This document shows positions 1-57,583 of a stretch of 57,583 nt of DNA, piece after piece. The notes beneath the pieces are model-generated. The model was not told the origin of the DNA. It was given only the letters and a program-made list of their open reading frames with translations, and searched no databases. This stretch comes from Lachnospiraceae bacterium. GTDB taxonomy: Bacteria > Bacillota > Clostridia > Lachnospirales > Lachnospiraceae. The stretch covers positions 1-57,583 of the forward strand of contig JAGCVY010000077.1 in NCBI GenBank assembly GCA_017962105.1. Direction: 5' to 3'. Position numbers and translations under genes: made by a program. How positions within the stretch are numbered: the stretch's first letter is position 1; every line of letters starts with the position of its first letter.

Positions 1-570
1 CTCGCCGGTCCTGCGGATTTTCTCAGGGGCCGTGATTTTCCCGAGGATCGGAACCCCCTTGGTCATCCCCTCGAGAAACTCCTCGGTGATGGGCTTATCC
101 ACCGTGACCACATACTCCTTCTCATGACGGTCACCCGCCTTGGCAATGCGGTATGCAAGATCGCCGTTGTTGGTGAGAAGGATCAGACCGCTGGAGTTCT
201 TGTCGAGGCGCCCGATCGTGTAGATGCGTTTCCCGTAGTGCAGAAAGTCAATGATGTTATCGGGATTGCTGCGGTCCGAGGTGCACTCGATACCCTTCGG
301 TTTGTAGCATGCAAGCAGAATGTCCTCCTGCTCCTTCGCTGCTTCCTGCCCGGCAACCACCACCTTCTGTCCCGGCATCACGCGGTCTCCCGCATGCGCA
401 ACCACGCCGTCGATGGTAACCTGCCCGGCTTCCACCAGACGGTCCGCCTCGCGGCGCGAGCAGATACCAGCCTCCCCGAGATATTTATTGATTCGTACTC
501 CCTCGGCCGCAATGCCGGAAGCGGCGGAGTCTGCGGGATTTGTTTTTCTGTTTTTACCGGTTTCTGTCAT
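1..570 (-). CDS. rluF: 23S rRNA pseudouridine synthase, RluF-like (3' part cut by window)
   Basis: Isomerises a uridine of 23S rRNA to pseudouridine. Only the first 190 residues are inside the window. An S4 RNA-binding domain covers about residues 26-60, with the typical CSRREADRLVE signature. The catalytic motif GRLDKNSSGL (Asp123) follows. The stretch HEKEYVVTVDKPITEEF after residue 149 resembles RluF more than RluB or RsuA. The start is ATG at 570, preceded by GGGAG at a normal distance. The N-terminal 25 residues are a charged, Ala-rich extension. It is monocistronic on the minus strand behind its own promoter at 637-665. RluF rather than a generic RsuA-family member is a judgement from partial sequence. 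Confidence 0.88.
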   Translation of the reverse strand, partial: MTETGKNRKTNPADSAASGIAAEGVRINKYLGEAGICSRREADRLVEAGQVTIDGVVAHAGDRVMPGQKVVVAGQEAAKEQEDILLACYKPKGIECTSDRSNPDNIIDFLHYGKRIYTIGRLDKNSSGLILLTNNGDLAYRIAKAGDRHEKEYVVTVDKPITEEFLEGMTKGVPILGKITAPEKIRRTGE

Positions 571-636
571 ATTGTCTGTCTCCCGACTGTCAACCAAATT
601 ATTCATGGATTCTTTTCAAATGCCCATAGTCGATTT

Positions 637-665
637 ATTTTACCATGTCTCCGTCGTTTTCACAA
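637..665 (-). promoter_or_regulatory. Sigma-A promoter of rluF
   Basis: On the minus strand TTGTGA (660-665) is separated by exactly 17 nt from TAAAAT (637-642), about 67 nt upstream of the rluF start codon. It lies just downstream of a terminator hairpin, consistent with an independent transcription unit. Confidence 0.65.
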
Positions 666-680
666 GTTTTTTCAAAATCA

Positions 681-718
681 AAAAAACGGGCTGAATCCTG
701 CATATAGACTTCAGCCCG
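681..718 (-). terminator. Rho-independent terminator upstream of rluF
   Basis: Perfect 9-bp stem CGGGCTGAA (687-695) / TTCAGCCCG (710-718) followed on the minus strand by six T residues (681-686). It insulates rluF from ssrA read-through. It is the second hairpin after ssrA. Confidence 0.75.
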
Positions 719-856
719 CTCATTTTCCGTATTCTGTTTTTTCCCTTGAAAAATGCTTCCGAACATATCCTTTAACGCTGTTCCTGTGAGAATGCATCCA
801 CTGTTTTGCACACTGTCACATATTCCAAAAAAGTCAATATCATTCACCTTTAAAAG

Positions 857-899
857 TAAAAATATTCGGGATGCCGGGGCAATTTTGCCCGGAACCCCG
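857..899 (-). terminator. ssrA terminator
   Basis: GC-rich interrupted hairpin centred on GGGCAAAATTGCCC with outer CGGG/CCCG pairing, followed on the minus strand by AATATTTTTAC. It begins about 17 nt after the 3' end of tmRNA. Confidence 0.65.
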
Positions 900-915
900 A
901 AAAATAATGTCCGTA

Positions 916-1269
916 TGGACCTGAGGGGAGTCGAACCCCTGTCCGAATGCCCATTCATTGCAGTTTCTCCCATTACAGACCACCGATCCGGCTTGCGCCC
1001 GTTCCCTCCTCCGTGCGCCGATGATCGGGCTCACGGACTCAGTAGCTTCATGATACGCCCACGCGGGCAAAGCTTATCGCGTGTCGTTTCCCGCGTAGAT
1101 GATGCCGGTTGACCGTTGCGCGGGTGCCGCGGGCCGACAGCTGCCTAATTAGGCAGCAAGTGCAAAACTATTGTCTGCGTTTATATTTAGGTTTTCCGGT
1201 TATTTACATGGTCCGGTACATGAATGGCTTCCACAACTTCAAAACACCCGTCGAAACCGGTACAAGCCC
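916..1269 (-). ncRNA. ssrA: tmRNA (ssrA)
   Basis: Rescues stalled ribosomes and tags nascent proteins. The tRNA-like 3' end has a T-arm with loop TTCGACT in a 5-bp AGGGG/CCCCT stem. The 3' acceptor strand CAGGTCC plus discriminator A (916) pairs with the 5' strand GGGCTTG at 1263-1269. CCA is not encoded. The conserved CCGGTTTCGACGGG follows the 5' end. The tag reading frame, 1178 down to 1149, encodes ADNSFALAA then TAA, preceded by the usual AAAC before the GCA resume codon. The inferred mature length is 354 nt, normal for a one-piece tmRNA. The ends are set by acceptor pairing, not by experiment. Confidence 0.95.
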
Positions 1270-1301
1270 GGAAAACAAGGGCAATCTCAGATTGCCTGCA
1301 C

Positions 1302-1330
1302 AATATACCGCGTTTTCGCTGCAAAGTCAA
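1302..1330 (-). promoter_or_regulatory. ssrA promoter
   Basis: Near-consensus sigma-A promoter on the minus strand: TTGACT (1325-1330), 17-nt spacer, TATATT (1302-1307). Between the predicted start and the mature tmRNA end lies a 7-bp hairpin GCAATCT-C-AGATTGC (1281-1295), probably in the pre-tmRNA leader removed by RNase P. Confidence 0.85.
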
Positions 1331-1345
1331 GTGGTATTCCTCTTT

Positions 1346-1559
1346 CTACCACGGCTTGATCTTCTTCGGCTCGGCAAGTCTTTCGCGGCAATTTGCACAG
1401 ATTGTCACGCGGGCATCATTCTCATACCCGCAGGAGGGACATTTCCTCTTCAGCCAGCCATTGCAGTTTATGCAGACCACTGCATCCGGAGAATTCCCCG
1501 CACTGCTCACACACAACGGCATACTCCGGATTCTCAAAATCACATCTCGGGCAGCGCAT
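1346..1559 (-). pseudogene. Decayed, internally deleted copy of the adjacent zinc-ribbon gene (frameshifted)
   Basis: ATG at 1559 opens MRCPRCDFENPEYAVVCEQ, nearly identical to the N terminus of the neighbouring 392-residue zinc-ribbon protein, but this frame stops soon after. From a GGGG run (minus strand, + positions 1496-1499) the +1 frame continues with two zinc-ribbon halves (CINC, CPSC, CANC) and ends KKIKPW, which matches the C terminus of the same neighbour (KKTK). Removing one G restores an open frame of about 70 residues with two ribbons. The simplest reading is a duplicated gene that lost its middle and then frameshifted. A single-base sequencing error in the homopolymer is possible, in which case it is a small intact protein. 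Confidence 0.7.
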
Positions 1560-1595
1560 GGTTCCGTCCTTTCCCCCTGAGATTACTTCTCCCGG

Positions 1596-2774
1596 TTATT
1601 TCGTTTTCTTCGGTTTGGAAAGCCGCACTCCGCACTTGGCACAGATGGTTACTCCTGGAAGATTCTCAAAACCGCAGGAGGGACATTTTTTCTTGATGTA
1701 CCCGCGGCATTTTACGCAGATGGTGGCCCCCGGCTCGTTCACATATCCGCATTCGCAGTATCTGCTTTTCGGAGACCTGTGGGTAACGCCGATCCGGAGA
1801 GGTGACCCGCAGTTTCTGCAGGATGTTACTCCCGGAGGATTCTCGGTCCAGCAGGTAAGGCAGCGGGTTTTTCCCCGGGTAACGCCGGCGGCGGTTCCCC
1901 GAAGCTTCGACTGTTCGATCCGCTCCTGTTCCTCCTGTTTTGCGCGTTCCTCTTCTTTCAGGTCCATCTGACCGTTGTTGAAGATGTAATGGAAGGTATC
2001 CGTCCAAAAGCCGCCCCCACCTCTGTTACTATCCGGATCATAGACACCCCCGACCCTGGGAACCAGCCCGCAGACCGGACAGGTCATAGTATTCCACGGC
2101 ACCGAAGTACCACAGCCCTGGCACTGGATCGTTTGGGACCGCAGCTCCTTAAAGACATCATAACCGGCCTCTCTGTTCCTGCGTTTCTTATTCTTCGACT
2201 GCAAAGGGACCCCGCAGGATTCACAGGAAGTGGCAGTGCTCGGATTATCATGCCAGCAGCTTCGGCATCGTATCTTCCCATTCGGAACCGGATTGTTGGG
2301 GGTTCTGTTGGGGACAACCTTCGGTATGATCGCTTGTGCCGGAGTCCCTTCCACCGGTTCCTCCTCGGGCATGTCACGCCGCAGCGGAAAGCCGCAGAAT
2401 TCACAGGAAAATGCATCCTCCGGATTATCATGCCAGCACTTACGGCACCGGACCATCCCGTTCGGCACCGGATTGTCCGGGGTTTGGTTCGGCATTACCT
2501 TCGGCAGCAGGTCCTCCCTGGTAGGAGTCGTGTAATCCCCCTCCGCCTCGGGATACGGAACATACCCTAACGGCATACCGCAGACTTCACAAAACTCATT
2601 TTCGGCCGGATTGGAGTGCCAGCAATACGCACAGCGGATCCGTTTTTCCGTGTTCGGATCAAGGATCGGTTCCGTGGTCTTCGCAAGCGGGTCCTCTTTG
2701 GGAAGAAATTCCCCGCAGTGTTCGCAAACGACAGCATAAGCCGGATTTTCCGTACCGCATTTCGGGCAGCGCAT
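1596..2774 (-). CDS. Multi-zinc-ribbon protein of unknown function
   Basis: 392 residues that are almost entirely a string of eight short zinc ribbons of the CxxC...CxxC type. They lie at about residues 3-20, 48-65, 110-127, 170-187, 218-235, 305-322, 340-356 and 364-381. The seventh has a compressed first knuckle (CEC). Ribbons three and four sit in a duplicated module: both are preceded by a PKV-P-N-TP-NPVPNG linker and carry CWHDNP. A charged helix (about 270-295, rich in K, E and Q) separates the last three. There are no membrane segments. SD GGAGAG and an extended -10 lie upstream. Such proteins may bind partners or RNA, but no function is assigned. The last ribbons are the source of the decayed copy downstream. 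Confidence 0.8.
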   Translation of the reverse strand: MRCPKCGTENPAYAVVCEHCGEFLPKEDPLAKTTEPILDPNTEKRIRCAYCWHSNPAENEFCEVCGMPLGYVPYPEAEGDYTTPTREDLLPKVMPNQTPDNPVPNGMVRCRKCWHDNPEDAFSCEFCGFPLRRDMPEEEPVEGTPAQAIIPKVVPNRTPNNPVPNGKIRCRSCWHDNPSTATSCESCGVPLQSKNKKRRNREAGYDVFKELRSQTIQCQGCGTSVPWNTMTCPVCGLVPRVGGVYDPDSNRGGGGFWTDTFHYIFNNGQMDLKEEERAKQEEQERIEQSKLRGTAAGVTRGKTRCLTCWTENPPGVTSCRNCGSPLRIGVTHRSPKSRYCECGYVNEPGATICVKCRGYIKKKCPSCGFENLPGVTICAKCGVRLSKPKKTK

Positions 2775-2814
2775 GGCTCTCTCCTTTCTGACTGAGAATC
2801 ATCGTATTGTAGGG

Positions 2815-2823
2815 ATTATATCA
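2815..2823 (-). promoter_or_regulatory. Extended -10 promoter of the zinc-ribbon gene
   Basis: TGATATAAT on the minus strand, with TATAAT at 2815-2820, is an extended -10 located 40 nt before the start codon and overlapping the stop codon of the upstream membrane-protein gene. No good -35 box was found. Confidence 0.5.
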
Positions 2824-3813
2824 CGAAGACGCCTCGGTGTCAATGTGATTTACCATCATTTCTCCTGGCCGGTACTTTTCCAGTTCGGCAAGCATTAGCC
2901 TGATCAGTTTCCTCTCTCCGAGGATCAGCACTAAAATAAAAGCCAGCAGCGGGACCGTCAAAGCAATGCTTACCAGCCACATCTCCGTGATTCCCTCTGC
3001 GATTCCGATCATTGCAGCATAAAAGCGTGCTCTATGCTCATGCTTCGCTCTCTCCGTCTCATCTTCATCCTCCCAGTCTTCCATCTCAACGTCAATCTGT
3101 TTATTCCATTTTGACGTCGTTCCGTAGCCTGTGGCAACGGCAATCGCCGCGACCATAAGGACATACAGGGCAAGGAGCACGGAGAGCTTACGGCACAGTT
3201 TTTTCCATGCAGAGGACAGATCACCGCTGTACCCTTCCGTAAAATGAGCCATGGCCGACCAATAGGTTCTCACGGCGTACACATTCAGGACAAAGATTGT
3301 GATCATAAAGATCAACAGCCACCCCGACCATTGTCCGGAGACGAACGGCATCCGGGAGATGATGGCCGAGACCAGGATCACAACGGAAAGCAGCAACAGG
3401 ATCACCGGTGTCCGAAATCGTCTGTCGCATACGATCAGGCTCAAAAAACGGTCGATGTAGACACAATCCGTTATTATCATCAGGACGATGACTGCATACC
3501 AGGCCCAGTTCTGTAGATATGCAAAGGGAAAGAACACGATTACTGACACGGCGATCGCTGCCATGATGATCTCGAGAATGACCGGACTCTTTGTCAGAAC
3601 CTGACGGGCCACGGCGGCCCCTCTTTGCTTCTGCTCCTCATCGGACAATTCCGGTTTGGCTTCCGCTTCCCTTTCGCGCTCACGAACTCCCGCCCGCAGC
3701 TGCCGGATCATCACGACAAGGCCGGCCAACGCTGCGAGGCCCAATACCACAGTGAGAACGATCGGCAGCATCGTGTCGTTTCCCGCAGTACCCGCTAAAA
3801 TTTCGATATTCAT
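2821..3813 (-). CDS. Polytopic membrane protein, function unknown
   Basis: 330 residues with about seven predicted hydrophobic segments, near 16-36, 78-98, 104-122, 137-155, 164-182, 210-228 and 268-298. A charged cytoplasmic-type loop, REREREAEAKPELSDEEQK, lies at 45-63. An acidic stretch, DVEMEDWEDEDETER, lies around 241-255. I do not recognise the family. The start ATG at 3813 follows a strong AAAGGAGG SD. A terminator-like hairpin lies only 25 nt upstream of the start, with a promoter above it, so expression may be attenuated. It is transcribed in the same direction as the fab operon but apparently separately. Confidence 0.8.
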   Translation of the reverse strand: MNIEILAGTAGNDTMLPIVLTVVLGLAALAGLVVMIRQLRAGVREREREAEAKPELSDEEQKQRGAAVARQVLTKSPVILEIIMAAIAVSVIVFFPFAYLQNWAWYAVIVLMIITDCVYIDRFLSLIVCDRRFRTPVILLLLSVVILVSAIISRMPFVSGQWSGWLLIFMITIFVLNVYAVRTYWSAMAHFTEGYSGDLSSAWKKLCRKLSVLLALYVLMVAAIAVATGYGTTSKWNKQIDVEMEDWEDEDETERAKHEHRARFYAAMIGIAEGITEMWLVSIALTVPLLAFILVLILGERKLIRLMLAELEKYRPGEMMVNHIDTEASS

Positions 3814-3832
3814 ACCGTCCTCCTTTGATACG

Positions 3833-3870
3833 AAAAATGCCTCCCGGTATCAAGGATGATACAAGGAGGC
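3833..3870 (-). terminator. Terminator of the fab/acc operon, doubling as leader hairpin
   Basis: Minus-strand hairpin with arms GCCTCC/GGAGGC and inner GTATC/GATAC (3839-3870), followed by ATTTTTC. It lies about 115 nt after the acyl-CoA synthetase stop codon. It also falls inside the probable leader of the next gene, because a promoter lies upstream of it at 3932-3960. Confidence 0.7.
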
Positions 3871-3931
3871 CTGTAGTCATTATTTTTCTTTCTTACGGTC
3901 TTCTCTGTTTTCCCTACACCCCACGGTTGTT

Positions 3932-3960
3932 ATTTTACCATGATTCACGGGAAAAAGCAA
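3932..3960 (-). promoter_or_regulatory. Promoter upstream of the membrane-protein gene
   Basis: Minus strand TTGCTT (3955-3960), 17-nt spacer, TAAAAT (3932-3937). A transcript from here would have a leader of about 110 nt that includes the terminator-like hairpin at 3839-3870 before reaching the SD of the 330-residue membrane protein. Confidence 0.6.
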
Positions 3961-3985
3961 CTTTCGGACAGATTCGGATCCTTTC

Positions 3986-5653
3986 CTACCGGCATTTGGA
4001 GGCAGCCGCTGCATCCGCTTCCCGGATTGCCGCCCGGTTGATCTTACCGTTGGAAGTATGGGGAAGGGAGTCCACGTAAGCAATGATCCGGGGATATTTG
4101 TAGATTGCGCCGTGGGTTTTCACAAACTCCTGAAGCTCCGTTGTGAGGGCGGGATCCCCGGTGTAACCGTCGCGTAAAACGATGCTCGCTTTCACAACCA
4201 TTCCGCGGGTTTTGGACGGATATCCGGTCACGGCGCAGGAGGCTACCGAGGGATGCTGCAGAAGAAGGTCCTCCACTTCCGACGGACCGATCCGGTATCC
4301 GCTTGATTTTATGACGTCGTCGGTTCTTCCGACGAAGAAGAAGTGTCCGGCACCGTCGCGTCTTGCCCGGTCGCCGGTGTGGTAGATGCCGCCTCGCCAG
4401 GCCTCTTCATACCGCCCGGTATCGTTTAAGTACCCGCAGAACACGCCGATCGGGCGCTTTCCGTTCCTAGGCAGGATGACAAGCTCCCCCTCCTCCCCTG
4501 CGGGCACAGGTTCGCAGGTCTCGTTGACCACGGCAATATCATACAGCGGGGAGGCTTTCCCGATGGAACCGGGAACCGGAACATCCCCTGCCGGCGTACA
4601 GATCTGAAGCGCCGTCTCGGTCTGCCCGAACCCGTCCCGGACCGTCACTCCGGTTGCCTCCGCGAACTTCCCTGCCACCGATTCCGGCATCGGTTCCCCT
4701 GCGGTGGTTGCACACTTTAAGTGTGACCAGTCATAGTCCGACAGATCCTCCAGAACAAGATACTTGTAGATTGTGGGCGGTGCGCAGAAAGTGTTGACCT
4801 TATATGCCGTGAGCAGTGCAAGAAACTCCCCTGCATAAAACCGGTCGTAGTCATACACAAGGATCCGTGCGCCGAGGAACCACTGGCCGTACAGCTTTCC
4901 CCACGCAGTTTTCGCCCATCCGGAATCCGCCACCGTGAGGTGCAGGTCTCCGTCCTCAATCCCATGCCACCGCTTCGCCGTGTAGATGTGCGCGATCGGA
5001 TAGGACCAGTCGTGGATCACGGCCTTCGGCGTGCCGTCCGTGCCCGACGTAAAATAGTAAAGCATCGGATCGGCGGCGTCCGTCTGCACCCGCTTCCACT
5101 CCGTTTGATCCGCGGAGGCCTGTGTCATCAACTCATCCCAAAACAGGAAGCCGTCATATTTCTCCCCGACGGAAATGACGGCAATCTCCCGCCTGTTCGC
5201 TGCCTCCTCCACCTTCTCGCAGATGTGCTCGGACCGGACGCAGATGACGGCTTTCACATCCGCGGTTTTGATCCTCTCGGCGATGTCCTCCGCGGACACC
5301 ATATGGGAAGTGGGAACCGCGATCGCCCCGAGCTTGTGAAGCGCAAGCATCGAGATCCAAAACTCGTACCGGCGCTTCAAAAGAAGCATCACTGCGGTTC
5401 CCCGCCCGATCCCGAGTTCGGAAAATGCCTTCGCTGCCGTGTCGGACAACCGCTTCAGATCGCCGAAGGAAAACCTTGTAAAGGTCCCGTCCAAAGCGAT
5501 GTGAACCATCGCCGGCTTATCCGAACATTCCTCCGCAAACCGGTCGATGACATCATACGCAAAATTAAAATGAGGAGGGACCTGCGTCTCAATCCTCATT
5601 ACGGTTCCGTCTTCAGAAAGAATTTCGTGATAATACTCCTTGTAGAAGTCCAT
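3986..5653 (-). CDS. AMP-forming acyl-CoA synthetase (medium-chain/acetyl-CoA synthetase-like)
   Basis: Activates a carboxylic acid through an acyl-adenylate to its CoA thioester. 555 residues from ATG 5653, chosen because GGGAG precedes it; an upstream ATG at 5692 has no SD. The adenylation core motif FTSGTDGTPKA is present, then GFGQTET, then the hinge TGDRARRDGAGHFFFVGRTDD. The C-terminal catalytic lysine lies in SNGKINR. The overall pattern fits the AcsM/Acs side of the ANL superfamily rather than long-chain FadD. It follows accA by 77 nt with no terminator between, so it is probably the last gene of the fatty-acid operon. The substrate cannot be read from the sequence. It might recycle or supply short acyl groups for priming. 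Confidence 0.85.
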   Translation of the reverse strand: MDFYKEYYHEILSEDGTVMRIETQVPPHFNFAYDVIDRFAEECSDKPAMVHIALDGTFTRFSFGDLKRLSDTAAKAFSELGIGRGTAVMLLLKRRYEFWISMLALHKLGAIAVPTSHMVSAEDIAERIKTADVKAVICVRSEHICEKVEEAANRREIAVISVGEKYDGFLFWDELMTQASADQTEWKRVQTDAADPMLYYFTSGTDGTPKAVIHDWSYPIAHIYTAKRWHGIEDGDLHLTVADSGWAKTAWGKLYGQWFLGARILVYDYDRFYAGEFLALLTAYKVNTFCAPPTIYKYLVLEDLSDYDWSHLKCATTAGEPMPESVAGKFAEATGVTVRDGFGQTETALQICTPAGDVPVPGSIGKASPLYDIAVVNETCEPVPAGEEGELVILPRNGKRPIGVFCGYLNDTGRYEEAWRGGIYHTGDRARRDGAGHFFFVGRTDDVIKSSGYRIGPSEVEDLLLQHPSVASCAVTGYPSKTRGMVVKASIVLRDGYTGDPALTTELQEFVKTHGAIYKYPRIIAYVDSLPHTSNGKINRAAIREADAAAASKCR

Positions 5654-5730
5654 ATTCCGATTCTCCCGTGTACTCTGTGTCGAAGCCCCCATAGGAGGCT
5701 GAAATCATTTATCCCGATCGGGGACACCCG

Positions 5731-6486
5731 TCAATACCCGGCGGTCCGAAACTTCCGGTACCGGGTCTCCAGCAGTTCGGTGAAGGTCATTTTCCGAAGT
5801 TCCGTCAGCTCCGCGGTGATATCCGCCGCCAGTGCCTTCGGATCGCCGGCTTTGCAGATTCGGTCGATCAGCTGAAGCCTCCGCAGTTTCGGCGCCGTCA
5901 GTGCAAGCGCCTCGGCTGCCTCGTTGGCCCGTGCGGTATCCTTCCAAAGGATGTTGGCACAGCTCTCCGGTGAAACGACGCTTAAGTACGCATCCTCCAT
6001 CATCCAGATGCGGTCGGAATGGCAAAGAGCAAGCGCCCCGCCGCTTCCGCCTTCCCCGAGGATCACCGACAAGATCGGTGTCCGCAGGGTGGACATCTTC
6101 GCCAGGTTGTCCGCGATCGCCCGTCCCTGTCCGTGCTCTTCCGCGTCGACTCCGCAAAATGCCCCCGCCGTGTCCACAAGACAGACGACAGGTCTGCGAA
6201 ATTTCTCCGCCTGCTGCATGAGACGGAGCGCCTTGCGGTATCCTTCCGGATGAGCGCTTCCGAAGTTGTGCCGGATCCGCTCCTCCGTTGTCTTTCCCTT
6301 TTCCAGGGCGATCAGGGTGACCGGGATCTTTCCGATCGTTCCGATCCCTCCGATGACTGCGGCATCATCCCCGCAGAGCCGGTCTCCGTGAAGTTCCATA
6401 AAGTCAGGGGCCAGTTTTGCGATATAATCCGATGCAGTCAGCCGACCTTCCCTATGGGCCGCCGTCACAATATCATAATCCGCCAT
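5731..6486 (-). CDS. accA: Acetyl-CoA carboxylase carboxyltransferase subunit alpha
   Basis: With AccD, transfers the carboxyl group from biotin to acetyl-CoA, giving malonyl-CoA. 251 residues, compact as in Clostridia. It shows the crotonase-like carboxyltransferase signatures LVDTAGAFCG and ILGEGGSGGALAL, the latter forming the oxyanion-hole region. The start follows the accD stop by 3 nt, so the two are translationally coupled. It is part of the operon acpP through accA on the minus strand. Confidence 0.97.
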   Translation of the reverse strand: MADYDIVTAAHREGRLTASDYIAKLAPDFMELHGDRLCGDDAAVIGGIGTIGKIPVTLIALEKGKTTEERIRHNFGSAHPEGYRKALRLMQQAEKFRRPVVCLVDTAGAFCGVDAEEHGQGRAIADNLAKMSTLRTPILSVILGEGGSGGALALCHSDRIWMMEDAYLSVVSPESCANILWKDTARANEAAEALALTAPKLRRLQLIDRICKAGDPKALAADITAELTELRKMTFTELLETRYRKFRTAGY

Positions 6487-6489
6487 GTT

Positions 6490-7320
6490 TCACTCCGTAT
6501 GCCACCCAATGAGTTTTGCGATGCATTCCCTCTGTTCCCTCCGGGGCACGATGGCATCGATGAACCCGCACCGCTGCACCTGCTCCGCCCTTTGAAAGTC
6601 CTTGGGAAGCGCCTGGTTTAAGCTCTTTTCAATGACTCTCGGCCCCGCAAACCCGACTCTGGCACCGGGCTCCGCCAAAGTGATATCCCCAAGCATCGCG
6701 AAGCTTGCGTCCACGCCTCCCGTCGTCGGGTCCGTGAGCAGTACGATGTACAGATTACCGCCGTCCGAGTGTCTCTTCACCGCCGCCGACACCTTCGACA
6801 TCTGCAGCAGGGAGAACATTCCCTCCTGCATTCTCGCGCCGCCGGACACGGTGACGCCGATGACCGGCAGATGCCGTTCCGTCGCGTACTCAAACAGCCT
6901 TGTGATCTTCTCCCCGACCACGGTTCCCATAGACCCCATCATGAAGTTGGCATCCATGGCAAAGATGCAGACCGGATGGCCGTCGACAGCCGCTGTTCCG
7001 CACACGACAGCCTCGTTTTCCCTGCTGTTCGCCCGGGCCGTCTCCAGCTTCTCGTCGTAGTGAGGAAACGCCAGTATATTCCGGGAAATCAGATCCCTGT
7101 CGTGCTCCACAAAGCTTCTCCGGTCGGTGAGCAGGAGAATACGGCGTCTGGCTCGGACCGTGATATACCGTCCGCAGGCCGGGCACACAAAGTACTCCCT
7201 GCGAAGCCTTGCCACCGACAGCTGCCGCCCGCAGCCCTTGCAGACGATGTGCCTGCCGAACCGCATGCCGCTCTTCTCCGGCGCGTTGTTCGCTTTTAAG
7301 AAAAACGAGCGAAGATTCAT
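6490..7320 (-). CDS. accD: Acetyl-CoA carboxylase carboxyltransferase subunit beta
   Basis: 276 residues. The N-terminal zinc finger is Cys27/Cys30 and Cys46/Cys49 (VCKGC...VCPAC). The carboxyltransferase core follows, with VSGGARMQEG and TDPTTGGVDASFAMLGD. The start codon overlaps the accC stop in an ATGA arrangement. It forms the alpha2-beta2 carboxyltransferase with AccA. Confidence 0.97.
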   Translation of the reverse strand: MNLRSFFLKANNAPEKSGMRFGRHIVCKGCGRQLSVARLRREYFVCPACGRYITVRARRRILLLTDRRSFVEHDRDLISRNILAFPHYDEKLETARANSRENEAVVCGTAAVDGHPVCIFAMDANFMMGSMGTVVGEKITRLFEYATERHLPVIGVTVSGGARMQEGMFSLLQMSKVSAAVKRHSDGGNLYIVLLTDPTTGGVDASFAMLGDITLAEPGARVGFAGPRVIEKSLNQALPKDFQRAEQVQRCGFIDAIVPRREQRECIAKLIGWHTE

Positions 7321-8654
7321 TGTCTCTGCAATACCTCCTCCGCGATGCCGGTGTCATACCTGCCCCGCACGAAGGTCGTATCCTCCATAAACTTCATGTG
7401 CATCTCCCGGTTGTTGGAGACGCCGGCAAGGACCAGCTCCGAGAGCGCGCACTTCATTTTCCGTATCGCAGCCTCCCGGCTGTCAGCCCCCACGATCAGC
7501 TTGCCGAGCATGGAATCGTAGAACGGCGTCACCGTGCAGCCTGCGTACACCGCCGTGTCAAAGCGCACATCCGCGCCACCCGGCACGTGCAGCATCGTCA
7601 CCGTCCCCGAAGCCGGCAGAAAATTCTTTCCGGATTCCGCGCAGATGCGGCATTCGATGGCGTGTCTCCCGACTCGGACCATATCCTGCGTATACGGCAG
7701 GGCTGCCCCGGCAGCCGTTCGGATCTGCCACTCAACAATATCGATCCCGGTGGCCATCTCCGTGACGGAGTGTTCCACCTGAAGCCGTGTGTTCATCTCA
7801 AGAAACCAGTATTCTTCCCCCTTCACAAGGAACTCCACCGTACCGGCCGTCACGTATCCCACTGCTTTCGCGAGTTCCTCCGCAGCGCTCCAGAGGTTCC
7901 TCCGAAGCCCGTCGGAAATCTCCGGCGCGGGACACTCCTCGATCAGTTTCTGGTTTCTCCTCTGCACCGAGCAGTCCCGGTCGCCGAGCACCAGAACCTT
8001 ACCGTTGCGGTCCGCGAGGATCTGCACTTCCACATGGCGCACCCCCTCGAGGTAGTGCTCCATATAGATTCCGTCATCGCCGAAGGCGCTTTTTGCCTCG
8101 AGGCATACCGCCTCCCATGCTGACGGAATCTCCTCGGGAGCCCGCACAACGCGGATCCCCTTGCCGCCTCCGCCGAGTCTTGCCTTCAGCATCACCGGGT
8201 ACCCGAGCTCCGTGGCCGCAGAAGCCGCTTCTTCCGCATCCTCAAGGATCTCACTGCCCGCGGTCACCGGCAGCCCAGCCTTTTTGGCGATGGCTCTGGC
8301 CGTCTCCTTCTGCCCCATGGACTCAATGACTTCCGCGGAGGGTCCGACCAGGATGATGCCGTTTTTCTCACACCTGCGGGCAAATTCCGCATTTTCCGCG
8401 AGCATTCCGTACCCCGGGTGGATCGCGTCCGCACCCACGGCCAGCGCCAGCGTGAGGATCGCATCCATGTTCAGGTAACTCCCGCTTGCCTGCGGTCCGC
8501 CGATGCAGAAGCTTTCGTCCGCCATGCTCACCGGGAGGGATTCCGCATCCGCCTCGGAGTACACGGCCACCGTCTCGATCCCCATCTCCTTACAGGCCCG
8601 GATCACCCGCACGGCCACCTCGCCGCGGTTAGCAATCAACAGTTTTGCGAACAT
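7317..8654 (-). CDS. accC: Biotin carboxylase subunit of acetyl-CoA carboxylase
   Basis: ATP-dependent carboxylation of biotin on AccB. 445 residues, the usual family length. The start ATG at 8654 gives MFAKLLIANRGEVAVRVIRA, the canonical N terminus, and AAGGAG lies 7 nt upstream. A longer in-frame extension to 8777 has no family support. The ATP-grasp glycine loop ARLGGGGKGIR and the signature EMNTRLQVEHSVTE are present. The 5' end overlaps fabZ by 19 nt and the 3' end overlaps accD by 4 nt. Confidence 0.97.
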   Translation of the reverse strand: MFAKLLIANRGEVAVRVIRACKEMGIETVAVYSEADAESLPVSMADESFCIGGPQASGSYLNMDAILTLALAVGADAIHPGYGMLAENAEFARRCEKNGIILVGPSAEVIESMGQKETARAIAKKAGLPVTAGSEILEDAEEAASAATELGYPVMLKARLGGGGKGIRVVRAPEEIPSAWEAVCLEAKSAFGDDGIYMEHYLEGVRHVEVQILADRNGKVLVLGDRDCSVQRRNQKLIEECPAPEISDGLRRNLWSAAEELAKAVGYVTAGTVEFLVKGEEYWFLEMNTRLQVEHSVTEMATGIDIVEWQIRTAAGAALPYTQDMVRVGRHAIECRICAESGKNFLPASGTVTMLHVPGGADVRFDTAVYAGCTVTPFYDSMLGKLIVGADSREAAIRKMKCALSELVLAGVSNNREMHMKFMEDTTFVRGRYDTGIAEEVLQRQ

Positions 8655-9079
8655 CCGTCTCTCCTTGTTACCGCAAATGACAAATCCCCGCCGGAGCACA
8701 GCCGCTCCCCGACCCGAAGCTCCGCATGCACCGTGTACAGCGGAGGGCAGCTGCGAAGCGGTTTCACCGTGATACACACCGTGTCGCCCGGCTTCACCAT
8801 GCCGCGGAATCTCGCCTTGTCGATCCCCGTATACACGGCAAGCGCATCCTTCTCCTTCAGAGCGTCTGCAAAAAGCACGCAGGAAGCCTGCGCCATCATT
8901 TCACACTGGATCACTCCCGGCACGATCGGATTGTCCGGAAAATGTCCCTGCAGAAAGAACTCGTCCCCCCGCACGGTGTACTTCGCCTCCGCCATGCCGT
9001 CCCCCGTGAGAACCGCCTCGTCAAGCAGGAGCATGGGCTCCCTGTGCGGAAGTATGGTTTTGATCTCGTCCCGATTCAT
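8636..9079 (-). CDS. fabZ: 3-hydroxyacyl-[ACP] dehydratase FabZ
   Basis: Dehydrates 3-hydroxyacyl-ACP in each elongation cycle. 147 residues from ATG 9079 (GGGGGA upstream). The hot-dog fold active-site motif HFPDNPIVPGVIQCEMMAQ is present, with its His and the downstream Glu. Its position between accB and accC is the standard clostridial order. No fabA or fabM is seen in the window, so any unsaturated-fatty-acid route lies elsewhere or is absent. Confidence 0.96.
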   Translation of the reverse strand: MNRDEIKTILPHREPMLLLDEAVLTGDGMAEAKYTVRGDEFFLQGHFPDNPIVPGVIQCEMMAQASCVLFADALKEKDALAVYTGIDKARFRGMVKPGDTVCITVKPLRSCPPLYTVHAELRVGERLCSGGDLSFAVTRRDGCSQNC

Positions 9080-9140
9080 GTTCTTCCCCCGATTTCCTGT
9101 TGCGATCAACAATCCGGCATTATATGCGTCACCGCTATTT

Positions 9141-9587
9141 TCAGCTCAACACGATGATGTCCTGATGGTACTCGACAAGAGCTCCCTCATCCGCCAGGAT
9201 CTCTGCGATCACGCCGTCCCGCGGCGCCGTCACTTCGTTCATCATCTTCATGGCCTCAATGGTACAGACTGCCTCCCCGCGGCTCACATGATCGCCGACC
9301 GACACTGTTCTGCCGTTGCCCGTCGCATGGAAAATGCCGAGAAGCGGCGCCTTGATGATATCGCCCTGTCTCGGAGCACTTCCGGTTTCCGCTTCGGCAG
9401 GCCGTGCCGCGACGCCGGCTTCTTCTGATGGCTCGGTAACCGCCGTACCTTCACTCTTCGCCGAAGCCGCATTCCGGCCGGCACAGGGTTCTTTTCTTAA
9501 GACCAGTTTCCTCTCGCCGTCCTCCACCTGCAGTTCGGTCAGCCCGAGCCGCTCAAAAACATCCGCGTATTCCTGCAATGTATTCAT
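9141..9587 (-). CDS. accB: Biotin carboxyl carrier protein of acetyl-CoA carboxylase
   Basis: 148 residues. The N-terminal helix domain (1-32) is joined by an Ala/Glu/Pro-rich linker (about 35-72) to the biotinyl domain. The biotin-accepting Lys114 is in EAMKMMNE. The start is 3 nt after the fabF stop, so it is tightly coupled. It shuttles carboxybiotin between AccC and AccAD. Confidence 0.97.
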   Translation of the reverse strand: MNTLQEYADVFERLGLTELQVEDGERKLVLRKEPCAGRNAASAKSEGTAVTEPSEEAGVAARPAEAETGSAPRQGDIIKAPLLGIFHATGNGRTVSVGDHVSRGEAVCTIEAMKMMNEVTAPRDGVIAEILADEGALVEYHQDIIVLS

Positions 9588-9590
9588 ACT

Positions 9591-10829
9591 CTACTCCGCT
9601 TTCCGGAACGCGATGCAGGCGTTGTGCCCTCCGAATCCGAGGGATGTGCTGATGGCGCAGTCAAGATCCGCCGTTACGGCCTCGTTGGGCGTGTAGTCCA
9701 GATCACACTCTTCATCGGGTTCCCTGTAGTTGATCGTCGGCGGGACAATACCCTCCGACAGTGCCAATACCGAAGCAATCGCCTCCACAGCTCCGGTTGC
9801 TCCCATCATATGTCCCGTCATGGATTTCGTGGAACTGATGTGAAGCTCCTTCGCTCTCTCCCCAAACACGGTTTTCAGGGCTTTGGTCTCCATCACATCG
9901 TTTAAGTGCGTGCCGGTTCCGTGAGCGTTGACGTAGATTTCCTCATTTTCCGTGATACCCGCTTCCGTCACGGCCTCGCGGATCGCCCGCACGGCACCGT
10001 CGCCCTTCGGGTCGGGAGCCGTCATATGGTACGCATCCGAGGAGTTGCCGTAACCGACAATCTCCGCCAATATCTTCGCACCGCGTTTTTTTGCATGCCG
10101 GTACTCCTCCAGAACAAGGATCCCGGCGCCTTCCCCCATCACAAAGCCGCCTCTTCTTCTGTCAAACGGAACGCTTCCCTCGGAAGGGTTGTCCGTAAGG
10201 TTTAACGCCTGACAATTGATAAATCCCGCCATCGCCAGCTCGTTGATGGAAGCCTCGCTTCCTCCGGCGATGATCGCGTCCGCATACCCGTGTTTGATCG
10301 CCCGGTACGCCTCACCGATGGTGTGCGTCGATGTAGCGCACGCCGTGACCACGGGAAGCGTCGGCCCTTTGGCACCGAAACGGATGCTGATTGCACCTGC
10401 CGCCATGTTGCTGATCATCATCGGCACAAACAGCGGGGAGATCATATCCGGCCCCTTCTCCGTGAGCTTGTTTGCCTCACGGATCGTGGTGTTGATCCCG
10501 CCGATCCCCGAGCCGACATAGACGCCCAGCCGCTCCCGGTCCAGTTCCTCCGTGAGGATCCCGCTCTGCTCCACCGCCTGCTTGGCGGCGCCCATCGCGT
10601 ACTGCATGTACAGATCGGATTTACGGATTTCCTGCACGGTATCGTAACAGCTCTTCGGCTCAAAGGAACGGACCTCCGCATCCAGGGAAACCTTGAGTCT
10701 CGACGCGTCAAACCGCTCGATCTTCCGGATCCCGCACTCCCCGTTTTTTAAGCTGTTCCAAAACTCATCAATGGTGTTTCCGACCGGGGAGATAACCCCC
10801 ATTCCGGTCACTACGACTCTGTTTGTCAT
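9591..10829 (-). CDS. fabF: Beta-ketoacyl-ACP synthase II
   Basis: Condenses malonyl-ACP with the growing acyl-ACP. 412 residues from ATG 10829, which has GGAGG upstream and overlaps the fabG stop (ATGA). The catalytic triad is Cys164 in VTACATSTH, His303 in NAHGTGTH and His340 in TGHMMGATG. The Thr-rich region around the third His is canonical KASII. No fabH is present in this operon, so the priming condensation must be done elsewhere or by another route. Confidence 0.97.
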   Translation of the reverse strand: MTNRVVVTGMGVISPVGNTIDEFWNSLKNGECGIRKIERFDASRLKVSLDAEVRSFEPKSCYDTVQEIRKSDLYMQYAMGAAKQAVEQSGILTEELDRERLGVYVGSGIGGINTTIREANKLTEKGPDMISPLFVPMMISNMAAGAISIRFGAKGPTLPVVTACATSTHTIGEAYRAIKHGYADAIIAGGSEASINELAMAGFINCQALNLTDNPSEGSVPFDRRRGGFVMGEGAGILVLEEYRHAKKRGAKILAEIVGYGNSSDAYHMTAPDPKGDGAVRAIREAVTEAGITENEEIYVNAHGTGTHLNDVMETKALKTVFGERAKELHISSTKSMTGHMMGATGAVEAIASVLALSEGIVPPTINYREPDEECDLDYTPNEAVTADLDCAISTSLGFGGHNACIAFRKAE

Positions 10830-11566
10830 ATATACATTCCTCCGTCCACAGCGATCACCTCGCCGGTGATGTAACCGGCCATATCGCTCGCCAGAAACAG
10901 GGCGAGATCTGCCACATCCTCCGGCTGACCGAGACGCCCCAGAGGAAGCGCCTTGGCGATCTCCTCCGACTTGTCCGCACCGAGGGCCGCCGTCATATCC
11001 GTCGCGATGTATCCCGGCGCAATGGCGTTGCAGCGGATGTTTCTCCTGCCGTACTCCTTCGCAACCGATTTGGTAAACCCGACCACGCCGGCTTTGGACG
11101 CCGCGTAATTGCACTGTCCGCTGTTGCCCATCAGACCGACCACGGAGCTTACGTTCAGGATGACTCCGGAACGTTGTTTCGCCATGGAACGGATGAAGGC
11201 ACGGGTCACCCAGATCGTCCCTTTAAGATTCACATTGATCACATCGTCGATGTCCGCCGCGCTCAGTCCGGGAAGAAGGTTATCCCTTGTAATCCCCGCA
11301 TTGTTGACAAGGATATCAACCCGCGGAAAATCCTGCAAAACCGCTTCCGCAAGTCCGGTTACCTGCTCCTGATCCGACACGTTACAGACATACAGTTCCG
11401 CCCTGACTCCCCTGTCGCGGAGTTCCCGTACAAACTCCTCCGCCTCCGGCGTCCTTCTCGTGGCCGCCAGCGCAACATTGGCTCCGTTCCCGGCATAGGC
11501 CTTCGCGATGGCCCTTCCGATGCCTCTCGTTCCGCCGGTGATCACCGCTGTTTTTCCCTGAAGCAT
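10826..11566 (-). CDS. fabG: 3-oxoacyl-[ACP] reductase
   Basis: NADPH-dependent short-chain dehydrogenase, 246 residues. The cofactor loop is GGTRGIG (11-17), then NNAG, with catalytic Ser140/141, Tyr154 and Lys158 in the YxxxK motif of NYAASKAG. The start ATG lies 15 nt after the fabD stop, and the stop overlaps the fabF start. Confidence 0.97.
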   Translation of the reverse strand: MLQGKTAVITGGTRGIGRAIAKAYAGNGANVALAATRRTPEAEEFVRELRDRGVRAELYVCNVSDQEQVTGLAEAVLQDFPRVDILVNNAGITRDNLLPGLSAADIDDVINVNLKGTIWVTRAFIRSMAKQRSGVILNVSSVVGLMGNSGQCNYAASKAGVVGFTKSVAKEYGRRNIRCNAIAPGYIATDMTAALGADKSEEIAKALPLGRLGQPEDVADLALFLASDMAGYITGEVIAVDGGMYI

Positions 11567-11581
11567 AGTCTCCCTCCGATG

Positions 11582-12490
11582 TTACTTACATATCTCCGCC
11601 AGCGACTCCGCCGTCCCCACGGAATGTACCTGTGCCTCCGGAAGGATTTTCCGGACAAGTCCCGCCAGGGTTCTGCCGGGGCCGCACTCGATGAACTCCG
11701 TGATGCCGTCCGCCGCCATGTTGCGGATGGTTTTCTCCCACCACACGCTTCCCGACACCTGTTCGGCAACGAGAAGTCCGGCGAGCTCCGGATCGTCCGG
11801 ATACGGCCGCGCCGTGCGGTTTGCGTACAGAGGGATCGTCGGCCTTTGAAGCGGCATCTCTGCCAGAAACTTCCTAAGGCCGTCCGACGCACTCTGCATG
11901 TAAGGGGTATGAAAAGCACCTCCGACTGCGAGCTCGATAAACCGGATCCCGTCTTCTTCCAGCCGTTCCTTCATCGATTTGATGCGCTCGCAGGTTCCTG
12001 CCGCGACAATCTGTCCCGGGCAGTTATAATTTACAGCGTAAACACCGGCTTCTTCACACAATTCCTCAACCCTTTCCGGTGTCTGTCGCAGGATCGCGAT
12101 CATCGCTCCCGACGTCCGCTCCGCAGCTTCCTCCATGAGTTCCCCCCGAAGGCAGACCAGACGGAACGCATCGAGCGGTGCAAGCATCCCGGAAACCGCC
12201 AGCGCTGCGATCTCCCCGAGGGAAAACCCCGCTGTCGCCGCCGCGCTCTGTCCGTGTGCACGAAGCGCCGTCGCTGCGGCCATGTCGGCAAGGAACACAC
12301 AGGGCTGCGTATTGTCCGTGCGCCTCAGGTCCTCGGCAGTCCCGTCAAACATCAGGGAAAGCGTTCCCGGTCGGAGTTCTTCCGCGGAGTCAAACAGCTC
12401 CTTCACCGTCTCCTCCGACTCGTAGAGATCCTTCGCCATACCGGGGAACTGGCTTCCCTGTCCTGCCATCAGCCAAGCTGTCCGACCCAT
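11582..12490 (-). CDS. fabD: Malonyl-CoA:ACP transacylase
   Basis: Loads malonyl groups onto ACP. 302 residues from ATG 12490 with GGAGG upstream; the in-frame extension to 12571 lacks family features. GQGSQFPGM is at 10-18. The nucleophile Ser90 is in GFSLGE (GxSxG), and GGAFHTPYM carries the catalytic His. It is separated from the fabK stop by a single base, so coupled translation is likely. Confidence 0.97.
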   Translation of the reverse strand: MGRTAWLMAGQGSQFPGMAKDLYESEETVKELFDSAEELRPGTLSLMFDGTAEDLRRTDNTQPCVFLADMAAATALRAHGQSAAATAGFSLGEIAALAVSGMLAPLDAFRLVCLRGELMEEAAERTSGAMIAILRQTPERVEELCEEAGVYAVNYNCPGQIVAAGTCERIKSMKERLEEDGIRFIELAVGGAFHTPYMQSASDGLRKFLAEMPLQRPTIPLYANRTARPYPDDPELAGLLVAEQVSGSVWWEKTIRNMAADGITEFIECGPGRTLAGLVRKILPEAQVHSVGTAESLAEICK

Positions 12491-12491
12491 G

Positions 12492-13460
12492 TCACACCTC
12501 CGACGCGGAAAATGGATTCCTGCGGAGCAGCCGAACCGCGTCCTCACAGATCCCATGGACGATGGTCTCACAGCTGTCCTCGGTCTTCACAAGGCCCGCA
12601 ATCTGTCCGCACATGCAGGAACCGTTCTTCACGTCACCTTCGACAGCGGCCCTGCGCAGCGCGCCGGCTCCCATTGCCTCCAGCTGTTCCTGTGTTGTGT
12701 TCGGATCCTTCTCGAGACGGTCAAACTCCCTGGTCATGGCGTTTTTCAGCGCGCGGACCGGGTGTCCTAAGGTGCGTCCCGTGACGATGGTGTCATGGTC
12801 CTTCGCCGCGATGACTTTCGCCTTGTAATTCTCATGTACGTTACATTCCGTAGCCGTGAGGAACCGCGTTCCCATCTGAACCGCCACGGCCCCGAGAAGA
12901 AATGCCGCAGCCATTCCGCGGCCGTCCGCGATACCGCCCGCCGCAATGACGGGGATCGTTACGGCATCGACGACCTGCGGCACCAGCGCCATGGTCGTTG
13001 TCTCCCCGACGTGGCCCCCCGACTCGCATCCCTCCGCGACTACGGCAACCGCTCCCATGCGCTCCGCCATCACCGCAAGTGCCACGCTGGCAACCACACA
13101 GATGACCTTCACGCCGGCGGCGGTCAACTGATCCATATACTTCGCAGGGTTACCCGCACCGGTGGTCACGATGCCGACATGCTCCTCGCACACGACCTTC
13201 ACCGCCTCATCGATGTAGGGGCTCATCAGCATGAGATTCACGCCGAAGGGCCGATCCGTGAGCTCCTTTGCGCGGCGGATCTGTACCCGCAGCTGCTCGC
13301 CGTTTGAGTTCATCGCCGCGATCAGTCCAAGCCCTCCGGCGTTGGAGACTGCAGCCGCCAGCTCCGCATCGGCCACCCAGGCCATTCCTCCCTGCAACAC
13401 CGGATAGTCAATGCCTAACTGCCGACACACCGGATTGTTCTTCCACACTGTCTCTGCCAT
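12492..13460 (-). CDS. fabK: Enoyl-ACP reductase II (FMN-dependent FabK)
   Basis: Performs the last reduction of the elongation cycle with FMN and NAD(P)H. 322 residues of TIM-barrel nitronate-monooxygenase/FabK type. Visible are LQGGMAWVADAELAAAVSN at the N terminus, the EGCESGGHVG loop around the active-site His, IPVIAAGGIADGRG, and GAVAVQMGTRFL for phosphate binding. Its place between acpP and fabD is characteristic and separates it from 2-nitropropane dioxygenases of the same fold. Confidence 0.95.
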   Translation of the reverse strand: MAETVWKNNPVCRQLGIDYPVLQGGMAWVADAELAAAVSNAGGLGLIAAMNSNGEQLRVQIRRAKELTDRPFGVNLMLMSPYIDEAVKVVCEEHVGIVTTGAGNPAKYMDQLTAAGVKVICVVASVALAVMAERMGAVAVVAEGCESGGHVGETTTMALVPQVVDAVTIPVIAAGGIADGRGMAAAFLLGAVAVQMGTRFLTATECNVHENYKAKVIAAKDHDTIVTGRTLGHPVRALKNAMTREFDRLEKDPNTTQEQLEAMGAGALRRAAVEGDVKNGSCMCGQIAGLVKTEDSCETIVHGICEDAVRLLRRNPFSASEV

Positions 13461-13505
13461 TTCATCCTCCCGCAGACTGATTCTTCCGTACGACCCGATC
13501 GTTGA

Positions 13506-13733
13506 TCACTGCTGCTGCGAAGCGATCAGCTCCGAGAGCTTTCCGATTGTCGTGATCTCCTGGGTGAGCTCGATCTTGCAGTCAAACTCCTCCTGCATCT
13601 GCATAACGAGTTCCATGATGTCGAGGGAATCCAATCCGATATCAAGGAACTTATCCTCCGCGGTCAGCTCCGAATCGTCCTTACCGAGGTACTCTGCAAT
13701 GATGTGAATGATGCCTGCCGTAATGTCTTTCAT
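13506..13733 (-). CDS. acpP: Acyl carrier protein
   Basis: 75 residues, acidic. The phosphopantetheine attachment serine lies in DIGLDSLDIMEL. The start ATG at 13733 is preceded by AAGGAG. It is the first gene of the fab operon, with a 5' leader of about 50 nt from the MerR-type promoter at 13792-13822. The position usually held by fabH or a fabT/fapR regulator upstream is instead occupied by the divergent merR gene. Confidence 0.96.
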   Translation of the reverse strand: MKDITAGIIHIIAEYLGKDDSELTAEDKFLDIGLDSLDIMELVMQMQEEFDCKIELTQEITTIGKLSELIASQQQ

Positions 13734-13791
13734 GGTATTTCTCCTTTGATTTTCCCGCCGAAACGGGTTGTATTCTCCGTAATTCATTGTT

Positions 13792-13822
13792 ATACTAATC
13801 TTGGGGGTTACCCCCAGGTCAA
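13792..13822 (-). promoter_or_regulatory. MerR-type promoter and operator of the fab operon
   Basis: Minus strand TTGACC (13817-13822) and TAGTAT (13792-13797) are separated by 19 nt instead of 17. The long spacer contains a perfect dyad TGGGGGT-T-ACCCCCA (13802-13816). A 19-20 bp spacer holding a dyad is the hallmark of promoters activated by MerR-family DNA distortion. A merR-type gene starts 40 bp away in the other direction. The same dyad lies upstream of a possible merR -10 (TAAAAT, 13834-13839), so autoregulation is plausible. Confidence 0.75.
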
Positions 13823-13861
13823 TAACGAATTTGTAAAATTCCTGTAACCGAGGAGAACACC

Positions 13862-14719
13862 ATGAACCGCGATACATTTTCCGATACAACACCTTCCCTC
13901 CACGAGGATTATAACCTCTCCGTAGGGCAGTTTGCAAAGCTCTGCGTCACCACACGGGACACCCTCCGTCACTACTACGAACAGGGGATCCTCACGCCGC
14001 GGGTGGACCCGGAAAATGGTTACCACTACTATTCCGCGTCGCAGATCAGCTCCTTTTTCTTCATCACAACCATGCGCAAGGCCGGCTGTTCCCTCCAGGA
14101 GATCAGCGATGTCATCCACAACCTCTCAAAGCCCGGCATCGTCCGTCTCGTCAACAATAAGATCCTCGACATGCAGCGGGAGCTCTACAACATCAACATG
14201 CAGATTGCCGCGCTCCACCTTGGCATGTGGATCCTGGAGACCTACGAGCAGCACAAGCCGGGAACCCCGTTTCTCTCGGACATTCCGGACTTAAGCGTCG
14301 TCGCGACCCCGATCGTTCAAAACCGTTCCTCCTACCACGCCGCCGACATCGCGGATTACATTTCGGAGCACCTCGCCCGTGCGGCCTCCGATGAGCGGAT
14401 CGTCACCTTCCCCTCCGGCGCCACGATTGCCTACGAGGATCTCTGTAAGGGAAACTATGTCTACAACAACGTCATCAGTCTCTCCCTACTCCCTGCAGAC
14501 GGGGAGATTGCAAGGCCTCTGCCCTCCCGCCGGGCTGTTCTCTGTTCCCACGACCACGACGCCGCCGATATCGACCGCACCTACCGCCGCATCGTTTCGT
14601 ACATAAAAAAGAACAGGCTCAAAGCCTGTTCCGATCTGTATTCCATCAGTCTTATCAATCTTTACGACAATTCCACGAACCACCGGTATTACAAATACCT
14701 GTTCCTCTGCGTGGAATAA
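13862..14719 (+). CDS. MerR-family transcriptional regulator with C-terminal effector domain
   Basis: 285 residues. The N-terminal winged-helix DNA-binding domain covers about 19-88 (SVGQFAKLCVTTRDTLRHYYEQGIL, then NGYHYYSASQ). A coiled dimerisation helix covers about 92-125. A C-terminal domain of about 140 residues resembles BmrR/GyrI-like ligand pockets (PDLSVVATPI near its start). SD GAGGAG precedes ATG 13862. It diverges from the fatty-acid operon and the intergenic dyad fits a MerR site, so I infer it activates or tunes fab transcription, perhaps sensing an acyl metabolite. The ligand is unknown. The last 115 bp contain the atp operon terminator on the opposite strand. Confidence 0.85.
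   Translation: MNRDTFSDTTPSLHEDYNLSVGQFAKLCVTTRDTLRHYYEQGILTPRVDPENGYHYYSASQISSFFFITTMRKAGCSLQEISDVIHNLSKPGIVRLVNNKILDMQRELYNINMQIAALHLGMWILETYEQHKPGTPFLSDIPDLSVVATPIVQNRSSYHAADIADYISEHLARAASDERIVTFPSGATIAYEDLCKGNYVYNNVISLSLLPADGEIARPLPSRRAVLCSHDHDAADIDRTYRRIVSYIKKNRLKACSDLYSISLINLYDNSTNHRYYKYLFLCVE
14605..14631 (-). terminator. ATP synthase operon terminator, inside merR coding sequence
   Basis: Perfect 9-bp stem GAACAGGCT (14611-14619) / AGCCTGTTC (14623-14631) with a 3-nt loop, followed on the minus strand by six Ts (14605-14610). It lies about 93 nt beyond the atpC stop codon. On the plus strand the same bases code for KKNRLKACS of the MerR protein. Confidence 0.85.
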
Positions 14720-14723
14720 TCCG

Positions 14724-15149
14724 TCAAATGTTGAGATCCTCCCCGTGGAGTCTCTTCGCGCCGCTTAACCGCGCCATCGCGCGCGCCATCGCCGCACTGG
14801 AGATGTTGTATTCCACCACGCTCTGCTTCTGCTGCAGCTCCTCGCGGGCCATATCCAAAGCCACCTGCGCCCGGTGCATATCGATCTCGTCGGGTCTTTC
14901 GGCGGAAAATGCCAGAAGCGTCACTTCGTTGTCTCCCGTCTTGATAAACCCGTCGGAAACGATCACCGCCTGCGTGTTCCCCTCCGCGTCGCGGAAGCGC
15001 ACCTCGCCCACGGCAACGGTGGTTGACATCGGCGCATGGTTCGCCTGGATCTCCATCTTGCCGTCGAATCCCGGGAAAATGATGGATTCGCACTCGCCGT
15101 CGAAGAAGATCCGGTTGCAGGTGATGATTTTCAGGTGAAATGTGTTCAT
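14724..15149 (-). CDS. atpC: ATP synthase F1 subunit epsilon
   Basis: 141 residues. The N-terminal beta-sandwich domain starts FHLKIITCNRIFF and includes FPGFDGKMEIQANHAPM, the classic epsilon signature. The C-terminal two-helix hairpin runs from about residue 88. It couples rotation to regulation of the central stalk. It is the last gene of the atp operon. Its stop codon is only 4 nt from the convergent merR stop. Confidence 0.95.
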   Translation of the reverse strand: MNTFHLKIITCNRIFFDGECESIIFPGFDGKMEIQANHAPMSTTVAVGEVRFRDAEGNTQAVIVSDGFIKTGDNEVTLLAFSAERPDEIDMHRAQVALDMAREELQQKQSVVEYNISSAAMARAMARLSGAKRLHGEDLNI

Positions 15150-15179
15150 TCTGCACCTCTTACGGAAAACCTGCCTGTG

Positions 15180-16610
<1,431 letters not shown>

Positions 16611-16618
16611 TCACGCCG

Positions 16619-17569
16619 TCAACCGGCGGACTCTGCAGCCTTCGCACGTTTCTTCAGTTTCTTCTTCTGCAGAGCCTTCGCTCCGCCCACAACCTCGGTA
16701 ATCTCCTGCGTGATCGCCGCCTGACGGATCTGGTTGTACGTTCTCGACAGCTCCGCCAGCATTGCGTCGGCATTGTCCGTCGCGGTCTTCATCGACATCA
16801 TACGGGCGCTTTCCTCCGACGCCTGACTCTCCACCATGGCACCGTACAGAAAACCGGTGACGGTGTTGCGCACCAAGGATTCCATAACCTCCTCCGGGGA
16901 GGGAAGGATCTCCATCTCCGCCACGGAGACGACTCCCGCCGAGGCTTCCGCCTCCTCCGCCAACTGTTTCTTCAGATAGCGGCTTGTCTTAAAGGGCAGC
17001 AGCCGCTCCACCCGGACCTCCGAGGAGATGCTGTTGCGCATGCGGGTGTAGATGACATAGATCTCGTCGACTTCCTCCGCCTGATACCGCTCGATCAGCG
17101 TCTCCGCCATGACCCTGGCACGATAGATGGACGGATTGTTGGAGGACATGCGGAAGTCCTTCTCCACCGGGAGTTTTTCCGCAGTGAAGACATGGCGCCC
17201 CGTCTCACCGACCGCATAGATCTTATAGTCCTGTGCCGTCGCAAACTGCGCTCTTGCTTCCTTGATGACATTGAGATTGTATGGCCCGGCCATTCCCTTG
17301 TCACCCGTGATCACCACGTATATGCGCCGCTTTACCGTCTCCAGCGCATCCTCCGGACGGTTGTCGAAGAAGAGATGCGTAAACTCCGGAAAATGTAAAA
17401 GCACATCCGCGATCTGTTCCTGCAGCGACGTAAAATAAGGCAGCGTCTCCGCAAGCTTTCGCTTGGCCTTCTGCACCTTCATGGAGGAGACCATGTACAT
17501 CGCCTTCGTGATCTTCATGGTGTCACGGATACTCTTGATGCGGCCGAGTATCTCATGTGCGTTCGCCAT
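16619..17569 (-). CDS. atpG: ATP synthase F1 subunit gamma
   Basis: Central rotor shaft. 316 residues from ATG 17569, giving MANAHEILGRIKSIRDTMKI with AGGAG upstream; this start overlaps the end of the delta/alpha gene by 17 nt. The N- and C-terminal coiled-coil helices are evident: KITKAMYMVSSMKVQKAKRK at the start, and the last 60 residues with ARMMSMKTATDNADAMLAEL and YNQIRQAAITQEI. It is slightly longer than the usual 285-290 residues, with a Lys-rich C-terminal tail. Confidence 0.95.
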   Translation of the reverse strand: MANAHEILGRIKSIRDTMKITKAMYMVSSMKVQKAKRKLAETLPYFTSLQEQIADVLLHFPEFTHLFFDNRPEDALETVKRRIYVVITGDKGMAGPYNLNVIKEARAQFATAQDYKIYAVGETGRHVFTAEKLPVEKDFRMSSNNPSIYRARVMAETLIERYQAEEVDEIYVIYTRMRNSISSEVRVERLLPFKTSRYLKKQLAEEAEASAGVVSVAEMEILPSPEEVMESLVRNTVTGFLYGAMVESQASEESARMMSMKTATDNADAMLAELSRTYNQIRQAAITQEITEVVGGAKALQKKKLKKRAKAAESAG

Positions 17570-19307
17570 CGGTACTCTCCTGTTTGCGCTGCGCAAGCCA
17601 TTTTCCGCCGGCTTCCTCGAGACGTTCCAGCTGGGACTTGCGAAGCTTGTCACCGTTTCCGATCTCTGCCATGAGGTCGGGGTAATTAACCTTCATATAC
17701 TTCAAAAAATCATATTTACAAGTCGAGAGCTCCTTTACGCTCAGGGACTCGAACACCCTGCGGTTTGCCGCCTGAAGGAGCACCACCTGCTCCGGCATGG
17801 ACAGCGCATGTCCGAGGGGCTGCTTTAAAAGCTCCATCAGGACACGGCCGTGGGCCAGCTGACGCTTCGTACTGTCGTCAAGCTCCGAGGAGAACTGGGT
17901 GAACACCTCCATCTCACGGTACTGTGCGAGGTCGATACGGACCGTACCGGAAGCCTGCTTCATCACGGATGCCTGAGCAGCGCCGCCGACACGGGACACC
18001 GAAAGACCGACGTTGACGGCAGGGCGCTGTCCCTCGAAGAACAGTTCGCTCTCAAGATAAATCTGACCGTCCGTGATGGAGATCACGTTGGTGGGAATAT
18101 ATGCGGACACGTCACCGTTCTGGGTCTCGATGATCGGGAGTGCGGTGATGGAACCGCCGCCGAGTTCATCGCTTAGGCGGCTGGCGCGCTCAAGAAGTCT
18201 TGAGTGCAGGTAGAACACATCGCCCGGGTACGCCTCACGTCCCGGGGAGCGTTCCAACAGAAGGGAGATCGCACGATACGCCACCGCATGCTTGGAGAGA
18301 TCGTCATAGACGATCAATACGTCGCGGCCGCTGTACATAAAGTACTCGGCGAGTGCCGTGCCGGAGTACGGTGCAATATACTGCATCGGCGCCGGTTCCG
18401 ACGCCGTCGAGGTGACGATCACGGTGTAATCCATGGCGCCGGCCTCCCGAAGGGTGGTCACCATCTTCGCGATGGTGGAAGCCTTCTGTCCGATGGCCAC
18501 ATAGATGCAGACCGTGTTCTTGCCCTTTTGATTCAGGATCGTGTCAAGCGCGATCGAGGTCTTGCCTGTCTGACGGTCGCCGATGATCAACTCGCGCTGA
18601 CCGCGGCCGATGGGGAACATGGAATCAATGGCAAGAATACCGGTCTCCATGGAAGTCGTGACCGGCTGGCGGTCCATGATGCCGGGTGCGGGATTTTCCA
18701 AAGGACGGAAGTCCGAGGATACGATCTCGCCGTCGCCGTCCACGGGATTACCGAGGGCATCGACAATGCGGCCGATGAAGCTGTCGCCGACGGGCATGCC
18801 GGCCATGCGGCAGGTTCTCGTCACCTGGCTTCCCTCAAAGATCTCGGTGTCGCGTCCGAACAGGATAACGCCGATCTCATCCCGGCGGATATCCATCACC
18901 ATGCCCTTGACGCCGCAGGAAAATGTCACGATTTCCCCGTAGCAGGCATGGTCCAAGCCGGTGACCACGGCGATGCCGTCGCCGACGAAGGAAACGGTTC
19001 CGTACTCCTTCTCGCCGGCAGCCAGTTTGAACTCTTCGATACACTTCTTCAGGTTCGCGACGGTTTTCTTCGGCCGTCTTCCGTGTACAACGCCAAGAGC
19101 GCCGCGCAGTTGTTCTACCCGGCCGTACATACTCCAGTCATAGATCTTACTCTCCGTCCGAAGGATGAATCCGCTCACAAGGGAGAGTTCCGTCTCAACC
19201 TTGATCTCTATCTCGGGATCTCCCTCTTCCCTTGCGAGAAATGCCTTCATCCGCGCAAGCTGCGCCTCCGACGGAGGAGTCACGCAATACAGGGTTGCCT
19301 GTTTCAT
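17553..19307 (-). CDS. atpA: Fused ATP synthase delta (C-terminal domain) and alpha subunit
   Basis: 584 residues, about 80 more than a normal alpha subunit. Residues 3-72 match the C-terminal domain of delta/OSCP: E-LSLVSGFILRTESKIYDWS followed by GRVEQLRGAL, the conserved delta ending. From about 80 a normal alpha subunit begins with its N-terminal helix, then EYGTVSFVGDGIAVVTGL, the P-loop GDRQTGKT (243-250) and the alpha signature region. The start ATG overlaps the atpF stop (ATGA), and there is no separate atpH and no room for the delta N-terminal six-helix domain. The frame is open throughout, so this is a genuine fusion on the sequence as given. Three alpha chains per F1 would bring three delta domains. 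Confidence 0.9.
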   Translation of the reverse strand: MKQATLYCVTPPSEAQLARMKAFLAREEGDPEIEIKVETELSLVSGFILRTESKIYDWSMYGRVEQLRGALGVVHGRRPKKTVANLKKCIEEFKLAAGEKEYGTVSFVGDGIAVVTGLDHACYGEIVTFSCGVKGMVMDIRRDEIGVILFGRDTEIFEGSQVTRTCRMAGMPVGDSFIGRIVDALGNPVDGDGEIVSSDFRPLENPAPGIMDRQPVTTSMETGILAIDSMFPIGRGQRELIIGDRQTGKTSIALDTILNQKGKNTVCIYVAIGQKASTIAKMVTTLREAGAMDYTVIVTSTASEPAPMQYIAPYSGTALAEYFMYSGRDVLIVYDDLSKHAVAYRAISLLLERSPGREAYPGDVFYLHSRLLERASRLSDELGGGSITALPIIETQNGDVSAYIPTNVISITDGQIYLESELFFEGQRPAVNVGLSVSRVGGAAQASVMKQASGTVRIDLAQYREMEVFTQFSSELDDSTKRQLAHGRVLMELLKQPLGHALSMPEQVVLLQAANRRVFESLSVKELSTCKYDFLKYMKVNYPDLMAEIGNGDKLRKSQLERLEEAGGKWLAQRKQESTDGERT

Positions 19308-19783
19308 TTGTCGTCCTCCATCGTGTTCAGGAACGCATCATACAGCTCGGATTCGTCGACATTGCCGAGAATCTTCGTCGTCGCGGATGCAATCATATCG
19401 CCGATTTCCTTACCGGCTTCCGAGATGATGCGCTGCTTGCGCTTCTCGCCCTCGGTACTCGCTTCCTTCTTGATAATCTCCGCCTCGGAACGGGCTTCCG
19501 CAAGCATGGACTGATACTCCTCGTCCGCCTGCTTTCTTGCGTCCGTGAGGATCTTCTCCCGCTCTGCCTCCGTCTTCGCAACCGCCTTGTCATAGTCGGC
19601 CTTGCGCTGTTCCGCCTCCGCGGCCCGTGCCTCCGCCTCTTTCGCTGCGGCATCCGCCTCCTCCTGCCGTTTTGCGATGATATTCCGCACCGGCTTGAAG
19701 AGGAAGATCTTCATTGCGATGAAAAGGATCAGCAGATTGATGACGGTAAAAAGGATGCTCCAGAAATCAATCTCCACCAGCAT
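19304..19783 (-). CDS. atpF: ATP synthase F0 subunit b
   Basis: Peripheral stalk. 159 residues: one N-terminal membrane helix (about 6-28, WSILFTVINLLILFIAMKIFLF), then a long Ala/Glu/Lys/Arg-rich coiled coil typical of b. It ends normally (ATTKILGNVDESELYDAFL), so the missing delta N-terminal domain is not attached here. It overlaps the start of the delta/alpha fusion by 4 nt. Confidence 0.95.
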   Translation of the reverse strand: MLVEIDFWSILFTVINLLILFIAMKIFLFKPVRNIIAKRQEEADAAAKEAEARAAEAEQRKADYDKAVAKTEAEREKILTDARKQADEEYQSMLAEARSEAEIIKKEASTEGEKRKQRIISEAGKEIGDMIASATTKILGNVDESELYDAFLNTMEDDK

Positions 19784-19826
19784 AATCTAACTCCTCGGTA
19801 ATCTTTCGGTAAATGCCTGAATCTTA

Positions 19827-20078
<252 letters not shown>

Positions 20079-20162
20079 TTATGGTATAGCGCAACAGCGC
20101 CGTCTGTTCGTTTCTCTCCCGAAAACGCATTCCGTTCGCTCCCGGTTCCTTGTCCGGATTAC

Positions 20163-20840
20163 TTACTCCACCGCCTCCGTCAGGTACAGACCCGTCAGGA
20201 AGACGAAGACATATGCCTGCAGCAGTCCGTCGAAAAAGTCAAAATACAGGCTGAACACCATCGGGATTCCGATGGGCACGCAGATCTCCAGAAGTGCCAT
20301 GATGACGAACGCACCAACGACGTTTCCGAAGAGACGCATGCAAAGCGACAGCGGCTTGGTGACCACCTCAAGGATGTTGATCGGCAGGACCACCGGCGTC
20401 GGCTCGATAAACTTGTGCATCGCCCGCTTAAAGCCAAGGAAAATAATGCCCGAGGCCTCCACGAGCACAATGCTCATAAGCGCGAGCGCGATCGTCACGC
20501 TCATATCTTTCGTTGGGGATTTTAATCCGAAGATGCCGACGATGTTGGCGAGTCCGATGAAGAGAAGCACCGTGATCAGGTACTCGCTGAACACTTTGGC
20601 TTTGCCGCCGACCATGCCGCCGACCATGCCGTCAAGCTTCGTCACCATCCACTCTAAGAATGCCTGTCTCTTGCTGATACCGCGGGTTTTCAGTCCCCGG
20701 GTCATGATGATCGCGAACAGGATGAGCGCTGCCATGACAATCCATGTGACAACGACAGACTCCGTCACGCGGATTCCGCCGAAAAGAGGAATTGTGAAGA
20801 CGGTTTTGACTTCCAGTTTCTCCATCAATTCTTCGGTCAT
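20163..20840 (-). CDS. atpB: ATP synthase F0 subunit a
   Basis: 225 residues with five or six membrane helices. The essential stator arginine is Arg169 in LSLCMRLFGN, and ILEVVTKPLSL precedes it. Start ATG 20840 follows GGAAGGGGGG. It is the first gene of the operon; no atpI precedes it in the window. The 111-nt gap to atpE has no recognisable gene. Confidence 0.95.
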   Translation of the reverse strand: MTEELMEKLEVKTVFTIPLFGGIRVTESVVVTWIVMAALILFAIIMTRGLKTRGISKRQAFLEWMVTKLDGMVGGMVGGKAKVFSEYLITVLLFIGLANIVGIFGLKSPTKDMSVTIALALMSIVLVEASGIIFLGFKRAMHKFIEPTPVVLPINILEVVTKPLSLCMRLFGNVVGAFVIMALLEICVPIGIPMVFSLYFDFFDGLLQAYVFVFLTGLYLTEAVE

Positions 20841-20873
20841 GTGCTCACCCCCCTTCCTGTAACACTACCTTAT

Positions 20874-20902
20874 ATCATACCCCATCAGCCCCGAAAAAAC
20901 AA
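20874..20902 (-). promoter_or_regulatory. ATP synthase operon promoter
   Basis: Minus strand TTGTTT (20897-20902), 17-nt spacer, TATGAT (20874-20879), about 33 nt before the atpB start codon. Confidence 0.75.
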
Positions 20903-20955
20903 CTTAAAAAGCGGAAATCCATCGGGTTTTCGGGACATTCTTCCTTCGGAAAATG

Positions 20956-20975
20956 AAAAAAGCCCCCGCGGGAGC
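20956..20975 (-). terminator. rnpB terminator
   Basis: GC-only hairpin GCTCCCGCGGGGGC followed on the minus strand by six Ts (20956-20961), 11 nt after the RNase P RNA 3' end. A copy of the dispersed octamer (GGAAAATG, 20948-20955) abuts the T tract. Confidence 0.85.
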
Positions 20976-20986
20976 TTCTTCAATTC

Positions 20987-21332
20987 GGCAACACTGTAAG
21001 CCGGGTTCTGTCTTGGATGATCATCTATCTTGACTGTACGTTACCGCACAGCTCCTCCGCTCCCTTCCGAGAGCGGAACGCAACCTACCCGGAAGCACGA
21101 CGGGCCGCCGTATCGCTTCCTGTTTGGTCTTGCTATGAGTGGGGTTTACACAGCCCTTCCCGTTACCGGCAAGGCGGTAGTCTCTTACACTGCCATTCCA
21201 CCCTTACCGCTTTCGCGGCGGTTTCTTTTCTGTTGCACTTTCCTTGGAGTTTCCTCCACCGGACGTTATCCGGCACCCTGCCCTGTATAGCCCGGACTTT
21301 CCTCACCTGACGGCGCGACCATCCGTGCTGCC
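20987..21332 (-). ncRNA. rnpB: RNase P RNA, bacterial class A
   Basis: Ribozyme that matures tRNA 5' ends. The minus strand carries the universal GAGGAAAGTCCGGGC near the 5' end and GACAGAACCCGGCTTACAG near the 3' end. Helix P1 is formed by GGCAGCAC (21325-21332) and GTGTTGCC (20987-20994), which sets the ends and a length of about 346 nt. It has its own promoter and terminator. Its first 30 nt overlap the 3' end of the MFS coding sequence. Confidence 0.95.
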
Positions 21333-22466
21333 GGGGCTGATTGTACCACATTTTCCGACGCGTGGCAAGTTACCTTTTTCTTCCTCCGGAGTCCCGGCTG
21401 TCTCCATCTCGGTTTTATACATCGCCAGTCCGAGCCACAGAAACAGAGTGGAAACCGCTGTCGCCGCGATCAACACCGGTCTTGCGGCAAAAAGATCACG
21501 GTATCCGAACAGTACCGGCAACGCGCCGCCCACCAGGGCGAGCGTGGTGGCACCGAACGCGGCACCCTTCCTCCTCGGGAACAGGTTGGCCAGCGCAGTC
21601 AGCGTGATCGGCATCGTCATGTTAAAGAGAAATAAGGCAATAAGGCCGCAGAACATGGAGTCATAGGCAAAGAAAAACAGAATCGCGGACGCTCCGAGGG
21701 ATGTCACGGAAGTTCGTAGCCACCCGAGGCGGTCACCGATAATGCCGCCGAGGGCATTGCCGAGGACAACCGCGCTGACGGAGATCAGCCCGATCTCAAA
21801 GGAGTTGTTCCAGGAGAATTTCATCGCGAGTCCGAATCCGCCTCGGACACAGATTGTCAGGAGAAGACACCCCAGGATGACAAAAGCACTTGTGGAAACC
21901 CGCTCCGGGTGGAATCTGAGTGTACACGGGGCATTGTTGATCCCATAGTCCCGTTTTGCCTTTCGATAGACCCACAGAAGGAGTACCGCGGATGCGATCA
22001 GGGCGGTTACCATCATCCATCCCGTCAGGGAGAGATCGTCCGCCTTTGTACCGAGGTAAAGACCCATGGCACCGGTTGCCACGTAAATCCCCGGAAGAGA
22101 CGCCTTCCCCTCGGAAATGTTCAAGACATCGATGCCCCCGCCGACATGGAACAGGGCGTTGCCGAGTCCTGCCACAACACACGCTGCGATCCCCGTGCCC
22201 TGTATGCCGAAGGCAAGGGCAACCAGAAGGCATCCGATGGCGGAAACAACCGCGTTTTTATTCCATCGGTCGGCGACAGCGCCGAAAGGCAGCTGCAGTG
22301 CAAATGCGACGATGTCATAAACGATAACCCCGGCGGCCGCCTGCATCGGCGTCAGTCCCGCCTTGACGGCGGCAGCGCTGAGTAAAACCGCGCAGGACAT
22401 ATCCACAACGGCATGCATCAGGCTGTAGCAGCCTGTGATCACAACTTTACACCGAGTGTTCCGCAT
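21303..22466 (-). CDS. Major facilitator superfamily transporter
   Basis: About 387 residues, with hydrophobic segments consistent with 11-12 helices. The MFS loop motif is visible as GAVADRWNKN after helix 2 and GGIIGDRLGW in the second half. The substrate is unknown. Start ATG 22466 has GGGGAG upstream; an ATG at 22496 lies in a copy of the dispersed octamer and lacks an SD. The last 20 or so residues (polar, ending STDGRAVR) are encoded by the rnpB promoter and the 5' end of rnpB. It is the last gene of a chain of membrane-protein genes. Confidence 0.85.
   Translation of the reverse strand: MRNTRCKVVITGCYSLMHAVVDMSCAVLLSAAAVKAGLTPMQAAAGVIVYDIVAFALQLPFGAVADRWNKNAVVSAIGCLLVALAFGIQGTGIAACVVAGLGNALFHVGGGIDVLNISEGKASLPGIYVATGAMGLYLGTKADDLSLTGWMMVTALIASAVLLLWVYRKAKRDYGINNAPCTLRFHPERVSTSAFVILGCLLLTICVRGGFGLAMKFSWNNSFEIGLISVSAVVLGNALGGIIGDRLGWLRTSVTSLGASAILFFFAYDSMFCGLIALFLFNMTMPITLTALANLFPRRKGAAFGATTLALVGGALPVLFGYRDLFAARPVLIAATAVSTLFLWLGLAMYKTEMETAGTPEEEKGNLPRVGKCGTISPGSTDGRAVR
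21340..21368 (-). promoter_or_regulatory. rnpB promoter
   Basis: Minus strand TTGCCA (21363-21368), 17-nt spacer, TACAAT (21340-21345), 8 nt before the mature 5' end. It lies within the 3' end of the MFS coding sequence. The spacer contains a copy of the dispersed octamer GGAAAATG (21349-21356). Confidence 0.8.
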
Positions 22467-22508
22467 AGTGACAAATTCTCCCCATAGAACCGACATTTTC
22501 CGAAGGAT

Positions 22509-22871
22509 TTAGAGCAGGAAGCCGATCCCGAAGGAAACCGCATTCAGGATCAACGCCAACAGATAGGGATGCATCCGGACACCCTCAAGTTTTCTTCGAT
22601 ACACCGCCCCCTCCGTGATCACAACGAGGATCTCAAGAATGACAACCGCGATATTGACCGCGATAAAGCTTACGGGAAGACACAAAAGAAGAAACACGAT
22701 GCTGACCACCGTCGGGTTGGTCAGGCAGTTTACGATAAAGACCACTCCGATGTTTTTCCGGCCGCGTACCCCCAGGAGGAACGCCAGCGGAAGCTCCGTC
22801 AGAAGCGTGCCGCACAGACTGACGGAAATCGATTTTGCGTAAGATAACAGCAACGCATACCCGTCGTTCAT
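22509..22871 (-). CDS. Small membrane protein, paralogue of the 23387-23779 product
   Basis: 120 residues with about four hydrophobic helices. I do not recognise the family. It is clearly homologous to the product at 23387-23779: both share GTLL-E-PLA--GVRG--NI, then N-LTNP-VV, then LEI-VVI-EG--YRRKL--VR, and end LNAVS-G-G. The conserved N/T/N/P and E/E positions within helices suggest a functional polar path. Its ATG overlaps the stop of the preceding gene (ATGA), so it is co-translated. Confidence 0.75.
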   Translation of the reverse strand: MNDGYALLLSYAKSISVSLCGTLLTELPLAFLLGVRGRKNIGVVFIVNCLTNPTVVSIVFLLLCLPVSFIAVNIAVVILEILVVITEGAVYRRKLEGVRMHPYLLALILNAVSFGIGFLL

Positions 22872-23350
22872 TGGCGTTTCGCATCCTCCGGCGCGTCGGG
22901 ATCAAGGTCCGGATCATAATACGCGTGCCGATTCTTACGTTCCGCCTCTTCCTCCACCATCCTGCGATAAGCCTTCGTCAGCGTTTCGTTCTCCGGCAGC
23001 ACGCCCTCTCTCTCCGCATTCTTTGCAAGGCTCCGTCCCCGGATGATGGCAATAAGACTGAAAATAAAGCCGATGAAGGCGATGGAAAAAACAAACCCTA
23101 ACACGATCAGCAGAAGAAGGGCCGTGTTCTCCTTCCTGGCGTTTTTCTGTACAGCCGGATGATCGGGATGCTCCTCGTTGTATTTACGGAATTTTTTCCA
23201 GCAGTCAAACCCGTACCCGAGGGCAATAACACCCAGAATGAGGGAAATCGTGAGGCAGAAATAAAACAAATAAGCAAACAACATCACCTTGGCAAATGCT
23301 GACATTTGCTCCGGCGTTCCCATATCGGCAAAACATAACCATTTCATCAT
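22868..23350 (-). CDS. Membrane protein of unknown function
   Basis: 160 residues from ATG 23350, chosen because GGGGGAGGAG precedes it; an upstream ATG at 23386 has no SD. Two or three hydrophobic segments lie near 16-38 and 74-105, separated by a charged loop (YNEEHPDHPAVQKNARKEN). It ends in a charged tail (RKNRHAYYDPDLDPDAPEDAKRQ type). No family recognised. It sits between the two paralogous small membrane proteins. Confidence 0.7.
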   Translation of the reverse strand: MMKWLCFADMGTPEQMSAFAKVMLFAYLFYFCLTISLILGVIALGYGFDCWKKFRKYNEEHPDHPAVQKNARKENTALLLLIVLGFVFSIAFIGFIFSLIAIIRGRSLAKNAEREGVLPENETLTKAYRRMVEEEAERKNRHAYYDPDLDPDAPEDAKRQ

Positions 23351-23386
23351 AACTGCTCCTCCCCCGCACCGACAAACGTCTGTCAT

Positions 23387-23779
23387 TCATATCAGACCGA
23401 GTGCAAGACCTGCTCCGTAAGACACCGCATTCAAAACCGCTGACAGAAGGAACGGATTTCTCCGAACCTTCTGCAGTTTTCTTCTGTAAAACACTCCCTC
23501 GAGGATTACCACGACAATCTCCAGAACGAACTGTACAAGGAAGATTACATCGATCTCCGCCTTCATCCGGTTTAACAGAAGCAGGATCGTCACAAGAACG
23601 GGATTGGTTAGAATGTTGATGAGAACCACCTTCTCAATGTTATCCCATCCCCGGACCCCGAACACCAGCGCCAAAGGCACCTCGATCAGCAGGGTGCCGA
23701 GCAGGCAGAAGGAGATCGTCGCCGCGTACCCGAAAAACCACCCGCTTTGGATCCAGCCGGTCAACTCAGGAATTCCCAC
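23387..23779 (-). CDS. Small membrane protein, paralogue of the 22509-22871 product
   Basis: About 130 residues and four hydrophobic helices, with the same LTNP and VVILEGVFYRRKL signatures as its paralogue. The GTG at 23779 is preferred because AGGGG lies at a proper distance. ATG at 23797 is an alternative with no spacing for an SD. Either way it overlaps the preceding gene, which implies coupling. Function unknown. Confidence 0.7.
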   Translation of the reverse strand: MGIPELTGWIQSGWFFGYAATISFCLLGTLLIEVPLALVFGVRGWDNIEKVVLINILTNPVLVTILLLLNRMKAEIDVIFLVQFVLEIVVVILEGVFYRRKLQKVRRNPFLLSAVLNAVSYGAGLALGLI

Positions 23780-24170
23780 GGTGCATCCCCTGAACAAAGA
23801 TCATGACGCCGCCGAAAAGGGCAAGCCCGTATACGACATAACCGATCCAGTGAAATCCGCAGATCACAGCCCCGACGGCAAGCAGAAGGATGATGATCAG
23901 GTTGAAGATCACGCCGAAGGGACCGCGTGATCCCTGTTCGGAACGCTTCACTTTCCGGACCAGCAAAACCATGCCGGCAATCACCACAACACAGGAGATA
24001 TACGCTATGATGTGCCATCTCTGTGACATTGCGGCCGTAACTTCGTGATGATCCGTTTCCTCAGGTTCCGGCGTCACATAGATCGGATTGGCCATACAGA
24101 ACCCGAGCATGGCGTAAAATACCGCCGCAAGGCCGGAAACGACAGCTGCTGCTTTTTCTTTTTTGTTCAT
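23766..24170 (-). CDS. Membrane protein of unknown function
   Basis: 134 residues with four hydrophobic helices (about 10-28, 52-72, 85-105, 108-128). A short exposed loop, PIYVTPEPEETDHHEVTA, follows the first helix. AAGGGGGAG precedes ATG 24170. It is the first gene of the five-gene membrane cluster ending in the MFS transporter. A 54-nt gap without a clear terminator separates it from the nucleoside kinase gene upstream. Confidence 0.7.
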   Translation of the reverse strand: MNKKEKAAAVVSGLAAVFYAMLGFCMANPIYVTPEPEETDHHEVTAAMSQRWHIIAYISCVVVIAGMVLLVRKVKRSEQGSRGPFGVIFNLIIILLLAVGAVICGFHWIGYVVYGLALFGGVMIFVQGMHRGNS

Positions 24171-24224
24171 ACTACTCCCCCTTTTAACTAATAAGTCCCC
24201 CTAAAATTCCGCGCATGCTCCCGG

Positions 24225-25874
24225 TTACACCCGGAACACGCTTCCGCCGATAAATTCACGCAGGATCGCGTTGTGCTGTACTCCCTCCGACGGCATTGCA
24301 AGGAAGTACGAAAGCATCTTGAGAAGCCGGTTGGCTTCCAGGTACTCGGGCGTTCCCTCCGGCACTCCGAAGAGAAGCGGTTCAATGTAGGTCTTGAGAA
24401 CGGCCAGCTCATAGACCGCCGCCGAGTTGTACATCACGTCCGCCGACTCCTGGTACGGGAAAATGTGCTTCTCCTCACCGCGGCGGACCGAATACCACAT
24501 GCCGATAGTCTCCGTCGCGGACGACCCGCGGGTGCGGGCGTCGCGGACAATCCGGCGGATCAGGCGCACATCCGTGGTCGGAATGCGGTTGTGACGATCG
24601 ATATTGATCTCCGTGAGTGCGCTGATGTAGATCTTAAACTTGCTCTCCTCCGGAAGCGAGTACGAAAGGCGTTCGTTGAGTCCGTGGATACCCTCGATCA
24701 CCAGAATGTCGTCCGGGCCAAGCTGCAGGAAATTGCCCTTGTACTCCGGCTTGCCGGTCTTGAAGTTGAACTCCGGCATCTCCACCCGCTCACCGTTTAA
24801 GAGCTGCGTCATCTGCTTGTTGAACAGTTCTACGTCAAGCGCCTCCAGGCACTCGAAATCAAAGTTTCCGAACTCATCCCGCGGACAGAACTCCCGATCG
24901 CGGTAGTAATTGTCAAGTCCGATGGGATGCGGCTTGAACCCGATGGTGCGAAGCTGGATCGACAGTCTGTGGGAAAATGATGTCTTACCCGACGAGGACG
25001 GTCCCGCGATCATGACAAACTTCTTAGTGCCCGCCTCGCGGATCATCTCCGCGATCTCCGCCACGCGCTTCTCCAAAAGCGCCTCCTGCACTAAGATCAG
25101 ATCGTCCGCACCGCCGTTGACGATGCAGTCGTTAAGGTCGCCCACAAGCTCGATGCCCACGGCGCTTCCCCAGGTATTGGTTTTCTGCAGAGTCTCGAAG
25201 AATTTGTCGGACTGCTTTACCGCGGGTATCGTAGTCCCATCTCCCGTGTCGGGCATCAGCACCATAAAGCCCTCGTCGTAGGGTACGATGTCCCATGTTT
25301 TCAGTACCCCAGTCGAAGCAGGCATATACCCGTAGAAATAATCCGTGTAACCGCACATCGAGTACACATTGATCTTGGATGTGCAGCGGTACTTTAAAAG
25401 GCGCACCTTGTCATCCATCCCGTTTTCACGGAACAGCCGGACCGCATTGGCCTTGTTCATGCTTTTCTTCTCAATGGCGCGGTTCGCGGCAACGAATTCC
25501 TTCATCTTGGCCTTCACGGTTGCAAGGAACTCCTCCGTCACAGGCTCGCCGTCCTTCTTGCAGTAGATTCCCGTTCCCAGCGAGTGCTCCACGGAAACCT
25601 CATTGGCGGCCTGCATTCCGTAGCAGGCGTGGACAGCTGCAAGCATCACAAACAGAACCCCGCGCATATACGTTCTTCTGCCGTCCGTGTCCTTGATGTC
25701 CAAAAACTCGATCTCACTGTCCCAGTAACAGTTTTTGAACATCTCCTGAAGCTTCCCGTTTACTTTTGCAAGCAAAATGCGCTCTTTTCCTTCTCCCAGA
25801 AATGCGTCGGCAATCTTTGTGAGGGATGTTCCCTCCGTAATCTCTCTCGTTTCCGCTCCGACAGTTATTTTCAT
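24225..25874 (-). CDS. Nucleoside kinase with N-terminal TGS domain (uridine-kinase family)
   Basis: 549 residues. The N-terminal TGS domain (about 1-65) and the following region (to about 210) resemble the N-terminal part of threonyl-tRNA synthetase, but without the synthetase core. The C-terminal half is a P-loop kinase of the uridine kinase/phosphoribulokinase type, with Walker A GPSSSGKT (291-298), then LDNYYRDRE and DDILVIEGIHGLN. This architecture is common in Clostridia and is annotated as nucleoside kinase; the true substrate is not established from sequence. AAAGGA precedes the start. It ends the dgt-dnaG-rpoD-trmK operon. Confidence 0.88.
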   Translation of the reverse strand: MKITVGAETREITEGTSLTKIADAFLGEGKERILLAKVNGKLQEMFKNCYWDSEIEFLDIKDTDGRRTYMRGVLFVMLAAVHACYGMQAANEVSVEHSLGTGIYCKKDGEPVTEEFLATVKAKMKEFVAANRAIEKKSMNKANAVRLFRENGMDDKVRLLKYRCTSKINVYSMCGYTDYFYGYMPASTGVLKTWDIVPYDEGFMVLMPDTGDGTTIPAVKQSDKFFETLQKTNTWGSAVGIELVGDLNDCIVNGGADDLILVQEALLEKRVAEIAEMIREAGTKKFVMIAGPSSSGKTSFSHRLSIQLRTIGFKPHPIGLDNYYRDREFCPRDEFGNFDFECLEALDVELFNKQMTQLLNGERVEMPEFNFKTGKPEYKGNFLQLGPDDILVIEGIHGLNERLSYSLPEESKFKIYISALTEINIDRHNRIPTTDVRLIRRIVRDARTRGSSATETIGMWYSVRRGEEKHIFPYQESADVMYNSAAVYELAVLKTYIEPLLFGVPEGTPEYLEANRLLKMLSYFLAMPSEGVQHNAILREFIGGSVFRV

Positions 25875-25883
25875 ACCGGTTTC

Positions 25884-25911
25884 CTTTCTATCATGCGCTT
25901 TCTATCATACG
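25884..25911 (-). repeat. 14-bp tandem repeat across the trmK stop and next SD
   Basis: Two adjacent copies of CTTTCTATCATRCG (25884-25897 and 25898-25911), 13 of 14 identical. On the minus strand the second copy provides the trmK stop (TGA TAG) and part of the ribosome-binding site of the kinase gene. It looks like a replication-slippage duplication. Confidence 0.7.
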
Positions 25912-26634
25912 CTTTATCACTTCTGTAATCCCGCGCAGCTCTTCCGCCGCTGACGAAAGCCTTTCTTTCGCAAGGGTCGTATCCGCGGCGAGAAGTCTTT
26001 CCACCATCGCCGTTTTCTTCCCGCACTCCTCCGTGAGCCACGCAAGATACGTTACATCCTTCTTCGCCGGAAGTATCCGGCCGTAGCGGTACTCCCATGT
26101 CTCGTACGGAACCGCCGTGCCTGCGCACCCGCACAGTCCGCTTCCGTTCCCTGCGGACGCGGGCTTGACTGCCCTCATGCACAGGTAGTATTTTCCGTCC
26201 TCATAGACACAGTTTTCATCCTTGATGACAAACCCGAGGGAGTACACCCTTCTGCGAACCAGCTCCCAGTCCGACTGGGGCTGTAGGATCAGCACGTCGG
26301 CAGCCTTCGCAACATCGCTCCCCTCCGAGAGGATCCGGTTCGTCAGTTCTCCGCCCATGCCCGCCATCACAATGACCTGCGCATCTCCGGGCTTCAGTCC
26401 GGCAAGACCGTCGCACAATATCGTCTGCGCACGCTCCTGCATATGAAAGAACCGGATGGTCTCCTTCGCTTTCGCTAACGGACCCTTGCGGACATCACAG
26501 GCCAACGCCTTTTCGGCCTTTCCTTCCCGCAGAAGCCACACGCTTAAGTACGCATGGTCGCAGCCGACGTCCGCCACTGTGTTGCACACCGGCACCATGT
26601 CCGCTACCATATGAAGCCGGTCTGACAATCTCAT
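25891..26634 (-). CDS. trmK: tRNA (adenine22-N1)-methyltransferase TrmK
   Basis: 247 residues from ATG 26634, with AGGAGG upstream. SAM-binding motif VADVGCDHAYLSVWL, then VIVMAGMGGELTNRIL, a TrmK hallmark, and LILQPQSDWELVRR. It follows rpoD by 13 nt, the usual Firmicutes neighbourhood. The central region (about 153-175) carries a Gly/Cys-rich insertion (NGSGLCGCAGTAVPYETWEYR). Confidence 0.93.
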   Translation of the reverse strand: MRLSDRLHMVADMVPVCNTVADVGCDHAYLSVWLLREGKAEKALACDVRKGPLAKAKETIRFFHMQERAQTILCDGLAGLKPGDAQVIVMAGMGGELTNRILSEGSDVAKAADVLILQPQSDWELVRRRVYSLGFVIKDENCVYEDGKYYLCMRAVKPASAGNGSGLCGCAGTAVPYETWEYRYGRILPAKKDVTYLAWLTEECGKKTAMVERLLAADTTLAKERLSSAAEELRGITEVIKRMIESA

Positions 26635-26647
26635 GGGTTCCTCCTGA

Positions 26648-27949
26648 TCAGTCGTTGAGATAATCCCGAAGCTTCTTGCTCCGGTTCGGGTGATGCAGTT
26701 TGCGGATCGCCTTCGCCTCGATCTGGCGGATACGCTCACGGGTCACCTTAAAGATTTTACCGACTTCCTCCAACGTCTTGGGAGCCTCGCCGCCCAGACC
26801 GTAACGGAGGATCAAAACGGCGCGCTCACGCTCGGTGAGGGCCTGTTTCATGGACTCCATCAGCTGCTCATGCAGGAAAGAACTCGCCACCGCCTCCTCC
26901 GGCTGCAGCGTCTTGTCATCCTCAAGGAAATCGCCGAGATGGCTGTCTTCCTCCTCGCCGATGGGCGTCTCCATGGAGACGGGCTCCTGGGCGATCTTCA
27001 TGATTTCCTCGACGCGCTTCGGCGACATTTTCATGCGGGTCGCGATCTCGTCGATGCTCGGCTCTCTTCCGAGTTCCTGAAGGAGCTGCCGCTCCGTGCG
27101 GTTCACGCGGTTGATGGTTTCCACCATGTGAACGGGAATGCGGATCGTACGGGCCTGATCGGCAATCGCACGGGTTATGGACTGACGGATCCACCATGTC
27201 GCATACGTGGAGAATTTGTATCCCTTGCGGTAGTCGAATTTCTCAACTGCCTTGAGAAGACCGAGGTTGCCTTCCTGAATGAGATCCTGAAGGTGCATGC
27301 CGCGGCCGATGTATTTCTTGGCGATGCTCACAACAAGTCTGAGGTTTGCCTCCGCAAGGCGCTGTCTCGCGCGCTCGTTTCCCTGCTCCTTGAGCTCCGC
27401 GAGGTTCATCTCCTCCTCGCCGGTAAGCAGCGGGATCGTGCCGATTTCCTTTAAGTACATCCGCACGGAATCCTCGCTGGAGACATCCTCGCTGCTCTCG
27501 CCCTCAAGGGTGTGATCGATTGCGGCGATGTCGTCGTTGACGATGGTGATCCCCTTGCCGGCGCAGTACTCGTAGATGTCCGCGAGGGTTTCGGGATTGA
27601 TGGTGCTTCCCTTCACCGACTCCTCGAGTTCCTGCCAGTCGAGTTCGTTGTTCTTCTCCTGGGCAGCAGCGATCAACTCGTCCAGCTTGCCCTGCACGCG
27701 TTCAAACCGCTCGCGGCGCTTCTCGGGAGACTCCGCATCGGGCGTTTCCGACTCGTCAAGGAGCATCGCGTCCTCATCGGACAACCCCATGTCCAGGTCA
27801 ATCTCCTCGAAATCGCCGTTGTACGAAAGGTCCTCCGCCCCGGCAAAATCAGGCTCGGTCTCGTCCTCTTCCATGTAATCGGGATCGCCGTCCTCGCGGA
27901 GTTCCTCCTCCTGATCATTGTACGCCTCGGAAAGTTTCTTCTTAGACAT
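26648..27949 (-). CDS. rpoD: RNA polymerase primary sigma factor
   Basis: 433 residues. The acidic N-terminal region 1.1 (about 1-80) is rich in D and E. Region 1.2 starts around [14 protein letters not shown]. Region 2 contains [20 protein letters not shown] and [14 protein letters not shown]. Region 3 follows, and region 4 ends with [17 protein letters not shown]. It therefore recognises TTGACA/TATAAT promoters, matching those seen in this window. Downstream of dnaG, as in the classical operon. Confidence 0.97.
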
Positions 27950-28002
27950 GTGTAAACCCCTTTCTTCCTCTCGGAAACTGTTTTCTCAATGTCATATCGA
28001 TA

Positions 28003-28053
28003 CACCTTCGGAAAATGCCTTCTCATTACACTTTCGAAAATGCCCTCTCAATA
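28003..28053 (-). repeat. Tandem repeat of about 26 bp at the dnaG 3' end, each unit with the octamer core
   Basis: Copy A (28003-28028) and copy B (28029-28053) are imperfect direct repeats of CACYTTCG(G)AAAATGCCYTCTCAWTA. Copy A contains the exact GGAAAATG; copy B has CGAAAATG. Copy B includes the dnaG stop codon. They fill half of the 98-nt dnaG-rpoD gap. Confidence 0.7.
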
Positions 28054-29883
28054 CACTTCCGCCCGAAGCCGCATCCGAAGCGACTCCGTCTCCTTGCGGC
28101 TCTCCCGCATAATGCGGGCCGCCTCCTTCAGATTGTTTTCTTCCTTCGCCTTGGCCAGTTGATTCTCCGTCCGCCGCTTCACCATCTTCATCACGGCATC
28201 CTCGACGGCCTTGGAGATATCTTCGGTCTTCATCGCCATCTCGTCGGACATCATATCCGCAGCCAGCCGTTGTTCCTCCGCAGACTCAAACCGGCTGACC
28301 AGCTTCGCTGCGTCCACGGGATCATGTTCCGGATTGTCATAACAGAGCTGCACGACCTTCTGGTAAACCGACCCCGTAAAATCCTCGATGGTCAGATACT
28401 TGCGGATGATCTTCCGAGCTTTCGGAACCCCTGCGAGGATTGTGACCAGATAATCCTGGGTGTTCAGGATCTCGTCCCGTTTCGCCGCTCTTCCTGCAGG
28501 CGGCGTCTGAACCTCGCCGTCGCCGTCAAGCACCTCCGCAGCTCTCGCCGCCTCCTGCTGCGCCCGGACGGCCTCCGCGGCCTTTCTCCCGAGCTCCTCC
28601 GCGCCGAGGCGGTTCACACGCTTGACAAAGGCCTGATAGTTCACGTTGTAATCCTTGCAGAACGCTTTCATGTAGGTCTCACGCTCCAGCTCGTCCTCGT
28701 AGCGGATCATCCACCGCGCCGCGGCGTCGACGAAGGCGTTGGCCCCGTCCGTGTTGTCCGTGCTGGTGATGTCGCCGAACTGCGTCTGCAGGTACTCCAT
28801 CTCGAAGCGGTAGCTCGAGCGCGCATCCCTGATCCGCTTCTCGTACTCCTCGGCCCCGAGATTCTTGATGAACTCGTCGGGGTCCTTGTAGGGCGACATA
28901 TCTACAACCCGCGCCCGGATCCCGGCGGAATAGAGGATCGGGATCGCCCGGTCAATGGCCTTCTGTCCCGCCCCGTCGGAGTCGTAGGTCAGCACCACGT
29001 CCTTCGTAAACCGTGCAAGGATCTGGGCCTGCTGCTCCGTGAGCGCGGTACCGAGGGTCGCCACGGCGTTGTCAAATCCCGCCTGCGTGAGGGAGATGAC
29101 GTCCATGTATCCCTCGCACAGGATCAGGTATCCCCGCCGGCTTCTCCTCGCCTGATTCAGGTGGTAGAGATTCCGGCTTTTATTGAATATAAGCGACTCC
29201 GGTGAGTTTAAGTATTTCGGCTGCCCGTCCCCCATGACGCGCCCGCCGAAGGCGATCACCTTGCCGTTGTTGTCAAAGATCGGAAACATTACGCGGTTGA
29301 AAAACTTGTCCCCGGCACCCCCGTTTTCCCGGAATGTGAACAGCCCGCTCTCCCGAAGGAATGGGTCGTCGTAACGTCCCTTGAGTTCGTTGTATAATCG
29401 TCCGTCGCTGTAGCCGAGGCCGAACTGCCGCATTGTCTCCGGGGTCAGTTTCCGCCCCGTAAAATACTCCATTCCGTATTTGCCGGCGTCCGATCGAAGC
29501 TTTTTGTAATAATACTCTGCGGCCTCCTTGTACAGGGACAGCATCCGCTCCCGCTTCGTGCGCAGCTCCGCGCTTGTCTCGGACTCCGCGATCTTCGGCA
29601 GCTGGTATCCCACGCGATCGGCCAGGATCCGCAGTGCCTCCGGGAAGGAGACATTCTCATATTCCATGATAAAGGTGAAGACATTCCCGCCCTTCTGACA
29701 GCCGAAGCATTTGTACATCTGCCGCGAAGGCGTGACGTGGAAGGACGGCGTCTTCTCGCTGTGGAAGGGACACAGCCCCTGATAGCCGGAGCCGGCCCGC
29801 TTCAGCGTCACATATTGTTCGATCACGGAGACAATGTCGTTTCGGCTCCGCACTTCATCGATGACTTCATCCGGATAACGCAT
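28048..29883 (-). CDS. dnaG: DNA primase
   Basis: Synthesises RNA primers at the replication fork. 611 residues from ATG 29883, which has GGGGAG upstream; an in-frame TTG earlier is not needed. The N-terminal CHC2-type zinc motif is CPFHSEKTPSFHVTPS then KCFGCQKGGN. The TOPRIM domain has CEGYMDVISL and LTYDSDGAGQKA. The C-terminal helicase-binding region follows. The start overlaps the dgt stop (TGATG). Confidence 0.97.
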   Translation of the reverse strand: MRYPDEVIDEVRSRNDIVSVIEQYVTLKRAGSGYQGLCPFHSEKTPSFHVTPSRQMYKCFGCQKGGNVFTFIMEYENVSFPEALRILADRVGYQLPKIAESETSAELRTKRERMLSLYKEAAEYYYKKLRSDAGKYGMEYFTGRKLTPETMRQFGLGYSDGRLYNELKGRYDDPFLRESGLFTFRENGGAGDKFFNRVMFPIFDNNGKVIAFGGRVMGDGQPKYLNSPESLIFNKSRNLYHLNQARRSRRGYLILCEGYMDVISLTQAGFDNAVATLGTALTEQQAQILARFTKDVVLTYDSDGAGQKAIDRAIPILYSAGIRARVVDMSPYKDPDEFIKNLGAEEYEKRIRDARSSYRFEMEYLQTQFGDITSTDNTDGANAFVDAAARWMIRYEDELERETYMKAFCKDYNVNYQAFVKRVNRLGAEELGRKAAEAVRAQQEAARAAEVLDGDGEVQTPPAGRAAKRDEILNTQDYLVTILAGVPKARKIIRKYLTIEDFTGSVYQKVVQLCYDNPEHDPVDAAKLVSRFESAEEQRLAADMMSDEMAMKTEDISKAVEDAVMKMVKRRTENQLAKAKEENNLKEAARIMRESRKETESLRMRLRAEVY

Positions 29884-30896
29884 CAATATACTCCCCAAGC
29901 CTTAGGTATCATCAGTTCCTCATAGGTCATGACGGCAAATTTGTCCGTCATCCCCGCAACATAGTCTGCAACCACCCGCTCCAACCGCTCACCGCGGTCG
30001 ATCAGGTTGCGGAATTCCTCCGGAAGCCGCCCGGTATCCTCCGCGTAGTAGCCGTACAGAAGCTCCACCAGGCGCTCCGCCTTATACTCCTGTCCCTTGG
30101 CCACCGGGTTGGTGTAAACGTTTGCAAACATATATTCCCGAAGCTTCTGGAACGCTTCGCGGATTTCATCGGACATCACGATCTCGTCGCGGTCCACGCT
30201 GTGCATCACGACGTCGTGCACCAGCGTGTTGAGCCGCTCCTTTAAGGAATGTCCCAGCAGATCCGTCAGCTCGGAGGGGATATCCTCCTCCCGGATAATG
30301 TGCCCGCGGATGGCGTCGTCAATGTCGTGGTTTACATACGCCATCTTGTCCGCAAGCTGTACTACGCGGCCTTCCAGAGTGAACGGATGCCCCTCGGTCT
30401 GATGGTTCAGAATGCCGTCGAGCACCTCCCTGGTAAGGTTCAGCCCCTGCCCGTCTTTCTCCAGGATGGAAACGACGCGGATGCTTTGTTCGTTATGTTC
30501 AAACCCGAGAGGACAGGCACGGTTTAAGGCCCGCTCCCCCGCATGTCCGAAAGGCGTGTGCCCGAGATCGTGTCCCAGGGCGATCGCCTCCGTGAGGTCC
30601 TCGTTCAAGAGAAGCGCCTTGGAGATGGATCTCGCAATCTGCGAAACCTCCAGGGTATGCGTCATGCGCGTCCGGTAGTGGTCGCCGTCCGGCGTCAGGA
30701 ACACCTGCGTCTTATCCTTCAGACGGCGAAAGGACTTCGAGTGGATGATGCGGTCCCTGTCTCTCTGAAACACTGTACGGATATCGCATTGTTCTTCCTC
30801 GCGGATCCTTCCCAGGGACTGATCCGAGTGCGAGGCACAGGGGCGAAGCATCCGGTGCTCCCGTTCCTCCAGCATCATTCGTATATTGCCTGCCAT
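29883..30896 (-). CDS. dgt: Deoxyguanosinetriphosphate triphosphohydrolase-like protein
   Basis: Hydrolyses dNTPs to deoxynucleosides. 337 residues from ATG 30896 (AGGGG upstream). HD-domain metal ligands lie in RTRMTHTLEVSQIA and ALGHDLGHTPFGHAGE, with downstream HDIDDA. The residues RDRDRIIHSKSFRRLKDKTQVF are typical of the short clostridial dgt group. It is the first gene of the dgt-dnaG-rpoD operon. Confidence 0.93.
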   Translation of the reverse strand: MAGNIRMMLEEREHRMLRPCASHSDQSLGRIREEEQCDIRTVFQRDRDRIIHSKSFRRLKDKTQVFLTPDGDHYRTRMTHTLEVSQIARSISKALLLNEDLTEAIALGHDLGHTPFGHAGERALNRACPLGFEHNEQSIRVVSILEKDGQGLNLTREVLDGILNHQTEGHPFTLEGRVVQLADKMAYVNHDIDDAIRGHIIREEDIPSELTDLLGHSLKERLNTLVHDVVMHSVDRDEIVMSDEIREAFQKLREYMFANVYTNPVAKGQEYKAERLVELLYGYYAEDTGRLPEEFRNLIDRGERLERVVADYVAGMTDKFAVMTYEELMIPKAWGVY

Positions 30897-30996
30897 ACAG
30901 CCACACCCCTTTCCGCATACGCGCTTAACGGAACTGCAGCCGCACCGTACGATCCCGCGCGACATAACACTCCGCCCATCATAAATGGTATTTGTC

Positions 30997-31005
30997 ATTA
31001 TATCA
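30997..31005 (-). promoter_or_regulatory. Promoter of dgt-dnaG-rpoD operon
   Basis: Extended -10 TGATATAAT on the minus strand, with TATAAT at 30997-31002, about 100 nt upstream of the dgt start. No good -35 hexamer at 17 nt, as is common with TGN promoters. Confidence 0.6.
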
Positions 31006-31073
31006 CAAACCCGCGGAAAATACTTCATTTTTCGAAAAAAACTTGCGTTCCGCGGGGCCATTTTCCGCATTTC

Positions 31074-31102
31074 TTGCCTCAAAACGCCGTTTATGGTATA
31101 CT
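31074..31102 (+). promoter_or_regulatory. Promoter of ftsW-pbp operon
   Basis: TTGCCT (31074-31079), 17-nt spacer, TATACT (31097-31102). The leader of about 95 nt ends in a strong GGGGGAGGA SD before ATG 31204. Confidence 0.75.
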
Positions 31103-31203
31103 ACAGGGGATAATTCGCCGGAAAATGTACCGGCGGCGCAGCTTTCAATGCCCTCGGGCCGTGGCTGCAACGCATGACTCGGAACCTTGGGGGAGGAACA
31201 TTC

Positions 31204-33012
31204 ATGCATGCTTTAACAACATTACTGAAGTCGTTTTTGGACAGCTCACCGCATCTTACGGGGAGCTTTACGGAGTTGGTCCGGTACACCCTGCCGGTCC
31301 TCTCCTTTCTGATCCTCTCAGGCGCATTTCTGTCGCTCTTCTCGCTGCCCCGGAAGAAGGAAATCTTCGCCCGGCTGGTCGCAGCGGACGGAACTTCCTA
31401 TCCGATCAATCATCTGGAGGCGCTGATCGGCCGCACGGGCAACGCGGACGTCGTTCTTTCCGACCGCTCGGTGGACCGTATCCACGCAACGCTCTCGGGC
31501 AACGGCAAGGGCGGATGGACCGTCTATGACATCGACTCCAAGCGCGGAACGTTTGTCAACGGCACGGAAGTCACGGAACCGTTCGCCCTGCATGACGGGG
31601 ACACCGTAACCTTCGGCAAGGCGGATATGACATTCCGCATCGTCGCCTCCGAGGAGGAGGCGGAAGTCCTGAGACAGCGCCGCATCGTGCGCCCGCTCCC
31701 GCCGTGGACCTCGCTTCTTCTGCTCACGATCCTTCAGGGAATGCTCTGTCTGCAGCTCTGCATCGAGAAAAACGCTCAGGCGACCTACACGATCGTGATG
31801 GTGTTTCTCGGGTACACCCTGCTTATGTGGGTGTATTTTACGATGATGCGCCTTTGGCATATCACCGGCTTTGAGCTGGAGATCATTGCGTTCTACCTGA
31901 CTTCCATCTGTCTCTCCGTCACCACATCCAGCAAGTGGACCCTTCTGCCGAAGCAGCTTCTGTCGGTGCCTCTCGGCATCGTGCTGATGCTCTTTATGGG
32001 CCGGCTGCTCAGTAATCTGGATAAGATACGTCGTTACTACCGCTGGATTATGGCGGGAATCGCATTGGCGTTGATCGCCAGCGCCCTTCTTCTCGGAAGT
32101 CTCAAAAACGGAGCGACCAACTGGATCCGCATCGGCGGGTTCAGTTTTCAGCCCTCCGAGCTTGCCAAGCTGTGCTACGTGTTCGCCGGTTCCGCCACGC
32201 TGGACCGTCTGTTCCGAAAGCGCAACCTGAGCCTCTTTCTGGTCCTTTCCTTCGCTATGATCTTAAGTCTTGCGATGATGAACGACTTCGGAACCGCGTC
32301 GGTCTTCTTTGTGACGTTTTTGGTGATCTCCTTCCTGCGGTCGGGCGATTTTGCGACGCTTCTTCTCATGCTCGGCGGCGCCGTATCCGCAGGAGCCATG
32401 GCCCTCGTGGCCAAGCCCTACATCTGGGCAAGATTTTCCACCTGGCGCCATGCCATGGAGTATTCCTCCGCAGGCGGATACCAGCAGGCGCGTACGCTGA
32501 CGGCCATCTCCTCCGGAGGCTTGCTCGGGACCGGCCCGGGCGGCGGTTTCCTCAAGCGTGTGGCAGCTGCGGACACCGACCTTGTCTTCGGAATGATGTG
32601 TGAGGAATGCGGCCTGATCACGGCGGTGTTCGCGGTTTTGTGCATCATTGCCCTGTCGGCATTTGCCATCCGCTCCGCCATGTCCTGCCGGTCGTCCTTC
32701 TATATGATCGCCGCGTGCTCGGCGACCACGATGCTCATTTTCCAGACCGCACTCAACGTGTTCGGCTGCACAGACCTCCTGCCCCTCACGGGCGTGACGT
32801 TCCCCTTTGTCTCCAACGGAGGTTCCTCCATGCTTCTCTCCTGGGGCCTGATCGCCTTCTTGAAGGCGGCCGACACCAGACCGGGGGCCAGTTTCGTATA
32901 CCGGAGATCCTACCGCGAGCAGCGCCGCAGACTCGGAGCGCTGGCGGACGAGGAGTTCCCGGAGGCGGAATCCTGCGTGGATTCCCCTGAGGAAGAAGGT
33001 GATGACCAATGA
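31204..33012 (+). CDS. FHA-domain FtsW/RodA/SpoVE-family peptidoglycan polymerase
   Basis: 602 residues from ATG 31204. One membrane anchor (about 28-48) precedes a cytoplasmic FHA phosphothreonine-binding domain (about 73-146), with GR at 76-77, VDRIHATL and DSKRGTFVNG. After it come about ten membrane helices of the SEDS glycosyltransferase family, with GGFSFQPSELAKL and ISSGGLLGTGPGGGF. It overlaps the transpeptidase gene by 4 nt, the standard SEDS-PBP pair. An FHA fused to SEDS suggests control by a Ser/Thr kinase; none is in the window. Elongation or division role not determinable. Confidence 0.92.
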   Translation: MHALTTLLKSFLDSSPHLTGSFTELVRYTLPVLSFLILSGAFLSLFSLPRKKEIFARLVAADGTSYPINHLEALIGRTGNADVVLSDRSVDRIHATLSGNGKGGWTVYDIDSKRGTFVNGTEVTEPFALHDGDTVTFGKADMTFRIVASEEEAEVLRQRRIVRPLPPWTSLLLLTILQGMLCLQLCIEKNAQATYTIVMVFLGYTLLMWVYFTMMRLWHITGFELEIIAFYLTSICLSVTTSSKWTLLPKQLLSVPLGIVLMLFMGRLLSNLDKIRRYYRWIMAGIALALIASALLLGSLKNGATNWIRIGGFSFQPSELAKLCYVFAGSATLDRLFRKRNLSLFLVLSFAMILSLAMMNDFGTASVFFVTFLVISFLRSGDFATLLLMLGGAVSAGAMALVAKPYIWARFSTWRHAMEYSSAGGYQQARTLTAISSGGLLGTGPGGGFLKRVAAADTDLVFGMMCEECGLITAVFAVLCIIALSAFAIRSAMSCRSSFYMIAACSATTMLIFQTALNVFGCTDLLPLTGVTFPFVSNGGSSMLLSWGLIAFLKAADTRPGASFVYRRSYREQRRRLGALADEEFPEAESCVDSPEEEGDDQ

Positions 33013-34409
33013 GGAAAATACGCTCCCGCATCGCCCTCTGCTCCATCGTTCTCGGGCTGTTCCTGATCGGTATTCTGATCCTGTTGAACACCTATCGGCG
33101 GAACGCATCGAAATGGTTCCTCACGGCATACAACCGGCATCTTTATTCGTCTGAAAATGTGCTCCTCACCGGAACCGTCACCGACCGCAACGGAAAGGTG
33201 CTCTCCTACGTATCCGGCGGCGAGCGGTGTTACAATGCGGACGAGACGATCCGCAAAGCGACGCTTCACGTCGTGGGCGACCCCTACGGAAAGATCGGTG
33301 TCTCCGCGCTTGCCACCATGCGTGACGATCTGGTTTCTTTCAAACCTGCGAAAGGCATCGCCTCGGTGGACGAAGCCGGCAATACCGTTGTGCTCTCCAT
33401 CGACGCGGATCTGAATGCGGCTGCCCTGAAGGCTCTCAAGAACCGAAACGGCACCGTCTGTGTATACAATTACAAGACCGGGGAGATTCTCGCTCTTGTC
33501 TCCACACCGACCTACGATCCCGCTGATATCCCCGAGGATCTGGAGGACAATCCGAGTTACTCCGGCGTTTACTTGAACCGCTTTCTCTCCACAACGGCGA
33601 CGCCCGGCTCCGTGCTGAAGCCTCTGATCCTGCAGGCCGCACTGGAAGCCGGCCTCGAGGCCTCGCACCTCGATCCGTCACAGGATGGCCCTCTCACCGA
33701 CTGGAAATACAACTGCAAAGGGATCGTCCGTTTCGGCGACGGCTACGTCAAATGTCCGAAGGTTCACGGCACACAGTCTCTCGGGAAAACCCTTGCAAAC
33801 TCCTGCAACTGCGCCTACGCGGTGCTCGCCGTAAAGCTCGGCCCGGAAACCGTTGCCGAGTGTATGCAGCGCGCCGGCCTGACGGATTCCTATACCGTAG
33901 GAAACATAAAAACCGCCCGAAGCACCTTCCGCTTCAGCGGAATTTACGATTACCAGCTCGGCTACGCCGGCGTGGGTCTGTACCACGACCAGGTAAACCC
34001 CTGCAGTCTTTTAGTGTACTACGCAGCCATTGCAAACGGCGGTACCGCGGCGGTTCCGAACACCGTGAAGGGGGTCTGCGACCGGAAGGGAAATACCATC
34101 CGCACTCCGGATGTGGTTACGACAGACGAACTGATGAAACCGGAAACCGCCGAATATCTTCGAAGCGCCCTCATTGACGACGTCTGCTTAACCTACGGCA
34201 AGGACCGGTTCCCCTGCGGGATCGCCGCCAAATCGGGCACCGTCTCTCAGGCACAAGGTGCCTCCAACTGCTGGTTTGCAGGCTTCACGACCGACGAGGA
34301 CATGCCTTATGCATTTGTCGTCTATCTTGAGCACGGCGGCACGGGAAGCAGCGCGGCGGGCGACGTCGCTGCCGCAGTTCTCAAGGAGCTGGTCAGTTCC
34401 GTCCGATGA
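33009..34409 (+). CDS. Penicillin-binding protein 2-like transpeptidase (short form)
   Basis: 466 residues: a membrane anchor at about 8-28, a reduced pedestal domain (with VTDRNGKVLSYV), then the transpeptidase domain. Catalytic motifs are complete: Ser201 and Lys204 in PGSVLK, Ser265-Cys-Asn267, and Lys408-Ser-Gly-Thr411. It crosslinks peptidoglycan made by the preceding SEDS protein, with which it overlaps by 4 nt. It is shorter than typical PBP2 (about 600), with a small N-terminal module, as in PbpA-type partners. Confidence 0.93.
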   Translation: MRKIRSRIALCSIVLGLFLIGILILLNTYRRNASKWFLTAYNRHLYSSENVLLTGTVTDRNGKVLSYVSGGERCYNADETIRKATLHVVGDPYGKIGVSALATMRDDLVSFKPAKGIASVDEAGNTVVLSIDADLNAAALKALKNRNGTVCVYNYKTGEILALVSTPTYDPADIPEDLEDNPSYSGVYLNRFLSTTATPGSVLKPLILQAALEAGLEASHLDPSQDGPLTDWKYNCKGIVRFGDGYVKCPKVHGTQSLGKTLANSCNCAYAVLAVKLGPETVAECMQRAGLTDSYTVGNIKTARSTFRFSGIYDYQLGYAGVGLYHDQVNPCSLLVYYAAIANGGTAAVPNTVKGVCDRKGNTIRTPDVVTTDELMKPETAEYLRSALIDDVCLTYGKDRFPCGIAAKSGTVSQAQGASNCWFAGFTTDEDMPYAFVVYLEHGGTGSSAAGDVAAAVLKELVSSVR

Positions 34410-34441
34410 CAGTTTGACCGATTAACCAAGCGAACATAGCG

Positions 34442-34490
34442 AAAAAAAGCGGTATGCCGTTTCCCAAGGAAACAGCATACCGCTTTTTTA
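34442..34490. terminator. Bidirectional terminator between pbp and the 34507 gene
   Basis: Long hairpin (about 34448-34484) with arms GCGGTATGC-GTTTCC / GGAAAC-GCATACCGC and one mismatch. It is flanked by seven As on the left and six Ts on the right, so it can end transcription from both convergent genes. Confidence 0.9.
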
Positions 34491-34506
34491 TTATTTATCC
34501 TGACAC

Positions 34507-35634
34507 TTACTTGTCAATATCTTTGTTGCTGCGGATTGTCTTCCAGCTATCCTTTCCCTTGAGGACCAGCTGCCCCAGGGAAAAGGTCAGTTCGTACTGC
34601 TTTTGGTCCATTCCGACCACACACGGATCGTCCGGGTCGACAAAGCATGAAAAGGGATGGATTATGTGAAAATCATCCTTATCCAACTCGAAATCCGGAT
34701 CTCCCGCAAAGAGAGTATATTCCTTGGGGAGTCCGTCTTTCCCGGGTTTCGGGAATGCGGAGAAACACTCATACATCACCCAGCCCTCTTCGGTCGATCT
34801 ATCGCCGCCATAGTCGATCAGACACAGCTCCGTGTTACCGTCGCCGGTGACATCCAGAAACGCTGCCGAAGATCTTCCGTTCCACTCATAGGCGCATCCG
34901 TAGCGCACAATAAAATATCTCTGATCCGGAAGTTCATCCTTCTCATACGTAAGTACCATAAAAACCTGTGCGCCGGTTTTTTCGAACATCCCCTCCGGCG
35001 TTACATCCACGGGGCTAAACAGAACTTCCTGTACGGGAGATGCGGGGCATTCCTCCGGAACATAGCGAACTCTGGCAGGATCCACGCACTTTTCCGGAGT
35101 TCGAATGATCTCGAGAGCCTCCTCCGGGAAAACCCCTCCTTCCGGTGCAGCCTGTGTCTCATACAGATATACGGAACAGCCACCCAAATATGACGAAATA
35201 TAAATGTATTTTCCGTCCAAAGCCGCAACCACCACATGGCTGGTATGCTCTTTATGTACTTTTACCTCGGAATCCGTATCGGAATCATATTCATAATATT
35301 CAGTATTGTATGTTTTTTCAAACCGCTGCAGCTGATATCCGGCCTGCTGCAGGGTATCGATATACGGTTCGATATCTTCCTTGCTGTAAGTCCGATAATG
35401 CCTATCCGGAGTCCACTCCACATGGTCAAAAATTACATATTTGGTCTCTTCCGCTTGCGGCAGCAGAAAATGAGTTGCATCAGCGTCCGCAATGTTGGAA
35501 TAGAAACACTTGGTGTTGTATTCCCTGCTTTGATTTATGAGCCTTACGACTGTCCGAAAAAGCCCCCTTGATAAAAACACTACCGCTACAACCGCCGCAA
35601 CAGCCAACCACCTTCGAACCCATACCTTCTTCAT
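34507..35634 (-). CDS. Membrane-anchored secreted protein, unknown function
   Basis: 375 residues from ATG 35634 (GGGAG upstream). An N-terminal signal anchor (about 10-28, WLAVAAVVAVVFLSRGLF) is followed by an extracellular region. A short FG-GAP-like calcium motif, DVTGDGNTELCLIDYGGD, is present around residue 263. No catalytic motif is recognised. It follows the DUF3137 gene by about 27 nt on the same strand, so it belongs to the LemA/DUF3137 envelope cluster. Base composition is somewhat more AT-rich than neighbouring housekeeping genes. Confidence 0.75.
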   Translation of the reverse strand: MKKVWVRRWLAVAAVVAVVFLSRGLFRTVVRLINQSREYNTKCFYSNIADADATHFLLPQAEETKYVIFDHVEWTPDRHYRTYSKEDIEPYIDTLQQAGYQLQRFEKTYNTEYYEYDSDTDSEVKVHKEHTSHVVVAALDGKYIYISSYLGGCSVYLYETQAAPEGGVFPEEALEIIRTPEKCVDPARVRYVPEECPASPVQEVLFSPVDVTPEGMFEKTGAQVFMVLTYEKDELPDQRYFIVRYGCAYEWNGRSSAAFLDVTGDGNTELCLIDYGGDRSTEEGWVMYECFSAFPKPGKDGLPKEYTLFAGDPDFELDKDDFHIIHPFSCFVDPDDPCVVGMDQKQYELTFSLGQLVLKGKDSWKTIRSNKDIDK

Positions 35635-35661
35635 GGCACTCTCCCTCTGCAATAAGAATTT

Positions 35662-36579
35662 TTATTGCTGCAGCGCCGCTCCGGTCTGGTAAAGTTCACG
35701 ATCCACAAGAAGTCCGGTGATTATGTTCACAATGATCTCCATATCCTGCCGGATATCCGCGATCTGACGATCGAAATTCCCGTTGTTCGGTTTCGACGGT
35801 TCCATGGAGTCCCTGTGGGTATCCACAAGCACATGCAGCGAGTTATTGACATACGCGATCATCATCTTATACGGCAATACTTCCGAGAGACGCATGATCG
35901 CCTGCATGAGAGTCGGTGTCAGCAGATAGAACGCCTCGGAGTCATTCTGACAGAGGCACTGGAAGCGCTTGTTGAATTCCATGTCCTCGGTTTCCAGAAC
36001 ATGTCTCCGCTCTTCCTTCCTCGTAAAGATCCCCTTCTTGCGGTTCGTAAACCCGAAACCCTTCTGGATGATCTGAAGATCCGTCCGGAACGATTTGTTG
36101 GGATTGATCTCCAGCCACTGTCCCCGGAAATACACCGTAGTCGAACTGTTTCCGTCGGAATCCGTGGACGTATCGGCGATGTAGACATCCGCTCTCGTAA
36201 ATGATACGTTATTGTAAACGCCTTTTATGGTATCTTCGCTCCAAAAATCGCTTCCGAAGGACATAATTCCCAAACTTCTGAGATAATCCTTCTGGAAACC
36301 GATCTTCGGAAGGTACTCATACTGCGAAAAATACTCTCTCGCCACACGGTCGATCATCGTTTTCTTGTAGAGTTCCCTGTACTGCTTTCCGAGCTTCGCG
36401 TTGGTCACGAACATGACTATCAACGCAGCCGCACAGATCAACAGTCCGATCCCGAAGAACGGTGTTCCATACAGGAGAATGGTCACTACAACGCCGATAA
36501 CTGCCGCCAGAATACTGAGCCGGTCTCTCTTTTTGATACGGTTGCCAAGGTCCAGCAACTCCTGAAAGGCATCTTCCAT
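35662..36579 (-). CDS. DUF3137-type membrane protein (paralogue 1)
   Basis: 305 residues. Two membrane helices near 22-58 form a hairpin at the N terminus, followed by a large soluble domain. Family-like features shared by all three paralogues here are FTRADVYIAD, RRHVLETEDMEFNKRFQC, DSEAFYLLTP and NNSLHVLV. These match what I know of DUF3137 proteins, often found beside LemA; the role is unknown. GGAGGA precedes ATG 36579. It lies 89 nt from the next paralogue. Confidence 0.8.
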   Translation of the reverse strand: MEDAFQELLDLGNRIKKRDRLSILAAVIGVVVTILLYGTPFFGIGLLICAAALIVMFVTNAKLGKQYRELYKKTMIDRVAREYFSQYEYLPKIGFQKDYLRSLGIMSFGSDFWSEDTIKGVYNNVSFTRADVYIADTSTDSDGNSSTTVYFRGQWLEINPNKSFRTDLQIIQKGFGFTNRKKGIFTRKEERRHVLETEDMEFNKRFQCLCQNDSEAFYLLTPTLMQAIMRLSEVLPYKMMIAYVNNSLHVLVDTHRDSMEPSKPNNGNFDRQIADIRQDMEIIVNIITGLLVDRELYQTGAALQQ

Positions 36580-36668
36580 CGCCTTATTCCTCCGTCGTAC
36601 GCGTTATTCTTACACTTTCTTATTTACTCCCTGCACACAGTGCTGCGCATTTTCGATTAAATATCGTT

Positions 36669-37565
36669 TTATTCGACAAAAACTTTCCGGTCGAGATCCA
36701 GCGTGTCCACGATGACCGTGATCAGTCGAAGCTCGCGTCTTACTTTTTCCACCTCACGCTCCATACTGAGATCTCCGAATACCGGAGGCTCCATATGGTT
36801 CTTCCCGGAATTGATCGCAAAATGCAGCCGGTTCTTCACAAATCCGACCATGAAATCGCAACCGAACTCGCTCTTCAACAGGAGCAGCATCTCCATAACG
36901 CGAGGGGTCAACAGGTAAAACGCCTCCGAGTCCAGCTGGCAGTTGCATTCAAAGCTCTGGTTGAACTCCATATTTTCCGTCTCAAAGGAATGTCTGCGCT
37001 CATCGGCCCTCGTGAAGAAGCGCCCCTTCTTTTTGTTCGAATAGTGGAATCCCTTCGTCATGATCTGCAGATCCGTGACGAATTTCTTGTTGTAGGCAAA
37101 TGACAGCCAGGTTCCCAGCAGATACACGATCGTGTATCCTCCCTTGCCGGTGCTCACATACTGAGCAATATACATGTCGGCACGGCGGAAATCCACGCCC
37201 TTGTAAGTACCGGCTACCGTGTCCTCGCTCTTGTAGATGTTGCCGAGGCTCATAAGGCCGGTCTCCTTGATCTCCGAGCTTTGGAATCCCATGTCCGGAA
37301 TATAATGATACCGGTCAAACATTCCTTCCGCCGCAGATTTCACTACAGTCTCTTTGTAACTTTCCTTATATCCTTTCAGCTGTTTGTAAAACAGCCACCA
37401 CACAAGCCCCGCGGGAATCATGGCAGCCAGCAGCAGAAACGGATTGATGCTGTACGCTGCATAGACCCCGAAAAATAAACCGCCAAACGTCAGAACGATG
37501 GCTACCAGAGCATAAAGCCGAACGCTGTTCTGCTTCTGCTCGACTTCTCCCCAGTTTGTTCTCAT
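36669..37565 (-). CDS. DUF3137-type membrane protein (paralogue 2)
   Basis: 298 residues from ATG 37565 (AAAGGA upstream; longer in-frame extension unsupported). N-terminal membrane hairpin (about 16-55), then the soluble domain with FRRADMYIAQ, RRHSFETENMEFNQSFEC, DSEAFYLLTP and KNRLHFAIN. It is closest to paralogue 1 in architecture. It is downstream of lemA, separated by a hairpin (37660-37695) whose T tract faces the other strand. Confidence 0.8.
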   Translation of the reverse strand: MRTNWGEVEQKQNSVRLYALVAIVLTFGGLFFGVYAAYSINPFLLLAAMIPAGLVWWLFYKQLKGYKESYKETVVKSAAEGMFDRYHYIPDMGFQSSEIKETGLMSLGNIYKSEDTVAGTYKGVDFRRADMYIAQYVSTGKGGYTIVYLLGTWLSFAYNKKFVTDLQIMTKGFHYSNKKKGRFFTRADERRHSFETENMEFNQSFECNCQLDSEAFYLLTPRVMEMLLLLKSEFGCDFMVGFVKNRLHFAINSGKNHMEPPVFGDLSMEREVEKVRRELRLITVIVDTLDLDRKVFVE

Positions 37566-37704
37566 CAATTGTATTCCTTTCACGCAGCTCCCCGGGGATT
37601 TCACGCCGACATTCGTCAACGGACCCGGTACGCTGCGCAATGCTTTCCTCTTTTGTACAATCGTTCAGCCCCCGCAGACGCGAAGGCTGAACGATTTTTG
37701 TTCC

Positions 37705-38322
37705 TTAGATCGTGATGTTCACATTCACGTCAGCACGCTTGCTGTCCTCTGCCTGGAAGAACTCTTCCTGCGTGATGCCTGCCATACCTGCAACGATGCT
37801 GGTAGGGAAGGAAACGATCTTGCGGTTCAAAAGCGACACATTGCTGTTGTAAGCTCTGCGCGCACCCTGAAGATGCTCTTCCACATCCATGATCGCAACC
37901 TGCAGCTGGCGGAAGTTCTCGTTTGCATGCAGCTGCGGATAATTCTCCGCGAGGAAGTTCAGTTCCTTCGCTGCCTGTGTCATAGCCTCGGACGCTTTGT
38001 TGCGCTCGGTCATGCTCATGCCGCTGCGAAGCTTGATCGCTTCGAGGATGGTAGCTTTCTCAAAGGTCGCATAGGACTTTGCAACATCTACCATCTTGGT
38101 AAGAACATCGTACCGCTTGGTAAGCGCTACGTCGATTCCGGAGACAGCCTCCCGGATTTTAACCTTTGTCTGACGAAGACCGTTGAGAGTCGAAATATAC
38201 CAAATCAGTAACACAAAAACGATTGCACCGATGATAACTCCTACCATTGCGGCCCCGTCTAACGCGTTGATCATTAAATATCTTGTCATAATATTTTCCC
38301 GTGCGGCCCACTCGGTCAACAC
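37705..38322 (-). CDS. lemA: LemA family protein
   Basis: 205 residues. A short N-terminal membrane segment (about 26-44) precedes a helical bundle. Conserved LemA stretches include LTKRYDVLTKMVDVAKSYA, AKELNFLAENYPQLHANENF and RRAYNSNVSLLNRKI. A GTG start at 38322 is chosen because a perfect AAAGGAGG lies 6 nt upstream; the ATG 33 nt later has only a weak SD. It lies among DUF3137 paralogues, a recurrent association suggesting an envelope-linked role. Confidence 0.9.
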   Translation of the reverse strand: MLTEWAARENIMTRYLMINALDGAAMVGVIIGAIVFVLLIWYISTLNGLRQTKVKIREAVSGIDVALTKRYDVLTKMVDVAKSYATFEKATILEAIKLRSGMSMTERNKASEAMTQAAKELNFLAENYPQLHANENFRQLQVAIMDVEEHLQGARRAYNSNVSLLNRKIVSFPTSIVAGMAGITQEEFFQAEDSKRADVNVNITI

Positions 38323-38345
38323 GGTTCCTCCTTTCGATTTGCGCC

Positions 38346-38354
38346 ATTATACCA
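38346..38354 (-). promoter_or_regulatory. Extended -10 promoter of lemA
   Basis: TGGTATAAT on the minus strand, with TATAAT at 38346-38351, 23 nt before the GTG start. No convincing -35. An AT-rich palindrome cluster lies 40-60 nt upstream. Confidence 0.6.
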
Positions 38355-38390
38355 CATGTAAATTTGATTTACCATATCTTTGAGTACGAT

Positions 38391-38409
38391 TTAACAAATT
38401 GTTAACAAT
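38391..38409. repeat. Overlapping AT-rich palindromes upstream of lemA
   Basis: TTAACAA-A-TTGTTAA (38391-38405) is a perfect dyad and overlaps a second perfect palindrome ATTGTTAACAAT (38398-38409). It sits between the DUF3137 paralogue 3 stop and the lemA promoter and could be an operator. Confidence 0.5.
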
Positions 38410-38420
38410 TGATTAGACTT

Positions 38421-39374
38421 CTAATTCTCTTCCTGTATACAAGCTTCCAGCAGTTCGGAGTTTCCGGAAATCTCCTCGAACTCGCTCCGCATGTCCGCGA
38501 TATCGGCTTTGATATCAATCTCCTCGTCCCCATCGAAATCGAAGTGCGGAGTATCCCGCAGAACAAAGACATGAAGTTCATTTTTCCGGAAGAAAAATGT
38601 CACAAACGGTTTACCGGCATGGGCTTCCTTCTCGTAGACGACGGTGAGGTCGTTCATGACCGGTGGCGTCAGCACGTAGAACGCTTCACTCCCGTTGTCG
38701 CAGGCGCAGAAGAATTTTCCGTTAAATTCCATATCCTCGGTCTCAAACTCCTCATAAGCGCCGTCGAAGAAGAACAGGTTGCGCTGTTCCCACGACTGCA
38801 CTACGAGGGGCTCCCGGATCTTTTTCACGGTTTTGTAGACGGTCCAGGCGTAATACTTTTCATTTTCCTTACCGTATCGATTGTACCCGGTATCGTTTTT
38901 CGACGGTTTGTGCAGCGTCACATCCGCCCTCCGGAACCGCGCTCCGCCGAAGCAGACTCCCTCGATCTGATTGGTGAGAAGAACCTCCTCGGACAGACCG
39001 ACCCGGAGGACATCCATAATATCCTCCGCACGCAGGGCATCTTCCTCCGCCGTCTTTTCACACTCCGCAAGAATCCCGTCCGCAGCGTACTGCAGACAGC
39101 GGATCCGCAATTTGCTGAGGATCTCTTCCTTCTCGTCACCGACGGCGATGGCACGGTAAGCCGCAATGATTGCCGCCGGAATACAGAGCACGACGAATGC
39201 GATGGCCCCTCCGGAAGGCATTTTTTCAGTCAGACCCGCAACAGCAGCGATCATCGCGATCAGGAAAGCGCCGAGCGCGGCACCCCACCACGTCATCGCC
39301 AACGCTTTTTTCTCACCGGAAACCATGCTTAAGTATTCGATGTAATCCCAACTGTCTTCCCTTTTGTCGCTCAT
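38421..39374 (-). CDS. DUF3137-type membrane protein (divergent paralogue 3)
   Basis: 317 residues from ATG 39374 (GGGGGGAG upstream), overlapping the queH stop by 4 nt. Two membrane helices near 27-68 are followed by the soluble domain. Shared marks are FRRADVTL, FETEDMEFNGKFFCAC, GSEAFYVLTPPVMNDL and KNELHVFV. It is more divergent than the other two. The C terminus is acidic (DFDGDEEIDIKADI). Confidence 0.78.
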   Translation of the reverse strand: MSDKREDSWDYIEYLSMVSGEKKALAMTWWGAALGAFLIAMIAAVAGLTEKMPSGGAIAFVVLCIPAAIIAAYRAIAVGDEKEEILSKLRIRCLQYAADGILAECEKTAEEDALRAEDIMDVLRVGLSEEVLLTNQIEGVCFGGARFRRADVTLHKPSKNDTGYNRYGKENEKYYAWTVYKTVKKIREPLVVQSWEQRNLFFFDGAYEEFETEDMEFNGKFFCACDNGSEAFYVLTPPVMNDLTVVYEKEAHAGKPFVTFFFRKNELHVFVLRDTPHFDFDGDEEIDIKADIADMRSEFEEISGNSELLEACIQEEN

Positions 39375-40048
39375 GCTCCCCCCTGCACCGGCTGGTCCCG
39401 CTGCTCCCGCAGCAGTGCGTCTCTCTTGGAAAATGCGCATCCGCAATAGTTCTGGCGGTACAGCCCGTACACCTCGGAAAGCCGCACGGATTCCGCATAA
39501 CCGCCCTTCTTCTTAAAATCGGAGGCGAGATACTTCGGCGCCCTGCCTTCTTCCTCTGCTGTGATCAATGCCTCCGCCTCCTCCCCGATCCGGTTGAGAA
39601 GCGCCGCATCCTTCTGGGGACTGATGGTCAAGGTCGTCGCAAAATACTCCGCTCCTTTTTCCGCAGCCATCCTCGCGGTGTACTGAAGCCTCTGCCGGAA
39701 GCACGCCTCACAGCGCTTTCCCCGCTCAGGCTCATTCTCAAGCCCCTTTGCAACCTCGTAGAATTCTTCGGGACGGTACTCCGGAACGATAACCTCCACC
39801 GGATACTTTACCGGCAGCTCGCGCACAAGCCTGCGAAGCTCCTCCGCCCGCTTGTCAAACTCCTTCTGCTCGGTGATGTTCGGATTGTAGTAACAGATCG
39901 TCACATGGAAATGATCCGCCAGGACCGTCAGCACATAACTGCTGCACGGCGCGCAGCACGCATGAAGAAGCAAGGTCGGCACATGATCTCCTGCGTCGAC
40001 CTTTGCAAGCAATTCCTCCAGCTCTCTTTGGTAGTTTCTTTGGTTCAT
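39371..40048 (-). CDS. queH: Epoxyqueuosine reductase QueH
   Basis: Last step of queuosine biosynthesis in tRNA, non-QueG type. 225 residues. Cys motifs include LHACCAPCSSY, GKRCEACFRQRL and NYCGCAF, which ligate the iron-sulfur cluster and second metal site. It follows hisC by 6 nt. Its start lacks a good SD, suggesting coupled translation from hisC. Confidence 0.93.
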   Translation of the reverse strand: MNQRNYQRELEELLAKVDAGDHVPTLLLHACCAPCSSYVLTVLADHFHVTICYYNPNITEQKEFDKRAEELRRLVRELPVKYPVEVIVPEYRPEEFYEVAKGLENEPERGKRCEACFRQRLQYTARMAAEKGAEYFATTLTISPQKDAALLNRIGEEAEALITAEEEGRAPKYLASDFKKKGGYAESVRLSEVYGLYRQNYCGCAFSKRDALLREQRDQPVQGGA

Positions 40049-40054
40049 AACATA

Positions 40055-41113
40055 TTAATACGCAGTCAGGATCTCCGTAAGCGCGGCAATCAACGTTTCC
40101 ATCTCCGCATCGGTTCCCACGGTGATCCGAAGGTAATTATCGATGCGGGGCTTGTTCCAGTAGCGGACGAAAATGTCCCGTTTCTTGAGCTCCTCGAAGA
40201 TTACCTTGGCAGGCACACGGTTGTGCGTCGCAAAATAAAAGTTCGTCGCGGAAGGAAGAATCGTAAAGCCCAGCGCCTCCAGGCGCGGCTTAAACGCCTC
40301 TCTCGTGGCGATGACCGCCGCAGTGGTCTTCTTCATATACGCTGCATCCCGCATCGCAGCCGCACCGGCCTGGATCATCGGCGTGCTCATCGTATAGGAA
40401 TTGTATGCGAACTTTACCGCCTTGATGGCGTCGATCAGCGCCTTCGAGCCCATCGCAAAGCCGACACGCATGCCGGCACCGCTTCTGGATTTTGAGTAGG
40501 TCTGCACGACCAGAAGGTTATCGAACTCCGAAATCATCGGAAGAACGCTCTCCCCGCCGAAGTCAATGTAAGCCTCGTCGATGATGACCACCGAATCCCG
40601 GTTTGCCTCAAGGATCCCGCGGATCGCTTCCGTCGGAAGCGCCACGGAAGTCGGGGCGTTCGGGTTCGCGATCACGATGCCGCCATTTTCCGTCTTATAA
40701 TCCTCCGGATTGATCCGGAAGTCCTCCGTCAGCGGAATCTGACGGTACGGAATGCGGAACAGCTCCGCCCAGACATCGTAGAAGGAATATGTGATGTCCG
40801 GAAACAGCACGGGCTTGTCGCTCGCGAAAAATGTCAAAAACGACATGCCGAGCACATCGTCCGAACCGACGCCGACGAAAACCTGATCCGCCGGAACGCC
40901 GTACACATCGGAGATTGCGTTCACAAGCTCCGCGGCCGTCGGGTCCGGATATTTCCGGAATGCCGCACCGTCGGCCGCCTGCAGAACAGCAACCGCTGCC
41001 GGCGACGGCGGGTACGGATTTTCATTGGTATTCAATTTGATCACAGGGCGCTGCGGCTGTTCCCCCGGAACGTACGGAACGACGCGGCGCACATTATCCT
41101 GCCAGTTTCCCAT
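40055..41113 (-). CDS. hisC: Histidinol-phosphate aminotransferase
   Basis: PLP-dependent, 352 residues. LNTNENPYPPSP at the N terminus is the HisC signature, and the PLP lysine lies in VVQTYSKSRSGAGMRVGFAM. It transfers an amino group in histidine synthesis, though HisC-like enzymes can also act on aromatic substrates. No other his gene is in the window. It is 29 nt downstream of another class I/II aminotransferase gene. Confidence 0.9.
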   Translation of the reverse strand: MGNWQDNVRRVVPYVPGEQPQRPVIKLNTNENPYPPSPAAVAVLQAADGAAFRKYPDPTAAELVNAISDVYGVPADQVFVGVGSDDVLGMSFLTFFASDKPVLFPDITYSFYDVWAELFRIPYRQIPLTEDFRINPEDYKTENGGIVIANPNAPTSVALPTEAIRGILEANRDSVVIIDEAYIDFGGESVLPMISEFDNLLVVQTYSKSRSGAGMRVGFAMGSKALIDAIKAVKFAYNSYTMSTPMIQAGAAAMRDAAYMKKTTAAVIATREAFKPRLEALGFTILPSATNFYFATHNRVPAKVIFEELKKRDIFVRYWNKPRIDNYLRITVGTDAEMETLIAALTEILTAY

Positions 41114-41142
41114 ATTTCCACACTTTCATAGTCTCATAGTTT

Positions 41143-42330
41143 TTACAGTCCGTACTCCTGTGCAAGAGCCTTGAAGCCCGGAAGGGACCGCTCGATCATG
41201 TCGTAGGACACGCAGTACGCAAGGCGCACATAGCCCGGTCCGCCGAAGCCCGTGCCGGCCACCATCAGGATGTGATACTTCTTGGCAGCCGCGACAAATG
41301 CCTTATCGTCACCGTCCGGTGCCTTCACGAACAGATAGAACGCACCCTGGGGCTTGATACAGGAGAAGCCGTACTCGCGGAGCTTGTTGTACAAAAGCTC
41401 GCGGTTTCTGTTGTAGATTTCCACGTCGACCTTCGCATCGAGGCAGCGTCCCACGGTCTTCTGGATCAGGGACGGAGCGTTCACGAAGCCGAGCACGCGG
41501 TTCGCAGCCGAAGCGCCCGGGATGATCTCATCCGCGTCGTCCAACTCGTCTGGGAGCACCAGGTAACCGATGCGCTCGCCCGGAAGGGAAAGGGACTTAC
41601 TGTAGGAGTACCCGACCACCGTGTTGTGGTAGTACTTCGTCAGATACGGAACCGTCACTCCGTCATAGACCAGCTCGCGGTACGGTTCGTCGGAGATCAG
41701 ATAGATGCTGGTGCCGTACTCCGCTTCCTTCGCACGCAGAACATCCGCGATGCTTACGATGACATCCTCGGAATACACAACGCCGGTAGGGTTGTTGGGG
41801 GTGTTCACAATGAGGGCCTTGGTCTTAGGGGTGATCACGGAAGCAAGCACCTCGGGAACCGGAAGGAACGTATCCGGATCCGTAGCCGCCGTAACCAAAA
41901 CGCCGCCCACGTTTCTCACGTAGTTGCGGTACTCTCCGAAGAACGGCGAGAAGGTGATGACCTCGTCACCGGCGTTCACCAACGTCTTCAGGATGACATT
42001 CAAACCGCCGGCAGCGCCTACGGTCATCAGAATATTTTTCGCGGAAAATGCGGTGCCGAACTCCTTGTTGAGATGCTCCGCGATCGCGCCGCGCACATCC
42101 TCAAAGCCCGCATTGTTCATATAGCCGTGCAGCACGTTCTCGTTCTCGTGGGCAACAATGTCCAATAATGTCTCGCGGATCTCCGTCGGCGGAACCACGC
42201 TGGGGTTGCCGAGGCTGTAATCGTAGACATTTTCCCTTCCGAACTCCTTCGCCATCTTCGCGCCTTCCTCAAACATCGCGCGGATTGCAGAGCCGTTTCT
42301 GTTAAGATCGAGAATCATGGAATTAATCAT
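41143..42330 (-). CDS. Class I/II pyridoxal phosphate aminotransferase (aspartate aminotransferase-like)
   Basis: 395 residues with AAAGGAG before ATG 42330. Visible are NPNNPTGVVY-type binding (NTPNNPTGVVYS), ISDEPYRELVYDG and the PLP lysine in YSYSKSLSLPGERIGY, and a C-terminal Arg in YVRLAYCVS. It belongs to the broad AspB/AlaT group. Exact amino-donor specificity cannot be read. It is the first gene of a unit running into hisC and queH. Confidence 0.9.
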   Translation of the reverse strand: MINSMILDLNRNGSAIRAMFEEGAKMAKEFGRENVYDYSLGNPSVVPPTEIRETLLDIVAHENENVLHGYMNNAGFEDVRGAIAEHLNKEFGTAFSAKNILMTVGAAGGLNVILKTLVNAGDEVITFSPFFGEYRNYVRNVGGVLVTAATDPDTFLPVPEVLASVITPKTKALIVNTPNNPTGVVYSEDVIVSIADVLRAKEAEYGTSIYLISDEPYRELVYDGVTVPYLTKYYHNTVVGYSYSKSLSLPGERIGYLVLPDELDDADEIIPGASAANRVLGFVNAPSLIQKTVGRCLDAKVDVEIYNRNRELLYNKLREYGFSCIKPQGAFYLFVKAPDGDDKAFVAAAKKYHILMVAGTGFGGPGYVRLAYCVSYDMIERSLPGFKALAQEYGL

Positions 42331-42405
42331 TGGTAATCTCCTTTTTGTGTACCGACCTGTTTCTGCCTGGATTATCGATATTTGCAGAGTGCGTACACAA
42401 AATAG

Positions 42406-42434
42406 ATAATACCATGATTCTGTCCATAAGTAAA
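42406..42434 (-). promoter_or_regulatory. Promoter of aminotransferase-hisC-queH unit
   Basis: Minus strand TTTACT (42429-42434), 17-nt spacer, TATTAT (42406-42411) preceded by TGG (extended -10), about 76 nt before the start codon. Confidence 0.65.
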
Positions 42435-42458
42435 GGAAAAGCGCTTGCCTTATAATAG

Positions 42459-42487
42459 TTGTGTTCCCCGCTGTGGTATGGTATAAT
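42459..42487 (+). promoter_or_regulatory. Promoter of the tandem AAA+ gene
   Basis: TTGTGT (42459-42464), 17-nt spacer, TATAAT (42482-42487). The leader is short, with GGAGG at 42507-42511 giving a 10-nt gap to ATG 42522 but only 1 nt to ATG 42513. This sets the start at 42522. Confidence 0.8.
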
Positions 42488-42521
42488 ATGGCGAATTGAT
42501 TCGTGCGGAGGTATGCTGATT

Positions 42522-44621
42522 ATGCTCGACGGAAAGATAGAATTTGACCAGAACTGGGTGCTGAGTAAGCGTGACGGGGAAAAGCTTCCGGTGGAAGCCG
42601 TCAAGGACAAGCTGATGGGATTGTTCGGGGATAGCCTTAAGGTGGAACACGAGGACTATGCCCTGATCACATTTTCCCTGGAAAACGGTGCAGTTGAGCA
42701 GACGGCTCAGCAGATCAACACCGTCCTTCAGGAGGAGTTCGATCTCGCCAACGGACGGCAGATTCACGAGTCCTCCAACTCCGTGTACTACGTGTATCCG
42801 GAGGTCATGCTGGCCATGACCAACGCAGGCCAGAGCACGGACGTTCCGCCGATCTCCTACTTCGATTCCCTGATCGGCTGGGATGAATTCAAAAAGCTGT
42901 GCCGCGAGATCGCCAGCGTTGCTCCGCAGATCCGCAGCCACAACACGCAGATCAGCTTCCAGCATCAGAACTACCTCTTCTCCGTGAATGACGGAGCCGG
43001 TCTCACGACGATGCTGAACACCTTCGTGGATTTCATAACCGCGCTTGAGCTCTTCCCGTTCTGTACCGAGAATCCCGTACAGGAGGTGCGTCTCGGGGTT
43101 CGCACCGAGGACGGTTTCACCTCTCCTTTCGATGCGATCACCGCTCTCGGAAAGCTGGAGAACCGCAACCGTCTGGTCTGCTTCGATATCCGCGCATTCA
43201 CCGAGCGCTCCCGTCTGGGCGATCTGAAGACGTTCCTTCGGCAGCTGCTCCCCTTTGAAAGCGATTACATTTTCGCGTTCCGCGTTTCCTATATTGAACC
43301 GAATGCCCTGAAATCCCTCGGGGATACCATCAGCGACATTCTCTACCTCCGCACGATCTCCGTGCCGCCCTATACCAACGATCAGTTGAAGCAGGGTGCG
43401 ATCCTCGCCCTCGGCGAGTATTCCTATGCCGTCGACGAGGCCGCCTGGGACGTCTTCTTCTCCCGGATCGCCGAGGAGAAAAGCGACGGCCGTTTCTACG
43501 GAATGCAGTCGGTCCGGAAAATCGTATGCGAGATGCTGTGGCTGAAGCACTTAGCGGACGCCAAGGCCGCCGAAGCAACGGACGAAGCAGGCGCTCCGGA
43601 GGATCCCGCGGCACCTGCAGAGACACCGGCGGAGGCACCTGCTGAGGCACCTGCTGAGGCACCTGCAGAGGCACCTGCTGAGGCATCGGCAGAGGTACCT
43701 GCTGAGGCATCGGCAGCTGACTCCAACGTCATCAGCAAGGAAGACATTCTGCCGCTCTCATCGACCTATCAGGAGCACAAGCGCTCCGGATTTGACGAGC
43801 TTGCGGAGCTCATCGGAATGGAATCCATCACCGAGCGGATCCGTGAGATCGTTTCCCAGGTGAAATACGCCCTCAAGGACAAATCGGTGGATCGCCCGAC
43901 TTTGCACATGCGCTTCACCGGCGCTCCCGGCACCGGCAAGACCACCGTGGCGCGTATCCTCGGCCGCATTTTCGCGGAGAACGGTATCCTTCGAAACGGT
44001 TACTTCTTCGAGTATATGTCCCGCGACCTCTGTGGCGAATACGTCGGCCAGACCGCTCCGAAGACCGCTGCGATCTGCCGCGACGCCTACGGCTCGGTAC
44101 TCTTCCTTGACGAAGCCTATGCACTGTACAGCGGCGAGAGCAACTCCGACTACGGCAAGGAAGCTCTGGCGACGCTGATCTCCGAGATGGAAAACCATCG
44201 CGACGACATGGTCGTGATCATGGCCGGTTACCGCGATGATATGGATAAGCTGATGGCAGGCAACGCAGGTCTTCGCTCCCGCATGCCCTACCAGATTGAT
44301 TTTCCGAGTTACAGCAAGGAGCAGTTGACGGAAATCTTCATGCTGATGGTGAGAAAGCATTTTGCCTACGCGCCTGACCTCGAGCAGACTGCAGCCAACT
44401 TCTTCCAGTCCCTCGACCAGCACTATATCGATTCCCATGATTTCGCCAACGCCCGGTTTGTCCGCAACCTTTACGAGCGCACCTGGTCCAAGGCGGCTAT
44501 CCGCTCCCAGCTGGATTCCCTTGACAGCATAAAGATCACCTCCGATGACTTCCGCCAGGCGGCGTCCGAGGGAGAATTTTCCGAGAAACTGAACGCAAAG
44601 CACACTCTCGGATTCCTTTGA
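42522..44621 (+). CDS. Tandem AAA+ protein of the CbxX/CfqX (SpoVK) type with degenerate first ATPase domain
   Basis: 699 residues. The C-terminal AAA+ domain (about 425-690) is intact, with IGMESITERIREI, Walker A GAPGTGKTT (467-475), Walker B VLFLDEAYA (526-534), and sensor/arginine region MAGYRDDMDKLMAGNAGLRSR. The N-terminal half repeats the same plan in decayed form: IGWDEFKKLCREI (118-130), SVNDGAGLTT (154-163) where the lysine is lost, LVCFDIRAF (218-226) where DE is lost, and a C-terminal lid ending FYGMQSVRKIVCEML. Between them is a linker of PAEA/PAES repeats (about 362-400), encoded by 12-bp repeats near 43620-43720. Followed by a YbjN-like gene. Confidence 0.85.
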   Translation: MLDGKIEFDQNWVLSKRDGEKLPVEAVKDKLMGLFGDSLKVEHEDYALITFSLENGAVEQTAQQINTVLQEEFDLANGRQIHESSNSVYYVYPEVMLAMTNAGQSTDVPPISYFDSLIGWDEFKKLCREIASVAPQIRSHNTQISFQHQNYLFSVNDGAGLTTMLNTFVDFITALELFPFCTENPVQEVRLGVRTEDGFTSPFDAITALGKLENRNRLVCFDIRAFTERSRLGDLKTFLRQLLPFESDYIFAFRVSYIEPNALKSLGDTISDILYLRTISVPPYTNDQLKQGAILALGEYSYAVDEAAWDVFFSRIAEEKSDGRFYGMQSVRKIVCEMLWLKHLADAKAAEATDEAGAPEDPAAPAETPAEAPAEAPAEAPAEAPAEASAEVPAEASAADSNVISKEDILPLSSTYQEHKRSGFDELAELIGMESITERIREIVSQVKYALKDKSVDRPTLHMRFTGAPGTGKTTVARILGRIFAENGILRNGYFFEYMSRDLCGEYVGQTAPKTAAICRDAYGSVLFLDEAYALYSGESNSDYGKEALATLISEMENHRDDMVVIMAGYRDDMDKLMAGNAGLRSRMPYQIDFPSYSKEQLTEIFMLMVRKHFAYAPDLEQTAANFFQSLDQHYIDSHDFANARFVRNLYERTWSKAAIRSQLDSLDSIKITSDDFRQAASEGEFSEKLNAKHTLGFL

Positions 44622-44681
44622 TCGTCACGGAAATTTTGACCGGCCCACAGAAATACTACCCCAACCGAAAGGAAGAACGAT

Positions 44682-45149
44682 ATGGCAACATCCCAGGAAG
44701 AACTGGACTCCTCACGCGTATTTCAGTCTTTAAAACAGGTGGTCTCCGCTTTGGTGCAAAACTTCGAGTGCGACGATGAGGCGCTGAAGATCAACTTTAA
44801 CGTGGACGCGGAACCCTTCGAGGTCGCGTTCCGCTTTGCGATCCACCCGAGCTCGCAGCTGTTGACGCTGTACTCCCGCATGCCCTACACCGTGGACGAG
44901 CAATATCGCGACGCTTTTGCCAAGGCTGTCTGCAGTTTAAACTACGACCGCATGTACGGCTCCACCTTCGACTTTTCCCCGGAGAAGGGAATCGTTCTCT
45001 ACCGCTCGGCCCTTCACTATCAGAAGAGCCTGATCTCCCGCGAGCTGCTTGAGGCCTTCGCCCGCGGCGCATACAACACCGTCGTAAAATACAACCCGTA
45101 CCTCTACGACATTTCCCACGGCGTCGACGCCACTCTGCCTGAGGAGTAA
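44682..45149 (+). CDS. YbjN-like protein
   Basis: 155 residues. No membrane segment. Length and pattern (alternating beta strands, DDEALKINFNVDAEPFEVAFRF, EQYRDAFAKAVCSLNY, SFDFSPEKGIVLYR-like TFDFSPEKGIVLYRSAL) fit the YbjN family, whose fold resembles type III secretion chaperones. AACCGAAAGGAAG provides an SD. It is 60 nt after the tandem AAA+ gene and ends at a strong terminator, so the two form a dedicated two-gene operon. Confidence 0.75.
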   Translation: MATSQEELDSSRVFQSLKQVVSALVQNFECDDEALKINFNVDAEPFEVAFRFAIHPSSQLLTLYSRMPYTVDEQYRDAFAKAVCSLNYDRMYGSTFDFSPEKGIVLYRSALHYQKSLISRELLEAFARGAYNTVVKYNPYLYDISHGVDATLPEE

Positions 45150-45165
45150 ACCATTCGACCGAACA

Positions 45166-45215
45166 AAAAAACAACCCGCCCGGACCGCAGCAACAGCGGC
45201 ACGAGCGGGTTTTCC
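45166..45215. terminator. Bidirectional terminator between YbjN-like gene and metallopeptidase gene
   Basis: Interrupted GC-rich hairpin from AACCCGC (45173) to GCGGGTT (45211). It has TTTTCCTGTTT on the plus side and seven As (Ts on the minus strand) on the other, serving both convergent units. Confidence 0.8.
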
Positions 45216-45219
45216 TGTT

Positions 45220-47325
45220 TCATTCTTCCGTTTCGGACCGGTCGAAATCATCCTTGTATCCGTCGTCCACCCGGTAGAGTTCAATGTACTCCGCCGGATC
45301 GAGCACTCCGATGTAGCTCTCCCATCGCATTGCGGACTCGCTGTTTCCGACGCTCGGGAAGGCGGCGCGGATGATCGCGCAGAGATGCTGCGCTTTCAGT
45401 CGGAGATGCTCGCTTTTCTTGAAATAGTAGTTGTTTCCGAGGTACAGGTTTTCCAGTACCCTGGCACGATCCTCCCGAACGGTAGTCCGGGAATAGGCGT
45501 CGATGAACCAGGCATTTTTCGGATCCTTCGTGTAGGTTCCTCCGTTATCGTTAAGGTCCTTTCCGGAATCATCCGTATAAGCATCGTGATATCCGTATTT
45601 GCTTGAATTCAGTTCCTCGGTCCAATACGTTTCAAAGTCCAGATGATTGTCGGTGCAGTATTTCCGGATGCGGATCTCCATCATATGCATGGTCTCGTGC
45701 ACAAAGGTCTCGGGGAACTGGTTCATGTACTTCGACCCGTACGCCATACAGATATCCTCGTACGCCGTGCTGGTCAGCGCAGCCGCCCGCTCGATCCCGC
45801 TCAGATCCGTCCGTTGGAACCCGTCGCACAGGAAAAACCGCACACACTTTTTGGTCCCGTCCGCCAGAAGGTCGGTCCAGAACCCGTCCGGGAACCCGGA
45901 GATCGACTCCTCGAACATCCCCATCAGTTCCGACAACCGGTAGTAATCATCGCAGGGGATCAGCGCATAACTGTTGAACATCCCTCCGGCCATGTCAACC
46001 TCTTCGAAGTACATGCGGACGCCGTATTTTTCGCGGATCTGCTCCGCTCTCTCCCGCAGTTTAAGCGTCTCCTCGTCGGCTGTGATCACGCGGCTTCCCG
46101 ATGCCTTCTGCGGCGTCTCCGCGGTCACGTCCCACAGGATCAGCTCCTCATCACCCTCCCCGCAGCTGACATCAAAAATGACATAACCGCGCTTCGTGAG
46201 ATGGGATTGACCGTAAAATCCATAGCTTTTATAGGAGTCCGACCGGAGCTCCCCTAAGAGCGTACACTCCTTAATGTCGTACACACGGTAGTAGACAAGC
46301 GGCTGATCGTTATCGTCCCCAAACACCCACTGGGAGGTTGCCCCGATCCCGTTTTTCAGGTCCTCCATAACCTCCGAGGAGTCTTTTTTGTCGAAGGAAT
46401 ACACCGGGCCGGACTGGTCGAGTCCGCCGAACATCCACCTGGAATCGGTGGAGTACTCCAGCATATCCGCAAAGCATTCCTGCTCCAGGTGAATCCCGTC
46501 AACCGGAGCCAGCTTTCCTTTCTGCAGGTCCAGCCGAAGCTGATACTCGGTATAATCGGCCCGGAACGCGGAAAATACGGCGTTGTCCCCGTCACTGCGC
46601 AGAAATGCGCGGATCTCATAATCCTCGTACGGGAACGAAAGCTGTTTCTCCCCTTCGAAGGAATATCTCTCCAGGAAACATGAGCCGTCGTCATTCTGGG
46701 TTTTGAACCAGAGATCGTGATTGTCCGTAATCCCCAGAAGTGAACCTCCCGGCACCGCAAAGCGCCGGATTTCCTGCAGGTCCATATCCAGTTCCAGGAT
46801 CACGCTGTCCACTAACGGTATCACAACCGTCCCGTCCTCAAGAAGGTGGAGGCTTCCCCAGATCCCGTCGGTGTTATCCCGTATGCGTACGATATCCGGA
46901 ACTCCCAGATGGAACAGAAGGAACCGCTGTACGGATTCCCTTGACCCGTCCTGCAGCAGTTGTCCGTTTCCGAAAAATTCGACGCAGACGAAATCATTGT
47001 TGATATCGATATCCGCCACATACCCGTTCTTTAAACATTCGCTGACGGGAAGCCGGTACACGGTGTCGTCGATCTTCTCATACAGTTCCTCAAGGCTGTA
47101 ATCGTCCCGGGAGCGGATTGGTGTCGGCGTGGGCGACGGGGAAGGCGTAGGCGTTGCGGTAGTCCCCGGCGTTGCGGATGTGGACACGGCACCCGGCGTC
47201 ATCAAGTCCGCAGGACGCCCCGGCCGGGGCTGGGGATCCGTTTTCGTGCATCCGAAGAAAACCATGACCGCCAAAACGAACATGGCCAGGGCGCATCGAA
47301 TCCGCCGTCTCACCCTCTTCTCCAT
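45220..47325 (-). CDS. Secreted lipoprotein-like protein with C-terminal zinc metallopeptidase motif
   Basis: 701 residues from ATG 47325 (GGAGAG upstream). An N-terminal signal with a lipobox-like VMVFFGC is followed by a Pro/Thr/Ser linker (TPTPSPSPTPTP). A middle region of about 350 residues, rich in beta strands, looks propeller-like. Near the C terminus HETMH (about 543-547) is a classic HExxH zinc site. A later YSRTTVREDRARVLE (Glu618/Asp619) resembles the S/T-x-x-ED third-ligand segment of putative zinc-binding lipoproteins. No known family could be assigned with certainty. It probably acts outside the cell on the envelope. It is downstream of the MORN gene. Confidence 0.78.
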   Translation of the reverse strand: MEKRVRRRIRCALAMFVLAVMVFFGCTKTDPQPRPGRPADLMTPGAVSTSATPGTTATPTPSPSPTPTPIRSRDDYSLEELYEKIDDTVYRLPVSECLKNGYVADIDINNDFVCVEFFGNGQLLQDGSRESVQRFLLFHLGVPDIVRIRDNTDGIWGSLHLLEDGTVVIPLVDSVILELDMDLQEIRRFAVPGGSLLGITDNHDLWFKTQNDDGSCFLERYSFEGEKQLSFPYEDYEIRAFLRSDGDNAVFSAFRADYTEYQLRLDLQKGKLAPVDGIHLEQECFADMLEYSTDSRWMFGGLDQSGPVYSFDKKDSSEVMEDLKNGIGATSQWVFGDDNDQPLVYYRVYDIKECTLLGELRSDSYKSYGFYGQSHLTKRGYVIFDVSCGEGDEELILWDVTAETPQKASGSRVITADEETLKLRERAEQIREKYGVRMYFEEVDMAGGMFNSYALIPCDDYYRLSELMGMFEESISGFPDGFWTDLLADGTKKCVRFFLCDGFQRTDLSGIERAAALTSTAYEDICMAYGSKYMNQFPETFVHETMHMMEIRIRKYCTDNHLDFETYWTEELNSSKYGYHDAYTDDSGKDLNDNGGTYTKDPKNAWFIDAYSRTTVREDRARVLENLYLGNNYYFKKSEHLRLKAQHLCAIIRAAFPSVGNSESAMRWESYIGVLDPAEYIELYRVDDGYKDDFDRSETEE

Positions 47326-47373
47326 ACGTACTCTCTCCGGTTTCACCTTTGTTTTGCTTCCCTGTATTCAGCA

Positions 47374-47399
47374 ACGGCGCGCCCCATAAGGCGCGCCGT
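47374..47399. other. Perfect hairpin between MORN gene and metallopeptidase gene
   Basis: Ten-bp GC-rich stem ACGGCGCGCC (47374-47383) / GGCGCGCCGT (47390-47399) with a 6-nt loop. No T tract follows on the minus strand, so it may be a processing or stabilising structure rather than a terminator. Confidence 0.5.
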
Positions 47400-47422
47400 A
47401 CTTTTGTTACAGCCGATAATCG

Positions 47423-50011
47423 TCAGATGCCGACATACTCGTTATTCTCAAAGCGACCCTTGCGGACACGCCCGTTGGCGTACTTCATGACTCCCTCTCC
47501 GTGTCTCTTGTCATCCTTCCAGCCGCCTTCATAGCTGTCGCCGGTGGACCAGCGGAACACGCCGTATCCGCAGCGCACTCCGTGCTCAAACTCACCCTCG
47601 TAGCTGCTTCCGTTCGTGTAGGTGAACACACCGTTGCCGTGAGGCAGATTCTTGTCGTCCACTTCACCTTCGTAACGGTTTCCGCTCTTATAGTTGATAC
47701 TCTTGGTTTCCTTCACCGGAGCTGCGATGACCGGAGCAGACTCCACAGCATTCTCCGCAGCCTGAACCGCCTCGGAAGCCTCGTTTCCGGCAGCTTCAAC
47801 GGCTTCTGCTGCCTCTGCGACAGTGTTCTCTGCGGCCTGTACGGCTGTCTCCACCGCGTTCTCCACGGTCTGTGCAGCTTCCTCGACCGCATTCTCAGCG
47901 GTCTGTGCAGCTTCCCCGGCCACATTCTCAGCAGCCTGTGCGGTCTCAACAGCATTCTCTGCAGTCTGTACGGCTTCCTCTGCAACATTCTCTGCGGTTT
48001 GCGCTGTCTCAGCTGCATTTTCCGCAGTCTCTGCCGCCTCGGCCGCCTCCGCTTCAACGGTGAACGGATCGTCCACGATCTCCGCGAAGACCTTCTTGCC
48101 GCCTTCCCAAACCTGCGCTTCCTTTGCGCCGTTGGCGTAGATCAGCACACCGGTACCGTCGCGCTTGCCGCCCTTCCAGTTTCCGATGTAGGTGTTGCCG
48201 TTGCTGAACTGGTAGGAACCGTGGCCCTCAAAGGTACCGCCCTCGAAGTTGCCCTCGTATACTTCCCCGTTGGCCTGGACGAAACGTCCCTGACCGGACT
48301 TGATGCTGTTCTCCCAGTTGCCTTCGTAACGGCTTCCCGCCGCGTAGGTCATGATGCCCTGTCCGTGGCGCTTGCCCATATTGTAGCCGCCCTCGTATAC
48401 ATCGCCGTTCTGGTATTCCATGCGGCCGACGCCGTGGCGCTTACCGTTCACGAAATCGCCGGTGTAATGTTCGCCGTTGGCATAGGTCTCCTCATGGTAC
48501 CCGGTCTTCGTAACAGGGTCATAAGGTTTCTTCTCTTCCTGCGGTTTCTCCTCCGCTGCGGCCTCCACCGCAGCAGCAACCGTTTCCGCCGCTGTCTCCG
48601 CAGCATTTTCCGCCGTTTTGGCGACGGTCTCCGCCACATTGGCAGAAGCTTCCGCAACGGTCTCCGCCGTCTCAGCCGCGGTCTCCGCAGCTTCGCTCAC
48701 CTCCGCTGCAGGCGTAGGAGCAACCATGCCGAGCTTCGCAAAATAACTCTGCATCGCGCGGTCCTCCAAGGTCTTCTCGTCAACCTGAGGCTCCTCCACC
48801 TTCTTCTCCCGAAGCTCCTCGGGGATCGGCTTGCCGATGCTCTCGTACATGCCGCTCAAAATCTTCGAATTGGCATTTTCCTTTCTGTCATCCGAAGTGT
48901 CAACAAAACTGGATTCAATCATTGCTGCAGCCCCCTCGCTGTCTTCCATATCCGCATCCACCGCATTCTCCGGTGCCGTGGACGCTGTATTCCCCGGTAA
49001 ATCCATATCCTGGAAACTCTCCCCGAGTTCCTCCTCGGCCGGCTTCTGCTCCCCGTGCAGATCGATATCCGACACGCTGTCATCCAGGACAACCAATGTC
49101 TGCGCTGCTGCCTCAGCCATCCGCTTGGCAAGCGCATCCGCCTCATCCTCAAGATCCCCGTTCATGTCGGAACCGTCAAATCCGTTGCCCCGGAACACCG
49201 GTCTCGCAACGGATTTCCGTGTGGGCTCCGCACGCTGGGAAGTCTTCTTCGCAATGTTCGGCGAATCCTCCATTCCTGCGAAGAGAAGGGGTGCCCCCTC
49301 ATCCTCCTCGACGGCTGCCAGCTCCTCGCGAGCCAGCGTGTTCCAAATGCTGTCCAAAGACTCGTCCGGCGGAAGCTCGGTGTTCTGCTGACGCCATGCG
49401 CGGTCCTCCTCTTCCTCGAGGGGATTCTCCGCAAGCGCCCGCTGCTCCTGCTCCGCAAGAAACTGTGCGATCTGCTCCTCCGTAGGCGTCTCGCGAAATG
49501 CGCAGATTCCGTTGACCCAGTATCCTTCCTCCGCATGTCCGTCGCGGAAATACATCTTTCCCATGCCGTTGGGCATGTCGTCGCTCCACTCACCCTCATA
49601 CTCGCGTCCGTCGCCGAAGATGACGCGTCCGCTGGTGAAGCGGCCGTCCTTATAATATCCTTCCAAAAGGTTTCCGCCGGGAAGCGACTCCTCGCCGTAG
49701 CCTTCGTATTTGTCATTCACCCACTCGCCGTCATAGTAAGCATCGTTACGGAAAATGAGCTTGCCCTTGCCGTGGCGCATTCCGTCCTTGAAATCGCCTT
49801 TGTACGACTTCCGGGAATCATGCTCGTTGTAAGTGAGCTCGCCCTTACCGTTCGGGATCCCGTTCCGCGCCTTGCCGACATAGCGGCCTTCCGGAAGCAG
49901 AATCTCAAGGTCGTTGGCGACATCTTTGTTCTGCGTATTCATCTTAAAGCGGCATTTGACACACAATCCGTCACCGCCGGCTCTGTTTTCCTTGCAGATC
50001 ATACAATACAT
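47423..50011 (-). CDS. Large MORN-repeat protein with zinc ribbon and 11-residue amphipathic repeats
   Basis: 862 residues. N-terminal zinc ribbon Cys3/Cys6/Cys17/Cys20. About five MORN repeats follow (roughly 40-165), then an acidic, low-complexity region (170-430). An Ala/Glu/Thr helix-forming stretch (about 430-495) precedes about six MORN repeats (roughly 500-640, e.g. YEGGYNMGKRHGQG). A second long 11-residue repeat region (about 654-755, units like EEAVQTAENAV) is followed by four C-terminal MORN repeats (e.g. YEGEFEHGVRCGYG). MORN motifs commonly associate with membranes, and 11-residue repeats form amphipathic helices. A scaffold at the inner membrane is an inference. No signal peptide. 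Confidence 0.85.
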   Translation of the reverse strand: MYCMICKENRAGGDGLCVKCRFKMNTQNKDVANDLEILLPEGRYVGKARNGIPNGKGELTYNEHDSRKSYKGDFKDGMRHGKGKLIFRNDAYYDGEWVNDKYEGYGEESLPGGNLLEGYYKDGRFTSGRVIFGDGREYEGEWSDDMPNGMGKMYFRDGHAEEGYWVNGICAFRETPTEEQIAQFLAEQEQRALAENPLEEEEDRAWRQQNTELPPDESLDSIWNTLAREELAAVEEDEGAPLLFAGMEDSPNIAKKTSQRAEPTRKSVARPVFRGNGFDGSDMNGDLEDEADALAKRMAEAAAQTLVVLDDSVSDIDLHGEQKPAEEELGESFQDMDLPGNTASTAPENAVDADMEDSEGAAAMIESSFVDTSDDRKENANSKILSGMYESIGKPIPEELREKKVEEPQVDEKTLEDRAMQSYFAKLGMVAPTPAAEVSEAAETAAETAETVAEASANVAETVAKTAENAAETAAETVAAAVEAAAEEKPQEEKKPYDPVTKTGYHEETYANGEHYTGDFVNGKRHGVGRMEYQNGDVYEGGYNMGKRHGQGIMTYAAGSRYEGNWENSIKSGQGRFVQANGEVYEGNFEGGTFEGHGSYQFSNGNTYIGNWKGGKRDGTGVLIYANGAKEAQVWEGGKKVFAEIVDDPFTVEAEAAEAAETAENAAETAQTAENVAEEAVQTAENAVETAQAAENVAGEAAQTAENAVEEAAQTVENAVETAVQAAENTVAEAAEAVEAAGNEASEAVQAAENAVESAPVIAAPVKETKSINYKSGNRYEGEVDDKNLPHGNGVFTYTNGSSYEGEFEHGVRCGYGVFRWSTGDSYEGGWKDDKRHGEGVMKYANGRVRKGRFENNEYVGI

Positions 50012-50159
50012 AGATTCCCACTCACCTTTCTCCGAAAAATACCCATACTGCCGCCGAAATACGGCTTTTTGACAAATGTAAACCCGAAGACCCCATTTCG
50101 GGGATTACTTTATATTACCAAATTTTACGGAAAATTTCTACCTTTTCTCTGAAGTTTCC

Positions 50160-50371
50160 GCAAAAAATGAGCGCATGTGAGCTTAACATTCAAATGCGCA
50201 GTCGCTGCTGCGCAAACGCTCCCCTCGCGTGCAAAGCCCGCTCGGTGTACGTTTGCTCGCAGCACGGTGCGCTTTCAGCGCACCTTAAGCAAACAAAAAA
50301 ACACGATTCTCGAAACATTCGTTTCGCAATCGTGTCCTTTTGTTTGCACTGCGCATTTTTTTGCGCAGTGC
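50160..50371. repeat. Palindrome-dense element downstream of tRNA-Thr
   Basis: About 210 nt made almost entirely of inverted repeats. GCGCAT...ATGCGC spans 50171-50199. TGCGCAG/CTGCGCA spans 50195-50214. GCAAACG (50212-50218) can pair with CGTTTGC (50250-50256), while GTTTGCT (50251-50257) can pair instead with AGCAAAC (50288-50294). GGTGCGC/GCGCACC surrounds 50266-50284. A 59-nt hairpin runs from GCAAACAAAA (50289) to TTTTGTTTGC (50347). A 10-bp GCACTGCGCA/TGCGCAGTGC stem spans 50346-50371. Several arms are shared by alternative partners. No coding frame is convincing. It fills most of the 378-nt gap 50012-50389; the rest is the AT-rich MORN leader. Confidence 0.7.
50294..50335 (-). terminator. 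tRNA-Thr terminator
   Basis: Hairpin ACACGATT..CGAAAC/GTTTCG..AATCGTGT (about 50301-50335), followed on the minus strand by seven Ts. It lies 55 nt after the tRNA 3' end and forms the core of the larger 59-nt hairpin. Confidence 0.75.
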
Positions 50372-50389
50372 CGTCTCGCTATTCGCGCA

Positions 50390-50462
50390 AGCTGCCTAGC
50401 GGATTTGAACCGCCGACCTCCGCCTTACCAAGGCGACGCTCTACCAGCTGAGCCAAGGCAGC
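50390..50462 (-). tRNA. tRNA-Thr (anticodon GGT)
   Basis: 73-nt cloverleaf: acceptor GCTGCCT/AGGCAGC with discriminator T at 50390, D-arm GCTC/GAGC, anticodon stem TCGCC/GGCGG with loop TTGGTAA (anticodon GGT, reads ACC/ACT), 5-nt variable loop, and T-arm GGCGG/CCGCT with loop TTCAAAT. CCA is not encoded. It has its own promoter. Confidence 0.97.
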
Positions 50463-50476
50463 ATCACACAACGGCT

Positions 50477-50505
50477 ACTATAACACACGGCCATCGGTTT
50501 TGCAA
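50477..50505 (-). promoter_or_regulatory. tRNA-Thr promoter
   Basis: Minus strand TTGCAA (50500-50505), 17-nt spacer, TATAGT (50477-50482), about 15 nt before the tRNA 5' end. Confidence 0.75.
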
Positions 50506-50554
50506 GAACTTTTTGCATCTTTTTCGAGGCAGTGTTTTTTCGGGGAAAGAACTG

Positions 50555-51256
50555 TCATTTTACGGACGCGGAACGGATTTCCAGTACCGTCAGGGTTTCC
50601 CCGTCAACGGAGAATGCAACCTCGCAGTCCCCGTAGCGCATCCCGTACCGTCTCTGCGGGTCATCCTGATAAGCCGGCCGGGGATCTGCGTCCAAAACTT
50701 CCGAAAGAGCCCTAAGCCAGCGGTCATCCTTGCCGATGGTCCGGGCCTCCGCATTCACGCTGTCGGGAATCGTTACCGAAAGTCGGTAGGACGCGTGCTC
50801 GTCGGCAAATCCGCCCACGGCATCCGGAACACTGTCCGCGTAGGGCACATAAGGTTTGATATCGTAGATCGGCGTGCCGTTCATCAGGTCGGCCCCGCTC
50901 ACGATCAGCTCCGGTCCGTCCGCTGTCTCCTCCACCCGGAGCAGCCTGACAACCGTAAGGCCCAGGGAATTCGGCCGGAACGGCGACCTCGTGGCCCAGA
51001 CGCCGACGCGGGTGTTCCCGCCGAGCCTCGGCGGCCGCACGGTCGCCTGAAAGGATTCCCCCTTAGGGGTCTCCGAGAACTCCCAGATCAGCCAGAGATG
51101 GGAAAAAGCCTCGATTCCGCGGAAGGCGTCCGCAGTACCGTAAGGCTTTTCAAAGACAATCCGGCTCTCCACTCCGCTCGCGATGCCGCTCTGGCGCGGG
51201 ATACCGAATTTGTCGGTATAATCATTGTGAATTACGGCGATTTTCCGAATCTCCAT
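50555..51256 (-). CDS. trmO: tRNA (N6-threonylcarbamoyladenosine37-N6)-methyltransferase TrmO
   Basis: Methylates t6A37 of threonine tRNAs. 233 residues from ATG 51256 (GGAGT upstream). YaeB/UPF0066 signatures: FGIPRQSGIA, FSHLWLIWEF, RPPRLGGNTRVGVWATRSPFRPNSLGLT and the later IYDIKPYVPYADS. It lies right next to a tRNA-Thr gene, its expected substrate, which may be chance. It follows rlmB by 13 nt. Confidence 0.93.
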   Translation of the reverse strand: MEIRKIAVIHNDYTDKFGIPRQSGIASGVESRIVFEKPYGTADAFRGIEAFSHLWLIWEFSETPKGESFQATVRPPRLGGNTRVGVWATRSPFRPNSLGLTVVRLLRVEETADGPELIVSGADLMNGTPIYDIKPYVPYADSVPDAVGGFADEHASYRLSVTIPDSVNAEARTIGKDDRWLRALSEVLDADPRPAYQDDPQRRYGMRYGDCEVAFSVDGETLTVLEIRSASVK

Positions 51257-51269
51257 GATAACACTCCAC

Positions 51270-52019
51270 TCAGGACTCCTTAAGGCCTCTCTGCCGCACA
51301 ATCTCATACGCCAGCACGCCCATGGCAACCGACGCATTGAGCGAATCGACATCCCCCTTCATCGGGATGGACGCCGTCATATCGCAGGTTTCCTTGACAA
51401 GGCGGCTCACGCCGCTTCCCTCGTTGCCGATCACAAGGCCGATGGGACCGGTCATGTTGACGCGGTACATCACATCGCCGTCCATATCGGCGCAGACAAA
51501 CCAGATTCCCCTCTTCTTGAGGTCCTCCATGGTGCGCACAAGGTTGGTCACCTTCGCCACCGGGGTGTAGTTGATCGCTCCGGCGCTGGTTTTGGCCACA
51601 ACCGCGGTAAGTCCGACAGCACGCCGCTTCGGGATGATAATGCCGTGAGCTCCCGCCTGATTGGCCGTCCGAAGGATTGCCCCTAAGTTGTGCGGGTCCT
51701 CGATCCCGTCGAGGATGATCAGGAACGGAGCTTCCCCTTTGGCTTCCGCCGCCGCGAGGATATCTTCCACCTCCGCGTACTCGTACGCCGCAGCGTTGGC
51801 GATCACGCCCTGATGATGCCCGGTTGTGCTCATCTGGTCCAACCGTTCCTTCTCCACGAAGTTGATGATGGTATCCCCCTTCTTCGCCTCCCGGAGAATG
51901 GACTGGATCGGACCGTCCATGCAGCCCTTCAGCACAAACAGCTTATCGATGGTCTTGCCTGCGCGAAACGCCTCCAAAACCGCATTCCGGCCTTCAATTG
52001 TAAACTCTTCGTATCGCAT
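51270..52019 (-). CDS. rlmB: 23S rRNA (guanosine2251-2'-O)-methyltransferase RlmB
   Basis: SPOUT methyltransferase, 249 residues. N-terminal substrate-binding domain with IEGRNAVLEA. Catalytic domain with LDGIEDPHNLGAILRTA, the knot motifs IGLVIGNEGSGVSRL and DSLNASVAMGVLAYE. Start ATG 52019 has GAGGGA upstream. Part of the cysS-mrnC-rlmB-trmO cluster, typical of Firmicutes. Confidence 0.94.
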   Translation of the reverse strand: MRYEEFTIEGRNAVLEAFRAGKTIDKLFVLKGCMDGPIQSILREAKKGDTIINFVEKERLDQMSTTGHHQGVIANAAAYEYAEVEDILAAAEAKGEAPFLIILDGIEDPHNLGAILRTANQAGAHGIIIPKRRAVGLTAVVAKTSAGAINYTPVAKVTNLVRTMEDLKKRGIWFVCADMDGDVMYRVNMTGPIGLVIGNEGSGVSRLVKETCDMTASIPMKGDVDSLNASVAMGVLAYEIVRQRGLKES

Positions 52020-52057
52020 AGTATTCCCTCATTTCGGAAAATGTCCCACTGCGGCCA

Positions 52058-52522
52058 TTACCCTTTTGTCTCTTCCGTTTTCCCGTCGTATTTCTTCATC
52101 GCATCCGTCAGCAGAGACACCATCCGTTCCTCCTGTCCCGTCAGGTACCAGTACCCGCACAGGGCCTCAAAACCCGTCGCCTTGCGGTAATCCGCAACGG
52201 ATGCGTGCTTTGCAACGGAGTGGGATTTGGCGTTGCGGCCGCGTCTCACAACGGACTGCTCCGTCTCGGTCAGCTGTTCCGCCAAAAGCTCCAGCAGCTC
52301 CTTCTGTGCGCCCGCATTGACATAGCGGCAGGTGTGCTTGTGCATCGTGTTCACGGTGCGCTCGCCGCGTCCCACCACAATGGTCCGGACAACCATCTCA
52401 AACGCGCAGTCGCCGACATACGCAAGGGTCAGCGGCGAAAGCGAGGCCGCATCACAATCGGCGATTCCCGCTTTCGCAAGAATCGCCGACGCTGAATTCA
52501 TTTTCGTTGGATTATTGTCCAT
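52058..52522 (-). CDS. mrnC: Mini-ribonuclease III
   Basis: RNase III catalytic domain without the dsRNA-binding domain; matures 23S rRNA. 154 residues from ATG 52522. The catalytic signature is LAYVGDCAFEMVVR with Asp and Glu, and the HKHTCRYVNAGAQ region is typical of MrnC. It is 37 nt after cysS. Confidence 0.93.
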   Translation of the reverse strand: MDNNPTKMNSASAILAKAGIADCDAASLSPLTLAYVGDCAFEMVVRTIVVGRGERTVNTMHKHTCRYVNAGAQKELLELLAEQLTETEQSVVRRGRNAKSHSVAKHASVADYRKATGFEALCGYWYLTGQEERMVSLLTDAMKKYDGKTEETKG

Positions 52523-52559
52523 ACTCTCCTCGAAAAATCGTTTTGACACTGATACCGTT

Positions 52560-54020
52560 TTACTGCGAGATAATCTCCCAGACAACGCCCTCACGGGTGT
52601 CCTTGATCTGAACGCCCTTCGCAAGAAGCTCGCCGCGGATCGCATCCGCAGTCGCAAAATCCTTGGCTTTCTTCGCCTCGGCGCGCTTTGCGATCATCTC
52701 CTCAATCCAGGCGGTAAGCTCGCCGTCCGCAGCAGGCTCCGTCTCCGGAAGAGGCTCAGTAAGGCTTAAGCCGAGAACCTCGTCGAAACTCTTTGCAAGT
52801 GCGAACTTGGTGGCGTCACTGAGGTCCGCCTTGAGCATATCGTAGAGAACCGTGATGGCGGAAGCCGTGTTGATATCGTTGCAGAGTGCTTCCTCGAACT
52901 GTGCGCGGTACTTTGCAAATGCGACCGCGTCAACGCCCTTCGTAAATGCCTCAACGACCGCGGAACCGCCCTCTGCGGCTGCAGCGCCGAGAGACGAAAT
53001 CCGGCGGCGCAGTTTCTCATATGCCGTCTTCACCTGGTCCATAACCTCATAGGAGAACTCAAGAGGCTTTCTGTAGTGCGACTGCAGGCAGAACATTCGA
53101 TATACAAGCGGATCGTAACCGTTCTCCTCCAACACGGACACGGTCAGGAACGCTCCCTTGCTCTTGCTCATCTTGCCGGAGCGGTCGTTCAGGTGATGCA
53201 CATGGAACCAGTAGTTGCACCATTTGTGGCCGAGGTAGGACTCGGACTGCGCAATCTCGTTGGTATGATGCGGGAAAATGTTGTCCACGCCGCCGCAGTG
53301 GATATCCATGTACTCCCCGAGGTGCTTCATGCTGATGCAGGAGCACTCGATATGCCAGCCGGGATAACCGACGCCCCACGGGCTGTCCCACTTCAGAGCC
53401 TGATCCTCAAACTTGGACTTTGTGAACCAGAGCACGAAATCGTTTTTGTTCTTCTTGTTCGTATCGATATCGACGTCGTCGCGCACGCCCTCGAGAAGCG
53501 ATTCCTCGCTGTGGTTCGTGAGCACGTAATACTCTTTGAGTTTCGAGGTGTCAAAATACACGTTCTCGCCTGCGCGGTAAGCATATCCCTTCTCAAGAAG
53601 CACCTCGATCATGTGGATGAACTCCGGAATGCAGTTCGTCGCCGGCTCCACAACATCAGGCGTCTTGATATTCAGTTTTGCACAGTCTGCGAAAAATGCG
53701 TCCGTGTAGAACTTGGCAATCTCCATCACCGTCTTGTGCTCTCTCTTGGCGCCGGCAATCATCTTGTCCTCGCCGGTGTCGGCATCGCTGGAGAGATGTC
53801 CCACGTCGGTGATGTTCATGACTCGCTTCACATCGTAGCCGATGTAGCGAAGGGTCTTCTCCAGCACATCCTCCATCATGTAGCTGCGCAGATTTCCGAT
53901 GTGCGCGAAATGATACACCGTCGGTCCGCAGGTGTACATCGCCACCTTCCCCGGAACGTTCGGGACGAATTTTTCGACCCGGCGGGTCAGGGTGTTATAT
54001 AAATTCAACTTGTCTTCCAT
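52560..54020 (-). CDS. cysS: Cysteinyl-tRNA synthetase
   Basis: Class I synthetase, 486 residues. CGPTVYHFAHIGNLRSY carries the HIGN version of HIGH. Zinc ligands lie in ECSCISMKH and DIHCGGVDN. KMSKSKG is intact. GGAGAA precedes ATG 54020. It leads the cysS-mrnC-rlmB-trmO unit. Confidence 0.97.
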   Translation of the reverse strand: MEDKLNLYNTLTRRVEKFVPNVPGKVAMYTCGPTVYHFAHIGNLRSYMMEDVLEKTLRYIGYDVKRVMNITDVGHLSSDADTGEDKMIAGAKREHKTVMEIAKFYTDAFFADCAKLNIKTPDVVEPATNCIPEFIHMIEVLLEKGYAYRAGENVYFDTSKLKEYYVLTNHSEESLLEGVRDDVDIDTNKKNKNDFVLWFTKSKFEDQALKWDSPWGVGYPGWHIECSCISMKHLGEYMDIHCGGVDNIFPHHTNEIAQSESYLGHKWCNYWFHVHHLNDRSGKMSKSKGAFLTVSVLEENGYDPLVYRMFCLQSHYRKPLEFSYEVMDQVKTAYEKLRRRISSLGAAAAEGGSAVVEAFTKGVDAVAFAKYRAQFEEALCNDINTASAITVLYDMLKADLSDATKFALAKSFDEVLGLSLTEPLPETEPAADGELTAWIEEMIAKRAEAKKAKDFATADAIRGELLAKGVQIKDTREGVVWEIISQ

Positions 54021-54070
54021 GTATTCTCCGTTCTGCCGCAGCTCATCCGCGGCTTATTTCATTGTCATGA

Positions 54071-54898
54071 TCAAAGTCCAAGCATCCGGATGTACTCCGG
54101 CAGTGCCAGCTCGAATTTCACTCCGTACCAGTGCTTCGGGTCGCCGACCGTCTTCTCGATACAGAGCACCGTGTAATCGGCTGCGATCCTTGCCGCTTCC
54201 TGCTCGTTGAAACCCTGCATCAGCGCTCCGGTGAACGCCGAGGCGTACACATCGCCGGTACCGTGACAGCCGGTCTCCAACTTCTTGTGCTCATAGTAGG
54301 TGGACACACCCTCCACGTTGATCACGACGCCCGTATATCCCGGACGGTAGGAAACCCCGGTGAGGATGATGGTCTTCGCGCCGAGCTCGTGCATTTTCCG
54401 AAGAAGGTCTTCGATAAAAACACGGTCGTAAACCTCGCGGTACGGAGTATGGGTCATCATACAGGCCTCGGTAATGTTCGGCAGCGTGATATCCGCCTCC
54501 CAACAGAGCTTCGCCATCTCCGCGGCGTAGGTTTCGTCAAATCCGACATACAGCTTGCCGTTGTCCGCCATTGCGGGATCCACGATCTTAAGGCCCTTAC
54601 AGTGCGCCGTGAAAATATCCCGCACATACCCGATCTGCTGAACGCTTCCGAGGTATCCGGTGTAGATACAGTCGAAGGAAATCTTCTCCTTCTTCCACTG
54701 AGCGCTGATCTTCGGCATATCGTCCGAGAGATCGCGGAAGGTAAATCCGGTAAAACCCGCCGTGTGGTTCGAGAGAACCGCCGACGGGAGAATACAGGTC
54801 TCCGTCCCCGACGCCGAAAGGATCGGCAGCGCAACCGTGAGGGAGCACTGTCCCACGCACGAAATGTCCTGGATTGTCAACACTCTTTTGTATGCCAT
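54071..54898 (-). CDS. Pyridoxamine/pyridoxal kinase (PdxY-like)
   Basis: Salvage phosphorylation of vitamin B6. 275 residues from ATG 54898. Ribokinase-fold features: ISCVGQCSLT at the N terminus, DPAMADNGKLY, and the anion hole with catalytic Asp in GCHGTGDVYASAF. It is preceded by a promoter with a 21-bp imperfect palindrome, so it is likely regulated by a specific repressor or activator. Confidence 0.9.
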   Translation of the reverse strand: MAYKRVLTIQDISCVGQCSLTVALPILSASGTETCILPSAVLSNHTAGFTGFTFRDLSDDMPKISAQWKKEKISFDCIYTGYLGSVQQIGYVRDIFTAHCKGLKIVDPAMADNGKLYVGFDETYAAEMAKLCWEADITLPNITEACMMTHTPYREVYDRVFIEDLLRKMHELGAKTIILTGVSYRPGYTGVVINVEGVSTYYEHKKLETGCHGTGDVYASAFTGALMQGFNEQEAARIAADYTVLCIEKTVGDPKHWYGVKFELALPEYIRMLGL

Positions 54899-54940
54899 AA
54901 TTGCACCTTCCGTCTGCGAACCATGGAACCCGTTCGCTGT

Positions 54941-54968
54941 ATTATAGTTTGTGATACGATATCGCAAA
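54941..54968 (-). promoter_or_regulatory. Promoter and candidate operator of the pyridoxamine kinase gene
   Basis: TATAAT on the minus strand (54941-54946) is abutted by an imperfect palindrome, TTTGTGATA-N3-TATCGCAAA (54948-54968), with eight of nine arm positions matching. The dyad occupies the spacer region, where a bound regulator would block RNA polymerase. No good -35 was found at 17 nt. Confidence 0.55.
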
Positions 54969-55019
54969 TTACCGACTATGTCAATAGGTAATTGTCCTGC
55001 CCATGGTCTTCTGCCCGGG

Positions 55020-57374
55020 TCAGTCCTTCCAAACCTGTTGAAGAAGTTTTGCCATCTCGGTCATCGGCTTCTGTCCGCCCTGCTTTCCATTGGGCCGACG
55101 GTCGTTCCGATTCGCATTGTCGCGTCTTCCGTCCCCTTGTTTTTTCCCTTCGGGACGGCGGTTACCGGCATTCTCCTTTTTCGTCTCCTCAGGCTTTTTG
55201 CTGCCGGAAGCGCCCCTCACGGCGGCCTCCTCCGAGCGCATGGAAAGCTGGATCCTCTTCCGCTTCTCATCCACGGTGAGGACGCGCACATCCACGATGT
55301 CGCCGATCTTCACGACGTCGAGCGGATGCTTCACGAACTCATCCGATAGCTCGCTGATGTGCACCAGACCGTCCTGATGAACGCCGATGTCGACGAAAAC
55401 GCCGAAGTCGATGACGTTGCGGACCGTTCCCTTCAGGATCATTCCCGGCTTGAGGTCGGAGATTTCCAGCACATCGCTCCGCAGGATCGGCTTGGGCATA
55501 TCTTCTCTCGGGTCTCTCGAGGGTTTCTCCAGCTCGCCGATGATATCCGTAAGGGTAATCTCGCCGACACCGAGCTCCGCAGCCAGCGCCGCGGTGTCGC
55601 CCACCTTGGAGCGCATCCCCTTCGCACCGCCTGCCGCGATGTCATCCGCGGTATACCCGAGCTTCGTAAGGAGCGCGTAGGCCGCGGCATAGCTCTCGGG
55701 GTGCACGCCGGTGTTGTCCAGCACTTCCTTGCCCTCGCGGATGCGAAGGAACCCGGCGCACTGCTCGAAGGCCTTCGGCCCGAGCTTTGCAACCTTCAGA
55801 AGGTCCTTGCGGCTTTGGAAGCTGCCGTTCTCCTCCCGGTAGGTAACAATATTCTTGGCAAGCGTTTTGTTGATCCCGGAGACATACTCCAGGAGGGATA
55901 CGCTTGCGGTGTTTAGATCCACGCCAACGCGGTTCACGCAGTCCTCGACAACGCCGCCCAGATTTTCCGCCAGCTTCTTCTGGTTCATATCATGCTGGTA
56001 CTGTCCGACGCCGATGGCCTGCGGCTCGATCTTGACAAGCTCCGCCAGCGGATCCTGCAGTCTTCTCGCGATGGACGCCGCGCTTCTCGCACCGACGTCA
56101 AGCTGCGGGAACTCCTCCGTTGCCAGCTTGCTGGCCGAGTACACGGACGCTCCGGCCTCGTTGACGATCGCGTAGGATACGCGGTTCGGGATTTCCGAGA
56201 GAAGCTCTACGATGACCTTCTCGGACTCTCTCGAGGCGGTTCCGTTTCCGAGGGAAATGAGTTCCACGCCGAAGTGGTTTATGATCTTCCGAAGCATCAG
56301 CTTCGATTCCTCGATCTTGTTCTGGGGCTCGGTGGGATAGATGACCTTGGTGTACAGCACCTTGCCCGTCGCGTCCACAACCGCGAGCTTACAGCCCGTG
56401 CGGAACGCGGGGTCCCAGCCCAGCACAACCTTGCCCGTGATGGGCGGCTGCATCAGGAGCTGCTCCAGGTTCTTGTCGAACACCTTGATGGCGCCGTCCT
56501 CCGCGTCCTCCGTGAGCTTGTTCCGGATCTCGCGCTCGATGGACGGGGCGATCAGTCTCTGATACGCGTCCGCGATCGCCTCCTGCAGATACGGGGTCGT
56601 GTTCGGATTGTCCCGCACGATCACCTGCTTCTCAAGATATCGTAAAATGTCCTCCTCCGGAGCCTCGATGCGTACCGAAAGAACCTTTTCGTTTTCGCCG
56701 CGGTTCACGGCGAGCACGCGGTATCCGGTCATCTTGGCCACCGGCGAGGAAAATTCCTTGTACATGTCATAGACGGTGGGCTCTTCGCTCTTCGTCTTGG
56801 CTTCCGAAAACAGAACGCCCTTCTTGAAAGTGATGTCGCGGATATAGTTGCGGTAATCCGCGGAATCGCTCACGGACTCCGCCACAATGTCCATTGCGCC
56901 CTGGATTGCCTGCTTCACATCCGTCACGCCCTTCTCCTCGGAGAGGAACGCTTCCGCCTCGGTCTCCATGGTGTTCCCGGTCTCCTGGGCGATCAGGATC
57001 TCCGCCAGCCCGTCAAGGCCCTTTTCCTTCGCATCCGTTGCCCGGGTGCGTCTCTTCGGCCGGTACGGGCGGTACAGATCCTCCACGGCAACCATCGTGG
57101 TGGCTTCCTCGATGGCTTTGCGGAGTTCCTCGGTAAGCTTTCCCTGCTCCTCGATGGTCGCAAGCACCTGCTGCTTCTTCTCATCGAGATTCCGCAGGTA
57201 AGTAAGTCTCTCATGCAGGTCACGCAGTTGCTCATCGTTAAGCTGCCCCGTGGCCTCCTTGCGGTATCTGGCGATGAAGGGGATCGTATTTCCCTCATCA
57301 ATCAAAGTAACCGCGGCCTCGACCTGCGAGACCTTGATGTTCAGTTCATTCGCTATGGTTTGTGCAATCGTCAT
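55020..57374 (-). CDS. tex: RNA-binding transcription accessory protein Tex
   Basis: 784 residues from ATG 57374 (GGGGAG upstream). The N-terminal Tex helical domain starts IAQTIANELNIKVSQVEAAV. The YqgF-like nuclease fold has GWDPAFRTGCKLAVVD. Helix-hairpin-helix repeats follow (DLNTASVSLLEYVSGIN), then an S1 RNA-binding domain with FGVFVDIGVHQDGLVHISEL. The last 65 residues are a disordered, K/R/N/Q-rich tail not found in standard Tex. Located downstream of ispF. Confidence 0.94.
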   Translation of the reverse strand: MTIAQTIANELNIKVSQVEAAVTLIDEGNTIPFIARYRKEATGQLNDEQLRDLHERLTYLRNLDEKKQQVLATIEEQGKLTEELRKAIEEATTMVAVEDLYRPYRPKRRTRATDAKEKGLDGLAEILIAQETGNTMETEAEAFLSEEKGVTDVKQAIQGAMDIVAESVSDSADYRNYIRDITFKKGVLFSEAKTKSEEPTVYDMYKEFSSPVAKMTGYRVLAVNRGENEKVLSVRIEAPEEDILRYLEKQVIVRDNPNTTPYLQEAIADAYQRLIAPSIEREIRNKLTEDAEDGAIKVFDKNLEQLLMQPPITGKVVLGWDPAFRTGCKLAVVDATGKVLYTKVIYPTEPQNKIEESKLMLRKIINHFGVELISLGNGTASRESEKVIVELLSEIPNRVSYAIVNEAGASVYSASKLATEEFPQLDVGARSAASIARRLQDPLAELVKIEPQAIGVGQYQHDMNQKKLAENLGGVVEDCVNRVGVDLNTASVSLLEYVSGINKTLAKNIVTYREENGSFQSRKDLLKVAKLGPKAFEQCAGFLRIREGKEVLDNTGVHPESYAAAYALLTKLGYTADDIAAGGAKGMRSKVGDTAALAAELGVGEITLTDIIGELEKPSRDPREDMPKPILRSDVLEISDLKPGMILKGTVRNVIDFGVFVDIGVHQDGLVHISELSDEFVKHPLDVVKIGDIVDVRVLTVDEKRKRIQLSMRSEEAAVRGASGSKKPEETKKENAGNRRPEGKKQGDGRRDNANRNDRRPNGKQGGQKPMTEMAKLLQQVWKD

Positions 57375-57421
57375 GTAGGTTCTCTCCCCTGATTTTTCTG
57401 CATTTTCCGTATCTTCCGGCG

Positions 57422-57583
57422 TTATCTGCAATTGCTGCCGGGCTCTCCGCAGCCGGGACACCCCTCACAACTGCCGCAACGGCCGCCGTAGGATATCTCC
57501 GTGTAGGAGACCATCGGCTCGAGAAGGCATACGGCCTGTGCCGCGATTCCCTCTCCCGCGCCGGTAAATCCGAGTCCCTCCTC
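57422..57583 (-). CDS. ispF: 2-C-methyl-D-erythritol 2,4-cyclodiphosphate synthase, C-terminal part, with Cys-rich tail (5' cut by window)
   Basis: Only the last 53 residues are present. GLGFTGAGEGIAAQAVCLLE is the conserved IspF ending. A normal IspF stops about here, but this protein continues for about 33 residues with a cysteine cluster, CGSCEGCPGC and a final NCR. The stop is TAA at 57422-57424. Non-mevalonate isoprenoid synthesis is implied. It lies 47 nt upstream of tex. Confidence 0.85.
   Translation of the reverse strand, partial: EEGLGFTGAGEGIAAQAVCLLEPMVSYTEISYGGRCGSCEGCPGCGEPGSNCR

Follow-up and report, generated by a model that had tools for sequence, protein, structure and literature searches.

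Motif sites in the window

The window analysed here, a stretch of 57,583 nucleotides from a Lachnospiraceae genome (G000), carries an acyl-CoA synthetase-like and an accC-like gene, atpD, atpA, rnpB and an FHA-FtsW gene. Scattered across it are 42 exact copies of the octamer GGAAAATG, 21 on each strand, together with variants of its core (Table 1). Dinucleotide shuffles of the window (n = 100) yielded a mean of 2.60 copies and a maximum of 9. A first-pass annotation of this DNA had described a balanced, iterated octamer with 41 copies (21 plus, 20 minus); the description held, and the recount added one copy. All seven positions that it had named were recovered, the reading frames quoted for the copies at 5420, 8937 and 9329 were correct, and the preceding C that it had called frequent was found in 29 of the 42 copies.

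Table 1. Motif sites, core variants and rnpB in the window
Feature	Position	Strand	Context
CGGAAAATG	721..729	-	
CGTAAAATG core variant	1708..1716	-	
GGAAAATG w/o preceding C	2406..2413	+	
CGTAAAATG core variant	3238..3246	+	
CGAAAAATG core variant	3831..3839	+	
CGGAAAATG	5419..5427	+	within acyl-CoA synthetase-like gene
CGGAAAATG	5788..5796	-	
CGCAAAATG core variant	6153..6161	+	
CGGAAAATG	7455..7463	-	within accC-like gene
CGGAAAATG	8390..8398	-	within accC-like gene
CGGAAAATG	8936..8944	+	
GGAAAATG w/o preceding C	9329..9336	+	
CGGAAAATG	9944..9952	-	
CGGAAAATG	12506..12514	+	
CGGAAAATG	13875..13883	-	
CGGAAAATG	14010..14018	+	
CGGAAAATG	14903..14911	+	
GGAAAATG w/o preceding C	15074..15081	+	
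CGGAAAATG	15236..15244	-	within atpD
CGGAAAATG	15823..15831	+	within atpD
CGGAAAATG	17387..17395	+	
CGGAAAATG	17599..17607	-	within atpA
GGAAAATG w/o preceding C	18918..18925	+	within atpA
CGGAAAATG	20947..20955	+	just beyond rnpB 3' end
rnpB	20981-21334	-	RF00010
CGGAAAATG	21349..21357	-	just upstream of rnpB
CGGAAAATG	22494..22502	-	
GGAAAATG w/o preceding C	24458..24465	+	
GGAAAATG w/o preceding C	24972..24979	+	
CGGAAAATG	28009..28017	+	
CGAAAAATG core variant	31026..31034	-	
CGGAAAATG	31059..31067	-	intergenic, ahead of FHA-FtsW gene
CGGAAAATG	31119..31127	+	intergenic, ahead of FHA-FtsW gene
GGAAAATG w/o preceding C	32736..32743	-	
CGCAAAATG core variant	36816..36824	+	
GGAAAATG w/o preceding C	38861..38868	-	
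GGAAAATG w/o preceding C	39428..39435	+	
CGGAAAATG	40684..40692	-	
CGAAAAATG core variant	40825..40833	+	
CGGAAAATG	42042..42050	+	
GGAAAATG w/o preceding C	42228..42235	-	
GGAAAATG w/o preceding C	42670..42677	-	
CGAAAAATG core variant	45513..45521	-	
CGGAAAATG	48016..48024	-	
CGGAAAATG	48604..48612	-	
GGAAAATG w/o preceding C	48874..48881	-	
CGGAAAATG	49749..49757	+	
CGTAAAATG core variant	50556..50564	-	
CGGAAAATG	52035..52043	+	
GGAAAATG w/o preceding C	53273..53280	+	
CGAAAAATG core variant	53690..53698	+	
CGGAAAATG	54392..54400	-	
CGTAAAATG core variant	56641..56649	+	
CGGAAAATG	57401..57409	-	

Enrichment and the core word

The genome-wide count that the annotation had called for gave about 1,600 copies of GGAAAATG in 2.59 Mb (1,578; 789 + 789, a split for which contig orientation is arbitrary) compared with 19 + 15 copies of the reversed word. 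In a 410-kb sample, 254 copies were observed where an order-3 Markov model predicted 30.7. A maximal-order Markov model of the 57-kb window returned 40.3 expected for 42 observed copies, having been fed the motif's own 7-mers (GGAAAAT, 65 copies; GAAAATG, 52). A gapped-word search gave CGNAAAATG, which is asymmetric, as the best core (241 observed versus 26), so the octamer first described proved to be enriched but was not itself the best core. GGAAAATG and CGGAAAAT are overlapping views of one word; counted as either, 574 sites were present in 626.6 kb, or ~1 per kb.

Placement in coding and intergenic DNA

Synonymous-codon shuffling of the 338 called genes (368,550 bases) in the 410-kb sample left 20.8 copies compared with 201 observed, a difference of ~10-fold. 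The coding copies occupied all three frames in both senses, though unevenly. Codon usage does not account for the excess and was rejected as its origin by the shuffles, in agreement with the argument first made from copies in different frames. The objections raised at the outset, such as counts near Markov expectation or an origin from one codon pair, did not hold. An origin from Shine-Dalgarno sequences with the ATG start codon was also rejected, as it could apply to only 4 of the 338 genes.

Intergenic DNA was about twice as dense in the motif as coding DNA (1.17 versus 0.55 per kb) and contained 65 copies of CGGAAAATG compared with 2.7 expected. Between genes, the density per kb was 1.57 for convergent (5 sites), 1.72 for tandem and 2.29 for divergent arrangements. 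A role in termination was rejected because convergent spacers were not enriched and inverted pairs also occurred in coding DNA. Motif-free mobile islands were likewise rejected: the longest gaps held ordinary-looking genes, as judged by eye, and one plasmid-like stretch was not empty (3 sites in 6.4 kb).

Strand, spacing and orientation of neighbouring sites

Taken over all sites, spacing was only slightly more even than expected by chance (CV 0.935; 4% of 1,000 simulations were as low). Same-orientation neighbours were depleted at 9-800 bp (O/E 0.59-0.82) and reached 0.99-1.03 farther apart, whereas inverted neighbours stayed at 0.92-1.06 from 60 bp upward. At 60-800 bp, 246 of 429 pairs within one gene and 342 of 587 between genes were inverted. 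Because same-orientation neighbours are depleted to ~800 bp and inverted ones are not, the motif probably acts directionally. In the variant words of G486 and G470, the sites were too few to confirm this depletion. Inverted pairs were in excess at 9-60 bp (73 versus 40.6 expected, O/E 1.80), and such pairs were found in coding DNA as well (30 of 35 at 16-60 bp). The median inverted fraction among 84 octamers was 0.285; the two motif octamers reached 0.63 and 0.57.

The main rival explanation is a Chi-like recombination site, where AddAB or RecBCD would read one orientation only, degradation would stop and recombination repair would start. Chi is also a short asymmetric word enriched genome-wide, and for a directional site close same-orientation copies are redundant by definition, which fits the redundancy to ~800 bp. 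However, PMC8022716 describes Chi as having leading-strand polarity, and here the G-richer strand carried 744 sites compared with 726 on the other in 9 species, with the leading strand proxied by the sign of the GC skew of each stretch. By polarity, neither KOPS nor Chi fitted this count. The non-coding preference, the close inverted pairs and the turnover of the motif within one genus, where sister species are low in it, also differ from Chi, and we consider such a site unlikely.

The motif could also be the iterated site of another protein (nucleoid-associated, defence or methyltransferase) and be unconnected with uptake or recombination. Its spread over coding and intergenic DNA is consistent with this, as is the rare palindrome CATTTTNCGNAAAATG, which occurred 11 times in 1.35 Mb across six species, 10 of them intergenic, like a dimeric operator site. 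The palindromes adjoin differing genes with no common pathway recognised by eye, and a regulon operator was rejected for this reason. A site that is passively bound would not be expected to show orientation-specific redundancy. HIP1 of cyanobacteria is a highly iterated palindromic octamer in genes and spacers; the motif shares this iteration but lacks the symmetry, which sets it apart from HIP1 itself. This explanation, too, we regard as improbable.

Distribution, variant words and conservation in relatives

Within the genus, the motif-rich species form one clade, and their sister species are thinner in the motif. Variants of the word were seen in other genera: a sample of G486 showed GGNAAATG, and in G470 GGNCAATG was predicted from 53 kb and then borne out genome-wide (2,302 versus 162). 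GGNCAATG was also found in G551. Apparent variants in G598, G611 and G600 were rejected as weak and without a dominant octamer in the samples. As to the clade in which the word occurs, a point left for checking, the variants were clade-specific, and the strong form was limited to one genus clade plus scattered other genera. The check for conservation at orthologous sites, suggested earlier, came out in favour: in all 15 species compared, motif-site codons were retained more than the codon-matched background, with small numbers in each.

In 48 other genomes, reached via a named or MAG locus, GGNMAATG (counted in place of GGAAAATG or CGNAAAATG alone) was at most ~3.2-fold over control, and none of the 48 was strongly GGNMAATG-rich. 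Such a widespread mild excess could reflect a clade-specific mutational or codon-context bias, and template switching would account for the close inverted pairs, which occur in coding DNA too. Against this stand the synonymous shuffles, the presence in all frames, on both strands and in intergenic DNA, the conservation at orthologous sites and the same-orientation depletion out to 800 bp. A bias of this kind is thus very improbable.

Pilus and competence genes

G000 encodes ComEC and has a type IV pilus locus in which five proteins carry a prepilin motif. Competence genes, which the annotation had suggested looking for, are thus present in this genome; in motif-rich G486 a search for PilM gave no match and the PilC-domain match was only weak, with ComEC present. 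Pilus and ComEC genes were also found in the low-motif sisters G600 and G611, and pilus presence was rejected as a predictor of the motif because it fails both ways. PilC-domain matches were only weak in five of the 22 genomes of the genus, including motif-rich G607, G603 and G614; all five are assemblies in 100-380 contigs. Minor pilins were 30-58% identical between motif-sharing species, a divergence that a dedicated receptor should not show. A Chi-like site needs no pilus, so G486 would pose no problem for it. Given the pilus and ComEC genes of the low-motif sisters and the lack of a PilM match or strong PilC in G486, uptake can be put forward only as a putative process.

A putative self tag

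We consider the chances about even that the motif is an uptake-sequence-like self tag with dialects. CGNAAAATG would then be a short, asymmetric, genome-wide tag of the DNA-uptake-sequence kind. Its reader would be a machine that handles DNA, with the type IV pilus/ComEC uptake path the likeliest candidate. Tagged DNA would be preferentially taken up and recombined, so that copies in either orientation accumulate and are maintained at ~1 per kb. Being asymmetric, the word would probably act on one side only; a second same-orientation copy within ~800 bp would be redundant and less often kept, and an opposite-orientation copy would not be redundant. In related genera the recognised word would have shifted to GGNAAATG and GGNCAATG as dialects. 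From these patterns, we infer that a protein reads the word, that the word acts directionally and that the process may be DNA uptake.

In a few Gram-negative bacteria, short self tags serve to recognise the cell's own DNA, and Lachnospiraceae are a major gut family. It is roughly a toss-up whether Lachnospiraceae possess a sequence-specific, directional DNA self-recognition code with genus-level dialects that arose independently of the uptake sequences of Neisseriaceae and Pasteurellaceae and that, in species lacking a pilus, may have another reader. If so, this would be a third case of self-tagging, evolved again and in a Gram-positive family; Lachnospiraceae would exchange DNA by transformation, and adding the tag would offer a practical handle for transforming them. 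Orientation-specific redundancy to ~800 bp would provide a quantitative, sequence-only test of directional tags, applicable to Haemophilus and Neisseria genomes.

Comparison with known uptake sequences

The distribution agreed with the likeness to uptake sequences and HIP-type motifs noted at first (excess, density, balance, coding and non-coding occurrence, variants and orthologs), the palindromic HIP1 itself being the exception. As described for the Neisseriaceae DUS, which has eight dialects (PMC3630211), the motif is a short asymmetric word at ~1 per kb with balanced strands, phylogeny-following dialects, close inverted pairs and a type IV pilus present. Unlike the DUS described there, it is another word in another phylum with a putative uptake role, its inverted pairs are not tied to terminators, and a ComP-like receptor was not among the proteins found here.

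Most of the genomic hallmarks published for DUS/USS recurred here (PMC1626085): the number of copies per kb, unbiased orientation, a preference for non-coding DNA, inverted pairs at short distance and presence in relatives. Like the Pasteurellaceae USS in that account, it also had perfect copies far above chance. For CGNAAAATG, the ratio of perfect to one-off copies was 0.29-0.40 in six motif-rich species, 0.02-0.15 in three low-motif species and 0.042 by chance; the USS ratio is >1 (PMC1626085). The consensus is strong, yet perfect copies are fewer than one-off copies. AT-rich segments flanking the motif, a further difference from the USS, were not seen. Depletion of the near-miss CGGAAAAG was absent in G599 and G604, mild in G585 and clear only in G000.

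Abundance and independence from codon usage

The first-pass annotation had described an iterated octamer, balanced between strands, that codon bias does not account for, and both points were borne out. In the window GGAAAATG occurred 42 times exactly, 21 per strand; 100 dinucleotide shuffles averaged 2.60 copies. The window corresponds to contig C35 of its own genome, G000 (2,587,466 bases in 105 contigs), which contained 789 + 789 copies, compared with 19 + 15 for the reversed word used as control. For coding DNA, 338 called genes in a 410-kb sample were examined. GGAAAATG was present 201 times and CGGAAAAT 242 times, against 20.8 and 26.2 after within-gene synonymous codon shuffling, and these were the two most exceptional octamers. 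Within genes the motif fell in every reading frame and both senses, in uneven shares. CGGAAAATG was found 65 times in intergenic DNA, where a second-order model predicted 2.67. A Shine-Dalgarno-type origin was rejected, with use as ribosome-binding site plus start codon in only 4 of the 338 genes. We conclude that the motif is real and specific, and is selected or driven.

When wildcards were allowed, the best core in G000 coding DNA was CGNAAAATG (241 versus 26.2), which also ranked first in G585 and G604 and did not in G599. The inner A run and the T were strict and G2 fairly strict; positions 1, 3, 4, and 9 were tolerant. Near-misses such as CGGAAAAG were under-represented in G000 (9 versus 35 expected) and mildly so in G585 (9 versus 15), and no such shortage was seen in G599 or G604. 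The perfect-to-one-off ratio was 0.29-0.40 in six motif-rich species and 0.02-0.15 in three others, compared with 0.042 by chance.

Conservation at orthologous sites, which the first-pass annotation had raised as a check, was also found. When the window's genes were aligned, motif-site codons were identical above a codon-matched background in 15 of 15 species of the genus, which are not mutually independent. Identity was 46 of 58 codons in G599 (30.0 expected) and 20 of 22 in G613 (11.5 expected). The distant group showed little excess, as in G602 with 11 of 18 versus 9.8.

Orientation and spacing

Neighbor distances were analyzed for 1,470 sites in 1.39 Mb from nine motif-rich species. Same-orientation neighbors were depleted in every bin between 9 and 800 bp (observed/expected 0.59, 0.66, 0.60, 0.71, and 0.82) and reached 0.99-1.03 past 800 bp. 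Inverted neighbors were in excess at 9-60 bp (1.80) and near expectation at longer distance (0.92-1.06). This pattern recurred in G000 alone and in the other eight species pooled, a comparison that is not fully independent because some stretches are orthologous. At 60-800 bp, 246 of 429 pairs inside a single gene were inverted, as were 342 of 587 pairs between genes or spacers, an excess in both settings. As a control, 143 octamers with 200-900 copies were taken, 84 of which had at least 30 pairs. These ordinary octamers mostly behaved in the opposite way, with a median inverted fraction of 0.285 compared with 0.63 for ATTTTCCG and 0.57 for CATTTTCC; other high-ranking words largely overlap the motif. 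The site numbers in G486 (134) and G470 (49) were too small for the same-orientation test to discriminate. Each orientation would thus appear to be kept separately over several hundred base pairs, as expected of a directional reader.

Among neighboring pairs 16-60 bp apart, 30 of 35 inside genes and 14 of 24 in spacers were inverted. Terminators were rejected as the source of the close pairs because inverted pairs are frequent inside genes; template switching could be one. The palindrome CATTTTNCGNAAAATG had 11 copies in 1.35 Mb of six species, all but one intergenic, and their neighboring genes differed. Its spacing of 4 was favored, these 11 comparing with 0-4 at each other spacing from 0 to 20.

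Distribution and variant words

In a set of 398 genomes from the phylum, no genome but G000 exceeded 574 copies. Six of 200 genomes of the family had more than 1,000, three of them smaller than 3 Mb (G000, G585, and G486), and 22 genomes of the genus had 221 to 1,763. By AtpD identity, ten genus genomes at 94-98% had 672-1,763 copies and five at 81-84% had 449-863. G600, G611, and G609, where only one AtpD copy (∼70-72%) was found, had 221-374. This comparison omits G606, G615, and G605 (491, 625, and 767 copies), whose AtpD is in pieces.

The words differ in other genera. For G470, a 53-kb sample suggested GGNCAATG (41 versus 8.4), and the whole-genome count bore this out (1,142 + 1,160 versus 81 + 81 control). 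GGNCAATG numbered 586 + 585 in G551 (control 45 + 38) and 149 + 163 in G000 (control 100 + 87). The word of G486 was GGNAAATG (118 versus 22.8 in 131 kb). GGNMAATG was at most ∼3.2-fold over control in 48 further genomes reached via named or MAG loci. In small samples, further iterated words are possible in G448 (L237-L240; palindrome GAAGCTTC, 22 versus 2.4, both strands counted), G546 (L234-L236; CAAATCCT, 15 versus 1.9), and G600 (L125-L129; TTTGNAAGC, 30 versus 5.3).

Pilus genes and comparison with known systems

Sequence features and PF00482 and PF11104 matches identified a type IV pilus locus on G000 contig C92. From such features, we take its products to be PilB-, PilT-, PilC-, PilM-, and PilN/O-like proteins, two major-type pilins, a prepilin peptidase, and minor pilins, one of them GspH/FimT-like. 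Minor pilins of G000 shared 30-58% identity with those of five further motif-rich species. ComEC forms an uninterrupted frame in G000, with a ComEA-like fragment close by (judged by eye). Matches to ComEC came from 58 of 61 genomes, G000 included, and from each of 15 selected genomes. Of the 22 genus genomes, 17 gave a strong PilC match; the remaining five are in 100-380 contigs.

The best reading of the motif is an uptake-sequence-like word. The traits given for USS and DUS in the relevant part of PMC1626085 are about one copy per kb, unbiased orientation, a degree of regularity in spacing, some inverted pairs close together, a preference for non-coding DNA, occurrence in relatives, and a very strong consensus. 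The motif shares all but two: its overall regularity is marginal and its perfect-over-one-off excess weaker. Neisseriaceae DUS form eight dialects along the phylogeny, according to a portion of PMC3630211. The uptake reading is weakened by pilus loci in low-motif G600, G611, and G609, and by motif-rich G486, where PilM was not found and the PilC-domain match was weak. The main rival is a Chi-like recombination site; polarity is a Chi trait named in a section of PMC8022716, and over nine motif-rich species motif sites numbered 744 on the G-richer strand versus 726 on the other. The polypurine octamers in the pertinent part of PMC2843746 are a different class. According to passages of PMC7811141 and PMC12040237, only two families, or only Neisseria and Haemophilus, show uptake specificity. 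In the open-licence PMC literature, partly judged by title, no uptake-sequence report for Lachnospiraceae, Firmicutes, or Clostridia was found, and among the matches listed for the word itself no title dealt with this subject; one Neisseria paper mentions Lachnospiraceae solely for an NlaIV homologue.

Other features of the window and G000

Coordinates of further features
Feature	Location	Remarks
FHA-FtsW fusion	window 31174-33012	FHA ∼residues 72-152, ahead of FtsW 237-565
PBP2-like transpeptidase	window 33009-34409	directly after FHA-FtsW gene
Presumably Tex-like protein	window 55020-57374	ComEA-type helix-hairpin-helix and S1 domain; not counted as competence gene
AtpD-like beta subunit	C35:15183-16577	71% identical to the next in matched part
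AtpD-like beta subunit (L200)	C37:26399-27769	pair also in many genus genomes
L012	C20, 2516-8883	ParA-, ParB-, and replication-initiator-like genes (by eye)
L015	C36, 3.9 kb	lipoprotein Bacteroides-like by eye

L012 adjoins a chromosomal-looking gene and has 3 motif sites in 6.4 kb. L015 has zero copies and is possibly assembly contamination.
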